Part shown: positions 1 to 64,000 of the stretch, one piece after another | Layout of the letters: each line of letters begins with the position of its first letter | Position numbering within the stretch: position 1 is the stretch's first letter | Assembly: GCA_023362775.1 (NCBI GenBank) | Contig: JALMGJ010000004.1 | Location: 84,093,798 to 84,157,797 of the forward strand | Source: Charina bottae | Lineage: Eukaryota > Chordata > Lepidosauria > Squamata > Charinaidae | Direction of reading: 5' to 3' | DNA length: 64,000 nucleotides | Notes under the pieces: model-generated | Told to the model about the DNA's origin: nothing | Seen by the model: the letters and a program-made list of their open reading frames with translations, nothing else | Database searches by the model: none | Position numbers and translations under genes: made by a program

Positions 1-372
1 GTGGAATTCTTTTACGGAAGGGATCCGTAACATGCCCTCTCTGCATGACCGGGCGGGATGGGTCGATGTAATAGGGACGAGACGGTCCCTCAGGTAACCT
101 GGTCCCATGCCATGTAGGGCTTTTAAGGTCATAACCAACACCTTGAATTGAACCCGGAAGCAAACTGGAACCCAGTGCAGCTCGTGGAGCAGAGGTGTTA
201 CATGTGCTGATCTTGGTGCACCTAAGATTGCCCATGCGGCTGCATTCTGGATCAGTTGTAGCTTCCGGATGTTCTTCAAGGGTAGCCCCATGTAGAGCGC
301 ATTACAGTAGCCCATATGTGAGATAACTGGGGCATGAGTGACTGTTCGAAGGGCCTCTCGGTCTAGGAAAGG
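1..372 (-). mobile_element. L2 LINE fragment, 3' coding part
   Basis: Read on the minus strand, this stretch aligns by eye with the C-terminal coding part of the L2 copy at about 6660-7040. Shared landmarks include the region around 6841-6960 (encoding LHWLPV, FKVLVITFKAL) and the segment after the RT domain. It runs off the left edge of the window and stops near 372, where AT-rich simple sequence begins, so it looks like a 5'-truncated L2 insertion. No long open frame remains, so it is a dead copy. Confidence 0.85.
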
Positions 373-2785
373 GATATATGTATATATTTTTATATACATA
401 TACTGTACATTACACACACGCACAAAGAAAGAGTGAGATACATATATTCTATGAGGACAAGAAGAGCCCTGCTGTATTGATCAAATGGTTCATGTAGTCC
501 AGCATTCTGTGTTATACAATATCTAGTCAGATGCATTCAACAAGCTCACAAACATGGATGGGAGACTAAAATGCTGTTTTCCATCATTGCTCCTTAGTAG
601 CTGTATTAGATACTGTCTGGATTCAGGAAGTAGAAAATAGATATATCATATTGATAGCCTGCTCTTCCATGATTCTTTCTAGTCACTTTTAAAAATCACC
701 TTAAATATTGGCCACTATCACATCTAAATTTTACACTTTAAATATGTGTTGTGTAAGGAACACACACAAATACACACACTCTCTCTAATATATACAAATG
801 CCAACAAAATGGCATAATAATACCATTTTAAACCAAGCACATTAATCTACATCTACATCTGATTCAGTGCAATGAAGCAATCATTTCCTTTAACAATTTG
901 TTAATCAGCAGAGCTACTTTCAGCTTTTTCTTTCTGTGAACAAGAATTCTTTATCATTATTGTGCAGAATGATCTATTCTGTGCATTTTCAATTGCTGTC
1001 GAAAATATTAATGTTATTCCAATACAACTACATTTCTGTTTAATTAAAAAAAAAACATGTAAACTATTCTATCTAATAATTCTGAGGCTTTCCTGCCAAA
1101 GTCATTTGGTTCTTATGATCATATTTCATCTCTGTATTATTGTCCTCCCCTACTGCTTCCCATGTATCTATGCACTGTAGATCAGGAGCTGTTGCATCTA
1201 CCATAAACTACTTTGTACCTACCTTAAGCACTTTTCTACAGTTAATAAGACTTATGTGATTAGCAATACAGAATTCAATTAGTAGTGTCTAGGCTGTGGA
1301 CATTAAAGCCTCTCTATAGCCAGGGAATAAAATATTACAATGCCATGATTTTTCTGTAAAGCCATTTCCCTTCTCTATAAAAGAACAGAGTGCTATCCAG
1401 ATTTTTAAGTCTTTTAAGCAAAGGGATTCAGCTGCTACAGCTACTACTGATGGGTGTGTAATTGCTCATAATAATGGTGTATTCTATTCTGCAGCTAAAG
1501 CATTACAATTTATTTTGCTTTGCTGTCATAACCCTGTTAATATTTTGCATGATCTCCCAATTATTTTTGTTATTATTCTTGGCTTCCCTTCAAATGCCAT
1601 TTTTTTCCTGCCATTTTCACAATTTAACCTGGACAATTCAGTTTGTAATCAATCACAGACTTTGATCGGTGAATGTCATGTCATCCTACAAAACTGTCAA
1701 CCACACAATAACTGAAGCTTGCATTTAACTTTCCAAAGACACAAGAAATAGGAAGTTGCCATATGTTCACTGAGACCATTGGACCATTTATCTAAATATT
1801 GTTTTCATTATGTGCTCTACACTTCAGATAGGACTTTCTTTTACCCTATTTACATATGCCATTGATGTCCTTGGCTCTTCTGATTGGAATGAATGTATTC
1901 TACCTGTCAGCCAGCCATTCTTAATGCAAGACAGAATCTACAGGAAAAGAGCCTATGGTGTTTTTGCATTAAAAGAAAACTAACATTTTTATAAGTTATA
2001 AGCTCTATGCAGCAAGCAGCAATTACAATAAGTAAAAAGAATAGTAACATATAAGTAAAAAAAGAATCATAGATATGATGAGAGCTGATGCTTATATAAT
2101 ACAATGCCATTCCGACACAAAAGGGTGGTATCAGTAGGCTTCTTGAAAATGAACTATTTTCACTAACATAAAACCACAGAAAGAAGAGTTGAAAATGACA
2201 ATAGAGCATGCATGGGTGGATTTAAATTAAAACAGAGTACTGAAGGGGAAAAAAGAAAAATGAAGGAAAAAAGAAGGACTGGAATGGAGTATCTGGAATA
2301 CTAGTCTCTGAGCTATTTAGTTGAAGCCTCGCTTGTTTCACTTAATGTGAACACTACAGAGGAATTTTAATGTTCTAATGGTAGATACTATTATGAGAAA
2401 GTTTTTTTAAAGGGCCATGAGTTTTTGCCTGAAAAATCAGAAATTTTGGTGTGGTAATAAAATATCCAAAATCCATAGCAGTATTGGTGAATAGTAACAA
2501 TTCTAAAACACCACACCAACCCTTTTTTTGAATTTCATTATATTAGGCAAATCTTATTCAGACAAGCAATCTTACAAAAAAAAGTTGCAAGAAATATGAT
2601 GAACAAAACACAAACTTCATCAAAAAGAGAGAAAAGAGAGATAAATTAAACATCACTATTTTAAATGCAAATATTTCTTTAATGTTTAAAATGATCACAC
2701 AGCTCATTTATTTAGCAGAATGTTGTTGCTTAATGAACATATCAGAAAGAACTAAATATCATATATTTTCTGCATTTTTTTAAAA
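373..2785. other. AT-rich stretch with no recognisable gene
   Basis: There is a short TA/TATG-rich simple repeat near 372-425 and CA-rich patches near 405-425 and 760-785. The short open frames are AT-rich, lack recognisable domains and look like chance. I see no exon, RNA gene or assignable repeat in the rest. Confidence 0.5.
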
Positions 2786-2870
2786 GATGTCCACTTTATC
2801 AGTTTCTTTTTTGCAATAGTTTATTCTATCATTAAACTATTGCAAAAAAGAAACTGATAAAGTGGACATC
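2786..2870. repeat. Perfect 38-bp inverted repeat at the BovB 5' junction
   Basis: Positions 2786-2823 and 2833-2870 are exact reverse complements, separated by a 9-nt loop (ttctatcat, 2824-2832). The loop region is part of the same target sequence (attctatcatt) that forms the TSD of the adjacent BovB insertion at 2888-2898 and 10549-10559. So the locus holds three copies of the target motif, and the second arm looks like an inverted copy of the upstream flank made during insertion. Confidence 0.9.
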
Positions 2871-2898
2871 TTTTTTAAAAAAAGTTTATTCTATCATT

Positions 2899-2955
2899 CC
2901 CCTTCATGGATCACTGCCTTGTTGTGGCGAAGGGGCTTGCGTAACTCAATGAAGT
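2899..2955 (+). ncRNA. HDV-like self-cleaving ribozyme candidate at the BovB 5' end
   Basis: The first base of the element starts a possible 7-bp helix P1 (ccccttc 2899-2905 with gaagggg 2929-2935). Inside it is a 3-bp P3 (gcc 2916-2918 with ggc 2926-2928) closed by the loop ttgttgt. The order P1, short joiner atg, P2 strand, P3 and loop, P1' matches the start of HDV-type ribozymes. A cttg...caatga segment follows (2936-2952), and a tentative short P2 would be act 2913-2915 with agt 2953-2955. P4 and the catalytic cytosine are not resolved by eye. HDV-like ribozymes are known at the 5' ends of some RTE retrotransposons. Two other families in this window have the same fold with different base pairs. 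Confidence 0.6.
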
Positions 2956-2981
2956 CAGGTCAAGAAAAACAGTTTTGTTTT

Positions 2982-2994
2982 CCAAGATGGCGGC
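2982..2994 (+). promoter_or_regulatory. YY1-like motif near the L2 5' end
   Basis: The string ccaagatggcggc lies about 20 nt inside the L2 5' end. It matches the YY1 core (AAGATGGCGGC) known from mammalian promoters and from the human L1 5' UTR. The third L2 copy has a related motif (caatatggcgacc, 57535-57547) at its own 5' end. The role as an initiator-proximal promoter element is inference. Confidence 0.5.
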
Positions 2995-4093
2995 CGCAAG
3001 TCAGCGCGACCGATGACCGCTCCGGGAGAAAAGCTGCAAACCCTGTGAAAACCCACCGAAAACCCCCTAAAATTCACCTTGGGGGTCTGGAGAGGTAGTG
3101 TTGCCAGTGGTGAGTGGCTTTCTCCGGGGGGAAGAGCTGGGGCGAGGCCTGTGTCCGGGTCGGAGCTCTGTGAATCTGCGCGAGGAAGCCCAGTAAACTG
3201 CCGAAGACACCGTAGGCTTCCAAAGTTTGTTGGGAGCCAAAGACCGCAGAGGCTTTTGAGGTTCGAGCTGGGCTGGTGGAGTGAGGCCGGTGGAGCTGGT
3301 GAGGGCCTGGAATCCACCGAAGACCTGGAGATTGTGGGAGGCTGCAGGAGGCAGCTGGATGCTGCTAGCTGTTGGTCTTCAAGCTGGGCCGGCGGCACTT
3401 GTGGGGCTAGAGCCTACCGAGGGCTGCTGGAAGCTGCCGGAGGCCTCTGATTTCGATTGCTAGAGGCTGGAGACCGTCGGAGTTCGAACTAGGCCGGTGG
3501 AGTCGGTGGGACCTAGCAGAGCCAGCTGGTAAAGAGGGGAGCCCAGCTGGTGTAACGGAGTACTCGGTTGAGCCGCCTCCCCCCCCGCAGACAAGCAGAC
3601 AAAGTGGACCTTTTTCCTGGGCCGATTCTAGAAGGGGTTCAGAAGCTTTTGATGTTAGAACTGGCTGGAGTTGGGGGCGAACCCTGCGGCCCTGGAAAGT
3701 ACAGATGTTGCAGAGGCTGGAGCCCAGGAGATCAGGGCATAAGAAAAATAATAACACGGACTGACCCCCATGAAGATCTGGATATCGTCCCATTCAGGCT
3801 AAGGCGGCAGAGAGTTTGTAGGGGTCCCTTGGTATGAATGTGGACCCCCCCGGGTGAGAGACGAGGTGGAGGGGAACCAAGATTGTATGGTTTTGTAAGA
3901 GTACCCCCCTGGGTGAGAGTCAGATGGGGTAGGAGTGATTGCTGGTGAGTGTTGGTACCTCTCCCTGACCAGTGAGAGAAGTTGAGGGAGAGGTGCAAAG
4001 TGTGAGTGGGGGTGGTGCTGGACCCTACCAGCGCCGAGAGCGAGAGCTGGTACACTGGGGAGGCTGCCACTACCCGACATTGTATGAGATTGG

Positions 4094-7000
4094 ATGATGG
4101 ATGAATGGGATAAGGGACCCTTGATTAGACCCAGGAATTCCGGAGGCCTGGGAGTGGAGGCTACTAGGCCAGAGCCGGGAATCTCTGGGGGCTGTGTAGT
4201 GGGCCAATTGATTCAGGTGGTGACGGGCAGGGGACGGTATGATGGGAACAGGAGGGCAAGCCATTATCGGGGAAGGCGCCCCCGGTGTTTGTTACTGGTG
4301 GTGCGTTCCGGCCCCCCGTGTTCATACCCAGGCCCTGGTAAGCAGATCCTCATGGTCTCCGGTCTCCGACTGCTGCTGCTGAATGCCAGGTCGGTGAATA
4401 ACAAGGACCCCCTTATAAGCGATTTAATCACAGAGGAAGGGGCCAACCTGGTGTGTATTACCGAGACCTGGCTGGGCCCAGAGGGGGGAGTAGCCCTCTG
4501 GGAAATGTGCCCAGCCGGGTATTGGGTGTGGCATCAGCCGAGACACCGGGGCAGGGGAGGAGGGGTGGCAGTTGTCATCCGAGAGTCCCTTGTGGCCTTC
4601 AGGGGTGCTGCTCCACAAGTGACCGGATGTGAGACCCTGTTTTTCAAGTTGGGTTCACGAGAACAGTTGGGAGTGTTGCTGCTGTACCAGCCTCCCTGCT
4701 GCGTAGCAACCTCCCTGCCTGAGCTGCTCGAGGCTGTCTCAGGGTTGGCAGTGGAGTTTTCCAGACTTATGGTTCTGGGGGACTTCAATCTGCCATCCCT
4801 GGGACGGTCCTCGGAGGTGGCCTGGGAGTTCATGGCTACCATGGCAGCTATGGGCCTGTCTCAGATTATCCGTGACCCAAATCGTGACAGTGGTCTCACT
4901 CCGGATTTAGTTTTCTTGTCCGAGCAGTGGCAATGTGATCTGAGGAGAGTTACATCTTTCCCCATTATCATGGTCAGACCACGCCCTGGTGACCCTGAGA
5001 CTCTCTTGTGCTGCCCCACTCCGCAGGGAGGTGGGACCTATTCGACTAGTCCACCCCCGGCGACTGATGGACCCAGTGAGGTTTCAGAAGGAGCTGGGGG
5101 TTATTCCCGAGGACTTGCTTCACGGTCCAGTGGAGGTCCTGGCTGCAGCCTGGAACAAGGCAGCAGCCGGAGCCCTGGACAAGATCGCACCTATGCGACC
5201 TCTCCGGCCCTGTTCGGCCCATCACTCTCCATGGTTTACAGAGGAGTTGAGGGCTTTGAAGAGGGTTAAGAGACATCTAGAGCACCGCTGGAGAAAGACG
5301 AAGACTGAATCTGACCGAACACAATCTAGAGCCGCAGTTAAGGCCTACCTTGTGGCGTTAAGAGCGGCAAAACATGAATATTTCTCCGCTCTTATTGCGT
5401 CCGCAGAATGCCATCCGACCGCCCTGTTTAAGATTACAAGATCGCTTTTGGGTCGGGAGCAAGGGGAGACCCATTTACAGGGCCGATCGGAAGAGTTTTC
5501 TGAGCATCTGCAGGACAAAATCGCTCAGATTCATTCCAAGTTGGACTCCAAGCGTGAAACAAGATCTGGGGAGATGCCAGAGGCTCGTACTTACCATGTT
5601 ATCTGGGAGCAGTTTGATCCTGTTGGGCCTGATGAAGTAGACAGGATCCTTGGGATTGTAAATGCCACCACATGTCAACTTGACCCATGTCCCTCCTGGC
5701 TGGTGAAATCAGCTAGAGAGGTGACATGTGGCTGGGTCCTGGCGATTATAAATTCGTCCTTGAGTGAGGGGGCGTTCCTGGCTCCCTTTAAGGAGGCGCT
5801 GGTGCACCCCCTCCTCAAAAAACCATCCCTGGACCCTAATATCCTGGGCAATTTTCGCCCAGTCTCCCACCTTCCCTTTTTGGGAAAGGTGGTTGAGAAG
5901 GTGGTGGCATTGCAACTCCAGAGGATTCTGGAGGAAACGGATTATCTGGACCCTTTTCAGTCAGGTTTCAGGCCGGGATATGGGACAGAGACCGCATTGG
6001 TCGCACTTATGTATGATCTCTGGCGAGTGCGGGATGGAGGGAGTGCGTCCATCCTGGCTCTCTTAGATCTCTCAGCGGCTTTTGATACCGTCGACCACGG
6101 TATACTCTTGGGGCAGCTCAGGGAGTTGGGGGCGGGCGGCGTGGTTTTGCGCTGGTTCGCCTCCTTTCTCCAGGGCCATTCCCAGTCGGTGTTGATAGGG
6201 GAGGAGAGAGGTGACCCGTGACCCCTGTCTTGTGGGGTGCCGCAGGGATCGGTTTTCTCTCCTCTCCTGTTCAACACCTACATGAAGCCGCTGGGTGAGA
6301 TCATCCGTCACCACGGGATGAGGTATCACCAATATGCTGATGATACCCAGTTATACATCTCCATCCCGGGTAAAGTAGGTGATGCGGTCAATGCCTTATC
6401 TCAGTGTCTGGAGGCTGTGGGGGTCTGGATGGGGAACAACAGGCTTCAACTGAACCCTGGTAAGACGGAGTGGCTGTGGATTGACGGCCCCCATAGATCC
6501 GGGAAGTTTTCATCTTTGGTTCTGGGTGGGGTTGCACTACCTCACTCGGATCCAGTGCGGAATATGGGGGTTCTCCTGGACTCACGACTCCTGCTCGAAG
6601 AGCAGGTGGCAGTCGTGGCCAGGAGGACCTTTGCACAACTTCGAGTTGTGCGCCAGTTACGCCCTTTCCTGGATCGGGAGGCCCTCCAAACAGTCACTCA
6701 CGCCCTTGTCATCTTCCGCATAGACTACTGTAATGCGCTCTACATGGGGCTACCCTTGAAGAGTATCCGGAAGCATCAGCTGGTACAGAATGCGGCGGCG
6801 CTAGCAGTTATGGGTGCCATAAGATCGGCACTTGTAACACCTCTGCTACGCGAGCTGCATTGGTTGCCAGTTTGCTTCCGGGTCCAATTCAAGGTGTTGG
6901 TGATTACCTTTAAAGCCCTATATGGCATAGGACCAGGGTACCTGAGGGACCGTCTCGTCCGGATGACGTCGGACCGCCCCACCCATGCATGCAGAGAGGG

Positions 7001-7217
7001 CATGCTTTGGACCCCCTCAACAAGAGAATACCATCTAGCGGGGTCCAGGAGGCGTGCCTTCTCTGCGACAGCGCCCGCTTTATGGAACATCTTGCCCCCG
7101 GAGGTGAGACTGGCCCCTTCACTCCTGGCCTTTCGGAAGGCCCTTAAGACCTGGCTCTGCCACCTGGCCTGGGACGACAGAGGCGGTAGTGCCTCCTGGG
7201 GTTGGCTGACCCCGTAG
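4094..7217 (+). pseudogene. L2 endonuclease/reverse transcriptase ORF, disrupted
   Basis: The endonuclease part is open in one frame from 4094 (NARSVNNK near 4380, CITETWL near 4455, GDFNLPSLG near 4780). The SDH-type motif (SWSDHALV, from 4968) continues in another frame, so there is a frameshift at about 4955-4967. The second frame stays open to 7217 apart from one TGA at 6219-6221, just before the RT block CGVPQGS. RT motifs present are DLSAAFDTVDH (about 6066-6098), PQGSVFSPLLF and QYADDTQLY (about 6331-6357). YADD is intact. The C-terminal region (LHWLPV, ALWNILPPEV) is typical of the L2 clade. The protein would nick target DNA and copy L2 RNA. Two lesions make this copy non-autonomous. 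Confidence 0.9.
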
Positions 7218-7701
7218 GTGATCTGTGCTACGGTCCTCAAGCCATCTTGGATTTTATTTGTTTTATTTTATATTGGATATATTTTTATATATCTTCTTTT
7301 TGTATTGTTTTTTAAATTTTTTAAATTTTAAATTTTAATTATTGTAACCCGTCCAGAGGCACTTGCATGGGAGATGGGCGGGGAATAAATTAAATAAATA
7401 AAAATAATAATAAAAATAAACAGGTCATGATGGAGAGTTCCGACAAAATGTGGTCAAAAACTGGAGGAGGGAATAGCAAACCACTCCAGTATCCTTGCCA
7501 AGAAAACCCATGAACAGTATCAAAAGTCTAAAAGATATGACGCCAGAAGATGAGCCCCTCAGGTCAGAAGGTGTCCAAAATGCTACTGGGGAAGAGCGGA
7601 GGGCAATTCCGAGTAGCTCCAATAAGAGTGAAGCGGCTGGGCCAAACCCGAAAGGACGCTCAGTTGTGGATGTGTCTGGAAGTGGAAGGAAAGTCTGATG
7701 A

Positions 7702-10537
7702 TATAAAGAACAATATTGCATAGGAACCTGGAATGTAAGATCTATGAATCAAGGTAAGCTGGATGTGGTCAAACATGAGATGACAAGATTGAACATCGAC
7801 ATCTTGGGAATCAGTGAACTAAAATGGACAGGAATGGGCGAATTTAATTCAGCAGACCATTATATATACTACTGTGGGCAAGAATCCCTTAGAAGAAATG
7901 GAGTAGCTGTCATAGTCAATAAAAGAGTGGGAAAGGCAGTACTGGGGTACAACCTCAAAAACGACAGAATGCTTTCAGTTCAAATCCAAGGCAAACCATT
8001 CAACATCACAGTGATCCAAGTCTATGCCCCAACCACTGATGCCGAAGAAGCTGAAGTTGACCGGTTCTATGAAGACCTACAACACCTTCTAGAACTAACA
8101 CCAAAAAAAGATGTCGTTTTCATCATAGGGGACTGGAATGCTAAAGTAGGAAGTCACAAAATAACCGGAATAACAGGCAAGTTCGGCCTCGGAGTACAAA
8201 ATGAAGCAGGGCAAAGGCTAATAGAGTTTTTTCAAGAGAACACGCTGGTCATAGCAAACACTCTTTTCCAACAACACAAGAGACGACTCTACACATGGAC
8301 ATCACCAGATGGTCAATACCGAAATCAGATTGATTATATACTTTGCAGCCAAAGAAGGAGAAGCTCTATACAATCAGCAAAAACAAGACCTGGAGCTTAC
8401 TCTGGCTCAGATCATGAGCTTCTTATCGCAAAATTTAGGCTTAAATTGAAGAATGTAGAGAAAACCACTAGACCAATCAGGTATGACCTAAATCATATCC
8501 CTTATGAATATACAGTGGAGGTGAGGAATAGATTTAAAGGATTAGACCTGGTAGACAGAGTGCCTGAAGAACTATGGATGGAGGTTCGTAACATTGTACA
8601 GGAGGCAGCAATTAAAACCATCCCAAAGAAAAAGAAATGCAAGAAAGCAAAGTGGCTGACTGATGAGGCTTTACAAATAGCTGGGGAAAGAAGGGAAGCA
8701 AAAGTCAAGGGAGAAAGGGAAAGATATAAACAACTGAATGCAGAATTCCAGAGAATAGCAAGGAGAGATAAGAAGGCCTTCTGAAATGAACAATGCAAAG
8801 AAATCGAGGAAAACAATAGAATGGGGAAGACTAGAGATCTCTTCAAGAAAATTGGAGATATCAAGGGAACGTTTTGTGCAAAGATGGGCATGATAAAGGA
8901 CAAAAAAGGCAGGGACCTAACAGAAGCAGAAGAGATTAAGAAGAGGTGGCAAGAATACACAGAAGAACTATACAAGAAAGATCTTATTGTCCCTGATAAA
9001 TATGATGGTGTGGTCACTGACCTTGAGCCGGACATCCTAGAGAGTGAAGTCAAGTGGGCCTTAGGAAGCATTACTAACAACAAAGCTAGCGGAGAAGACA
9101 GTATCCCAGCTCAGCTATTTAAAATCCTAAAAGATGATGCTGTTAAAGTGCTGCACTCAATATGCCAACAAATTTGGAAAACTCAACAGTGGCCACAGGA
9201 TTGGAAAAGGTCAGTTTACGTTCCAATTCCAAAGAAAGGCAATGCCAAAGAATGTTCAAACTCCCGTACAATTGCGCTCATTTCACATGCTAGCAAGGTT
9301 ATGCTCAAAATCCTACAAGCTAGGCTTCAGCAGTATGTGAACCGAGAACTACCAGAAGTGCAAGCTGGGTTTCGAAGAGGCAGAGGAACTAGAGATCAGA
9401 TTGCCAACATTCGCTGGATCATGGAAAAAGCAAGAGAGTTCCAGAAAAACATCTACTTCTGCTTCATTGACTACGCTAAAGCCTTTGATTGTGTGGATCA
9501 CAACAAACTGTGGCAAAGTCTTAAAGAGATGGGAATACCAGACCACCTTACCTGTCTCCTGAGAAACCTGTATGTGGGTCAAGAAGCAACAGTTAGAACC
9601 GGACATGGAACAACCAACTGTTTCAAAATTGGGAAAGGAGTACGACAAGGCTGTATATTATCACCGTGCTTATTTAACTTATATGCAGAGTACATCATGA
9701 GAAATGCCGGGCTGGATGAATCACAAGCCGGAGTTAAGATTGCCGGGAGAAATATCAACAACCTCAGATATGCAGACGATACCACCCTAATGGCAGAAAG
9801 TGAAGAGGAACTAAAGAGCCTCTTGATGAGGGTGAAAGAGGAGAGTGCAAAACCTGGCTTGAAACTCAACATTAAAAAAACCCAGATCATGGCATCTGGT
9901 CCCATCACTTCCTGGCAAATAGAAGGGGAAGAAATGGAAGCAGTGACAGATTTTATTTTCTTGGGCTCCAAGATCACCGCAGACGGTGATTGCAGCCATG
10001 AAATTAAAAGACGCTTGCTCCTTGGGAGGAAAGCTATGGCAAACCTAGACAGCATATTAAAAAGCAGAGACATCACCTTGCCGACAAAGGTCCGTATAGT
10101 TAAAGCTATGGTTTTTCCAGTAGTAATGTATGGCTGTGAGAGTTGGACCATAAGGAAGGCTGAGCGCCGAAGAATTGATGCTTTCAAACTGTGGTGCTGG
10201 AGAAGACTCTTGAGAGTCCCTTGGACTGCAAGGAGGTCAAACCAGTCAATCCTAAAGGAAATCAACCCTGACTGCTCATTGGAAGGACAGATGCTGAAGC
10301 TGAAGCTCAAATACTTTGGCCACCTAATGCGAAGAGAGGACTCACTGGAAAAGACCCTGATGCTGGGAAAGACTGAAGGCAAAAGGAGAAGGGGACGGCA
10401 GAGGATGAGATGGTTAGATAGCATCACCGATGTAATGAACATGAATTTGAGTAAACTCCGAGACAGTGGAGGACAGGAAGGCCTGGCGTGCTATGTTCCA
10501 TGAGGTCACAAAGAGTTGGACACGACTAAATGACTGA
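7702..10537 (+). pseudogene. BovB endonuclease/reverse transcriptase ORF, two lesions
   Basis: The first ATG is at 7744, but the frame is open from 7702 and already encodes the endonuclease motif GTWNVRS. Counting from that ATG, endonuclease motifs are ELKWTG (about residue 23), YAPT, GDWNAKVG (about 129), DYIL and SDHELL (about 222). RT motifs are FIDYAKAFDCVDH (about 573) and YADDTTLM (about 675). The only internal stop is TGA at 8782-8784 (kkaF*NEQC). The same frame then continues from 8785 to 10503. Near 10465 a small deletion shifts the C-terminus; the expected ending (HEVTKSWTRLND) is found in another frame with its stop at 10535-10537. All catalytic motifs are visible, so decay is recent or slight. 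Confidence 0.92.
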
Positions 10538-10559
10538 ACAACCACAAAATTCTATCATT

Positions 10560-11500
10560 AACATTTATGTTCATTGTTATTTCTGACAAAAATGTTTAGC
10601 ATTTCTAAAAAAATTATGCAAACCTGGTAAGTGTCCCTAAAAGTTACACCAATCTCTTTATCATAAATGTTATGAATTTTATCCAGTCAGGTTAAAATTT
10701 TTATCCAGTCAAACAGCTAGAGAGAAAATTGGATTGCATCAGCGATTTCCTATCTCAATATCTGTGCTGGGAAGACATAGAAAACCAGAATCTGAAGGGA
10801 AATATTTTTATTCCACCAATGATTAGAAGAAGGCTTTGTTTCTGAATTTTTTTTTATTTATATGAGACTTCCTCAACTGGGATCTCTTCAGATACGTTGG
10901 GTAAAATTCCTAGAACGTTCAATTAGACCATGTATTCTCAATGTAGCCATTGTAAACCGCAAACTATCTTTCCAGTTATCACATCCAAAGGCTCAATTAT
11001 CTATTTATCTATATTTTATTTTATATGAACTATGTAGTGATAACACTTTTATTATTGACAACCAAGAAACCAAAAAAGCTATAGTGACAGTATGATGTTC
11101 ATACAGAATACCGAACTGCTTGAAAATTATTATAATGTAGTTTAAGCATTTATAATAAATGTTTTTGAACAGCACCAAGTTGTATGATCTTTATATTCCT
11201 TCCCTTCTTCTCTTGCAGTAGAAAAAAATGGAGAGATAATAACTTGATATGTTTAAGATTTGTTATCAGCAAGGTGTGAGGTTCACACTTTCTATTCTTA
11301 CTCATTGTAAAAGGCTAATAGTGAGTATGTCAAATGCATTACAGCCAATTTTCCTACTGCTAGACACAGCTTCTTACTTTTATTTTTCTAATTAATTGAA
11401 TTTATCTTGCATTCCTAGGTTTCCTATTCAGCAATAATTCTTTTGAAAACAAAAAAAAAATGACTTTATACAGTAGATGTCCACTGTCTGGAGACAAAGA
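10560..11500. other. AT-rich stretch with no recognisable gene
   Basis: It is the right flank of the BovB insertion. I see no domain-bearing open frame, RNA gene or assignable repeat. Confidence 0.5.
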
Positions 11501-11501
11501 A

Positions 11502-11502
11502 A

Positions 11503-11543
<41 letters not shown>
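11502..11543. repeat. (AAT)n microsatellite
   Basis: An uninterrupted array of about 14 trinucleotide units. Confidence 0.97.
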
Positions 11544-11545
<2 letters not shown>

Positions 11546-11784
11546 GATCTTCTAAATTTCTTACTTGTGCTGATTAGCACAGTAGGTAGTTGTCAGGAAC
11601 TTGTCACTGGCATAAAAAAATATTGCTTATACATGAACACTCTTGTCTTCAGAGTTTCCCTATATTGTTTGCACAACTAATTAATGCCATAATGCACATG
11701 TAAGGGGGAAAAAAGCTTTCACTTAGGAATCTGTGATCTGAGGCTTACTCAATAATAAGCAACCAAGTATCTGCTACTTGTGTA
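11544..11784. other. Short AT-rich stretch without a gene
   Basis: Nothing recognisable was seen between the AAT array and the L2 tail. Confidence 0.45.
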
Positions 11785-11900
11785 TATTTATTTATTTATT
11801 TATTATTTGGATTTATCCTCGCCCATCTCTACCATGGTAGACTCTGGGCGGTTTACAATCACAATATAAAAGTTAAAAGCCTATACATTTAAAAACTACT
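11785..11900 (-). mobile_element. L2-type 3' tail fragment
   Basis: The string attta repeats followed by cgcccatctc and gactctgggcggtttacaa is the reverse complement of the L2 3' end seen intact at 52665-52740 (gtaaaccgcccagagt, gagatgggcggt, then aaata repeats). Only the last 100 or so bases of an element are present. Confidence 0.75.
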
Positions 11901-11984
11901 ATAAAAATAAAAAATAAATATATGTGTGTATGTGTACTCATTTTTATATTACTAGTGTTATATTTCTGTTACTATTGTTACTTT

Positions 11985-12066
11985 ATGTGTTGTTTGTTTG
12001 AATATTAGCTCCCTTGAGCTTCTGGAGCTGGATAGTATATAAATATTAGTTAATATATAAATAAAG
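11985..12066 (+). mobile_element. Degraded LINE 3' tail, plus strand
   Basis: The pattern cccttgagcttctggagctgg followed by tatataaat and ATAAA-rich sequence resembles the 3' terminus of L2/CR1-like elements (cctgagc..., gg-tatataaat, aaata tail). It is too degraded to assign further. Confidence 0.35.
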
Positions 12067-12069
12067 GTC

Positions 12070-13499
12070 ATGCTTTCCATTATATTTTACTATTCCGTAC
12101 ATTTCCTCTCAGGGCAGAGAAAGTTCAGTTCTATAAATCTAATGGGTATTTTGGCTACATCTTCTAAGGAATTATGTAATTAGATCCATATACTGATTCT
12201 GGTGGCTAGTTCCTTGACTTCTGTTTCGTTGTTGAATATGCAGGGAAAGGTGTTGAGGTATCCTGGTTAGAATCCTCCAATATATTCACTGAGGTCTTTG
12301 TTTGTTTGTTTGTCAAATTTATTTAGCAGAGCATATACTGTGTGTGTAGAATTAAATATAATTATAGACAGATACTTACGGTCCAGAAGGGCAAGAAAGC
12401 TTTATTAATGAAATTGCATGTTATTTTCTAATGAGGAAAGAACAAAATAAGTTCTTGGTTGCTATCTGTGTTCCTAAAGTTCCTAATAGTCAAACAGCAT
12501 AAAAGTACAAAGAATTAAAACTTCTGGAGCTGGATCCTGAGCAGAATGTATGACCCCTTTTTAAAACTAGTATTTCAAGAGAAAATAGTAGGGTGGCTAT
12601 AAAATGTACCATTAGCAGGCACAGTGAAAGTGGACAGCAGCAGTTTAAAATGTGGTTCTTTTGCCACTCCTGTTATGTCTAGCTTCATGGATTATGTGGC
12701 AGTTTGATTTAACCATAGTTTGTGACTAAGCTACCATTGCTAGGCTCACATTGCATTTAGTCTTAAACCACCATTTACAAACTATAATGACTGGCTTCAC
12801 ATAGTGCAATATGTAAGCAGATCTAGAGATTGACTGCAGCAGCTGTTCAGGGATTCAGAAAGAAAAGGAGAATATAAAGTTGCACAAAAGAAATACAAAA
12901 GGACAACAAGGAATGCAAGAGAGAGAGTGTGTGTGTGTGTGTGTGTTTTTAAGCAATATAGCTAATAAGATTAATAGTAAAATTATACCTTGGTAAATCA
13001 GAGGTTCCTAGCCAGGAAACTGATCAGGGAAACAGTGGAACTGTTGGATGATAGTAGAGGAAGATGAGAGATTCCAGGAATCTGAATTATTACTTTTCAT
13101 TTATCTTCACTACAGGAGCTGCACATGCCTGAACAAATATTATCAGGAGGGATGTTGAACTGAGACAAATTATGGTGTCAAGAGATAAGGTTTAATTTTT
13201 ATTGATTAAATTTATAAAGTACACTTCACAGATGCACTGAAAATGTCTGAATGGACACTGACTGACTGGCTAAGAAAGAGCATTTTGAGTTGTGGTACAT
13301 ACAAATGAAAATATTGATGGTCATGCAACTGGCCTGTAAGCAGCAAATTTTTGTTGAAGAAGAAATTGGAAGTAAAATTTCTAACATTATAATATCTTCG
13401 CAATAATGATTGCAATACTGTTCAGAGTGGGGTCACCATATCTTCAGGATGCTGTCAATCTGAAAGAAGCTAGAAAAGCACAACTCCCCTCTGAAAAAA
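12070..13499. other. Stretch with no recognisable gene
   Basis: There is a (TG)n run at about 12926-12945. No convincing coding potential or repeat family was seen elsewhere. Confidence 0.5.
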
Positions 13500-13768
13500 A
13501 ATTACAGTGTTTGGATTTTTAAGGTTAAAAGGGCAAGGGATCATGATAGAAGTGTATAAAATTATCTATGTATAAAGAACATGAGTTACATCTACTCTCC
13601 TCTCTACTTCTAAGAAAACTAAAAACCAAGATTCTCCAAATTTATTAGCTACTGCATGTACTGATGACTAACACCATAGGTAGTTTTGAAAGCACATTAA
13701 ATGGATTCATTGAAGGTAAAGCTATCAGTGGTTATTACCATGATGACTGTGTAATTATAACTAGTATT
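13500..13768 (+). repeat. Relic of an abundant amniote interspersed repeat
   Basis: The phrases gggcaagggatcatgatagaa near 13530 and ggattcattgaaggtaaagctatca near 13700 match, by memory, a common reptile repeat. Its intact form has a run about agacatgatagaggtctataaaat followed by a segment about aaattcatggagg and a ggctatcaatggctac block. The family name is not certain; it behaves like a LINE 3' region. Confidence 0.35.
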
Positions 13769-13772
13769 TTCT

Positions 13773-13992
13773 TGGGGGCAAGTGCCTTCGAGTCAGTGTT
13801 GATTCTTAGCAACTGCCTGGGAAAGTCCCTGGAAAGATTTTGGAAGTGGTTTGCCATTGCCTGCTTCCTCGGGCTGTGAGACAGTGACTGGCCCAAGGTC
13901 ACCAGCTGGCTTTGTGCCTAAGACAGGACTAGAACTCACAGTCTCCTGGTTTCTAGCCTGTTGCCTTAACCACTAGACCAAACTGGCTCTCC
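13773..13992 (-). mobile_element. tRNA-derived CORE-SINE
   Basis: On the minus strand it begins gagagccagtttggtctag (A-box region tggtctagtggttaagg), has a B-box-like gagttctagtcc, then the MIR-type core phrase tgaccttgggccagtcac. The body ends with ggcaatggcaaaccacttcc, a gggactttcccaggcagtt block and an actgactcgaagg block. RNA polymerase III would transcribe an intact copy, and a LINE partner would be needed for mobility. Confidence 0.85.
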
Positions 13993-13994
13993 AA

Positions 13995-15184
13995 AATATC
14001 ATATGCCTCTCAATACCAATTGCTTGCTCATGTTCTGCTTGTGGGATTTTTGTAGATCTTCTTACATTAAATATTGCTTCTTTATAAATATATTTTATTG
14101 TGATTTTTCAATTGTCCTCCATGATAGTTGCTACAATGACAAGAGGTTTTATTTGCTTTCCCAACTACATCCTTCCTCTTCCTGGCCTCTATTATATTCA
14201 TTTCAGGACTGATGTTTCTAGGTTGGGCAGTCTTTTAAAAAAATCTGTTTCAGTGAAGTTATTAACCATTTTCTGATTGTGTTTATGCACTTTTCATATC
14301 TGCTTCATCCATTTTAATAAAGACCCGACTTACCAGCATTCTTTATTTATGTAGATGAATAAATAGTTAGAAATTTTGCTGCAGAAATAGCGAGTGAAAG
14401 AGAAGGAGGAGGAAAGGATGGGATAGAGTAATGACTTCTTGCACATGTATAAAAATTCAGCCAATGAGGAAAAGAACTGTAAACTTGGCAAGTTGATGTG
14501 TGCAGATAACCTTCAATATATATCCCTAAATTGTCAGGGATAAAATATTACACCACCTGGGATCTGAAAAATCAATGATATACTATATAATGGCAATAGC
14601 TGGCTAAGAAACTACTTTAGAATCAAATGTCTGCACACTTTTTAATGCTATGCTTTAGCGCTCTAGATGAAGGATGAAAATGACATTGATTTCAACTGCA
14701 TGTAAAAACTAAAAATCCAATTCTACTTTTCAATGACTAAACTCAATGAATGCATAGATGTAGATTTCTATAGCAGTATATTTTGTAAAAAAAAGAATAC
14801 ATAGGAATACTGTCATTACTTAACACCTACACACCTTGTAAACATAGCAGACACTGCACTGTTTTTCATAAAAAAAATTAATTGCAATTTATTCTACAGG
14901 CACCATTATATTACAACTGGTTTTTTTCCTTATTATTATTATTTTGTTATAATTATTAAAATACAACATGGTGATGAAGCCTGAATGAAATTCATAGAAT
15001 TATAATAGATCAGCTGGACCTCACACAAATAGGGCTTTACATTAAACAACAACAAAGCAATTTTTTAAAATAAATATGATTTTATGTTAGTGTGGTCTAT
15101 ATTTAACCAAGATACACCAATGTTTCTGTATGACTGCATTTCTGGGCATACTCCCTTTTCAGTAAGTTCAGGAAATACATACTG
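13995..15184. other. AT-rich stretch with no recognisable gene
   Basis: A short (TTA)n run lies near 14930-14945. No exon or repeat was recognised. Confidence 0.5.
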
Positions 15185-16245
15185 TATGTATGATTCCTGC
15201 GATCAATTCTAGCAGCACCCAGCGGAACAGCAAATGCCCTGATGGGACTAGAAACAGGAATGCCGCAAATACTGGTTAAGGCCTGGAAGATGATGTTAAC
15301 CTTTTGGTTGAAAATTCAATTCCTTCCAGTAGGTTTGACCCCTCTAGTCCTGATTGATAACTCTCTCTCCCTGGAAACAGGCAATAGAGTATAAGCTGGC
15401 TTTATATGGCCTGTCTCCATTATTTTTAAAATCACTAGGTTATGACCAAGCCAAGCAAATGGTAGAATCAGAGATATGGAATTCCAACTAGAAGTTAGAA
15501 TGTTATGTTACCTCCACATAGCAGGAATCAGATAAGATGGGGTACATGGGAACCAGCAAGATATTTGAAAGACCTAACCTTTCCTAAGATTAGAATAGCA
15601 TTTTTAGAGCTAGATTTAATATCCTTCCATCAGCACTCCTGCAAGGCAGGTAAAATAAAAAACCCTTAGCAGAAAGAATTTGTACATGCGGCACTAAGGA
15701 GGTTGAAAACATTGCTCACGTTCTATTGCGATGTAAATATTATAGGGATATTAGATCAACATATATTTATCCCCTAATAGAAAGATATCCAGGGAGACCT
15801 GATAGTTTTTATGAGAACCATCTTCTGCAGGATTCAAACCCACTTATTACACGTGCAGTAGCAAAAAATTTTGCTGCCGCAATGATAATAAGGCATAACC
15901 GGTTAAAGAAGTAGGGAATTGTGTATATTTTTCTATTTTTATTAATGCTTTGTACAGCCATTTTTTAATATTTTAGGATATATATTTTATAACATATTAT
16001 TAAAATGATAGAGTTATTAATGTTTAGATAAATAAACATGTCATTATTGTAATAGAGTTTTATTGTAATAGGGTTTTATAGATTATATTATAATTGTGTA
16101 AATTTATAGTTTTATTCCATACAACAACCACCTATGTATATTTGTATTTAATTGATTAGTGTGATTTTAATTGTTATTTTAATTAATTTTAAGTTGCTGG
16201 TCATTGACCGAATAAAAAAACATTCATTCATTCATTCATTCATAC
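15185..16245 (+). mobile_element. 3' part of an unassigned squamate LINE (degraded)
   Basis: Translated pieces match the C-terminal region of a reverse transcriptase abundant in squamates: GLETGMPQ near 15250, then a cysteine/histidine segment (ICTCG...ENIAHVLLRCKYYRDIRS, about 15670-15750) and a basic C-terminus ending at 15914. The 3' UTR ends ggtcattgaccgaataaa followed by (CATT)n, a usual LINE-type simple-repeat tail. The same family is on the minus strand at 30720-31813. Several stops make it non-functional. The clade was not assigned. Confidence 0.65.
16220..16243. repeat. (CATT)n tail of the LINE fragment
   Basis: About six tetranucleotide units directly follow the LINE 3' end. Confidence 0.9.
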
Positions 16246-16847
16246 TCTATGTGTGTTAGTATTTACTCAATGTACCATCCATTTTCTCTATATACAGTAG
16301 CTAATATGTAAAGGAAGAGGAAAATGTGTGAATTAATGTTGGTCTCCTTCTGTCCCTCATGGTTGTCTCATGTGCATTTTGGGTTGTCTTTCTTATAAAA
16401 GAGTGGGTTCAGTGAAGATGAGACTAGTTTTAAGTATCCCATCAAGAAATTGTAGCAGAGGCTGGTTGCCATCCTTCTATTTGAACTTTTTTTCATTCTG
16501 TTGATGTCTATCATCCTTGAAATGAAGGTCAACCTTTTAAAATCTGGAAACCTTTCTGCACTCCTGCTTTTCCCTTCTGTCCAATTTTCAACTCTTATAA
16601 CATACTGAAGAGCAATTTAATGCACAACGTACTCCCTACTCCCTGCAACACAATCAATTGAACTAAAGCACATATCACAATACAGCCAAACTTTTACTCT
16701 AAATCTCTGTAGACTCATGCTGTAGACTCAGCCTCATGCATGTTTGGCTCCATAGCCAATTAATTTCCCTCTCCAAGATATCCATTCGCTCTTCACAAAA
16801 TGACAACAAAAATTCACCTATGCTATAAATGAAAAAGGCAGGCATTT
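16246..16847. other. Stretch with no recognisable gene
   Basis: Nothing assignable was seen. Confidence 0.45.
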
Positions 16848-16926
16848 GAGACAGAGACAGAGACAGAGACAGAGACAGAGACAGAGACAGAGACAGAGAC
16901 AGAGACAGAGACAGAGACAGAGACAG
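16848..16926. repeat. (GAGACA)n microsatellite
   Basis: About 13 near-perfect hexanucleotide units. Open frames across it (LSLSLS on the minus strand) are artefacts of the repeat. Confidence 0.97.
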
Positions 16927-17186
16927 ATAAATCCTCTTCCATTTAGTTGGTTTTTTTGTAGCAAGATTACAAAAAAATAAACAGACCAAGTTTGGGTCTA
17001 TTATGGCATGTGCCTTAGATCAATTGTTTTTAAAAACATTTGTAGTTGGTTTGATGAATTTGTAAAATGTACTTAGAATTATTTTTTCTTTTTTTGATTG
17101 CCCTATGTCACAGGTCATGTATTCATGAGCCAAAAAGTAGAGTAAAAATAAACCAAATTGTTTTACCTTCAACCAGGGTTGGGTTT

Positions 17187-17414
17187 TTTTTAATACCTTC
17201 AAGTCAATGCTGACTCCTGGCAACTGCCTGGACAAGTCCCTGCAGTTTTCTTGGCAAGATTTCAGAAGTGGTTTACCATTGCCTCTTTCCTAGGGCTGAG
17301 GTAAAGTGACTGTCCCAAGGTCACCCATCTGGTTTTGTGCCTAAGGAAGGACTAGAGCTCTCAGTCTCCCTAGTTCCAGCCTGGTGCCTTAACCACTATG
17401 CCAACTGGCTCTCC
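17187..17414 (-). mobile_element. tRNA-derived CORE-SINE
   Basis: Same family as 13773-13992: minus-strand gagagccagttgg head, a gccaagg-type core (tgaccttgggacagtcac), gtaaaccacttctg, then a gggacttgtccaggcagtt block and an agtcagcattgacttgaagg tail. It is moderately diverged. Confidence 0.83.
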
Positions 17415-17676
17415 TCAACAGTATAGTTTTCTCCAATTCAAGTTTATCAACAAGGATTTGCTTTCATTTCTGCTCATATACAAAGAAAGATTAACAACTG
17501 AGAAATAGAACATGATTTCAAGAATACACATGTGCATTATTGAAAGTCATTTAATAATAGTCTAGGTATGATTCATTGGTTAGAATCATTGTAACTATTT
17601 AGCCTAAAGTCATCCAAATTATATCTGCATTAAGACATAAGTAAGCAAGCAAACCTTTATCTAAGGATTTTTTACC
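17415..17676. other. Short stretch without a gene
   Basis: Left flank of the hAT-type MITE. Nothing recognisable was seen. Confidence 0.4.
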
Positions 17677-17684
17677 TTATAAAT

Positions 17685-18232
17685 CAGGGGTGGGCAACGT
17701 CAGGCCCAGGGGCTGTATAAAGCCCATGAAAGCAATTGGTCTGGCCCGTGGCAGCAGGGGCGGGTGTGGTGGCGGTGGGTGCAGCGGCAGATGTGGAGGG
17801 GGCAGGAGCGGCATTGGGCATGGTGGGCATGGCGGCGGGCGGGGTGGCAGCAGGCATGCTGGGCGAGGCAGCAGTGGGCACAGCAGTGGGCATGGAAAAA
17901 GCAGGCACGGCAGCGGGCGTGGCAGCGGGTGCGGCAGCGGTGGGTGCAGCGGTGGACGTGGTGGGGGCAGACGCAGCGGCGGACATGGTGGGCATGGCAG
18001 TGGTGGGCACAGTGGCAGTCGTGGTGGCAGCAGGCGCTGCAGCGGGCATAGTGGTGGCGGGCGATGCCGCGGTAGGCGCGGCAGCCCCCCAGTCTGCGAG
18101 ATTGGCTTCTGCCCGCAAACCCTGCCCCCTTCCACGCAATTGGCTCCCACCTTCAAACCCCACCCCCTGGCCCTTGAGTGATGTTATAAATATCAAAACG
18201 GCCCTTGGCATAAAAAAGGTTCCCCACCCGTC
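17685..18232. mobile_element. hAT-type MITE carrying a GC-rich minisatellite
   Basis: The ends caggggtgggcaac (17685) and ggttccccacccgtc (to 18232) form imperfect short terminal inverted repeats of the common vertebrate hAT type. They are flanked by an exact 8-bp TSD, ttataaat, at 17677-17684 and 18233-18240, the TSD length expected for hAT transposases. There is no transposase, so the element is non-autonomous. About 330 bp of the interior (17750-18080) is a degenerate G/C-rich tandem array, strikingly unlike the AT-rich surroundings. Confidence 0.85.
17750..18080. repeat. GC-rich degenerate minisatellite inside the MITE
   Basis: Irregular units built on gtgggcatggcggcgggc, gcagcggg and ggtggc recur without a strict period. 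Long open frames exist in several frames on both strands, encoding low-complexity Gly/Ser/Arg/His, Ala/Gly/Val or Pro/Leu/Cys. That is the pattern of a compositional artefact, not a gene. Confidence 0.85.
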
Positions 18233-18240
18233 TTATAAAT

Positions 18241-19467
18241 AAATAGTAATTTTACAGCATTACTGTATACTGTATATTAGTAAATATATATAAACACTCT
18301 ATTATTGAATGCTAATGCATAGCCATGATTTTACAATATTTCAAAGCTTATCTTAATGTGTTCAGTTTCCAGTCTATGAAACTGAGGGGCACCTAGGTAA
18401 TAGTAAATACAAAATGTCATTGTTATAGCATAATATTTCTCTGTCAAATCAAATGAACTATACTATACATGATGATGAACTTATTACTTGAAATTCTAAG
18501 GCTATTTCTTCAACTGGATTTTTTTCCCAACATGTAGCCACTAAAAATGGGAAGGAATTTGAGGAGATTGCCAGAGCTGCTTTTAAGCCAAGTCCAGCCT
18601 GTGATATTCCCGTTTAACATTTGCTATCACTTCTCAATTCATTTTTTGACCCATATGAACTCCAAGAGTTTATGGTTGATTTTAAGTCTGGAAGGGGAAA
18701 GGTATTTTTACCAAGTTCCAAGGGATAGTGCTTCTTCATGCATTATGTATTATGCAAGTTATGCAGACAAAAATTCAGAATCCAACTGAAAGTTTATTAA
18801 CAGTAAAGAGAAATACAGGAAATGATAGGGGAAATAGGGAGCTTTAAAAAGGAAACAAAACATTTACTGTAGTAATCTAAAACTAGAGGAATGGCACATA
18901 TATTTGTAGGTATCCAAGTAATAATTGAAATAGGACTCCTAGGTTACAATGTAATAGGAAAACAAAACCCATTAAGTTTTAAAGTTACATTGGAATTTTA
19001 AAGAGATGGCCATTTCATTCTCACATCTTTTCCCCCAAAGGCTTTTTCTATGAACCCAACAGAAATTGCTCCTAAACTGATATTTTGCTGGGAATGAAGC
19101 CAACTTTGGCACAAATAAAAACTTTCCTTAACAAGCTAAAAAGTCAGCTTGCAATAGGATGTTTTGTTTCAGAGAAGAGAACTAATGCACCTTCATGAAC
19201 ACTGCAGTCCCCATCTTTATTCTTTCTTGTAATACCTGCTAGCTCCCATTGCAAAAGTTATCACATTTCTGTAAATGCTACATTTAGCGTCACCTGTACC
19301 TTGGCCTCAACAGTTGCTACAGACAATTGGAGATTTGTGTTTTTTAATGATTTCTGAAGTAGAATACTTGTATCTCCCTCCTATGAGGAATTATGCATGT
19401 AACTTATATAGTTCACTGCAGAGGGAAATGTAAATGTTCAGTTTTAGGAAAATGAAGAACAGGATTG
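18241..19467. other. AT-rich stretch with no recognisable gene
   Basis: Only short, domain-free open frames are present (for example 18547-18789). Confidence 0.5.
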
Positions 19468-19478
19468 GAAAATAGATT

Positions 19479-19671
19479 TGATGGCTGTTGTGGGTCTTCT
19501 GGGCTGTGTGGCTGTGTTCTGGAAGTTGTGGTTCCTAACGTTTCGTCAGCAACTGTGGCCAGCATCTTCAGAGGGCAGGAGCACAGACAGAAGCGAAATC
19601 TCTGTGCCCAGGTAGAGGAAGACCCACAACAGCCATCGAACTCCGGCCGTGAAAGCCTTCGACAATACATC
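19479..19671. mobile_element. Miniature palindromic Penelope-like element
   Basis: The plus strand carries the Penelope terminal sequence (gatggctgttgtgggtcttc at 19479, gttctggaagttgtggttcc, cagagggcaggagcacagac). At 19618 it switches to an inverted copy of the terminal part (aagacccacaacagccatcg, then ggccgtgaaagccttcgac). The coding part is absent. Flanks share an 11-bp TSD, gaaaatagatt, at 19468-19478 and 19672-19682. The same terminal repeats bound the coding Penelope at 28389-30257, which presumably represents the autonomous partner. Confidence 0.85.
19536..19573 (-). ncRNA. Hammerhead-ribozyme-like motif in Penelope terminal repeat
   Basis: Minus strand: CTGAAGA (complement of 19565-19571), a stem-II region of about 20 nt, then GAAAC (complement of 19540-19544) and GTT. 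This matches the hammerhead core CUGANGA...GAAA...UH, known from Penelope-like elements. In this copy stem II has mismatches, so activity is doubtful. Confidence 0.5.
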
Positions 19672-19683
19672 GAAAATAGATTC

Positions 19684-20159
19684 CTTTGGGGAAAGGAGAC
19701 TAGGATTTATAAGTCCAAAGCAAGTATATTTCACATATACAAGCTAGCAATAAATGTTCAAGTAAACACGTTTAGGATTACAGCCTTTTAAAATTTCTAT
19801 TTCATGCCTGAGTCATGTTTATATTTGTAAAATATTTCTTGTTTTATGCAACCCTCTGTGGTCATTTCCTCATGATCACCAGCATGTCTTCCCCTTCACA
19901 GTCATAACCAGCATTTTTGTTTTGTTTCCTTCTTTGTTAGCCCCATTCCAATGGTGTTCACTTCATTTTCACAGTGTTCTGTTTTCTGGTCCTCCACCTC
20001 TTTCTTGCTTTTTCCTTACAGAACTTGGAGATGAAAGGAGTCAGCTTCCAGTTCAACATATCCAGTGGAAAAAACACTGGGTTTGCAAGTAGTGGCTGTG
20101 GTGAAGAGCACATTTACACAGTTATGGCTAAGGTGCCAATTAAAAACCCTTCTTGAGCA
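19684..20159. other. Stretch with no recognisable gene
   Basis: The small open frame at 19974-20156 has no domain. Confidence 0.4.
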
Positions 20160-20575
20160 GTTTGGACTAAGTGACAGTTATCCAGGCCTTAGTTTCAACC
20201 TGTCTTAACTACTGTATGGTACTTTACATGAGCTATCCTCAAAAAGTGTTCAGAAATTGCAATTGGAATAAAATGTGGTAGCCAGGCTACTGACTGGTAC
20301 AAAATACACAGGTCATATGGCACCTATAGTAAAAGAACTGCACTGATTACCATCTGACCATCAGTTACAATTGAAGATGCTGCTGTTGACATTTAAGACC
20401 CTAAACGTTATGAACTGTGGTATCATCTGAGCTAGTCAGGTCACCTTACTTAGATCAGCAAGCAAACCCTTCTGAAGGTACCTTCTTCAGACTATCAAAT
20501 AAGTTGGAAGGAAGCTTCTCCCATCTGCCTCCCAAACTATGGAATGTAGTCCTTGTCAGGATGCCATTGCCATCC
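20160..20575 (+). mobile_element. Degenerate LINE RT C-terminal fragment (L2/Rex1-like)
   Basis: Despite stops, the translation keeps the order VVARLLTGT (about 20277), HMAPIVKELH-LPSDHQLQLKM, LLLTFKTLN (about 20380-20410) and a final LPSASQTMECSP block. This corresponds to ARLLTG, HI-P-L--LHWLP, LTFKAL and LPPALWNSLP in the C-terminal region of L2/CR1/Rex1-type LINE proteins. It is an old relic. Confidence 0.55.
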
Positions 20576-22170
20576 TGCCAGAGATAAATGGGGTTTGTAG
20601 TTAGTAGGTAGATGGGGTTTGTAGTTCATAGGGAGAGGGGCAGTAATTTGTTAGCATTCTTGCAGGACATTGGAAGAAGCATTAGAGATAAGCAGGGAGT
20701 TGGAATGTGGGGGTTGTAGAGCAGGAACCAGAATCCAAGGCCGTTCAGCTGGGATCATCAAAGGACTGACAGTTTAGAGTTATGGGAACTGAGTCGGTAG
20801 GTGAGGGGTTGGTGAGGAATGAGTGGGAACTGGCATGTTTAAAGTTGTGATTGTGCGCGCTTTTGCTCTATCTGCTCTTTGCATCAATTCTATTCACTTG
20901 TATTAATAAAAGAACTTTTTCATATCCTACCATGGCTTATGCTAAGAGTTTCTAAAATAATATCAAAGGAGTGGATTGTCACAATCCTAAAGAAGATGTA
21001 TTTAAGATTGTTCCCAGAATTTAAGAAGATTAAAAATACCATACCATTGATGAATATTCTCTGAATATGAGTTTTGAGATGTATATTGAGTTCTTTGTCA
21101 TGCTATTCAACAAACACTGAGCTAGTTTGCTAATCAGTTTACTTTGCTAAATGCTAATCTGAGATACTTGCTAAATGCTATGCTAAAGTCCCATAATCTA
21201 AGGAAATCACCAAATAAAAAGATCATCAGCTGGCATACTAATTCTTCTCTGTTCCTTTAATTTAAATATCTAAGGAAGCTCTTTTTCTCATTCTGAGCCT
21301 CCTTCAACCTCAATTAATTCTGAGGTTCAGCCTTTCTGACACCATGTCTACATTTCCAGGCTATTTGTATATATGTGACATAGTTTGCAGTTGTGTTTCT
21401 TAGTTTTTTTTTTTAAGAATTTCTACCCATATATTTCCGAACAGCTCCCCTGGCTATGAAATCATATTCATATTTGCTCTAGAATTTATTAAAATCTACT
21501 TTCCTGAAGTTAAAAGTACAGATTCAACTACACTTTGTTTTAGTTAAAACAAAGAATGTCAGAATGGTCTCCTTCCTTCTTTTTTATCACTAAATCTTCT
21601 CTGTTATATAGTAAACCTATGCAAATGATTAACTTAGGTATTTTTCTTGAAAACATGATGTTCATATGGATTTTTTTTTCTTCAGTTGGTGCATTCACTC
21701 AAAAGCTCAGGATAGTTGCCATAATTCCTCTTGAAGACTTCTGGGCATGCATACATACACACACCCAGAAAACACTTCAATGAAATAATGAAATATTTCT
21801 AGTATCAGATACCAACTCTATCAATATCCAAGGATAGGCAATCTGGCTACCAGCAGAAGCTTTTGGAATTAAACTCCATTATCTCCCACAAGCATGAACA
21901 ATGACAAGGTATTATGAGAATAATATTCCAAAAATATAGAGAGCTCCAGATTACCTATCCTTGTTGATTTTATTTGAGTAGTCAGTTTTTAACCTGTGGC
22001 ATTATTCTTTCCTTCTCAGTCATCTTCCAGTAACTGAAATAATGCATAATAGACTTGAACCTTCTTGAGCTTCCTTTCTAGATCTTCAAAATCCATGGTA
22101 TAATTGTAACTGCTGTTTGCAATATTAGCCATCCCCTAATGGGATAGTAGGATGCAAGACCTACCACTGT
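20576..22170. other. Stretch with no recognisable gene
   Basis: A short direct repeat (gatggggtttgtagtt, near 20590 and 20612) is the only local structure seen. Open frames here are short and domain-free. Confidence 0.45.
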
Positions 22171-22171
22171 A

Positions 22172-22471
22172 TTTAGTTTTTTTTATTTTATATTTTATAT
22201 TTTATATTTTATATTTTATATTTTATATTCTATATTCTATATTCTATATTCTATATTCTATATTCTATATTCTATATTCTATATTCTATATTTTCAATTT
22301 TCAATTTTCAATTTTCAATTTTCAATTTTCAATTTTATATTTTATATTTTATATTTTATATTTTATATTTTATATTTTATATTATTTTATATTTTATATT
22401 TTATATTTTATATTTTATTTTATTTTATTTTATTTTATTTTATTTTATTTTATTTTATTTTATTTTATTTT
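22172..22471. repeat. Mosaic heptamer/pentamer microsatellite
   Basis: The array comes in homogeneous blocks: ttttata units, then ttctata units, then ttttcaa units, then ttttata again, then tttta pentamers to about 22470. It sits directly upstream of an L2-type 3' tail in minus orientation and probably grew from that element's A/T tail. Confidence 0.9.
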
Positions 22472-22515
22472 TAGTGCCCATCTCACAAAAAGTAACTCTG
22501 GGAGGCGTACTTAGT
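22472..22515 (-). mobile_element. L2-type 3' terminus
   Basis: The string gtgcccatctc...aactctgggaggcgtac is a mutated reverse complement of the L2 3' end (gtaaaccgcccagagt...gagatgggcggt). Only the last 45 or so bases remain. Confidence 0.6.
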
Positions 22516-22523
22516 ATATATTC

Positions 22524-22762
22524 CAGTTTGGTCTAGTGGTTAAGGTGCTGGGCTAGAAACCAGGAGACTGAGTTCTAGTCCCGCCTTAGGCATGAAAGCT
22601 GGCTTGGTGACCTTGGGCCAGTCACTGTCTCTCAGTCCAACTCACCTCACAGGGTTGTTGTTGTGAAGAAAATAGGAGGAGGAAGGAGTATTACGTATGT
22701 TCACCGCCTTGAGTTATTTATAAAAAATAATAAAGGGATAAAAATAAATAAATTAAATAAAT
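22524..22762 (+). mobile_element. tRNA-derived CORE-SINE with L2-like tail
   Basis: It has an A-box region tggtctagtggttaagg, gagttctagtcc as B-box, the core tgaccttgggccagtcac, then a different 3' part from the copies at 13.8 and 17.2 kb: cctcacagggttgttg, aggaggaagg, ccgccttgagttat and an aaataaat tail. The tail resembles the L2 terminus, suggesting L2-driven mobility. A 6-bp direct repeat (atattc) is at both ends. Confidence 0.8.
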
Positions 22763-22764
22763 AT

Positions 22765-25374
22765 TCAACATTGTTCTGTCACAGTTTTAATGTGTTCCAG
22801 GGAACACACTCCATTAGCTTATTGGTCCAGTTAACAACATTTCATTCCTCATAGTAGTCACTCACAACTTTTTGTCTTCCATTGGGTTTGCTTGTTTGTA
22901 TAATTATCTTGGTAATGAAGAGTTGTTTCCAATGTGATACTCCTGTTTTAGCACCTAAGTTACTTGATATGACATGTAGTCACTTGTTACTTCCAATTCT
23001 CTGACTTTTTCTTCAAGCACCATACAAACTTGAACATACTGTAAATATACGTCAGGTTATTTTCAGGCAGGAAGATCACAATTTCACAATCATGTACATT
23101 CATCCTTATTTCTGTTTCTTAAGGTAATCACTAGAAGAGGTTTTATTTCTTCTTGTTTCTTTTACGTACACACTGTTAACTTCGAAGGAAAATTTATTAG
23201 AGAACTCCTCAAATTCTCCTACCAAAATTCTCCATTAATTCTTCTTGCTTGCTTGCTTGTTTTGCTGTCACCAAAACAACACTAGCTTTTTGTCCACTAA
23301 GCTGGATTCAATCACATATACTTTGTACCATATTAGGAATAATTTGATATTGATATATGCAAACTATTTCTTGTCGTGGGGGTGTGGACAAGAGAACTCA
23401 GTAAGGAATCTTGCTACTTACCTTATTCCTGTGTTTAATCAATTTAGTCCTATATTGCAATTTACAATATTTTATTTATTTATTTTATTTATTATTAGAT
23501 TTGTCACCGTTTATCTCCTCTCATCGGACTCTGGGACAATACAACTATTCTTAGTTGCAATTAAAAAAAAAGTAAAAGTGATAAAACAACTTTTAACATG
23601 CTCTTTCAAGGATGAATCAGTGTAGAAACATTATTTTGTTGTAGGTACAAATGCAATTAATTTATTCAGATCCAGACATAGTTATATGTGTTCAAAACGT
23701 ATTGTGCTCTGGTATTTTTAGATAATAATATAGGTATTTACTTATATAAATACTTACAATAGCAACATTTATTAAGTATAAAAATACTGAATACTTATAG
23801 AGGTCTTTTCAGATGAACATAAAAAAAAACTGAAAATAACTTTAAAAGTAATCCGGTCCAGTCTATAATGATGCAGAGACACAGGAAGAGAGAGTTGAAA
23901 ACAGTGCATTGCCTAGTTGATTAGTAATTATTAAGAACTCTTTTAAACAGTAATCAAGAATGTCAACACAACTACCTGTTCGCTAGGCATTCTTATAAAT
24001 AGTATTCTATCAGTTCAACTTATCCTGTTTTTATACCTTATAGCATGGCCTGATGCAGGCATTTGTTTGGAAGGGGCAAAACCTAATTTTAATATACGTG
24101 AACATATTTGAGTGATTATACTTTCATTTCTTGTGAAGTTCTCACACATTTTTAGCGCCCAAAGATTTACATTGTTTAATATGGCTAAATAATGCAGCCA
24201 GTTTCCTGATTCTGTTTTTGTTTTTACAAAAACCAAACAGAAACAAAAACAACAAACCAACCAATTCTTTCAAGACAGTTCAAATTTTGCTCTTAAGATT
24301 TTATTTTCTTAAAATATACTCCTTTGGTATGAAATTAAATTCCCAGGGCTTCAAATGAATTGGTCTTTCTGATTACACTAATCTTAAAGAGGCAAACCAT
24401 AATCCAGAATGACAATAAAACTAATCTAACACTGAACTCCGTAAATCAGTGGAAATAAAAAAGAAATAAAGGCATTTACTACCAGTGTTGGTAATCAGAA
24501 AATATACTTTTTTTATTAAAAAAATAGAATAACAGGTATAGATGTTTCTATAAATAATGCTCAATTTCATAGTTTTAGATTTCTTATCTTTAATCTCTAT
24601 ACCTTTTCTATTGTTTTAATTCCTTTAGTGATATACTGTATGAAAGTCTTTATTTGTTTATTTCTCTTAAGTGGTTACAGCACTTTTTATATACTATTCT
24701 TCTGAGAAATAAATGAGGCTTCCTGCAAAAGATTTAGTTATATCATTCCCAAAATTATTTAATGTTTAAATCATACAGATATAGACATTGATATATAGAT
24801 ATATACTGTAGATATATAGATATATAGATCCTTACAAAGTAAAATCAATTTACTTTTTATTATTTTTATAGAATTTAAATTCATTTTTGCTGGTTTTCTA
24901 CCTGCAAAGAGTTTTTCAACTCCGTTCAACTATGTAAGCTTCAGAATGAACCTTCATTCACATTCCCCAAATCCAGTATATTCTGTTTTAGCTATGGCTC
25001 CTTTTTTACACTCTGTTCTTTCCATAAACTGATTTTGAAAATAAATAATTACAAATGTAATGCACACACATATTCATCACTGAAATTCAGACAGCTGGAT
25101 CTTTTCATCCGTGGATATGGACAAGGGATAAGGGAAAGAATTTACTTTTTTGAACAACAAGGAATAAATAGGTTGATTGGTTTACATCAGTATAAAGTGA
25201 ATTTTGAAATTGTAAGCAGGGACACTGCCCAGAAAGTTGAAATGATTATTTCATGCTCATAAAACTTTAACAGTAATTCAGAAATATTGGTAGAAATACT
25301 ACATAACTACTTTGTTTTCTAATGAAACATTCCTAATATAAATAGTGGTAGAAAATCTATTTAAAATGCTAAGT
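22765..25374. other. AT-rich stretch with no recognisable gene
   Basis: About 23466-23550 resembles another degraded L2-type tail on the minus strand (ttattta repeats, then ccgtttatctcc and gactctggga). A GATATA-rich run lies near 24785-24830. The frames at 23245-23625 and 24015-24260 have no recognisable domain. Confidence 0.45.
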
Positions 25375-26290
25375 CACAAATAGGGCCATTTGGACTCCAA
25401 GCTTGGCTGGCAGCTCGACCAGTCAGAGTTTCTCAAAGTGCTGAGACCTGGCTGAATTTTCCTTGTTTGCAGTGGACTACAGAAGTTGTGAGACCACTGA
25501 AGTTTTTCCCCTGAGGAAGGGGAGACCAGAAGATTGCTCACAGGGCCATTGGAATTGCCCACTCCTGCTTTTCTTTGTAGTTTCCACCACGGAGAGAACA
25601 GGGGTGAGTGCAAGGGAATGGCCGGAGAGGCATCTGGCTCTTACAGGGAATCTAAATCTCTTTGAAGAGACACAAGAGCATGCAGTCGCTTTTAGATCAC
25701 TTTAGAATTTTTTTTTTAGATTAGAATGTTTTTAGTATCTAAGATCTATCTTTTGGACTTTGCTTAAAATGTTGGCTAATTTTGTGCTTTCTTTGCTATA
25801 ACTGATTTTGGTGGAAGTTTGATAGGTTCTACATTTGCAACATAATGAAATGTTTGCATTTTTTTTTTACCTTTCTTTTGTATTAGAGAAGTTGGGACCT
25901 AAGAGACTTTGTTTGTAATTCTTCGCCTGACAAATTAATTGACTATTTATTTCTTGAGAAACTGTTTGTTTGGATTAAGCAGCTTGCAGCTTGAAGAACA
26001 AAAGCACAGGGAAACGTTTGTAAAATTTTTTTTCTTTTTTTCTCTCTACATTCTTTCAGAGTGGATTTTGTTTCACTTGGAATTTATTATTTATTTCTCC
26101 TTTTATAAACTGTTTGAAATATTATTCTCTCCTGTATTTTGGATTATTGGAACCTTTTTTTCCTTTTAATCTTAAAAAACTTTCTACTTAATAGATTTTG
26201 CTGGTAGTATTCCACGAATAGATCAGCTGACTAATCTTATTGTTTTGACTAGAGTGGTTGTTGCTATAATCTGAAGGACACAGAAGAAGA

Positions 26291-26704
26291 ATGGCTTTTT
26301 CAACAATAATTCAAGAGTTTAAAAAGGAATTTAGTGAATCTCTTTCAGAAATTAAAAAGTAATTGGAACTATTATTGATAACTTTGCAAGACGAAGAAAA
26401 AAAAGAACAAAAAATAGAATTAGAAATAGGAAAGAAAAATGTTTTTGAAATAGAAGAGAAACAGGAGGAAATTTTAAATATATTAGTTCAGAAAAACATT
26501 CTGAAGGCTATACATTATAATTCTGGTATAAATATGTTATGGCAGTGGAGACAGGGAGAAAATTTGAGTATGCAATTGGATAGATATTGTGAAATACGTG
26601 GAAAGGGTGAGAAAATTATTCTGATACTCTACACGAGATATAGAAAAAAGCAGGCTGTATATTGTGAACTTGGCATTGCATATTGTGATTTTGGCATAAC
26701 CTAA
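26291..26704 (+). pseudogene. L1 ORF1 N-terminal coiled-coil remnant
   Basis: ATG at 26291 starts MAFSTIIQEFKKEFSESLS and meets a TAA at 26360. The same frame continues with a Lys/Glu-rich segment (EEKKEQKIELEIGKK) typical of the ORF1 coiled coil, to a stop at 26702-26704. The RNA-binding and C-terminal domains of ORF1 are missing. In an intact element this protein would coat L1 RNA. Confidence 0.65.
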
Positions 26705-26824
26705 ACAGAAGATTCAGTATCATGATATGGGACATAAGCTTAATGAAAACACAGATTTGGATTGTATACAGAATATAAATTGATATGAGAAACTGTATGG
26801 ATATATAAAAAAGTGATATTCTAA

Positions 26825-27310
26825 GTGTAAGATATAAGGTTAAATATAAACATAAGTTGATATCATAAATTACTTTTTTCTTTGGAGATACATTTATGAG
26901 AAGATAATGATATGATGAGATGGAATTAGAATGAAGGTTATTACAGGATGACATCATGTATGAATATGTATGTATGAATATTATAAGAATTGGTATATTA
27001 GGTATTAGGTTAAGTGTTATGATAGGTTATGTATTTAGTTTAAATGGACATTATCCCAAGGAGTGGAAATTATAGATGGATAATTGAGATTTAAGATTAC
27101 AAATAAAAATATAAGTTGATATTATAGTTTATTTTTTTATGGAAATATATATATAAGAAGATAATGGGATGATGAGGTGGAATTAGAATTAATGTTATTA
27201 CAGGATGACATACTTTTACAATATTATGTATGAATATATATGTATGAATATTACAAGAATTGCTATATTATGTATTAAGTTATGCAATATGTTAGGTTAT
27301 GTACTAGTGG
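26825..27310. repeat. Imperfect tandem duplication in the L1 3' UTR
   Basis: Units of about 220-270 bp: the segment with agaagataatgatatgatga, ggaattagaatgaagg and ttattacaggatgacat (first unit, near 26895-26955) recurs near 27150-27210 with small changes. A shorter third trace (aaggagtggaa near 27058 and 27480) suggests further repetition. Confidence 0.75.
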
Positions 27311-27836
27311 AATATGTAGTCATAATATGAATATATTGTTTATTAGAAGTAAATAAGGCTTTTATTTGTTATACTAATTGGATTTTATTGAAGATACAAA
27401 TATAGATGTAAAAATGGAAAGAATGAATATAAAATATCAAACTGATGTAGCAATGAACATTTAACATTTAACTACTACTTTAAGGAGTGGAAGCCAAAGA
27501 TGGACTATTGGGAGATAGTAAGATAGGTGAAACCTAGATGAAGATCAGAAGATTGGATTATAGAAATCAAAGGGCATATGACAAAGAAATGTTCCTGTGT
27601 ATCGTATGAAGGACTAACATTTAAAATCAATTATTGTACTTAAAGTTCAAAGATAGATTGGAGGACACCTATTCTCTATATTTTCTTTGTTTATTATTTC
27701 TTGACTTCACTTTTTCTTTATCTTTTTCTTATTTTGTATTTCTATTTCTATTTCTTTTTTCTGTTCTAACTTTTAATATGTATTTTAAAACTCAATAAAA
27801 TTATAAAAAAAAAAAAACAACAAATAGGGCCATTTG

Positions 27837-28375
27837 AACTTGGTAAACAAATGGGCCTGCAGACATTTCTCTTAGTGCCTGCCAGGTACCATGTTTTGTT
27901 TTGTTTTTTAATTTGAAAATAAAGATAAATGGAAGCTGTAATTTGTAAACTGTCCGAGTCTAAGATCATTTTTATTTCTATTTATATCTCTGGATGCAAG
28001 AGGCATTCTTAAAAATTAAAAAAAAAGGTTAGTGACAGCAGTAATGTTTTCAGTGACCATCTGCCCACAGAAAAAATAAGGGTAAGTAAAATAGCAAAAG
28101 TAATATGTCTTGTAGGGGGGCTAAAAAGGGTGGTCAGTCCAATTTACTTTAAGGTTTGGCAATTTAGTGATTATTTTTTTAAAAAAATAAGACCACTTTG
28201 CGAATTAAAAAATTAAAATGCTTACTTCTTAATACTAAGCTGTTAAGCGTGCTTGTGCATGTGTGTATATATATATACACACATACACATACGCATACAC
28301 ATATCTTGTTAGTGTCAGTGATTAGTGATATATAACAGGACTAAAAACAAAAGAACATGAAAGACATTTTTAAAA
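27837..28375. other. AT-rich stretch with no recognisable gene
   Basis: A TG/TA/CA-alternating palindromic run at about 28255-28306 can form a hairpin. Nothing else was recognised. Confidence 0.45.
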
Positions 28376-28388
28376 AATGGATTATTTG

Positions 28389-30257
28389 ATGGCTGTTGTG
28401 GGTCTTCCGGGCTGTGTGGCTGTGTTCTGGAAGTTGTGGTTCCTAACGTTTCACCAGCATTTGTGGCCAGGATCTTCAGAGGGCAGGAGCACAGACAGAA
28501 GCGAAATCTCTGTGCCCAGGTAGAGTGGCAATGTTTTGTTTGTTTTCTATTTATAGAGCTAAGTTATAGGAGATTAGGTGGGGTTTTTTGTTGTGTTGAA
28601 ATGTTAACGAGTGGCTGATGAGCGTGATTAGCATGTTCATTGTGAGAAGTATTCCCCTGTCCTGGTGGTTGGACTGAGTTTGTTGACCTTTTGCAGGCTG
28701 TGTTTTTCAGGACTGGTAGCCAGGTTTTGCTAATTTTTAGACTTCCTTCTTTTTTATTGTAACTGTGCTGGTGTTTGTGAATTTCAATGGCTTCTCTGTA
28801 TAATCTGGTGTAGTGGCTTTTGGTGTTGTCCAGTATTTCTGTGTTTTCAAATAGGATTTTGTTTCCCATTTGCTTGAGAGCATGTTCAGCTACTGAAGAT
28901 TTTTCCGGTTGCTGTAGTCTGCAGTGTCTTTCGTGTTCTTTTATCCTGGTGTGAATGCTTCGTTTTGTGGTTCCGATGTATACTTGTCCACAGCTGCATG
29001 GTATGCGGTATACTCCTGCAGCAGTGCGGGGGTCCCTTTGCTGATTTTAGCATTTGTTGTATTTTCCTGGTGGGTCTGAAGACTGTTTGAAAGTTGTGTT
29101 TTTCCATCAGTTTTCCCATGCGGTCAGTGACTCCTTTGATGTAGGGCAGGAATACTTTGTTTGTGTGGGGCTGTTTTTCTTCAGTTGGATGTTGTTTTCT
29201 TGGTTTGATGGCTCTTTTTATTTCATTTTTGGAATAGCCATTCACCTGTAGGACACAATTCAGATGGTTAAGTTCATTGTTGAGAAATTGGGTTTCACAG
29301 TTTCGATTAGCACGATCCACCAAGATTTTGATCATGCCTCTCTTTTGTCGTGGGTGGTGATTGGAATTTTTGTGCAGATACCTTTCTGTATGGGTGGGTT
29401 TTCTGTATACTTTGTGTCCTAGTTTGAGGTCTGGTTTGCGTATGACCAGCGTATCTAAAAATGGAAGTTTGCCATCAGTTTCTTTTTCCATAGTGAATTG
29501 TATATTGGGGTGGATGCCGTTTAGGTGGTCCAAACATTTCTCCAGTTGTTCTTCAGTATGACTCCAAATTGCGAAGGTGTCATCCACGAACCAGAACCAG
29601 ACTGTTGGTGTAATGGGAGCCGATTCCAAAGCCTGTTTTTCAAAATGTTCCATGTAAAAGTTTGCTATGACTGGGCTCAGGGGGCTTCCCATGGCAACGC
29701 CATCCATCTGTTTGTAGAACTCATTCTCCCATTGAAAGAAACTAGTTGTTAGGCAGTGTTGAAATAAAGCTGTAATGTCTTCTGGGAAGATTTGCTTGAT
29801 GAGTGCCAGGGTGTCCCTTACTGGTACCTTGGTAAACAGGGATACTACGTCAAAGCTGACCAGTTTGTCTGTGTGGTTGAGTTTTAGGGTGCTGATTTTG
29901 TTGATGAAGTGTCCTGAGTCTTTGATGTGTGATGGAGTCTGTCTGATGTGGGTCTGTAAAAGGGTTGCCAAATGTTTGGATAATTCATATGTCGGGGAGC
30001 CAATGGCACTTACAATGGGTCTGAGTGGGATCGAGTCTTTGTGGATATTGGGGAGTACGTATAGTCTTGGTGAGAGAGCTTCTGTCTTGCAGATACATTG
30101 TAGTACGTTGGGATGCAGGGAGGAGCTCTTTATCAGTGTGTTGGTTTCCTTCATGATTTTAGGAATGTTAGGAACCACAACTTCCAGAACACGGCCAAAC
30201 AGCCCGGAAGACCCACAACAGCCATCGAACTCCGGCCGTGAAAGCCTTCGACAATAC
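28389..30257 (-). mobile_element. Penelope-like retroelement, near complete 3' part
   Basis: A 13-bp TSD, aatggattatttg, flanks it at 28376-28388 and 30258-30270. On the minus strand it begins with a terminal repeat (tgtcgaaggctttcacggcc, then gttcgatggctgttgtgggt), followed by the RT ORF, the GIY-YIG part and, at the far end (28389-28530), the terminal repeat in the opposite orientation. Such inverted or partial terminal repeats are normal for Penelope elements. Frameshifts disable it. Confidence 0.9.
28445..28482 (-). ncRNA. Hammerhead-ribozyme-like motif in Penelope terminal repeat
   Basis: Minus strand: CTGAAGA (complement of 28473-28479), a variable stem-II segment, GAAAC (complement of 28448-28452), then GTT. 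Same architecture as at 19536-19573. Stem-II pairing is weakened by substitutions. Confidence 0.5.
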
Positions 30258-30259
30258 AA
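28564..30259 (-). pseudogene. Penelope reverse transcriptase / GIY-YIG endonuclease ORF, frameshifted
   Basis: The long frame 30259-28886 reads through the terminal repeat (start MYCRRLSRPEFDG is repeat-derived) into the RT: YVLPNIHKDSIPLRPIVS, SFDVVSLFTKVP, MGSPLSPVIANFYME and the catalytic FVDDTFAIW near residue 224. The C-terminal GIY-YIG domain (GVYRIPCSCGQVYIGT, near 29010-28960) is in a second frame, so a frameshift lies near 29030. The far C-terminus (about 28869-28564) carries the RLYREAIEI-type ending. The N-terminal part of the RT upstream of the YVLPNIHK block is missing. Established function: the GIY-YIG nuclease nicks the target and the RT copies the element. This copy is inactive. 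Confidence 0.88.
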
Positions 30260-30270
30260 TGGATTATTTG

Positions 30271-30715
30271 TTTATTTATTTATTATTTTAGATAGCCACC
30301 CATATCACTACTATGACTCTGGGTGGCTTACAAAGTTAAAAATACAGAAAACAATATAAAATCAACCAAAAAAATCTGCAAAAATCATTAAAAATGTTAA
30401 AAACAATAAAACTATTAAAAACATGAAAAAAATCAGCGGGAGAGCACCATTCATTTTCCTAAAAGTACAATGTCTCCAGATCCCCAGGCCAGATGACAAA
30501 GCCATGTCTTCAGGATCTTCCAGAAGCCAACAAGGTTGGGGCAAATCTCACCTCGGGGGGGGGGATGATGTTCCACAGTGTGGGCACTGTAGCAGAAAAG
30601 GCTTTCCTTCTGAGTCCCGTCATATGACATTCCTTCACAGATAGACCAGCAACAAGCCCTTTCTGCTGGATCTGATGGGACGGCTAGATATGATTGGGGT
30701 GAGGGAAATATTAGT
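30271..30715 (-). mobile_element. LINE 3' region fragment (L2/CR1-like)
   Basis: After ttatttattt repeats, plus-strand gactctgggtggcttacaa is the reverse complement of an L2-type 3' terminus. The following text (gatgttccacagtgtgggc, agaaaaggctttccttctg) matches the 3' non-coding region of squamate LINEs in minus orientation. No open frame is present. Confidence 0.6.
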
Positions 30716-30719
30716 GGGG

Positions 30720-31813
30720 TCTTTAAAGTTAAAGGAATAGTTTTCTGTATAAAGCAATGACAGTAGAAAGAAATTTTGCAATTCTCCCAGAGATGTTAGA
30801 GTTCCCATCTAACCAGAAGAAGCAAATGAAGTCATCCCCAGCCTGGTAAGATTACTATTAGTAAGCAGAGTTATAAGAGTTGCTGTAGAAAGGATATCTA
30901 GAAATCTGTGGGCTAGAGTTTCACTTCGTTCAAGTAACAGAGGAAAGTCACTTCTGTAGAAGGGATATTATTATACCATCCTCCAAAAATTGCATGCTAA
31001 GGACAAAACTCTGCAGTATACTAGGTAGGTTATATTGAACAGATAATTTGTTGGCATGCAAAATTTCCTATGTATATGAAGCCAGTTTCAATTTCTAGTT
31101 CACCCTGCTTCACTTGGAGAGCTGTATCAAAAAAGGTGCTGCTGGATTGTGGTTGTAGCCTCTTGTAGGAAGGCTGCTCTTGAGAAGCCACACTGGCATT
31201 GATCACTCTGGAATTTGGCATAGTGCTCTTAGGAATTTGGAGTGGATGAGTTCTGAGGGCTTTAAGATATTGTATGCAAATATTTGGGAGCCATATAACA
31301 TCTGAGAAATAGATTTAGCTTTAAACCATTTTATGGCCACAGATATGTTTTTTGCTTCCTTTGGTATAAAAGAAGCCAAATCTAGCCTTTGTGCTGTTGC
31401 TAACATTGCCAGAAATAAATTTGTTTGTGCCACATTTTAAAGACTTGGAATACTATGCCAGTATATTTGAAGGATGAAACCTATTGTTTATCTGCCATTG
31501 GTGTTTGCAGCATCTCAGTCCTTTCAAAAAGAACATAATTTTGGTTTTGGAATAGTTTATTGTGGGCCTTTCTTCCTTCCTTCAGAAAATTGCTACAGTC
31601 CATAGACTTCTGAGGCCAGCTTGAGGCAAAAGGAGGATAGTTGCATTATTGACATAGAGAAGCACAGACAACTGTCTATTAGCAAGTTTAGAAGGATGTA
31701 CTTCTACCCTGGTTAAGGTTGTGATATTTGAATTCACAAAGATATGGAGAGGGGAATTGTTTCTGCTTGACATTACTCTGCATCCCAAGTTTCCTGATCC
31801 AAAAAACAAAGTT
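30720..31813 (-). mobile_element. Unassigned squamate LINE, RT fragment
   Basis: Minus-strand frames, in order: a segment HPSKLANRQLSVLLYVNNATILLLPQ (about 31710-31630) that corresponds to the RT active-site block, with the YADD motif mutated to YVNN; then SISQMLYGSQIFAYNILKP and HSKFLRALCQIPE (about 31330-31205); then an in-phase continuation to about 31030 (ETGFIYIGNFACQQI). The frames are interrupted by stops and shifts. The family is the same as 15185-16245. It is catalytically dead. A CCCTT array bounds it at 31814. Confidence 0.65.
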
Positions 31814-31899
31814 GTCCCTTCCCTTCCCTTCCCTTCCCTTCCCTTCCCTTCCCTTCCCTTCCCTTCCCTTCCCTTCCCTTCCCTTCCCTTCCCTTCCCT
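31814..31899. repeat. (CCCTT)n microsatellite
   Basis: About 17 uninterrupted pentamers. Open frames across it on both strands (SLPFP, GREGK) are artefacts. Confidence 0.97.
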
Positions 31900-33569
31900 C
31901 AACTGAAGTATGGAATGCTAAGGAACCTGTGGACTGCTGGAAAATTTATTTAATAATCAAATCTATTAAGAGTCAGATTTTGACTGTGAATTTATTGCAG
32001 TTAAATATATATGCAAGAATAAATAAACAAATGGACACATTCTTCAGGTATTAACATCACAATCATAACAACTTGCTAGTATTTGGAGAAAAAATATGAT
32101 TTCTTTTTCATCAAATTGAATGATAAAATGCAGATGTTTCAACATTGTATCTGGAAAACCCTACAGAAGAATTTACAATGGAAAATTCATAGGAAAAGAA
32201 ACAAATAAACATTCCTACCTACCTACACTTTCCTCTTCTGTCCTGCATTAGCATTACACAATGAAAATGGGTTTGGGTTTTTTTTTTTTTTTTGCAATGT
32301 CCAGCCTGCTGAAGGTGATTAGAAGCCCTGAGCAGAATACTCCGGATATTCACCTTTTGTACATATTTAGTCTCAGCAGACAAGCTATATTGGAGTCTTA
32401 AAGGTTATCAGTGGGAACTGCAGTAATGTTTGTCCTTAAGCAGAACAGTGGGGGAATGAATGAATTATCCAAAGACATGAAAAAATAATGCTGGGTAGGT
32501 CATGATCAGGTTAGAGAATGCAAGTTGGAAGAAGTAGCAAATCCCACAGCACTGAGGAAGATGAGGATCTGAGAACGGGTCCTTAGCAAATATAAAGGTC
32601 ACATCATGTTCAGCATGGAACTAAAAGATAAGCTATTCTACTTATAGCATAAATGCTTCTCCTATGAGTATGGGAATTGGTATAAAAACCTTGCTACTTG
32701 CCTTACTATAGTACTTCTGGGGTTTCACTATTTGGTTAGCATGAATGCAATCTGGATTTTTTTAATTGCCATATTCCATTACACTAAATTCAATTTCAAA
32801 ATAAATAAAATTAAAATATTCAGCTCAAAGCATATGTTTCTTTTATCATAGTTTGTTCTGGTCACAAACAAGTTGACAAGAACCATTGGATTGAAAATGA
32901 AATATTAAAGATACTCTGTCCAGATAATTTTCATCAATTAATCTCCTTGGTGGAGCCATATCAACAACTTTGGGAGCAAGGAGCAACGGTGGATAAATGA
33001 CTAATAATGGAGCTACTGGATTACATTATTGTCACATATAACAGAGGTAGAAAATTAAAGATGTACAACAAAAGAGAAACAACAAAAAGGATTAGGAAGT
33101 TATGTGTTTCAAGAAGGGAAATATCAGACTCTCAGTAAATGATGGAAACTTCACATTCCCTAAGATCGCTTCCTTCTAGATTTACATGGATTTTCATTCC
33201 ATAGGACAGGATGACTCAAGCAGTGTGGAATGGAGTTGGCTTTTTCATGGGAAAACAGGAGAGAAAAGTTTTTAGTCAGAGTTCTTGATCACATCAGTCA
33301 ATGGAATAAGACATCAAAAAGCCTTAGAAATATTTTATTATACCTTTTCCCCAGCTTAGGTTCAAAATGGGATAAAATCCTCTAAGTCATGACAATGTGC
33401 AAAAACATGATTAATTTTGGAGTTTATTTTATCCTGCATAAGGTGAATACACACATACATACACATGTGTATATGTATTCATACAATTCTTTTTAGAACT
33501 GAATCCTAAGCACATATACATATATACATATAAACTTTGTTCATGTATGTATGTATGTGTATGCAGGAC
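31900..33569. other. AT-rich stretch with no recognisable gene
   Basis: There is a poly(T) run at 32277-32293 and TATG/CATA-rich patches near 33445-33560. No coding or RNA feature was recognised. Confidence 0.5.
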
Positions 33570-33574
33570 ACACA

Positions 33575-33945
33575 TGTTGGTGTATTATTCTTTGAGGTCA
33601 CAGCAATAAAGCCTTATTAGGTAAGCACCTGCAAATTTTTAAAGGTCAGGCAGCACGTGATCCAGGTTGAGGAGTATAAAAGAACCTGCCTGCCTACCCC
33701 GCCCCGCCCCGCTTCTGCTCACTGCTTCTGTTTTCTACACCTGCTTGCTTACTACTTCTCCTTTATGGTATGTGGATTTGTAACGCTTCCAGGGATCTGG
33801 AAGAGAACTGTAAATAGTATCTGTTTGAATGAGTAACTAATACAACTACAACTGATTTACTACAAATGACTGGCATCATTTATTGGTCTCTAATGCTAAT
33901 CACTTTCTGATACTCTGCGTGTGCAAGAAAACACACACACCAACA
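33575..33945 (+). mobile_element. Solo LTR (371 bp) with 5-bp TSD
   Basis: The sequence starts tgttggtg and ends caccaaca, an inverted TG...CA terminus. It is bounded by the direct repeat acaca at 33570-33574 and 33946-33950. A TATA box (tataaa, 33675-33680) lies about 100 bp in. There is no primer-binding site, polypurine tract or gag/pol beside it, so it is the product of LTR-LTR recombination. Whether the parent was an endogenous retrovirus or another LTR retrotransposon cannot be told. The orientation is taken from the TATA box. Confidence 0.75.
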
Positions 33946-33950
33946 ACACA

Positions 33951-34818
33951 TAGATATGTGTATGAAACTCTCTTCAACACACACACACTTTTAAATTGGA
34001 AGAATTATATTTCTCACTAAAAAGCTTATAGGGGAAGGGTCAAAGAAGCAGAGGGTTGAATTTATTCATCTTGATTAAGGCTGACAGTATTAATGGTTAT
34101 GATTTTAGTGATGTGAGTATGACTGGCAAAAAATCAATTCCTTATCAAGGTAGCTCAATGAAGACAGGAGCTGCAAAATAATGGAAAGAGGAAGATGGTG
34201 ATAAATACAAATGAAGCAAGTCCCCAAATAGTGTTGTCTATTTGAGGATCAACTTTACCTGTCAATCATTATTTGTCATTGTCCATTCAAAAATGCATAT
34301 ACTTCATAGAAGTGTTAGAATGGATATTCACTAAAATCATCTAAATTTTATGCTCACTGAAATACTCTAGAATTTATATTCAGTGTAGAATATTTTTGTT
34401 AAGCAGTCAAGTCTTACAGTCTGCTTAAAAATTTGGGGATTAAATTTGAGTAACTATTTGCATGACTCCTATACTTCTTCAGCTGGACTACCACATTACA
34501 TTAATTAAAAGAAAAGCAAATACAGAAACAATGAGGCAGTGTCCCCCTTAGCTCCTAATTTACTAAACTAAATAATGTCCTGAAGTTTAGAATGAGGTAA
34601 AATATACGTTTGTGAAATGGGTAATTAGTAGAAAAGGAAGGGTTTTTTTTAAAAATACTTCAGACATAGGAGTATATTCATTTCATGATTTTCGGTCATT
34701 AGAACTCAATACATTGAACAAATTGGGGTATCCTGTAAGGGAGATTCATATATCTGATTTCTGACTCTATGTATTATCACATATGTATTTTATTATTGTA
34801 TTTTTATCTTTGTATTGT
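33951..34818. other. AT-rich stretch with no recognisable gene
   Basis: Nothing assignable was seen. Confidence 0.45.
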
Positions 34819-34920
34819 TTTTATTTTATTTTATTTTATTTTATTTTATTTTATTTTATTTTATTTTATTTTATTTTATTTTATTTTATTTTATTTTATT
34901 TTATTTTATTTTATTTTATT
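34819..34920. repeat. (TTTTA)n microsatellite
   Basis: About 20 perfect pentamers. It lies where the 3' tail of the neighbouring minus-strand 5S-derived SINE would be expected. Confidence 0.97.
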
Positions 34921-35070
34921 GATAAGGTCACAGGACTAATCAATTAAGAAACTACTACATTTCATGATTTTCTATTTCCAGCATAGCCTACAGCCCTGGG
35001 CTTCCCTAGTAGTCTCTCATCCAAGCCTAATTCTGCTTAGCTTCCCAGGCCATAAAAGATCATATATTTG
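34921..35070 (-). mobile_element. 5S-rRNA-derived SINE relic
   Basis: Plus-strand agcctacagccctggg (about 34986), then gtctctcatccaag and ctgcttagcttcccagg is a degraded reverse complement of the 5S rRNA 3' half (ggaagctaagcag...cttggatgggagac...ctgtaggct). An internal gap of about 12 nt and several substitutions show it is not a working 5S gene. With the (TAAAA)n tail on its 3' side it fits a SINE3-type element, which is known in lizards. Confidence 0.6.
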
Positions 35071-35156
35071 CAGATTCATAAACTAAAGTGGCATTCCCAA
35101 AGCTGCTTCAGGTTTTTTTATTTTTTATTTAAAATGTTTTTATTCTCCTTTTCTAC

Positions 35157-35536
35157 TAGGCTTGCACAAAACCGATATGTTTTATCTCAGTGAAACACGT
35201 TGCACCACAGAGGCAGTGTGGTTTTTCTCAACAAGGTCTATGTATGATATCTATGATACTAGTTTTCTTATTGAGTGTTTCATGTTGCTTCTGGGGTCTT
35301 TGTCAACATATACAATAGCCCAAAGAGGCTTCTGTATGTGTGCAGTGCATGCACAGAAATTTCCTTTAGCTATTAGGCATGGTTGAGGTCTCAGAAGCAG
35401 CATGAAGCAAAGTAACACAACAGCTTCTCTTTGCTGTTAGAAGTGGGGAGATACTTTGGTTCACAAAGCACTTTGAAGGGGTACTTCGCTCAAGCTATCA
35501 AAGTGAAGCACTCCTTCTAAGCTTTGCACAGCCCTA
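35157..35536. mobile_element. hAT-type MITE, 380 bp
   Basis: The ends taggcttgcacaaa (35157) and ctttgcacagcccta (to 35536) are imperfect inverted repeats. An exact 8-bp TSD, ttttctac, sits at 35149-35156 and 35537-35544. No transposase is encoded; the short frame at 35162-35386 has no domain. TIR sequence and TSD length point to the hAT superfamily. Confidence 0.8.
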
Positions 35537-35544
35537 TTTTCTAC

Positions 35545-35983
35545 TTAAAATGCCTCAAGGCAGTTTTTACACTATTTGAGATACAAATCCATAGGGATTG
35601 CCTTCCCAGCTTTACACTACATTTCAGTGGAGAGTAACTTCTGTTTCCCAAAGTGTGGCTTGGTTATACTGAAATGCACTAATGTATTCTGCATCTATCA
35701 GTACATCTATGCAAACAGTAGTCATGAAACATGAAATAGACTAAGATGTCATTAACCTGATAACCATTGTCTAAGGTGTACCTCCTTGTAAAATTAATTC
35801 TGCCTTCAAGCTGTACAGTGCACATAACAAAAAGGAAGAAATAAGTTGTGGTGAGTTTATTAAGTATAACTCAATTTAATTATAAAACAGAGTGGAGTTT
35901 AGGATATATACAGAGTCAGTTATACACACACACTGAAAAGTCCATACTCTAAAAGAATCCAAAGATACTGCTCCATTTTTATA
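35545..35983. other. Short stretch without a gene
   Basis: Nothing recognisable was seen. Confidence 0.4.
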
Positions 35984-35985
35984 TA

Positions 35986-37560
35986 CACTGCTCAAAAAAA
36001 TAAAGGGAACACTGAAACAACACAATGTAAGTCCAAGTCAATCACACTTCTGTGAAATCAAACTGTCCACTTAGGTAGCAACACTGACAATCAATTTCAC
36101 ATGCTGTTGTGCACATGGAATAGACAACAGGCGGAAAGCATAGGCAGTTAGCAAGACATCCCCAATAAAGGAGTGGATCTGCAGGTGGTGACCACAGACC
36201 ACTTCTCAGGTCCTATGCTTTCTGGCTGATGGTTTGGTCACTTTTGAATGCTGGCGGTGCTTCCACTCTAGTGGTAGCATGAGACGGAGTCTACAACCCA
36301 CACAAGTGGCTCAGGTAGTGCAGCTCATCCAGGATGGCACATCAATGCGAGCTGTGGCAAGAAGGTTTGCTGTGTCTGTCAGCGTAGTGTCCAGAGCATG
36401 GAGGCGCTACCAGGAGACAGGTCAGTACATCAGGAGACGTGGAGGAGGCTGTAGGAGGGCAACAACCCAGCAGCAGGACCGCTACCTCCGCCTTTGTGCA
36501 AGGAGGGACAGGAGGAGCACTGCCAGAGCCCTGCAAAATGACCTCCAGTGGGCCACAAATGTGTGTGTGGCTGCTCAAACGGTCAGAAACAGACTCCATG
36601 AGGGTGGTATGAGGGCCCGACATCCACAGGTGGGGGTTGTGCTTACAGCCCAACACCGTGCAGGACGTTTGGCATTTGCCAGAGAACACAAGATTGGCAA
36701 CTTCGCCACTGGTGCCCTGTGCTCTTCACAGATGAAAGCAGGTTCACACTGAGCACATGTGACAGACGTGACAGGGTCTGGAGATGCCGTGGAGAACATT
36801 CTGCTGCCTGCAACATCCTCCAGCATGACCGGTTTGGCAGTGGGTCAGTAATGGTGTGGGGTGGCATTTCTTTAGGGGGCCGCACAGCCCTCCATGTGCT
36901 CGCCAGAGGTAGCCTGACTGCCATTAGGTACCGAGATGAGATCCTCAGACCCCTTGTGAGACCATATGCTGGTGCGGTTGGCCCTCGGTTCCTCCTAATG
37001 CAAGACAATGCTAGACCTCATGTGGCTGGAGTGTGCCAGCAGTTCCTGCAAGACGAAGGCATTGATGCTATGGACTGGCCCGCCTGTTCCCCAAACCTGA
37101 ATCCAATTGAGCACATCTGGGACATCATGTCTCGCTCCATCCACCAACGCCACGTTGCACCACAGACTGTCCAGGAGTTGGGGGATGCTTTAGTCCAGGT
37201 GTGGGAGCAGATCCCTCAGGAGACCATCCGCCACCTCATCAGGAGCATGCCCAGGCGTTGTAGGGAGGTCATACAGGCACGTGAAGGCCACACACACTAC
37301 TGAGCCTCATTTTGACTTGTTTTAAGGACGTTACATCAACGTTGGATCAGCCTGTAGTGTTCTTTTCCACTTTAATTTTTGAGTGTAACTCCACATCCAG
37401 ACTTCCAGGGGTTGCTTACATTTGATTTCCATTGCTTTTTGTGTGATTTTGTTGTCAGCACATTCAACTATGTAATGAACAAAGTAATTAATACGAATAT
37501 TTCATTCATTCAGATCTAGGATGTCTTATTTCAGTGTTCCCTTTATTTTTTTGAGCAGCT
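35986..37560 (+). mobile_element. Tc1-like DNA transposon, near intact
   Basis: The ends cactgctcaaaaaaataaag (35986) and ctttatttttttgagcagct (to 37560) are inverted repeats matching over about 28 bp, flanked by TA dinucleotides at 35984-35985 and 37561-37562. The 1575-bp element encodes one DD34E transposase with a single frameshift. The terminal and coding sequence closely resemble, from memory, a Tc1 family widespread in teleost fish and lampreys, for which horizontal transfer has been reported. The base composition and coding quality stand out against the old repeats around it. Confidence 0.93.
36279..37303 (+). pseudogene. Tc1 transposase (DD34E), single frameshift
   Basis: The likely start is ATG 36279 ([17 protein letters not shown]), since upstream codons are not part of the family. 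N-terminal helix-turn-helix DNA-binding regions are visible ([18 protein letters not shown]; then TARALQNDL...[15 protein letters not shown]). After AFAREH (about 36690) one base is missing: the first frame runs to a stop at 36752, and the catalytic half continues in another frame to 37303. Catalytic residues are intact: FTDESRF, QDNARPH and NPIEH, with 34 residues between the second Asp and the Glu. The enzyme would bind the inverted repeats and cut and paste at TA sites. Confidence 0.92.
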
Positions 37561-37562
37561 TA

Positions 37563-38802
37563 TTTAGGAGAGAGGGGGGGGGACCCTACTCTTGGGACAA
37601 AGAAGAAAATGGGGTTTACCAAACAGAGGTGCTGAACAGGAGAAACTAGGGAGATTAAAATCTGCTACTGATTTCTGTGAATCAGATTGTGAAGCCAAAT
37701 AGATTTGGCTATAGTACAGACATCACTGAATCAAATCCATTATAATCTGCCTTTTTCTGGTAAAAAATCAACACACACACAGGCACACAAACACCATTTC
37801 ATCTGGAAGACAGTGTGTATGTGTGTAAATTACATGCAAGAAAGAGTAATTCCTGACTTCAAAATTTCTTATATCATGGGATTTTGAATTTAGAGAGTAT
37901 AAGCAAAATATTCATAACAAAGTATGATATTTATGCTAAGAAAATTAAGTAAAGATATATGCATTAGGGAAAATTGCTCATCTACATTGTTTACATATGT
38001 AAATACACACCTTCAAAAACTTTCTTATACTTCCAGTTCACATAGGTTGTGAGTATTTACATACTGTTATTCATGACCTGCAAGCTTTTTCAGTCTCAAT
38101 AGTTGTGTTTTTATTCTTTTTTGCTGTTAATCACATTATTTTTTTCTTCGAAATAAATCAAGGGAACACATGGGTTCAGCCTATTTCATCTTCACATCAA
38201 TCCTGTAAAATAATGTGAACTGAGTGTAGAGTAAACTGAAAGTTGCTCAATACAGGTAAGGAGATGGTCAGGGAGGAAAAAAAACCTAGCCCTTTTTATT
38301 AATTGCCTCCTACAGTATTATGACAATCTGTAGATATACTCTCAAGACTTTAATCTTTAGTGATTAATCTGGAACACAAGTAAAATGCCACAAGACCTTT
38401 CCATTTTGCATCTGAACCCAGCCCAAACATGCCCAGACATTGTCTTTTTTCTGCCATATCCCTATTTTCTCCCAGCCCATGAGTTAAACAAGCTTAAATC
38501 ATTCTTACTGTAGCTGTACCGATGTTAAAGTATTTTCTCCTTATTCTGACAACATCCAATTACAGCCATAAAGAACATAAAGTATGTTATGATTTGTTAT
38601 CCATTACTTTGGAAGGAATTCAGGTAACTCCAGTGACTTGCAATAGATGCAGGATAGGGATTGGTAATGTGCACAACAAACGTTTTGCTGGTCTAGTTTT
38701 CTGCTGGCTCAAGGATAAATAGTTAACACTTCAATGTGAATGTGGAAATACCCACATGCTATAAATAGATGAATGTTCCAATAGAAGAGAATTTATGTAG
38801 CT
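37563..38802. other. AT-rich stretch with no recognisable gene
   Basis: Only short AT-rich frames are present. No repeat family was recognised. Confidence 0.45.
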
Positions 38803-39535
38803 CAGGGTTGAACGATGGAGTCCTTGGTAGTCGCTGAGCTTGGTTGTTTGTTTGCAAACATTTCATTACTTAACTAGGTAACCTCATCAGTGCAAGTAAG
38901 TGTGGGGTTTGCTCCCTGTCTATATACAGTGTCTTGCCCTACCACTTTTGGTGGGGGTGTGGTTTTCTCCTTGGTAGTGCCTTGATTAGGGTATTGTTTT
39001 CTGCCAGATTGTTTGTCTGGTTTTAATCCCTGCTTATCTGGGTGTTGGCTGCTGGATGGGATGTGTTCTGGTCATTTTGTTTCCTTCTTAGCTTTTTTAT
39101 TGTCTCTTTTGAATGGTGTGTAAATGTGGTTTATCTCTATATGTCTGTGTCTATTGATGGCTGATTTGTCTCAACAGACTATTACAACCACACGGTATCA
39201 TTGTAGAAGACAAACAAACTAAAGCCCTCCAAAATATCTTAAGCAAACCAGAAGACCCAGTAGCCCAAGAAGAAAAAACAGGAGTCATCTACAACATACA
39301 GTATAAGGACTGTAACAGCCACTATGTAGGACAGACAGGCAGAAGACTAGCAGAGCATATCCATGAACACCAACTACCAGACTCAACCACAGTTTCAACT
39401 GGAAAACTGTTAGCATCTTAGACCAACCCAAATCCAAAAATTCTAGGGAATTCCTGGAAGCTTGGCATTCAGACAAATCAGCCATCAATAGACACATAAG
39501 AAATATGCTAAACATATGGATCAAACCATCCTGAA
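38803..39535 (+). mobile_element. Second Penelope family: inverted terminal part plus GIY-YIG fragment
   Basis: On the plus strand, about 39283-39370 encodes a GIY-YIG endonuclease fragment (GVIYNIQYKDCNSHYVGQTG, then RRLAEHIHEHQL). It is followed by a stop and QTNQPSIDTHIRN. The left half (38803-39170) is the reverse complement of a Penelope 3' region: the segment 39145-39170 (tgtctattgatggctgattt) is an inverted copy of about 39473-39502. So the piece is an inverted arrangement of 3' ends, characteristic of Penelope insertions. The RT is absent and frames are broken. Confidence 0.75.
38861..38890 (-). ncRNA. Hammerhead-ribozyme-like core in the second Penelope family
   Basis: Minus strand: CTGATGA (complement of 38884-38890), a stem-II hairpin (gttacc / ttac-gtaa pairing around tagtta, within 38865-38883), then GAAA (complement of 38861-38864). 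CTGATGA and GAAA match the hammerhead core exactly. The next bases (tgttt) have diverged from the expected cleavage segment, so the copy is probably inactive. Confidence 0.55.
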
Positions 39536-40914
39536 TTTAAAGTAGAAAAGTTTTACACATTCATTTACAAAACTTACAAATCACCTCTTTTAATTCTACA
39601 GGTATCAAGCAATAAATATAAACAACACTAAAAATGCAAGGATAAAAGCAAAAGACTGGCTTGTACCCAAGTTGGGCTGTGTAGGTTAAAAACAACTTTT
39701 ATCTTTACCAGCCCTAGAATATTTCATTCCTAGAAGACAAAATAGCTAGTTTTCATTCAATTAAATGCTTCAATTTGATTCAGAATGCATTACTTTGGAA
39801 TTCAACTTGGTTTATATGTACAATCCAACTTTCCTTCAATGCCAATACAAAAAAAGAAAGAAATGAAATCAATAAAATACAATATAATTAAATGTTTTGA
39901 CATGTGCTTAACTACTTTAAATGTTTAGGAAACAATACCCTTGAAATCTTAAGGTTATAGTCATTTTCTGCTATAAAGCTGGCAGTTATAAAAAATGTTA
40001 CTAAGCTTTCTGAATTAATTTTGCAATAGCAAGGCAATGGGTGCATAATTTGCCCAAACCCAAAACCATAAAATAGGCATAGCATGTGGGTGGGAAAATA
40101 TATAAGGCAAAAGTCTGTGCATATTCAGGAAGCCAAATGATTTCATACATTACATATGGTGCTTCATTTGCAAAGGATATATGTAATATTGTTTCAAAAC
40201 ATGGCATACAATTTTTTATGTACTGTATGTATGTATGCATATACTGTATGTCTATGTGTGTATGTATGTGTGTATGTGTATGTGTACAGTATGTGTACAC
40301 ACAAACATCTCTCTAGGTTTCTTTATGTGCCACTTACAGTGGTGGAAATTATTTTTAGTGTTGGTAAAGAGGGTTCCACAGCTACTCTTAAAAGTTTTAG
40401 TGTGGTCTCACAATTAATATTCCTCTGCCTGGTGATTTTCATTTTAATAACATACATTTATGGTATGTTTCAGTTTTTTCCTACAAGCATAGGGTACTGC
40501 TTTGGCTGCTATAGCACCTGCCATTTTGATATCTAAATTAACCTCTTCCAGAAGTTCACAATCAAACAATATGATTTAGTGTCTGATTACTATATATAGC
40601 TAGACACAGATGTTTGAGGTTATCAGTGTGTGAGTAATTCAGAGTTATTAAATAATATCTCCTTGATTTAGCACAATCATTGATTTTCTGTAAGAATGCT
40701 CTCTTCACCTCTCAGTATTCTGTCAAATTGGCATAATTCATGGTTTCTGCAAATAATTTTATGATTGCATTCCAATTGCCTTAAATGTTATATTATTAAT
40801 AGTCCTTAAATTTAGTTTCTTTTTTTATCTCCCGTCAGACTTAATATTAAGTTTGTATTACTACTTTTGAAAGGCTACTAATGTAGCTACAGCTCTGGTC
40901 ATTATATAGTAATA
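39536..40914. other. AT-rich stretch with no recognisable gene
   Basis: A TATG/TGTG-rich simple repeat lies at about 40215-40300. The frame at 40156-40536 spans it and has no domain. Confidence 0.45.
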
Positions 40915-41060
40915 GTAGAAGTACAACAGAAGTAAAATTTAGAAGAGAGATTAAAGGAGCTGGTGAAAGTGCTTTTGAATAAATTGGATTCTGGTTAAGA
41001 TATTACAGAAAAGGTTATTAAAGATTTAGCAATTATTTTTGGATTGGGAAGATGAGGATT

Positions 41061-41681
41061 TTGTTGGTTGTTTATTCATTCAGTCTTTTCCGACTCTTTG
41101 TGACCTCATGAGCCAGCCCATGCCAGAGCTTCCTGTCGGCCATCACCACCCCAAGCTTCCCCATTCCAGTCCATTTCAATTCACTGACACCCAAAATGTC
41201 TATATTTAATCTTGACATCTCACCAATAATAACATCCAATTTGCCCTGGCTCATAGATCTTACATTCCAGGTTCCTATGATGTGTTGATCTTTAGAACAT
41301 TGGATTCATCGTTAACCACCAGTATCGTCGGCCGCTAGCCATCCTTTCGGCTTTGAGCTAGCTGCATCATCACATCTGGGGCTAGTTGAACTTATCCTCT
41401 GTTCCTCCCCAGTAGCATTTTGACCATCTTCCGACCTGGGAGTCCCATCTTCCGATGGTATACCGTCATATCTCTGGTTGTACTGATCCATTTAGATTTC
41501 ATGGCAAAAATACTGGGGTGGGTTGCCGTTACCTTCCCCAGGGATCAGTCTGGATCAGGATTTAGTCTGACCTCTCTGCCATGACCTTCCCGTCTTGGTG
41601 TCCCTTCACGGTTTAGCTCATGGCATCATTGATGTGTTCAAGCTTCAGCACCATGACAATCTAACAATCTCCTTTTCTTGA
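41061..41681 (-). mobile_element. Internally deleted BovB (5' UTR fused to 3' end)
   Basis: On the minus strand the copy begins with a decayed ribozyme-type 5' end (41681-41640) and runs through the 5' UTR and ORF start (to about 41154). It then jumps directly to the last coding residues and 3' tail (aagagtcggaaaagactgaatg, ending about 41070). About 2.5 kb of the family's ORF is missing. The flanks share a near-identical repeat, gaagatgaggat / gaagattaggat (about 41048-41060 and 41682-41694), supporting insertion as a unit. Confidence 0.82.
41072..41254 (-). CDS. Short fusion ORF of BovB N- and C-termini
   Basis: The frame starts MSQGKLDVIIGEMSRLNIDI, the BovB endonuclease N-terminus, and after SELKWTGMG passes straight into KLGVVMADRKLWHGLAHE, the extreme C-terminus, to the native stop. 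No catalytic part of endonuclease or RT remains, so no enzymatic role is expected. The join is in frame, which may be chance. It could be a non-autonomous master form or a single deletion event. Confidence 0.6.
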   Translation of the reverse strand: MSQGKLDVIIGEMSRLNIDILGVSELKWTGMGKLGVVMADRKLWHGLAHEVTKSRKRLNE

Positions 41682-41689
41682 GAAGATTA

Positions 41690-42135
41690 GGATACAGAGG
41701 AAGAATTTGATAAAATTGATTAATAAAAGAGAAAAGAAGAAGAATTAAAGATTTGTGAGAATAAGAAATGTTCCAAGGGATGTTTTGGAGCATTTTGTCA
41801 GGAAGAAAACAAGGGACCAAGTTTTGCAGCAGCATTTTAATACAGGACTAAAGATTGATAATACAGGTATAATTGTTCTTAAAGAAATTCCTATTAGAAT
41901 TTTGTGTAAGAGAAAAGTATTTTTTAACTGAGAAATTAAAGCAGAAAAAGATTCCATTTCAATGGGACAAATTGGAAGGTGTGATTTTTACTTTTAAACA
42001 CCAGAGGTTTTGATTGAATTCTGTCCAGAAGTCCTGGGAATTTCTAGATAAATTAAAGAAGAATTGGAGGAGATTCAAATGGAGGTGTCAAAGGAGACTA
42101 CACAAAACTCCAGAAGGTGCAACAGGAAACTGAAA
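41690..42135 (+). pseudogene. L1 ORF1 C-terminal remnant
   Basis: The translation includes RNVPRDVLEHFVRKKTRDQV-type text, then FNTGLKIDNTGIIVLKEIP and RILCKRKVFFN, the arrangement of the L1 ORF1 C-terminal domain. Several stops and a shift interrupt it. The RNA-chaperone function would be lost. Confidence 0.55.
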
Positions 42136-42599
42136 AGGATAATACTGAACTAGGCACTACGGGTATTGATTTTTCTAAATTTTTGGCTTGATTATGCATT
42201 ACAAATGCTTAACACGGAATATAAATGGAGAAAATGCTCCTCAAAAGAGAAAAAAAATCATTATTTGAAAAAAATTTTAAAACAAGATATAATTTGCCTA
42301 CAAGAGACACATCTTAGAAAAAAGAACATAAAAGATTTGATTTATAAGGATTTAGGTGAAGAATTTATTTCAGCAGGAACAAAAAGAAAGGAAAGAAACT
42401 GAGTTGTTTTGTATATAAATCCCCAACTAAAACCAGAACCTGTACTGACTGACGAGCATGGTAGATTTGTTGTGGTGGAAGTTAATTTGCATGGGACTAA
42501 GACTTTGATACTGGTAATTTATGCCCCAAATGAAGACAATGTATTCTATCATTGGCGATCACTCGTAGCCGAGTAAGATTGTCTTCCAAAGGTAAAATT

Positions 42600-45500
42600 T
42601 TAACGGTGAATCCGTAAGTGGCTATAAAGGCCAATTCTGGATCCGCACAACCTCCCACAATGAGGGCATAGGTTTCCGGGTGGGAGACGGTCATGATGAG
42701 GGTTTGCCTGACGTGCCTTCCTTTTAGCTCTCTTCTCCTTTTCGCCCTGTACTCGTGCTTCTTCAAAGTCCATAGCGCCATTAATAAAGGCTGACCTCCA
42801 ATTGAAACGCTCATGAGTTAGGGCTTCCCAGTTCTCAATGCTGATATTACATTTTTTTAAATTAGCTTTGAGAGTATCTTTGAATCTCTTTTGCTGTCCA
42901 CCAATATTCCGTTTTCCATTCTTAAGTTGGGAGTAAAGTAGCTGCTTTGGAAGACGATGGTCAGGCATTCGAACAACATGACCAGTCCAGCGAAGTTGAT
43001 GTTGGATGATCATTGTTTCAATGCTGGTGGTTTTCGCTTCTTCTAATACGCTAACATTAGTCCGCCTATCTTCCCAAGTAATTTGCAGAATTTTTCGGAG
43101 GCAGCGTTGATGGAATCTTTCAAGAAGTTGGAGGTGGCGTTTGTAGAGGGTCCATGTTTCACAGGCGTACAGAAGGGTTGGTAGTACAATGGCTTTGTAA
43201 ACAAGCATTTTGGTCTCCCTGCGAATGTCCCGATCCTCAAACACTCTACGCTTCATTCGGGAGAAAGCTACACTCGCAGAGCTCAGGCGATGCTGAATTT
43301 CAGCGTCGATGTCGGCTTTTGTTGATAGATGGCTGCAGAGATAAGAAAAGTGGTCGACATTTTCTAGTGACACACCTTTAAGCTGGATTGATGGCGCTGC
43401 AGAGGGATTGGTTCGAACTTGCTGGTAAAGCACTTTGGTTTTTTTAATGTTAATCGAGAGGCCGAGCTTTTCATATGCTTCTGCAAAGATGTTTAGGATA
43501 GTTTGAAGATCTTCCTCGGAGTGTGCACAGACTACGTTATCATCAGCATATTGAAGTTCTATAACAGAAGTTGCAATTACCTTATTTTTTGCATTCAGCC
43601 TACTAAGATTAAAAAGCTTTCCATCTGTTCGATATATAATTTCTACACCAGTAGGAAGTTTCTCTTCAACAAGGTGCATAATCATAGCGATGAAGATAGC
43701 GAATAAGGTTGGAGCAATAACACATCCCTGTTTAACGCCGGATTCCACTTTAAATGGATCACTTTGAGAGCCATTGTTATTCAGGATTGTTGCCATCATG
43801 TCGTCATGGAGTAACCGCAAGATGTTCACAAATTTATCAGGGCATCCGATTTTCAGAAGGATGGTCCAGAGAGCAGTACGATTTACAGTATCAAAAGCTT
43901 TAGTCAGATCAATAAACGCCATGTACAGAGGGCGGTTTTGCTCCTTGCATTTTTCTTGAAGCTGTCGTGCAGTGAAGATCATATCCACTGTTCCCCTGGA
44001 AGGGCGGAAGCCATTTTGCGTTTCAGGGAGGATGTCTTCTGATACAGATAGGAGACGGTTTGCAATGATCTTTGCCAGGATTTTGCCTGCTGTGGCTAGA
44101 AGGGAGATGCCTCGGTAGTTTCCACAGTCTGTTCTATCACCCTTTTTAAAGAGAGTGATAATTATGGCATCCCTAAAGTCTGCTGGAATCTCCTCCCTCA
44201 TCCAGATTTTTTTGATGAGCTTATGAAGTTGTTGTGTAAGTTCAGGCCCGCCTTCTTTAAAGACTTCAGCAGGAATCCCATCAGGTCCACTAGCTTTGTT
44301 ATTTTTCATTTGTTTAGTGGCTTTACTGACTTCCTCCAAACTAGGGGGTACTGCAAGCTCATTTCTTATTTGTTTTTGTGGGATTTGCAAGAAGACTTCG
44401 TCAGCCACAGTAGAGTGACGATTAAGGAGATTGTAGTAATGCTCTTTCCAGCGCAGTGCAATAGACTCTTTGTCCTTTAGAAGTTTAGCACCATCTACTG
44501 AGCGTAAGGGATTTGTACCATGGTTTGTTGGTCCATAGATGGCCTTTATGGCATTAAAAAAGCCCCGTGCATCGTGAGCATCTGCAAAATGTTGGGTTTC
44601 TTGGGCTTTTTTTATCCACCATATGTTCTTAAGTTCTCTAGTTCGTCTTTGGACTTCTGCCTTTGCACTGGCGTAGATTTTTTTCTTAACGGCACAGTTA
44701 ATATCTTTTTGCCATATCTGGAAGGCTTTCCTTTTCTTGTCAATAATATGTTCAATCTCACTATCGTTCTCATCAAACCAGTCCTGATGTCTCTTAGTCT
44801 GGTATCCGATAGTTTGTTCACAGGCTGAAATGATAGAAGTCTTCAATTTAATCCAGTGTTCCTCAACATTTTCAGGAAGTTCCATAGGCAGATGTTCCTT
44901 GAGAGTTGATTGAAAGCAAGCTCGTTTAATAGGATCTTGAAGGGCCAGTGTATTCATTTTACGCCTTGGTTTTCTTCCTTGGAGCCTACGATGAGGGACA
45001 ATCTTTATGGCCATCGTGGATCGAATTAATCGATGGTCTGTCCAGCAGTCATCGGCGCTCGTCATGGCTCTGGTGAGAAGTACATCAGGGCGATCTCTAG
45101 CACGGACAATTACATAATCTAAAAGATGCCAGTGCTTCGACCGTGGGTGCTTCCATGATGTTTTAAATTTATTTTTCTGGCGAAAGAGTGTGTTAGTAAT
45201 GACAAGGTTATGCTCTGCACATTTAGTCAGAAGTAAGATTCCATTCGTGTTGCTGTTGTCAACTCCTTCTTTCCCAATGATCCCTGGCCACAAATCAAAG
45301 TCACGCCCAACTCTTGCATTGAAATCGCCCAGGAGGATAATTTTATCCTCCTTTGGTATCTCTGATAAGATGGTGTCCAGCTGGGTATAAAATTTTTCCT
45401 TGATATCCTCATCTGCATCTAGTGTTGGTGCGTAAGCACTTAGGATAGTTGCCTGTTGGTTTTTGGCGAGTTTTATTCGCAGAGTTGAGAGTCGTTCGTT

Positions 45501-46001
45501 AATCCCAGTGGGAACTTCTGACAAGAGCTTCACAATGTCGTTTTTGATAGCAAAGCCTACCCCATGTATTCGTCGTTCTTGTTCAGGCAGTCCTTTCCAA
45601 AAGAAGGTATAACCTCCTTTTTCTTCCTTCAACTGTCCTTCTCCTGCTCTTCGAGTTTCTTGGAGTGCTGCTATATCGATATTAAAACGTCTCAGCTCCC
45701 TTGCAATAATGGCAGTCCTACGTTCAGGTCGTTCACTATCCATATTGTCTTGCAGTGTCCGTATATTCCATGTTCCAAAATTCATGTGTTTTTTACGACC
45801 GCTAGATGGTGACCCCACTGGTCGCGGTAATCCAGTCAGGGAGAAAATGAGGCAGACTATGTTTAGGGCACCTTTTCTAGCCCCCTCCCCATATGGGGTG
45901 AGCAGAGTGGATCCTAAATAGGGCTGCTCAGTCGTGGATACAGCTGCCGAACTACTCAACTGCCTCGATCCTTGAGTCAGGGCGACTGAATCCGTATCCA
46001 C
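42600..46001 (-). CDS. LINE endonuclease/reverse transcriptase with C-terminal C2H2 zinc finger
   Basis: An open frame of 1133 codons without a stop. The ATG at 46001 gives the longest product; a Met at residue 73 (MNFGTWNIRTL) directly precedes the endonuclease and may be the true start. APE endonuclease: WNIRTL (about 77), ALQETR, YAPT, GDFNARVG (about 223), LLDYVIV, TDHRLI. RT: NNKASGPDGIPAEVF, FRDAIIITLFKKGD, IDLTKAFDTVNR (about 697), GVKQGCVIAPTLF and QYADDNVV (about 817). All core catalytic motifs are intact. The last 21 residues (CPHCGRLCGSRIG...SHLRIH) form a CX2CX12HX3H zinc finger, probably for nucleic-acid binding. It would nick DNA and copy its own RNA in the nucleus. Confidence 0.93.
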   Translation of the reverse strand: MDTDSVALTQGSRQLSSSAAVSTTEQPYLGSTLLTPYGEGARKGALNIVCLIFSLTGLPRPVGSPSSGRKKHMNFGTWNIRTLQDNMDSERPERRTAIIARELRRFNIDIAALQETRRAGEGQLKEEKGGYTFFWKGLPEQERRIHGVGFAIKNDIVKLLSEVPTGINERLSTLRIKLAKNQQATILSAYAPTLDADEDIKEKFYTQLDTILSEIPKEDKIILLGDFNARVGRDFDLWPGIIGKEGVDNSNTNGILLLTKCAEHNLVITNTLFRQKNKFKTSWKHPRSKHWHLLDYVIVRARDRPDVLLTRAMTSADDCWTDHRLIRSTMAIKIVPHRRLQGRKPRRKMNTLALQDPIKRACFQSTLKEHLPMELPENVEEHWIKLKTSIISACEQTIGYQTKRHQDWFDENDSEIEHIIDKKRKAFQIWQKDINCAVKKKIYASAKAEVQRRTRELKNIWWIKKAQETQHFADAHDARGFFNAIKAIYGPTNHGTNPLRSVDGAKLLKDKESIALRWKEHYYNLLNRHSTVADEVFLQIPQKQIRNELAVPPSLEEVSKATKQMKNNKASGPDGIPAEVFKEGGPELTQQLHKLIKKIWMREEIPADFRDAIIITLFKKGDRTDCGNYRGISLLATAGKILAKIIANRLLSVSEDILPETQNGFRPSRGTVDMIFTARQLQEKCKEQNRPLYMAFIDLTKAFDTVNRTALWTILLKIGCPDKFVNILRLLHDDMMATILNNNGSQSDPFKVESGVKQGCVIAPTLFAIFIAMIMHLVEEKLPTGVEIIYRTDGKLFNLSRLNAKNKVIATSVIELQYADDNVVCAHSEEDLQTILNIFAEAYEKLGLSINIKKTKVLYQQVRTNPSAAPSIQLKGVSLENVDHFSYLCSHLSTKADIDAEIQHRLSSASVAFSRMKRRVFEDRDIRRETKMLVYKAIVLPTLLYACETWTLYKRHLQLLERFHQRCLRKILQITWEDRRTNVSVLEEAKTTSIETMIIQHQLRWTGHVVRMPDHRLPKQLLYSQLKNGKRNIGGQQKRFKDTLKANLKKCNISIENWEALTHERFNWRSAFINGAMDFEEARVQGEKEKRAKRKARQANPHHDRLPPGNLCPHCGRLCGSRIGLYSHLRIHR

Positions 46002-46433
46002 CGCCCATGTGCTGATCCATGACTAGGAGCTTCCGGATTACACAGTCCTGCCCCCGTTGCCATTCGTCAATCGCCATGGGACTTTTGGTTGTTTTGGGTT
46101 TGGTGTGGTTGGAAGACGCCTGTGCGTGAATTTGTTTTATGTGTGGAGATCGGTGCACAACGATCAGCACACAACCTTCACAGAAAAAGGCTCTAATCCA
46201 ATGGCATGGATACCATGACGATTGGTGACCTTTTGTCTGCTGCAGCCTTCATCCGCCTTCGCAGCCGTTGTAACAATACACCTTGTTATCTTCCGCCTGT
46301 TCTGCCGTTGAGGACTTTCTTGGATCGTTCTTTGTCTGGTTCCTCCCCCTGGACCTTACCGCCATGGGTGACCCTGCCAGGAGTACATGACTCCCGACGG
46401 CTTCGCTCACAGGGTTCATTGGGAACACACAAG

Positions 46434-46471
46434 CCCACTCACCACAACAAGGTGACGATCCAGCGAGTGAG
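46434..46471 (-). ncRNA. HDV-like ribozyme candidate at the zinc-finger LINE 5' end
   Basis: On the minus strand, P1 is ctcactc (46471-46465) with gagtggg (46440-46434), 7 bp including one U-G pair. P3 is acc with ggt around loop ttgttgt (46453-46441). P1 starts at the element's first base. The downstream cttg...caatga segment is also present. Same layout as 2899-2935 with different paired bases. Confidence 0.55.
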
Positions 46472-47886
46472 TATTCTATACTATTATAATGTATTCTATA
46501 AAGGACATATGGAGAGATTAATAGGTTTCTCTTATGAAAATTAATGTTTGATAGGATATTAGAATGGGGTGATCTCCCCAACAACTGGTTAGAACCTCTG
46601 AGAAAAGTATTAAAATTATTCAAGGCAAATTACCAAAAGTGTTCTTTGATTTGATGGACAATTTAGAGCTGGTTGATATATGGAGACAGAAAAATGGCAA
46701 TTCAAGAGAATACACCTACTTTTCTGAAAGTCATAGATCCTTTCAAGAATAGACACAACTTGGATTTCAAAGAACTTGGCTACTAACGTTTCTAAAGTAG
46801 AGATATTACCAAATATTTTTTTGGTCATAATGCTGTGAATTTGGTTTATAAAAGAAAATCTAGTTCTTTTATATGGAGACTAAACAAAATGTTGCCACAG
46901 AAAGAAGCAATAGTGGAGGATTGTAAAAATATAATTAAAAGAATCTTTTGAAAATAATTTAGGTAAAGGCACTGATTCAAGAATAATTTGGGATGCAAGC
47001 TTTTATTAGAGGTTATTTTATACAACATAAACTCAGAAAGAAGAATCAAGAAAACACAAGGTATTTTGGATGAGAAAAGAAGAATTAAATAAATTTCCAG
47101 AGAAGGTAAGTATTTCTCAACAAATTAAGCTTTTGCAATGACAGTAATCTATGTTAACAGTAAGAGAAATGGAAATAAAAAAGAACTATGTAAAGCAAAA
47201 AAAAAGTTGAGTTTGCAAATAAACCAGGAAAGTGACTGGCATATAAACTATGAAAGAAAAAGAAAAGAAAATGATATTACAAGAGGGAGATACTGTATTA
47301 ATGGACAATGCGGCCATACAAAAAGCTTTTCATCAATATTATTCCAAGGAAGTGACATCTCTCTAGAGGAAATAGATGAATATCTAAAGAAACAAAATTT
47401 ACTGAGGATTACAGAGGAATAGAGACAGATTATGAATGGACCTATAACAGCAAGGGAAGTTTGTGAAGCTATGAAAAAGATTAAACCAGGAAAGGTCCCT
47501 GGACCAGATGGATTATCAGGTTCTTATTATAATTTTTTTGAGGATGAACTTTTGAAAACACGATGAACTCTCTTCTCTTCGATTGGTACGATGAATTTTA
47601 TCTTACAGGGGGAAAGATGCCAAAGAGTTGGAAACAGGCCAATATGGCATTAATACCTAAAGAGGGACAAGATTTGACTTTAACAAGAAACTATACACTG
47701 ATATCATTATTGAGTAATGACTACAAGTTGTTCTCAACAATTCTAGCTGATAGACTGAAAATAATTTTGCAAGAATTTATTCATGAGGATCAATGTGGGT
47801 TTTTACCTAAAAGAAATTTAAAGGACAACATTAAAAATGTGTTGCACATTTTGGATTATTTGGAGCAACATAATGAAAAATGAAAA

Positions 47887-48222
47887 GGGGCACGGTGGCT
47901 CAGCGGGTAAGATGCCAGGCTTGTTGATCAGAATATCGCAAGTTCGGAGGTTCGAATCCCTAGCCCTGCATGACGGAGTGAGCTCCCACACTAGCCCCAG
48001 CTCTTGCCAACCTAGCAATTTGAAAGCATGCAAATTCAAGTAGATTAATAGGTACCACTTCGGTGGGTAGGTAACAGCACTCTGTGTGCGTCATGCCGAC
48101 CACATGACCGTGGAAGCGTCTTCGGACAATGCTGGCTCTTCGGCTAACAAATGGAGATGAGCACCGGCCCCTAGAGTTGGACACGACTGCACAAATGTGT
48201 GGGGGGAACCTTTACCTTTTTT
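47887..48222 (+). mobile_element. Sauria-type SINE with BovB tail
   Basis: It starts ggggcacggtggctcagcgg (A-box region) and has a perfect B-box ggttcgaatccc. The body continues through aacctagcaatttgaaagc and gaccacatgaccgtgg to a tail, agagttggacacgact (48173-48188), identical over 16 nt with the BovB 3' end at 10512-10527. It ends in acctttacctttttt. A 9-bp TSD, aaatgaaaa, lies at 47878-47886 and 48223-48231. It splits L1 ORF2. It would be transcribed by Pol III and mobilised by BovB. Confidence 0.93.
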
Positions 48223-49722
48223 AAATGAAAATGAGCTACATTGATTTTCTTAGATGCAGAGAAGGTCTTTGGCAATTTGAATGGGGCTTTCTTGTTCAAG
48301 GTTTTGGAAGATACAAATTTTGGAGAGTACTTTATAAAATGGGCAAGATCAATTTACACTCCACAGAAAGCACAAATAATTGTTAATGGAGGTCTAACAA
48401 AACCCTGTGAGATACAAAAAGGAACAGGACACGGATACCCACTGTCTTCTCTCTCGTTTATTTTGGTTCTTGAAATACTGAATGGAGATATAAGACAAGA
48501 TGAGAGGATTGTAGCAGTAAGGATTAAAAAAGAAACATATAAGTTAAGGTCTTTTGCAGTTGATTTGGTGTTGATTCTAGAAGATCCTTAAAAGGGAATT
48601 GAAACATTAATGGGAAAATTAAAATAATTTGGTGCATTATCAGGTTTCAAGATTAATAAACAGAAGACAAAGATGTTAATTGAAAATATGAAAATAGAAG
48701 ATCAAACAAAATTGATAAATAAAACTGGTTTTAAGATTGAGAAGAAGGTAAAATATGGGTATCACTATGACAAATATGAACAGTATGTTATTTCAAACAT
48801 GGAATGTATGCTGTCTCAAGTATGTTAAGACATGGAATGAAGTTAAAAAAGACATGTAAAGATGGGAGAAACTACAAGTGTCATTGCTGGGGAGAATTTC
48901 TTTGATATAAATGAATGTTTTGCCTAGAATGTTTTTGTTTCAGAAAATACCTGTTTTGACAACTGACGCACCATTTAAACAGTGGCAAAAAGGTATATCT
49001 AAATTTGTATGGCAGGGGAAAAAACTATGGGTTAAACAGAAGGTGTTACAAGATGCAAAGGAAAGAGGAGGGTTGGGCCTACCTGCTTTGAAATTGTATT
49101 TTGCAGCTTGCTGTTTGGTTTGGATGAAAGAGTGGGTGCTGCAGAGAAATAGAAGGCTTTTGGAGTTAGAAGAACACAACCTGAGATTTGGGTGGCATGG
49201 ATATTTGTGGTACAATAAAGTCAAAATTAATGTGGATTTTAAAAATCATTGTTAGATGTGCCATATTGAAAATATGGAATACATACAAAGCCAGGTTGTG
49301 CCCAAAAAAACCTTTGTGGCTCTCAGCACAAGAAGCATTTTATAGACGAGAAATAATAGGCAAACACAAATGGCTAACTTATTGTGAGATACTAGAATTT
49401 TGTCAAGGGGAATTTGAAATAAAATCAAGAGAAGAATTGGTTGCAGAGGGATATAGTTGTCAATTGTTCTCTTATTTACAGTTAGTAGAAAGATTTAAAG
49501 TAGACAAAAGAGTTTATGGTTCTGAACATTGAAAGACTGAGTTTGAAATAGAATTGTGTACAAATGATGAACATATAATTGTTAAAATGTATAAACTTTT
49601 ATTGAAATTTGAAACAGAAAAAGAACAAGTGAAAGAATGTATGATAAAGTGAGCTAAAGGTTTTGGTTATAATATACAGATGGAACAATGGGAAAAGATG
49701 TGGTGGAAAGGATTGAAATTTA

Positions 49723-51517
49723 TTTGTTGTTTATTTGTTCAGTCGCTTCCAACTCTTCGTGACTTCATGGACCAGCCCACGCCAGAGCTTCCTGTCAGCC
49801 GTCACCATCCCCAGCTGCCCCACGGTCGAGTCTGTCACCTCCAGAATATCATCCATCCATCTTGCCCTTGGCCGGCCCCTCTTCCTTTTTCCTTCCACTT
49901 TCCCTAGCATCAGCTTCTTCTCCAGGGTATCCTGTCTTCTCATTATGTGGCCAAAGTACTTCAGTTTTGCCTTTAATATCATTCCCTCAAGTGAGCAGTC
50001 TGGCTTTATTTCCTGGAGTATGGACTGGTTTGATCTTCTTGCAGTCCAAGGCACTCTCAGAATTTTCCTCCAACATCACAGTTCAAAAGCATCTCTCTTC
50101 CTTCTCTCAGCCTTCCTTATGCTCCACTTCTCGCAGCCATAGGTTACTACGGGGAATACCATTGCTTTAACTATGCAGACCTTTGTTGTCAGTGTGATGT
50201 CTCTGCTCTTAACTATTTTATCAAGATTTGCCATTGCTCTCCTCCCAAGAAGTAGACGTCTTCTGATTTCCTGGCTGCAGTCAGCGTCTGCAGTAATCTT
50301 TGCGCCTAGAAATAAAAAGTCTGTCACTGCCTCCACTTTTTCTCCCTCTATTTGCCAGTCATCAATCAAGCTCGTTACCATAATCTTGGTTTTTTTGAGG
50401 TTTAACTGCAACCCAGCTTTTGCACTTTCTTCTTTCACCTTCTCATAAGGCTCTTCAACTCCTCCTCGCTTTCAGCCATCAAAGTGGTATCATCTGCATA
50501 TCTGAGATTGTTAATGTTTCTTCCAGCGATTTTAACTCCAGCCTTGGATTCCTCAAGCCCAGCACGTCGCATGATGTGTTCTGGGTACAGGTTGAATAGG
50601 TAGGGTGAGAGTATACAACCCTGCCATACTCCTTTCCCAATCTTAAACCAGTCCGTTGTTCCGTGCTCTGTTCTTACCATTGCTACTTGGTCGTTATGCA
50701 GATTCCTCAGGAGGCAGACAAGATGACTTGGTATCCCCATACCACCAAGAACTTGCCACAATTTGTTATGATCCACACAGTCAAAGGCTTTAGAATAGTC
50801 AATAAAACAGAAATAGATGCTTTTCTGAAATTCCCTGGCTTTCTCCATTATCCAGCGGATATTGGCAATTTGGTCTCTAGTTCCTCTGCCTTTTCTAAAC
50901 CCAGCTTGTACGTCTGGCAATTCTTGCTCCATGAATTGCTGGAGTCTACCTTGCAAGATCTTGAGCATTACCTTACTGGCTTGTGAAATAAGTGCCACTG
51001 TTCGATAGTTTGAACATTCTTTAGTGCTTCCCTTTTTTGGTATGGGGATATAAGTTGATTTTTTCCAATCTGATGGCCATTCTTGTGTTTTCCAAATTTG
51101 CTGGCATATGGCATGCATCACCTTGACAGCATAATCTTGCAAGATTTTAAACAGTTCAGCTGGGATACCGTCGTCTCCTGCTGCCTTGTTATTAGCAATG
51201 CTTCTTAAGGCCCATTCAACCTCACTCTTCAGGATGTCTGGCTCTAACTCACTGACCACACCGTCAAAGCTATCTCCAATATTATTATCCTTCCTATACA
51301 AATCTTCCGTATATTCTTGCCACCTTTTCTTGATCTCTTCTGCTTCTGTTAGGTCCTTACCATCTTTGTTTTTGATCATACCCATTTTTGCCTGGAATTT
51401 ACCTCCGATATTTTTAATTTTCTGGAAGAGGTCTCTTGTCCTTCCTATTCTATTGTCTTCTTCCACTTCCGCACATTGCTTGTTTAAAAATAATTCCTTA
51501 TCTCTTCTGGCTAACCT
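49723..51517 (-). mobile_element. BovB family 2, copy A, 3' part
   Basis: Minus-strand RTE/BovB copy ending at the 3' tail gactgaacaaataaacaac next to L1 sequence at 49722. It carries the RT domain and C-terminus. An L2 insertion interrupts it at 51517/51518, and the copy continues at 52752-52827. No TSD is found on the far side, which fits loss of its 5' half by recombination with copy B. Confidence 0.88.
49731..51466 (-). pseudogene. BovB family 2 reverse transcriptase, copy A
   Basis: Frame 51466-50435 encodes the linker and RT: EEIKKRWQEYTEDLYRKD, NNKAAGDDGIPAELFK, FIDYSKAFDCVDHNKLW and YADDTTLMAESEEEL (catalytic YADD intact). A frameshift near 50440 moves to the frame 50438-50076 (LNLKKTKIM, AMVFPVVTYGCEKW), which ends at a TGA where the family has Trp. 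The same frame resumes at 50054 (PWTARRSNQSIL) and ends at the native stop 49731 (HEVTKSWKRLNK). The endonuclease half is absent. It is inactive. Confidence 0.88.
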
Positions 51518-52746
51518 GGGGAGGAGAGATCCAGCCCGTGACCACTCCTGTGTGGGGTGCCGCAGGGTTCGGTTCTCTCTCCTTTCCTATTCAACATCTA
51601 CATGAAACCGCTGGGCGAGGTCATCCGACACCATGGGATGAGGTATCATCAGTATGCAGATGATACTCAACTGTATATCTCCATCCCAATTGAAGTAAGT
51701 GATGCAGTGACCACCCTGTCCCAGTGCCTGGGGGCCGTGAGGGACTGGATGGGGAACAACAGGCTTCAGTTGAACCCTGGCAAGACCGAGTGGCTGTGGA
51801 TTGATGGCTTGGCGTCTTCTAGGAAATTATCATCTTTGGTTCTCGATGGGGTTGCACTGCCCCATTTGGAACCGGTGCGCAACTTGGGGTTCCTTCTAGA
51901 CTCACGACTCCTGCTCGAAGAGCAGGTGGCAGTCGTGGCTAGAATGGCTTTTGCACAGCTTCGGCTTGTGCGCCAGTTGCGCCCATTCCTGGATCGCGAT
52001 GCCCTCCGAACAGTCACTCACGCTCTTGTCATCTCCCATGTAGATTATTGCAATGCGCTCTACATGGGGCTACCCTTGAAGACTATCCGGAAGCTACAGC
52101 TGGTGCAGAATGCAGCCGCGCGGGCGATTTTAGGTGTGCCAAGATCTGCACATATAACACCTTTGCTCTGCGAGCTGCATTGGGTGCCGGTCTGCTTCCG
52201 GGTACAATTCAAGGTGTTGGTTATCACCTTTAAAGCCCTACATGGCATGGGCCCAGAATACCAGAGGGACCGTCTTATCCCCATATTATCGACCCGCCCC
52301 ACCCGATCGTTCAGAGAGGGCCTCCTACGAGCCGCATCAATTAAAGAATGTCATCTGATGGGGGCTAGGAGGCGGGCCTTCTCTGTAGCAGCACCCACAC
52401 TATGGAACATCTTGCCCCCAGAGTTGAGACAGATCCCCTCCCTCCCGACCTTTAGAAAAGAACTGAAGACCTGGTTCTGCCGCCTGGCATGGGAAGGAGG
52501 AAACGATAGTTCCTCATGGTGGTGGTTAATCCCGTAATTTTATAATGCCCTTCTTTTATTAATACTATCTCCAACTTGGATTTTTATTTTACTTTATATT
52601 ATATTAATTATATAAATTGTTGGTGTATATATTTTATATTTTATGCTTTATCTAATTTTATTTATTGTAAACCGCCCAGAGTTCCCCATTGGGAGAGATG
52701 GGCGGTTATATAAATTAAATAAATAAATAAATAAAATAAATAAATA
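51518..52746 (+). mobile_element. L2 LINE, 5'-truncated, inserted in BovB copy A
   Basis: It starts in the RT domain and ends with the L2 3' tail (gtaaaccgcccagagttccc, gagatgggcggt, aaata repeats). A 5-bp TSD, aacct, is at 51513-51517 and 52747-52751. The empty-site sequence is seen intact in the duplicated BovB segment at about 53327-53345, which proves the insertion. Confidence 0.93.
51557..52537 (+). CDS. L2 reverse transcriptase C-terminal part (truncated, open)
   Basis: 326 codons are open: PQGSVLSPFLFNIYMKPLGE, then QYADDTQLYISIP with YADD intact, WMGNNRLQLNPGKTEWLW, DYCNALYMGLPLKTI and LWNILPPEL near the end. About 75% of residues appear shared with copy 1 by eye. The endonuclease and N-terminal RT are missing because of 5' truncation, so this is not an autonomous gene. 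The open frame only shows that the insertion is young. Confidence 0.85.
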   Translation: MPQGSVLSPFLFNIYMKPLGEVIRHHGMRYHQYADDTQLYISIPIEVSDAVTTLSQCLGAVRDWMGNNRLQLNPGKTEWLWIDGLASSRKLSSLVLDGVALPHLEPVRNLGFLLDSRLLLEEQVAVVARMAFAQLRLVRQLRPFLDRDALRTVTHALVISHVDYCNALYMGLPLKTIRKLQLVQNAAARAILGVPRSAHITPLLCELHWVPVCFRVQFKVLVITFKALHGMGPEYQRDRLIPILSTRPTRSFREGLLRAASIKECHLMGARRRAFSVAAPTLWNILPPELRQIPSLPTFRKELKTWFCRLAWEGGNDSSSWWWLIP

Positions 52747-52751
52747 AACCT

Positions 52752-52827
52752 CTGGAATTTTGCATTTAATTGGGCATATCTCCCCCTATCACTGTTGCCT
52801 TTTGCTTTCCTTCTTTCTTGGGCTACT
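52752..52827 (-). mobile_element. Continuation of BovB copy A beyond the L2
   Basis: These 76 bp are identical to 53332-53407 in copy B. They end at the junction ctactgttcga, where copy B sequence from the RT region begins. Confidence 0.85.
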
Positions 52828-54087
52828 GTTCGAAATTTTGAAAATTCTTTAGTGTTTCCCTTTTTTTAGTATGTGGATATAAGTTGATTTTTTCCAATCT
52901 GATGGCCATTCTTGTGTTTTCCAAATTTGCTGGCATATGGCATGCATCATCTTGCAAGATTTTAAATGGTTCAGCTTGGATACTGTCGTCTCCTGCTGCC
53001 TTGTTATTAGCAATGCTTCTTAAGGCCCATTCAACCTCACTCTTCAGGATGTCTGGCTCTAACTCACTGACCACACCGTCAAAACTATCCCCGATATTAT
53101 TATCCTTCCTATACAGATCTTCCGTATATACTTGCCACCTTTTCTTGATCTCTTCTGCTTCTCTTAGGTCCTTGCCAACTTTGTTTTTGATCATACCCAT
53201 TTTTGCCTGGAATTTACCTCTGATGTTTCTAATTTTCTGGAAGAGGTCTCTTGTCCTTCCTGTTCTATTATCTTCTTCCACTTCCATGCATTGCTTGTTT
53301 AAAAATAATTCCTTCTCTCTTCTGGCTAACCTCTGGAATTTTGCATTTAATTGGGCATATCTCCCCCTATCACTGTTGCCTTTTGCTTTCCTTCTTTCTT
53401 GGGCTACTTCCAGTGTCTCAGCAGACAGCCATCTTGCCTTCCTGGTTTTCTTTTTCTTTCGGACGTTTTTTGTTGCCGCCTCCTGAACTATGTTGTGAAC
53501 TTCTGTCCATAGTTCTTTCAGGACCATATCTACTAAATCTAGTCCCTTAAATCTATTCTTCACCTCCACTGCATATTCCTTAGAAATATTAGTGAGCTCA
53601 TATCTAACTGATCTGTGGGTCTTCCCTATTCTCTTTAGTCTGATTCTAAATTTTGCAATAAGAAGTTCGTGATCTTAACTAGTCAGCTCCAGGTCTTGTT
53701 TTTACCGACTGTATAGATGTCCGCCACCTTTGGCTGCAAAGGATGTAGTCAATCTGATTTCGGTGTCAACCATCTGGTGAAGTCCATGTATAAAGTCGTC
53801 TTTTAGGTTTCCAGGTGTCGTCTGACTACCCACCTTAGCATTCCAGTCTCCTGTAATGAAAATAACATCTCAAAGAATAATACACCAACATGTGCTTTAG
53901 CCACTTTATTATTAATAATGAAGGCTACTCCATTTCTTCTGTGGTCCTCTTGTCCACAGTAGTAGATCTGGTGGTCATCTGATGTGAAGTGGCCCATTCC
54001 AGTCCATTTCATTTCACTGATACCTAAAATGTCTATATTTAATCTTGACATCTCACCAATAACCACATCCAATTTGCCCTGGCTCAT
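52823..54087 (-). pseudogene. BovB family 2 endonuclease and linker, copy B
   Basis: 54087-53803 encodes MSQGKLDVVIGEMSRLNIDI, SEMKWTGMG and YYCGQEDHRRNGVAFI. The frame is then corrupted by a deletion filled with 24-26 nt at 53869-53894, so GDWNAKVG is shifted out of frame. 53569-52823 encodes VKNRFKGLDLVD, the basic linker (RRKAKGNSDRGRYAQLNAKF) and the start of the RT (NNKAAGDDSIQAEPFK), ending in copy A sequence. A 14-bp deletion relative to copy A shifts the RT frame. It is inactive. Confidence 0.85.
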
Positions 54088-54465
54088 AGATCTTACATTC
54101 CAGGTTCCTATGGTGTGTTGATCTTTAGAACATTGGATTCCTCGTTCACCACCAGCACCGTCGGCCGCTAGCTGTCCTTTCGGCTTTGAGCTAGCTGCGT
54201 CATCTCATCTGGGGCTAGTTGAACTTATCCCCTGTTCCTCCCCAGTAGCATTTTGACCATCTTCCGACCTGGGAGTCCCATCTTCCGATGGTATACCGAC
54301 ATATCTCTGGTTGTACTGATCCATTTAGTTTTCACAGCAAGAATACTGGGGTGGGTTGCCATTACCTTCCCCAGGGATTGTATTTAGTCTGACCTCTCTG
54401 CCACGACCTTCCCGTCTTGGGTGTCCCTTCACGGTTTAGCTCATGGTTTCATTGAGGTGCTCAAG

Positions 54466-54505
54466 CTCCAGCACCACGACAAGGTAACGATCTCCTTTGC
54501 TGGAG
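54466..54505 (-). ncRNA. HDV-like ribozyme candidate at the BovB family 2 5' end
   Basis: On the minus strand, P1 is ctccagc (54505-54499) with gctggag (54472-54466). P3 is acc with ggt around ttgtcgt (54485-54473). A cttg...caatga segment follows, and a tentative P2 is gtt with aac. P1 and P3 bases differ from family 1 (ccccttc/gaagggg, gcc/ggc) but pairing is kept, so the changes are compensatory. Confidence 0.6.
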
Positions 54506-54624
54506 AATCTGTGCAAGTCAGCTCTCGAGCTGTTGAAGAGAGAATAACAGTTAAAAAATATCCTTCAAACAGGGACTTGACTATGTGATTTCCAGACTAA
54601 TATCTTATCCACAATGCTATTTTT

Positions 54625-54848
54625 TTAATCTGTTCAATCATGTCCAATTCTTAGAGACTGCCTGGACAAGTCCCTGCAGTTTTCTTGGCAAGATTTTTGG
54701 AACTGGTTTGTCATTGTCTTCTTAGGGCTGAGAGAGAATGACTGGCCCAAGGTCACCCACCTAACTTTGTGCCTAAGGTGGGACTAGAACTCACAGTCTC
54801 TTGGTTTCTAACCTGGTGCCTTAACCACTACACGAAACTGGCTCTCCA
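54625..54848 (-). mobile_element. tRNA-derived CORE-SINE
   Basis: Minus-strand gagagccagtttcgtgtag head, gagttctagtccc, the core tgaccttgggccagtcat, then a gggacttgtccaggcagt tail. Same family as 13773 and 17187. Confidence 0.83.
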
Positions 54849-55727
54849 CTATGTCATACAACTTATTAAATATATATGTTGATACCTGTATCAAAAATTA
54901 TGAAAAAACAAGAATGTTCTATTTTTTAAAGATAAATAGGAATCTGAATAACTCTTGACCTCAGTGTCATGCTGAAACACCAATACAGACTAAACTATGA
55001 ATACATGGAGAATTACTGGTGACACTTTTGTAATACTGAAGTCTTTACATTCAGCAGAATATAAAATTTCAAACTGTCATTTCTTGGGGTTTGAACCATG
55101 AATGGAAATGGAAATCACCTTAAATTCTAAATCCTAAACTTCAACATTTAAAAAAAATATATTATTGAGCCATTTGTTTTTACTATGCCCATTCAATTAA
55201 GTATTCCTTCCTAGATTTTTATTTCAACTGCTTTTATGCTAATTTATTACAATTGACTCACCTTTAAAAGGAATCACTCCAAGTTATGCCATATTTTAAG
55301 TGAGAATATCCACAATGTAGTACCTCACAAACAACTGTGAAACATAAATCATGGAATGCAATGTTTTCTTCATAGCCTTTCTGTGACAGTTTGTTCGTGC
55401 ATGCTAATTGGTAGATTCCCATGAGCAATATATATTTTTTTCTCTGAATACTGAAAAGGTTTAGTGCTACAAGGAGAAAATGCAAATTATATTAAATTAC
55501 AGAGAACATACAATGTCACACATCATAGAATAATGATCAAAATTGCTAAAGGGAACCTAGCAGAAAATAAAATAAAAAATAAAGTTGTGTCAAAATGAAA
55601 TTAAATTTCTGACTACTTGAGACTTATTAAAAAGAGATAATTAATATGCAAATATGTCCATAATGATTGTATTATCAATGTTTCTTAAAAAAAAAAAACT
55701 TCCGAAACATTTCCTGGTTCAGTAATT
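54849..55727. other. AT-rich stretch with no recognisable gene
   Basis: Nothing assignable was seen. Confidence 0.45.
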
Positions 55728-55845
55728 CCACAGGGCTGTATCTTGTCCTCCATCCTGTTCAGTATGTATGTAAGACTGTTGGGCAGAAGCATGACAAAAT
55801 TTAAAATAAGGCATCACCAGTATACAAATGAGAATTCCTTTCTCC
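55728..55845 (+). mobile_element. Ancient L2 RT relic
   Basis: The translation PQGCILSSILFSMYVRLLG then KIRHHQYTNEN keeps the order of the L2 block PQGSVLSPLLFNIYMKPLGE...YHQYADDTQLY, with the catalytic YADD replaced by YTNE. Only about 115 bp are recognisable. Confidence 0.6.
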
Positions 55846-57524
55846 CTCTTCTCTGCACTAGCCTACAGCCACTTATTCACATAGTTGAAATGTAACAGTA
55901 ACCTAGGATATTTTTATTTGCATCTGTAGCTCATAAGTTTCTTCCATCATTTCATGAATAAGGGAAAATATTTTACATATCACCAGTTAGTTTTAAGGAT
56001 GATACTATATAAAAATTATTGTAACCACTGTTTCTATTTTGGCTGAAATTATGTCCAGTTCTTCATTATGCCATACACTATACCAATCACTTAATACCAA
56101 ATATTAATTTGTATAATTTCCCAAAATATTTCAAACCATTTTTGTATATATGTAATATCTTTATTATTGTTTTTTTAAAAAGTTATGGATAGCTTGGTTT
56201 CTGATTCCACCCCCTGCACCCCCAGCAGGGAGAAAACTAACATGAACCAACTCCATCCTTGTTATTAGCTAGGACTAGGTAAGACACTTTATGTTGTGCT
56301 TTATTTTAAAGGAAAATATTAGCCAACTGCGAAGATGTGTCTTATGCGAGTGTTGCTAATAATAGTGTTGAGGTTTTCAGGTTATAAGCTGAATTTTGTT
56401 GATGTTGAGCCTTTAGGTGGCAAAGTCTATATTACCCTGGTTTGTTTCTTGAGTGTTGCTAGTAGGTTGCAAATAAAGAAGTGTGCATTGTGCTAGTTCA
56501 GTAGAAAGTGGGTGGTGCTTCAGCCAATAACCAGAAAATCATATTTTTGTTGCTATTATTGTTCATGGACCATGTTGAAATTAAACATGTTGTCTTTTTC
56601 TCTTTCCTGAGCTTTTTTACCTTTTGTGTAAACAGGCTGGGGGAAAATAGGCTTAAATTGTTGCTTCTGTTCTTTCATATGGACATTTTAAAACTTATTT
56701 TCTAAATTTTGTGTAGGTTCATTTGTAGATAGCAATTGGAATGGTCCCCCAGCACATTTATGTTTATGACTATATAATGAAAAAATGATGAAACTTGGTT
56801 CAACATCCCTTTGTTCCCTATTGTGCGACAATTGAAATGTTTTAATTTTTTCCATGTGAACACAGACAACCAACTTGTTCCAAATTTAGTTTCATGAGAA
56901 CATAGCCAGCTCAAAACATTCTAACAGAATGTCCACAGCAAGACTTCTTGATACCAGGCTTGAAACAAACATATTTTCTCTCACTTTTGCTGAGTGAAAT
57001 AGTTGGAAAATGATTTTCTGCTGATAGATTTCATAGTGCTTAATATGACATTGTAAAGATGCCAAATAATTTTATAACACTATCAGACTGTATTATAACA
57101 GTCAAAAAACAGGTGACTAATGACTAGTAGAGAAGTGCTGCTCTTGACTCATACAAATGCCAATGTATAGTATGCATTCTGAGCAATTTTTGAACCCTGC
57201 ACAACCCAGATTTTGCATGTGTTTGTACATCAGTTCTGTTGAAGGTGAAACATTCAGTGTCCATGTGAGAGCATTCCTGAGAGTAGTAATTTGACAGGAG
57301 CAATGATTAGTGAAACATGAAAACGGGGATTAATTTATAGCAACTACATTATAGGGATAGGCAAAGCCTAGCACCAAGCTAACTACATCCTACCAGGAGA
57401 GAGCAAAAGAACATGTGATCCGTGTGTGTATGCCTGGGAAGAAAGGCAGAAGCAGGTAAAAAACAGGCAGCATGATAGAGAAAGTGGGGACATAGAGACA
57501 TATCAGCTGCATCGCAATTGTCAT
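55846..57524. other. AT-rich stretch with no recognisable gene
   Basis: Short frames only. No repeat or exon was recognised. Confidence 0.45.
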
Positions 57525-59942
57525 TAAAAAGTTTCAATATGGCGACCGAGAGCAAACACCAATGGCTGCTGCTCTGAGGGGGTGATTCCTAGCTTTTCCT
57601 GACCTCCACCCCCAGCCCCACTGATTAGTTGAGGTCTAGAGGGGGTTTCAAAGGGTCCTGGGCCTTGTACCTCCTGGGCTGGAATTGTATGGAATATCCG
57701 AACAGAGCAGCAGACTGCAGCAAACCTGGGTGAGCAGTGCGGCAGACTCCGGAGAACTGGCAGCAGACCAGCAGTGCAACAGATGGCGGAGGGCCTTGGT
57801 GGAGGTGCGGTAAGACTTGGTGGCATGGCCTTCGGCGTTGATCTGCCTGCCAGGCCCCTTTAGCCCCTTTGGTCAGCGGTGCGAGCTGGAGTGCGTGTGG
57901 TCGGGAGTGGCGCAGACATAGGCAGGCTTTGGCACAGTGGAGTGGTTTGGCACTGCAGCGGAGCAGCTTGACGGCATGGCAGACTGGCGGCAGACTAGCC
58001 TGGCATTTGACAGGCCCAGGGAGTAGAATTGGCTCTGGCAGGGTGGACTGGCCTGGCAGTGCGGTGGACCCCGGCAATGTGGTGGGATCTGGCACAATGG
58101 GCTGGCCATGGTGGCCCAGTGGATTTTTGTGCCACTGCAGACTCCGGTGGTGTGGCCGTTGTGGCTGACAAACCCAGCGCTGCGGGCTTGGGCAGAGAGA
58201 GGTGATGAGCCAGAGTGGCTCTGCGCCACCCTCCCCTTTGGAGCTGGAGCCCCCTGGATGGTGGAGGAGAGTGATCTTGGCAGCCCCACAGACTTCAGCA
58301 ACACAAGGGTGTCAGGTTGTTACAACAGACCTTGGTGTGGCAGACCTTAGTGGTGAGGAGCAGTATGCCTAGAGTTGAGAACTTGGCCATCCCCTCCCAA
58401 CTGGCCCAGAGTCAGCAGAGATCTGTTAGGGTCCCTCCAGAGTGATTGAGGTACTTCCAAATGTGACAGACAAGGGGAGAATCCGGGAGCGGTTGTTGGT
58501 ATAAGAGAGTACTCACCTCCTGAGTGAGAGATGGAGTGAAGAGCAGTGGATGAGATGTCCCCCCTGCCGACCAGTGAGAGAAGTTGAGGGGGGGCATAGT
58601 GAATGGACAGGTGATGGTGAGGCCTAATGGCGCTGAGAGCAGGAGTTGGTGCACTGGAGGGACTGCCATCGCCCTGTGGGTGATTGAGAGTGTGAGGATG
58701 TATGAGTGGATGGAGGGATCCCTATTTCAAACCAGGGACTCTAGAGGTCCAGGATTGGGGGCAACTGGATTGGGAGTCTCTGCAGGCTGTAGGGCAGGTC
58801 ATATCATTGAGGTGGTGATGGGTCAGGGACATTATGGTGGGAGCCAGAGGGCAGGCCATCTTTGGGGAAGACGCCCCCGGTGTTTGTTACCAGTGGCATG
58901 TTCCGGCCCTCTGAGCTCAGACCCAGGCCCTGGTCAGCAGATCTGTAGAGGCCCTGGTCTTTGGCTGCTGCTTCTCAGTAAACAACAAAGCCCCCCTCAT
59001 ACATGATCTGATCATTGAGGACGGGGCAGACCTGACATGTATTACCGAAACCTGGCAAGCCTGAAACGGGGGTATCTCTTTCGGAAATGTGCCCAGCTAG
59101 TTTTATGGTATGGCACCAGCCAAGACTTCAGAGCAGGAGAGGAGGTGTCTGTGGTAATCCAAGAGTCTCTAGAGGCCTACAAGGTCACTGCTCCAAAAGT
59201 AGCCACTTGTGAGACCCTGTTTTTCAAGTTGAGTTCCCAAGAACAGTTGGGAGCGTTGCTATTGTACCAGCCTCCTTGTTGCATAGCAACATCCCTACCT
59301 GAGCTGCTGGAGGCCATCTCGGGGTTGGCAGTGGAGTTCCCCAGGCTTATGGTTCTGGGGGACTTCAACTTGCCATCCCTGGGGTGTGCCTCAGAGTTGG
59401 CTTGAGAGTTCATGACTACCATGGCAGTCATGGGCCTCTCCCAAATTATTTGGGACCCGACTCAAGACAGTGGCCTCAACTCGGACTTAGTTTTCTTGTC
59501 TGAGCAGTGGCAATGTGATCTGAGGGGAGACCTGCATCTATCCCCATTGTCACGGTGAGATCACATCCTGGTGTCCTTTAGATTCTCCTATGCTGCCCCC
59601 ACCCCGCAGGGAGACAGGACGCATTCGATTGGTCTGCCCCCAGTGTCTGATGGACCCGAAAGGGTTTCAGAGGGAGCTGGGGGTTATATCCATGGATCTA
59701 ATGCACGGTCCAGCGGAGGTCCTGGACGCTACCTGGAATAAGGTGTTATCTAGATCCATGTCCCTCCTAGCTAGTGAAAGCTGCTCGGGAGGTGACATGT
59801 GGCTGGGTCCAGGCGATGGTGAATGCACCCTTGAGAGAGGGGGTGTTTCCAACTGCCTTTAAGGAGGTGTTGATGCACCCCCTCCTCAAGAAACTATCGC
59901 TGGACCCTATTGTCCTAGACAATTTTCGTCCAGTCTCCCAAC
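57525..59942 (+). mobile_element. L2 LINE, copy 3, 5'-complete but 3'-deleted
   Basis: It starts near a YY1-like motif (caatatggcgacc, 57535-57547) with a GC-rich 5' UTR. It then parallels copy 1: 58701-59400 corresponds to about 4100-4830, and 59580-59942 to parts of about 5010-5875. It stops mid-RT at cagtctccca, where a TCTA array begins. Loss of the 3' end cannot come from 5' truncation during reverse transcription, so a later deletion or repeat-mediated event removed it. Confidence 0.85.
58584..59942 (+). pseudogene. L2 endonuclease remnant, copy 3
   Basis: 58584-59006 covers the leader of the frame (PRCLLPVACSGPLSSDPGPGQ) but the NARSVNNK start is deleted. 59037-59405 keeps ETLFFKLSSQEQLGALLLYQ, PELLEAISGLAVEFPRLMVL and GDFNLPSLG, ending at TGA in place of Trp. 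Later pieces (LMDPKGFQRELGVI, near 59650; HPLLKKLSLDP, near 59875) are in other frames. It is inactive. Confidence 0.83.
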
Positions 59943-59962
59943 TCCCTCTATCTATCTGTCTG

Positions 59963-60010
<48 letters not shown>

Positions 60011-60035
60011 CCTACCTACCTACCTACCTACTCTC
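59943..60035. repeat. (TCTA)n/(CTAC)n microsatellite
   Basis: About 17 TCTA/TCTG-type tetramers are followed by about 6 CTAC units. It joins the broken L2 to a SINE head. Confidence 0.97.
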
Positions 60036-60098
60036 TGAGAGCCAGTTTGGTGTAGTAGTTAAAGCACCAGGCTACAAGCGAGGAGACTGTGAGATGTA
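60036..60098 (+). mobile_element. CORE-SINE 5' head fragment
   Basis: The text gagagccagtttggtgtagt, agttaaagcaccaggcta and gaggagactgtgag is the tRNA-derived head only. It is truncated after about 60 bp. Confidence 0.75.
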
Positions 60099-61213
60099 GA
60101 AAAAAACTGGTATATATTTTTTCTGAGATGGTGATGAAATATTAGTACTTGTATTTTGCTCTGGGATTACAATATTCAGAACAAGTTTTTCAGCTCAAGA
60201 ATTTTGAGCTTGGAATGTTTTGCCCATCCCTATCTCTTCTGATAAAATGGGTAAAGTGTAATGTATTTTTCTTTTGTGAACTGAAACAGAATGAGTTGTT
60301 TTGTTTTGTTATAGCAGACAGAAAAATCCATCTAATAGCTAAGCATAACTAAGCTAGATATTTGATTTAAACATGATACAATCAAGCAAGAACAATAAGT
60401 ATTAAACATTTTATATACCTATTTTTAGACATTGATTTTAAAATAAATACATGTAAGAACTGACTGATTTCAAGGTAGATTATTTTATACTATTTTTTTC
60501 ATTCATATTTACAAATGATGTTGTATTTTCCTATTTTTTCTTTGGGGTTTGTTTTTTTAATTATTTTTCTTCTATACATGTCAATAAATTTATGGGAAAT
60601 CCAAATAATCTTTACTGATTTACAGATTTAGGTTACTAGAAAAGGTCTAAGATATTTGATATTTCACTTTTCCCCTTTAAAGCACTCCATGCTTTGTTAG
60701 TATAGAATATTATCAAGAATGCACCAGAACTAACATCTCCCCCAAAACAAAAACAAAAATCACCATGTACATCAGAAGCAGAGGCAGGTTTTCTCCTGGA
60801 GTTGTGTTTAAATCTTAGATTTTAAGGTTATCAGCTGGATTTCCCCACCAAGGTTGCCAAACAGAGATGGAAATGTAGGTAATAGCAATAATAAAATATC
60901 TGAAATAACAACATTCTAACTATGAAATTAAAGTCTGAATTCTATATAAGTGTGTGTCATCCTGGTGAGTTAGACCAGAGAGGAAACACGCTTAGATAAG
61001 CTAATTCTATTTTACTGTAAGGTTACATTAACAGAATCTTGCAAGTCTGAAAATACATTTCTTCCTCCATGCCCTTTACAGTCCAAGAAACTAAGGATGG
61101 TCCCTTCTGAGCCACTTTTCATGTCTACATTCCTGCTGTGGGCTAAGTTTCCTTTTATCTGACCATTCCGTTGGCTGTGTCTCTTCTCCCTGTCTCCCAA
61201 GGTCATTCCCACA
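60099..61213. other. AT-rich stretch with no recognisable gene
   Basis: No repeat or coding feature was recognised. Confidence 0.45.
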
Positions 61214-61226
61214 TACCATTGCATAT

Positions 61227-61551
61227 CAAAAAGTAAAGGTTCCCGCCGCACATTTGTGCAGTCGTGTCCGACTCTAGGGGTCGGTGCTCATCTCTGTTTG
61301 TTAGCCGAAGAGCCAGCGTTGTCCGAAGACACTTCTATGGTCATGACGCACGCGGAACGCTGTTACCTACCCACCAAAGTGGTACCTATTAATCTACTTG
61401 CATTTTCATGCTTTCGAATTGCTAGGTTGGCAAGAGTTGGGGCTAGTGCAGGAGCTCACTCCGTCACGCGGGGCTAGGGATTTGAACCTCCGAACTTGTG
61501 ATCTTCCAATCAACAAGCCTGGTATTTTATCCACTGAGCCACCACACCCCC
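61227..61551 (-). mobile_element. Sauria-type SINE with BovB tail
   Basis: Minus-strand copy of the family at 47887-48222: gtgtggtggctcagtgg head, B-box ggttcaaatccc, body gaaagcatgaaaatgcaagt, and tail agagtcggacacgact followed by gggaacctttactttt. A 13-bp TSD, taccattgcatat, is at 61214-61226 and 61552-61564. The clean TSD suggests a fairly recent insertion. Confidence 0.93.
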
Positions 61552-61564
61552 TACCATTGCATAT

Positions 61565-62680
61565 AGAAATGGTTTAAAAAGCCATGTCCTTTGAAAGATT
61601 TATACGGCTCCTTCAAAGTGTGTCCTCAATTGTCTGCATATTTTTTACATACAGAGATAACACTTCCACTGGGACTGATAGTGAAGGTAAGTGGCTGTGC
61701 AAGCACACACACAGCTGAGTACAGCATTCAAAGCAATTGAGCGAGCCTTCCAAACAACATACTATAGCAGCTTTAATATTTTAAAGAGAGGTGCTTCACT
61801 TGTATTAACATGCTTTGTGAAGCATCTCTTTCCATTCCTTTCACAGCCCTAGTATTGGAAAAGAAAAGAGGATAGAAAAAAATCCCTTATGTTTAAAGGA
61901 TACAATATCCAAGAACATAAAATGTCACCTTGCACAGATTTTTAGATGGTTTTGAGGTGAAGGCACACAGTTGTAAAGGTGAAATATGGGAAACTTACAT
62001 CCCTTTGTCTGCTGGCAACCCCTTTTTATTTATAGCACAGGACGGGCTGCAGAACAAACATTCCATCTCACAAATCTTGTCAATGGTAAATCTCAAAATA
62101 GCACAGATAAAACCTGTTTTTTTTTAAAATACAGGCATGCATTCTTAGTTGTTATGCAATCCAATATTTTTTTTTAAAAAAATCATATTAGTTAACAGTT
62201 GCATTAGCTTAAGCTAAGCATTACCAGAACTACAAAGCAAAAGACCCAGACTAGATAAAGGCATATTTACTATCGGCAGTGCCAGAACATTCCCATTTCC
62301 ACTGCCCAGGACATCTTAACAGTTGGAATCTGAAACAGACAAGAAATTGTATACCTCTTTGTTCTTGTAGCTGTAAAAGTAGAAGGTAATGATGTCAGTG
62401 GATAATTACACATGAAATGAAAAATGTTACTAATGATCACTTCTTAGTTAAAAAAGAAAAAGAAAACACCCCACGTACATACTTCTCAAGTGGCTGGGAA
62501 TCATCCCAGCAAAAACATAGCTTGTTTTTTCCCCCAAAAAATTATACTATTGACTTGGGAACAAATCAGGATGGATAACTCTCAGGTTGACCCAAGGTAG
62601 TCAATTTCTAGAGCCTTAGATTCAAGCCTTTACAGAAGACCAAATGGTTTATGTACTGCCTGAATATGATTTGCTTTAAC
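61565..62680. other. Stretch with no recognisable gene
   Basis: Short, domain-free frames only. The end of this stretch holds an ACTT repeat. Confidence 0.45.
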
Positions 62681-62755
62681 TTACTTACTTACTTACTTAT
62701 TTTATTTGTCATATTTATCACTGCCCATCTCTACAAAAGTAGACTCTTAAGTATT
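62681..62755 (-). mobile_element. L2-type 3' tail relic
   Basis: After acttactt and tttattt repeats, actgcccatctctac...tagactctta resembles the reverse complement of the L2 3' end. It is weakly preserved. Confidence 0.45.
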
Positions 62756-64000
62756 GGTTCATCTTCCTTGAAAGTTATAGTCCTGTGAAAAATAAAGATC
62801 AGGGCAAAGTCTCTTTAACAGTTTTAATTTATTATGTTCAACATGAAGTACTTCTTCAAGTCCTAAATTTTGCATCAAACAGGAATATAGCTGTTTGATT
62901 GTTTGTTTGTTTCGTAATACCAGTTTCTTAGAATGACTTTTCTAGAGAGACTTGTTTGGCCCATACTATATAACAATTTAGTTTCTGTTGTTTTTAACAA
63001 AACAAGACTGGTTTGAATTTCTGTTTGTCCTACTATTTATTTTCCTTATTTTAGTGTGGGCTTGTATTTGCAAATGTGCATTTATTTGTTGAAATGCTGT
63101 ATATGCAGTATACTTTTTAGTGTTTAATGCTTTTATATTGTTTAATTTATTGCTGTGGGTTGCTTTGTGCCATTTTTTGGGGTAGGGGATATGTGTGTGT
63201 CTGTGTATATTTTATCTACTATAGTTGTTTTTCATAAACAACAAACATTAGATTAAAAAGGATTTTTTTGTTTCTGATAGCCTTCTATCAAACTTTATTT
63301 TCATTTTAAAAACAGTAATTGTTCATCATGAATATTTGTCAGTTGATCCATTAGGGGAATACTCATAAGCCATTTCCAGAATAGCAAATCTCAGTATACA
63401 CTAATGGGAATCACCCCTGTGCCGTTAATATTAGTTATTACACTTTCATCTAACAAGAAGTGCATTGAGCTTAGCTGCTATTTTATAAGTTAATAATACA
63501 AGATATAACAAGGTTGTGCTTTTGCTTCTCTAAAGCAGAACGTTAAATGTGACAAAACTACTAATTTTACTATACCCTTCCAAAATGCCTTAAGGGCCAT
63601 TTATTAGAATGTAAACAATGCTACTGTTTCTGCAACTGCTGTATAAATCTCTAAATATTTGGAATCTTGAATAGGAAATATTTAGAAATACGTCAGATGC
63701 AATATTTGTTTAGTCTGTAGCTTTGGATTTTCTGCTAGAACAGTAGTGCTACATGTACTTATATAAAATGATTTTCTTGGTTGCAACAGTCTTGACTTCA
63801 CCACAATTTAAAATGGCTTATTCATGTATTCCCATGGTTAGTCACCAACATAATATATTAAATTTGCTGTGAAATTCAACCTATAGTTTGCATGCACAAA
63901 ATATGCAAAGAAATCACCAATTTCCAGTTCCTTTTCCCTCATATGCATATTTTACCCACCCCTCATATTTCATTCTAATATAATGTATTCAGTCGCCAAA
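62756..64000. other. AT-rich stretch with no recognisable gene
   Basis: Nothing assignable was seen to the window end. Confidence 0.45.

Follow-up and report, generated by a model that had tools for sequence, protein, structure and literature searches.

To our knowledge, there is no settled answer to the question of how a BovB RNA obtains its defined 5′ end. The window analysed here (the whole stretch of 64,000 nucleotides) contains three LINE 5′ ends, at 2899 (+), 46471 (−) and 54505 (−), at which an initial annotation had proposed an HDV-like ribozyme fold. P1/P1′ and P3/P3′ are present where that annotation had placed them, and base pairing across the three sequences makes an HDV-like fold at these ends well supported. 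It is proposed, with a probability of roughly 0.86, that BovB and a related zinc-finger RTE-like LINE each carry, at the 5′ end, the code for a self-cleaving ribozyme of the HDV-like type.

Architecture of the predicted fold

The three intact copies have P1 paired in 7/7 positions, P3 in 3/3 and P4 in 5/5, with P3′ running straight into P1′ and the P3 loop (L3) reading TTGTYGT throughout. P2 is paired in 6/6, 6/6 and 5/6 positions, and J1/2 measures 3, 4 and 6 nt. A single geometry describes all three folds: P1′ is followed after 7 nt by the 5-bp P4, CNGAC stands directly behind P4, and P2′ begins 5 nt further on. The folds span 92 nt (2899, after rejoining), 149 nt (46471) and 130 nt (54505). 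Their 5′ starts had been placed correctly, and the minus-strand folds reach further than first drawn, to 46323 and 54376.

The initial annotation had left P2, P4 and the catalytic cytosine open, and had regarded P2 as poor in the third family. All three parts, the cytosine as a candidate, are now located in each family, at equal spacing and with covariation, and the doubt over P2 did not hold. It arose because the view was confined to the first ~57 nt, while the P2 3′ strand lies 92–149 nt from the element start. Most of the candidates enumerated for a P2 near P1′ (best 14 per copy) fell at places not common to the families and were dropped; the P2 given here is at the one place that the families have in common.

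Enumeration of P2 strands in the 46471 element revealed an 8-bp P2, 105 nt past P1′ and behind CAGACAAAGA. In the 54505 element, the corresponding position of the alignment holds CAGACTAAAT followed by ACAATC, which pairs with GATCGT at 5/6 positions; the one C·A mismatch is what CpG decay would be expected to leave. Immediately 5′ of CAGAC, these two elements carry GGAAC and GAGGT, whose respective partners GTTCC and ACCTC lie 7 nt past P1′. Once a nested LINE is removed from the 2899 copy, AACTC/GAGTT, CCGACAAAAT and GATCAC/GTGGTC come to lie with the spacing seen in the other two.

Table 1. Coordinates of the predicted ribozyme parts and of the associated elements in the window.
Feature	Position	Strand	Basis or remark
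5′ TSD ATTCTATCATT, BovB copy 1	2888–2898	+	3′ copy 10549–10559, right behind BovB 3′ end
Putative ribozyme 5′ half, BovB copy 1	2899–2955	+	pairing
P1, BovB copy 1	2899–2905	+	
P2 5′ strand, BovB copy 1	2909–2914	+	
P3/L3/P3′, BovB copy 1	2916–2928	+	
P1′, BovB copy 1	2929–2935	+	
P4 5′ strand, BovB copy 1	2943–2947	+	
Nested L2/CR1-like LINE (presumed) and flanks, in P4 loop	2956–7427	+	LINE 2963–7420, 4458 nt
Remainder of BovB copy 1, with decayed endonuclease and reverse transcriptase	7421–10548	+	
Putative ribozyme 3′ half, BovB copy 1	7428–7455	+	fold of rejoined site
P4 3′ strand GAGTT, BovB copy 1	7435–7439	+	
Junction CCGACAAAAT, BovB copy 1	7440–7449	+	candidate catalytic C 7444, or 7440
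P2 3′ strand GTGGTC, BovB copy 1	7450–7455	+	
Decayed 5′ end, BovB copy 3	41540–41682	−	91% to copy 2 over 526 nt
Zinc-finger RTE-like LINE open frame, 1140 aa	42600–46022	−	79% to Anolis carolinensis protein
Putative ribozyme, zinc-finger RTE-like LINE	46323–46471	−	pairing
P1, P2 and P1′, zinc-finger LINE	46471–46465, 46460–46455 and 46440–46434	−	
P4, zinc-finger LINE	46426–46422/46343–46339	−	
Junction CAGACAAAGA, zinc-finger LINE	46338–46329	−	candidate catalytic C 46334, or 46338
P2′, zinc-finger LINE	46328–46323	−	
Putative ribozyme, BovB copy 2	54376–54505	−	pairing
P1, P2 and P1′, BovB copy 2	54505–54499, 54492–54487 and 54472–54466	−	
P4, BovB copy 2	54458–54454/54396–54392	−	
Junction CAGACTAAAT, BovB copy 2	54391–54382	−	candidate catalytic C 54387, or 54391
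P2′, BovB copy 2	54381–54376	−	one C·A mismatch

The junction common to the three families is CNGACWAAAN, in which CNGAC holds two invariant cytosines. The second of these, followed by WAA, seems more likely to be the catalytic residue than the first, and the bases 5′ of it would stack on P4 in non-standard pairs. P1.1, judged by eye, consists of one G-C pair and one U-U (1/2 possible pairs), and it can show no covariation because both sides are invariant. J4/2 is longer here than is usual for HDV, and P1 begins with C, where a G is usual. We take the L3 U and G to be those of the reverse wobble pair. In a 2024 paper (PMC10879173), the catalytic cytosine occupies the first position of J4/2; that position would fall to the second cytosine of CNGAC if P4 is so extended, and to the first if it is not.

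BovB copy 1 and its nested LINE

BovB copy 1 encodes endonuclease and RVT_1 domains (Pfam). Its reverse transcriptase (RT) shares 86% identity with a protein of Podarcis muralis and 83% with proteins of Bos and Varanus. As had been claimed for the BovB copy, P1 here begins at the first base after the target-site duplication (TSD), which is 11 nt long; the window has further occurrences of this 11-mer at 2823 and 42543. A 109-nt near-palindrome (90%) at 2775–2883 lies immediately upstream and is perhaps a fold-back formed during insertion; it contains the TSD-like 11-mer twice, once within the loop and once where the palindrome ends.

The nested element has endonuclease and RT domains by Pfam, and we take it, by recognition rather than by a database name, to be L2/CR1-like. 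It is flanked by a 7-nt duplication, CAGGTCA, at 2956–2962 and 7421–7427. Because this LINE inserted within P4, the ribozyme 3′ half of the 2899 copy is found at 7435–7455.

In raw coordinates, L2-like reading frames come after 2899, and the fold there could instead be read as that of the L2/CR1-like LINE, which would make it a new clade with a ribozyme, with the BovB at 7421 a separate, truncated or template-jumped copy. That reading would place P2 at 3603, where a P2-like strand stands behind CAGACAA, a match reached in 4/2000 shuffles. The two sets of duplications overturned it: removing the LINE between its CAGGTCA flanks gives an empty site that restores the complete fold, and the outer TSD links 2898 with the BovB 3′ end at 10548. 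Moreover, 2936–3600 folds no better than its shuffles (z = −0.08). An L2/CR1 origin of the 2899 fold is hardly credible. As the duplications establish a nested insertion, the P2-like match at 3603 is a chance one, and it shows that a single 8-nt helix arises easily by chance. The 2899 fold is thus treated below as that of BovB.

Covariation and specificity

The helix bases had been said to differ among the families with pairing kept, and this is borne out, also when P4 and P2 are included. Across P1 (7), P3 (3), P4 (5) and P2 (6), 62 of the 63 pair cells of the three intact sequences are paired, and 11/21 pairs have changed on both sides among the three families (four in P1, one in P3, four in P4 and two in P2). 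The decayed copy at 41682 was excluded from this count.

Could this be chance pairing in a 5′ sequence that is conserved without being structured? The 5′ half taken by itself would allow it. A descriptor of P1 7/7, P3 3/3 and L3 (U-NN-U-Y-G-N) has three matches in the window, exactly at these sites, but shuffled windows give a mean of 1.08 matches (maximum 5; 60 shuffles), and 26 matches occur in viral contigs totalling 1.08 Mb. By number of matches, then, the 5′ half has no significance. The conserved core, CTTGTYGTGG-N7-9-CTTG, a pattern derived from the data themselves, occurs three times in the window, in each case at one of these sites, versus 0.01 expected (100 shuffles). As a control, a pattern one base longer was searched for in viral contigs, giving at least 121 exact matches in at least 120 stretches. 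Among the matches listed, P1 7/7 with P3 3/3 accompanied the core in 0/121, versus 3/3 here, and P1 of at least 6 with P3 3/3 in 6/121.

A strict full descriptor found the 46471 and 54505 folds alone in the window, and the 2899 fold after rejoining. Neither 100 shuffled windows nor the 1.08 Mb of viral sequence contained a match, nor did any of 20,000 mononucleotide-shuffled tails made from the rejoined copy. With the P4 and P2 5′ strands fixed for each family, one fitting site per family was obtained among 127,758 tails on both strands of the window, namely its own 3′ half. The strict descriptor, including the free N in CNGAC, was composed when all three sequences were already known, and these results therefore measure specificity and are not a blind prediction. 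A looser full descriptor gave a mean of 0.52 matches per shuffled window and 11 in viral contigs. Given the 11 two-sided changes, the single fitting site per family and the control matches to the core, chance pairing is very improbable.

Energy-based folding was consistent with parts of this structure. For the P4 domains alone, the predicted outer stem closes in 3/3, with z = −3.64 for the 54505 region (the P4 domain of BovB copy 2) and only −1.54 for the 46471 region. In the 5′ halves, P1 folds in 3/3, and the 2899 copy is the only one whose minimum-energy structure includes P3. The check by Rfam covariance models that the initial annotation had suggested returned no gathering match in the window, and for the three regions nothing from the HDV families appeared up to an E value of 10. 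For copy 1 the query still contained the nested LINE, and the models are built on other sequence families.

Other LINE copies in the window

The label ‘RTE-type’ given earlier to all three elements agrees with their likeness to BovB. Beside the RT of copy 1, BovB copy 2 matches copy 1 in DNA at 71% over 531 nt and at 75% over 986 nt, and the protein of the 46471 element, which has endonuclease and RT domains by Pfam, is 34% identical to BovB RT in the aligned part. The 46471 element is accordingly classed as RTE-like from its Pfam domains and BovB identity. To judge by the protein matches of these elements, their host is probably a squamate. By eye, its protein ends in a C-terminal C2H2-like motif, whose cysteines and histidines are nearly invariant in 18 relatives; Pfam made no call for this motif. 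The repeat adjoining the 46471 start is 8 nt long and ambiguous, its motif occurring 18 times in the window, and an alternative 12-nt flank repeat lies 16 nt further out.

A flank repeat search found no TSD for the 54505 copy. The BovB sequence at 49717–54505 is rearranged, and the 3′ part of the 54505 element is affected. Segments 50994–51517 and 52822–53332 are 91% alike and flank an L2-like segment that runs in the opposite orientation. A stretch of 81 bp is exactly duplicated, at 52747–52827 and 53328–53408. An RT fragment at 50438–51586 is 78% identical to copy 1; since the 3′ part of the 54505 element is rearranged, this fragment may be part of yet another copy.

The stretch of DNA that copies 2 and 3 share begins, in each of them, 2 nt before P1. 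Copy 3 is flanked by ATCCTAATCTT at 41693–41683 and by ATCCTCATCTT from 41059, which agree at 10/11 positions. Its fold has decayed to 4/7 pairs in P1, 1/3 in P3 and 4/5 in P4, with an insertion at P2′, and its L3 reads TTGTCAT, in which A replaces the conserved G.

Elsewhere in the window, reading frames inspected by eye indicate what are presumably a Penelope-like element whose end is of the GIY-YIG type, at 28564–30271 (−), and a Tc1-like transposase at 36192–37303 (+).

Three scans of viral contigs yielded no RT relative, and another gave one weak match (34% over 41 residues); among genome contigs, one scan found none and another found two (24–26%). With a loose descriptor, one of those two contigs had no match and the other had 3; neither is credited with the fold, because the three matches fall inside the protein-aligned region. 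The 5′ end of BovB copy 2 had no match in phage and plasmid BLAST. Contigs of roughly 2–3.5 kb that are assigned to Staphylococcus aureus, Mycoplasmopsis arginini and Babesia ovata also carry BovB RTs, which in these three assemblies are probably host contamination.

Comparison with known HDV-like ribozymes

The earlier remark that some RTE elements have HDV-like ribozymes agrees with two papers (PMC11620745; PMC3774820), which place such ribozymes at the 5′ ends of R2, R4, R6, RTE, SART, Baggins and L1Tc. The RTE-clade ribozymes of Ruminski et al. (2011), as cited in those papers, share both clade and 5′-terminal place with the folds described here. Likened by that description, cleavage is expected at the element's first base in both cases. 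The LINEs of the window nevertheless have no match to the known RTE-type HDV-like Rfam families.

R2 ribozymes, as described in PMC3774820, resemble these folds in having a P1 of 6–7 bp, a short P3, a P2 and a P4 of very variable length, as well as a conserved L3 G and a catalytic C, for which there is a candidate here. They differ in being rDNA-specific and in often cutting upstream in the 28S gene, whereas P1 here lies inside the element, and their J1/4 is 0–2 nt, compared with 7 nt from P1′ to the 5-bp P4. According to the same paper, the L3 G is conserved in HDV-like ribozymes, and one R2 junction in which this G was changed to A showed no cleavage that could be detected; the G is in place in 3/3 intact copies. 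The mosquito ribozyme drz-Agam-2-1 (PMC4908430) likewise forms a nested double pseudoknot and is cut at the first P1 nucleotide, which is the position predicted here. It differs in carrying a structured P1.2 in J1/2, a joiner of only a few nucleotides in the present folds.

For reptilian Bov-B, a 2026 paper (PMC13295347) describes a TSD that starts with A and, ~12 nt on, a C-stretch that marks the full-length start. The A-starting TSD and C-rich start agree with the letters at 2888–2905, and the word ‘ribozyme’ is absent from the main text of that paper. Among the titles listed in searches of open-access PMC, none concerned a ribozyme of BovB; an earlier mention in Ruminski et al. (2011) is possible. 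As BovB belongs to the RTE clade, a ribozyme in BovB would extend the HDV-like ribozymes already known from RTE.

Proposed mechanism

The fold, its covariation and its place at the element start are observed, and from them we infer cleavage, a cut site and a role in retrotransposition. Transcription would begin upstream in host sequence and read through from host promoters, and the RNA at the element start would fold into a nested double pseudoknot of P1, P2, P3 and P4. A cytosine in the P4–P2 junction would act in co-transcriptional cleavage just 5′ of P1, so that the cut falls at the element's first base, adjoining the TSD. The released RNA, with its exact 5′ end, would then be translated and enter target-primed reverse transcription, and new full-length copies would start at the P1 base independently of the promoter used. 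P1 directly adjoins the 11-nt TSD at 2899 and the 10-of-11 repeat at 41682.

A real and conserved structure could serve some present role other than self-cleavage, such as starting translation or binding the protein that the element encodes, and an ancestral ribozyme may now be inactive. The position in the 5′ UTR and the incomplete P1.1 would suit such a role. However, L3 and both junction cytosines are identical in the three families despite the divergence of the helices, a pattern that fits selection on an active site, and the elements start at the TSD boundary, which is where cleavage would put the start. A purely non-cleaving function is therefore unlikely, and self-cleavage is the preferred reading.

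Implications for BovB

A 5′ ribozyme could explain, in concrete terms, the origin of the exact 5′ end of BovB RNA. A tentative extension, to which we give slightly less than even odds, is that a 5′ HDV-like ribozyme is general to BovB, including its horizontally acquired mammalian copies, and that the resulting promoter independence aids establishment after transfer. Ruminant BovB is an obvious candidate for such a ribozyme. If the proposal is true, BovB could be released from any host transcript and would not need a promoter of its own, which would help to explain how it establishes itself after transfer between distant vertebrates.
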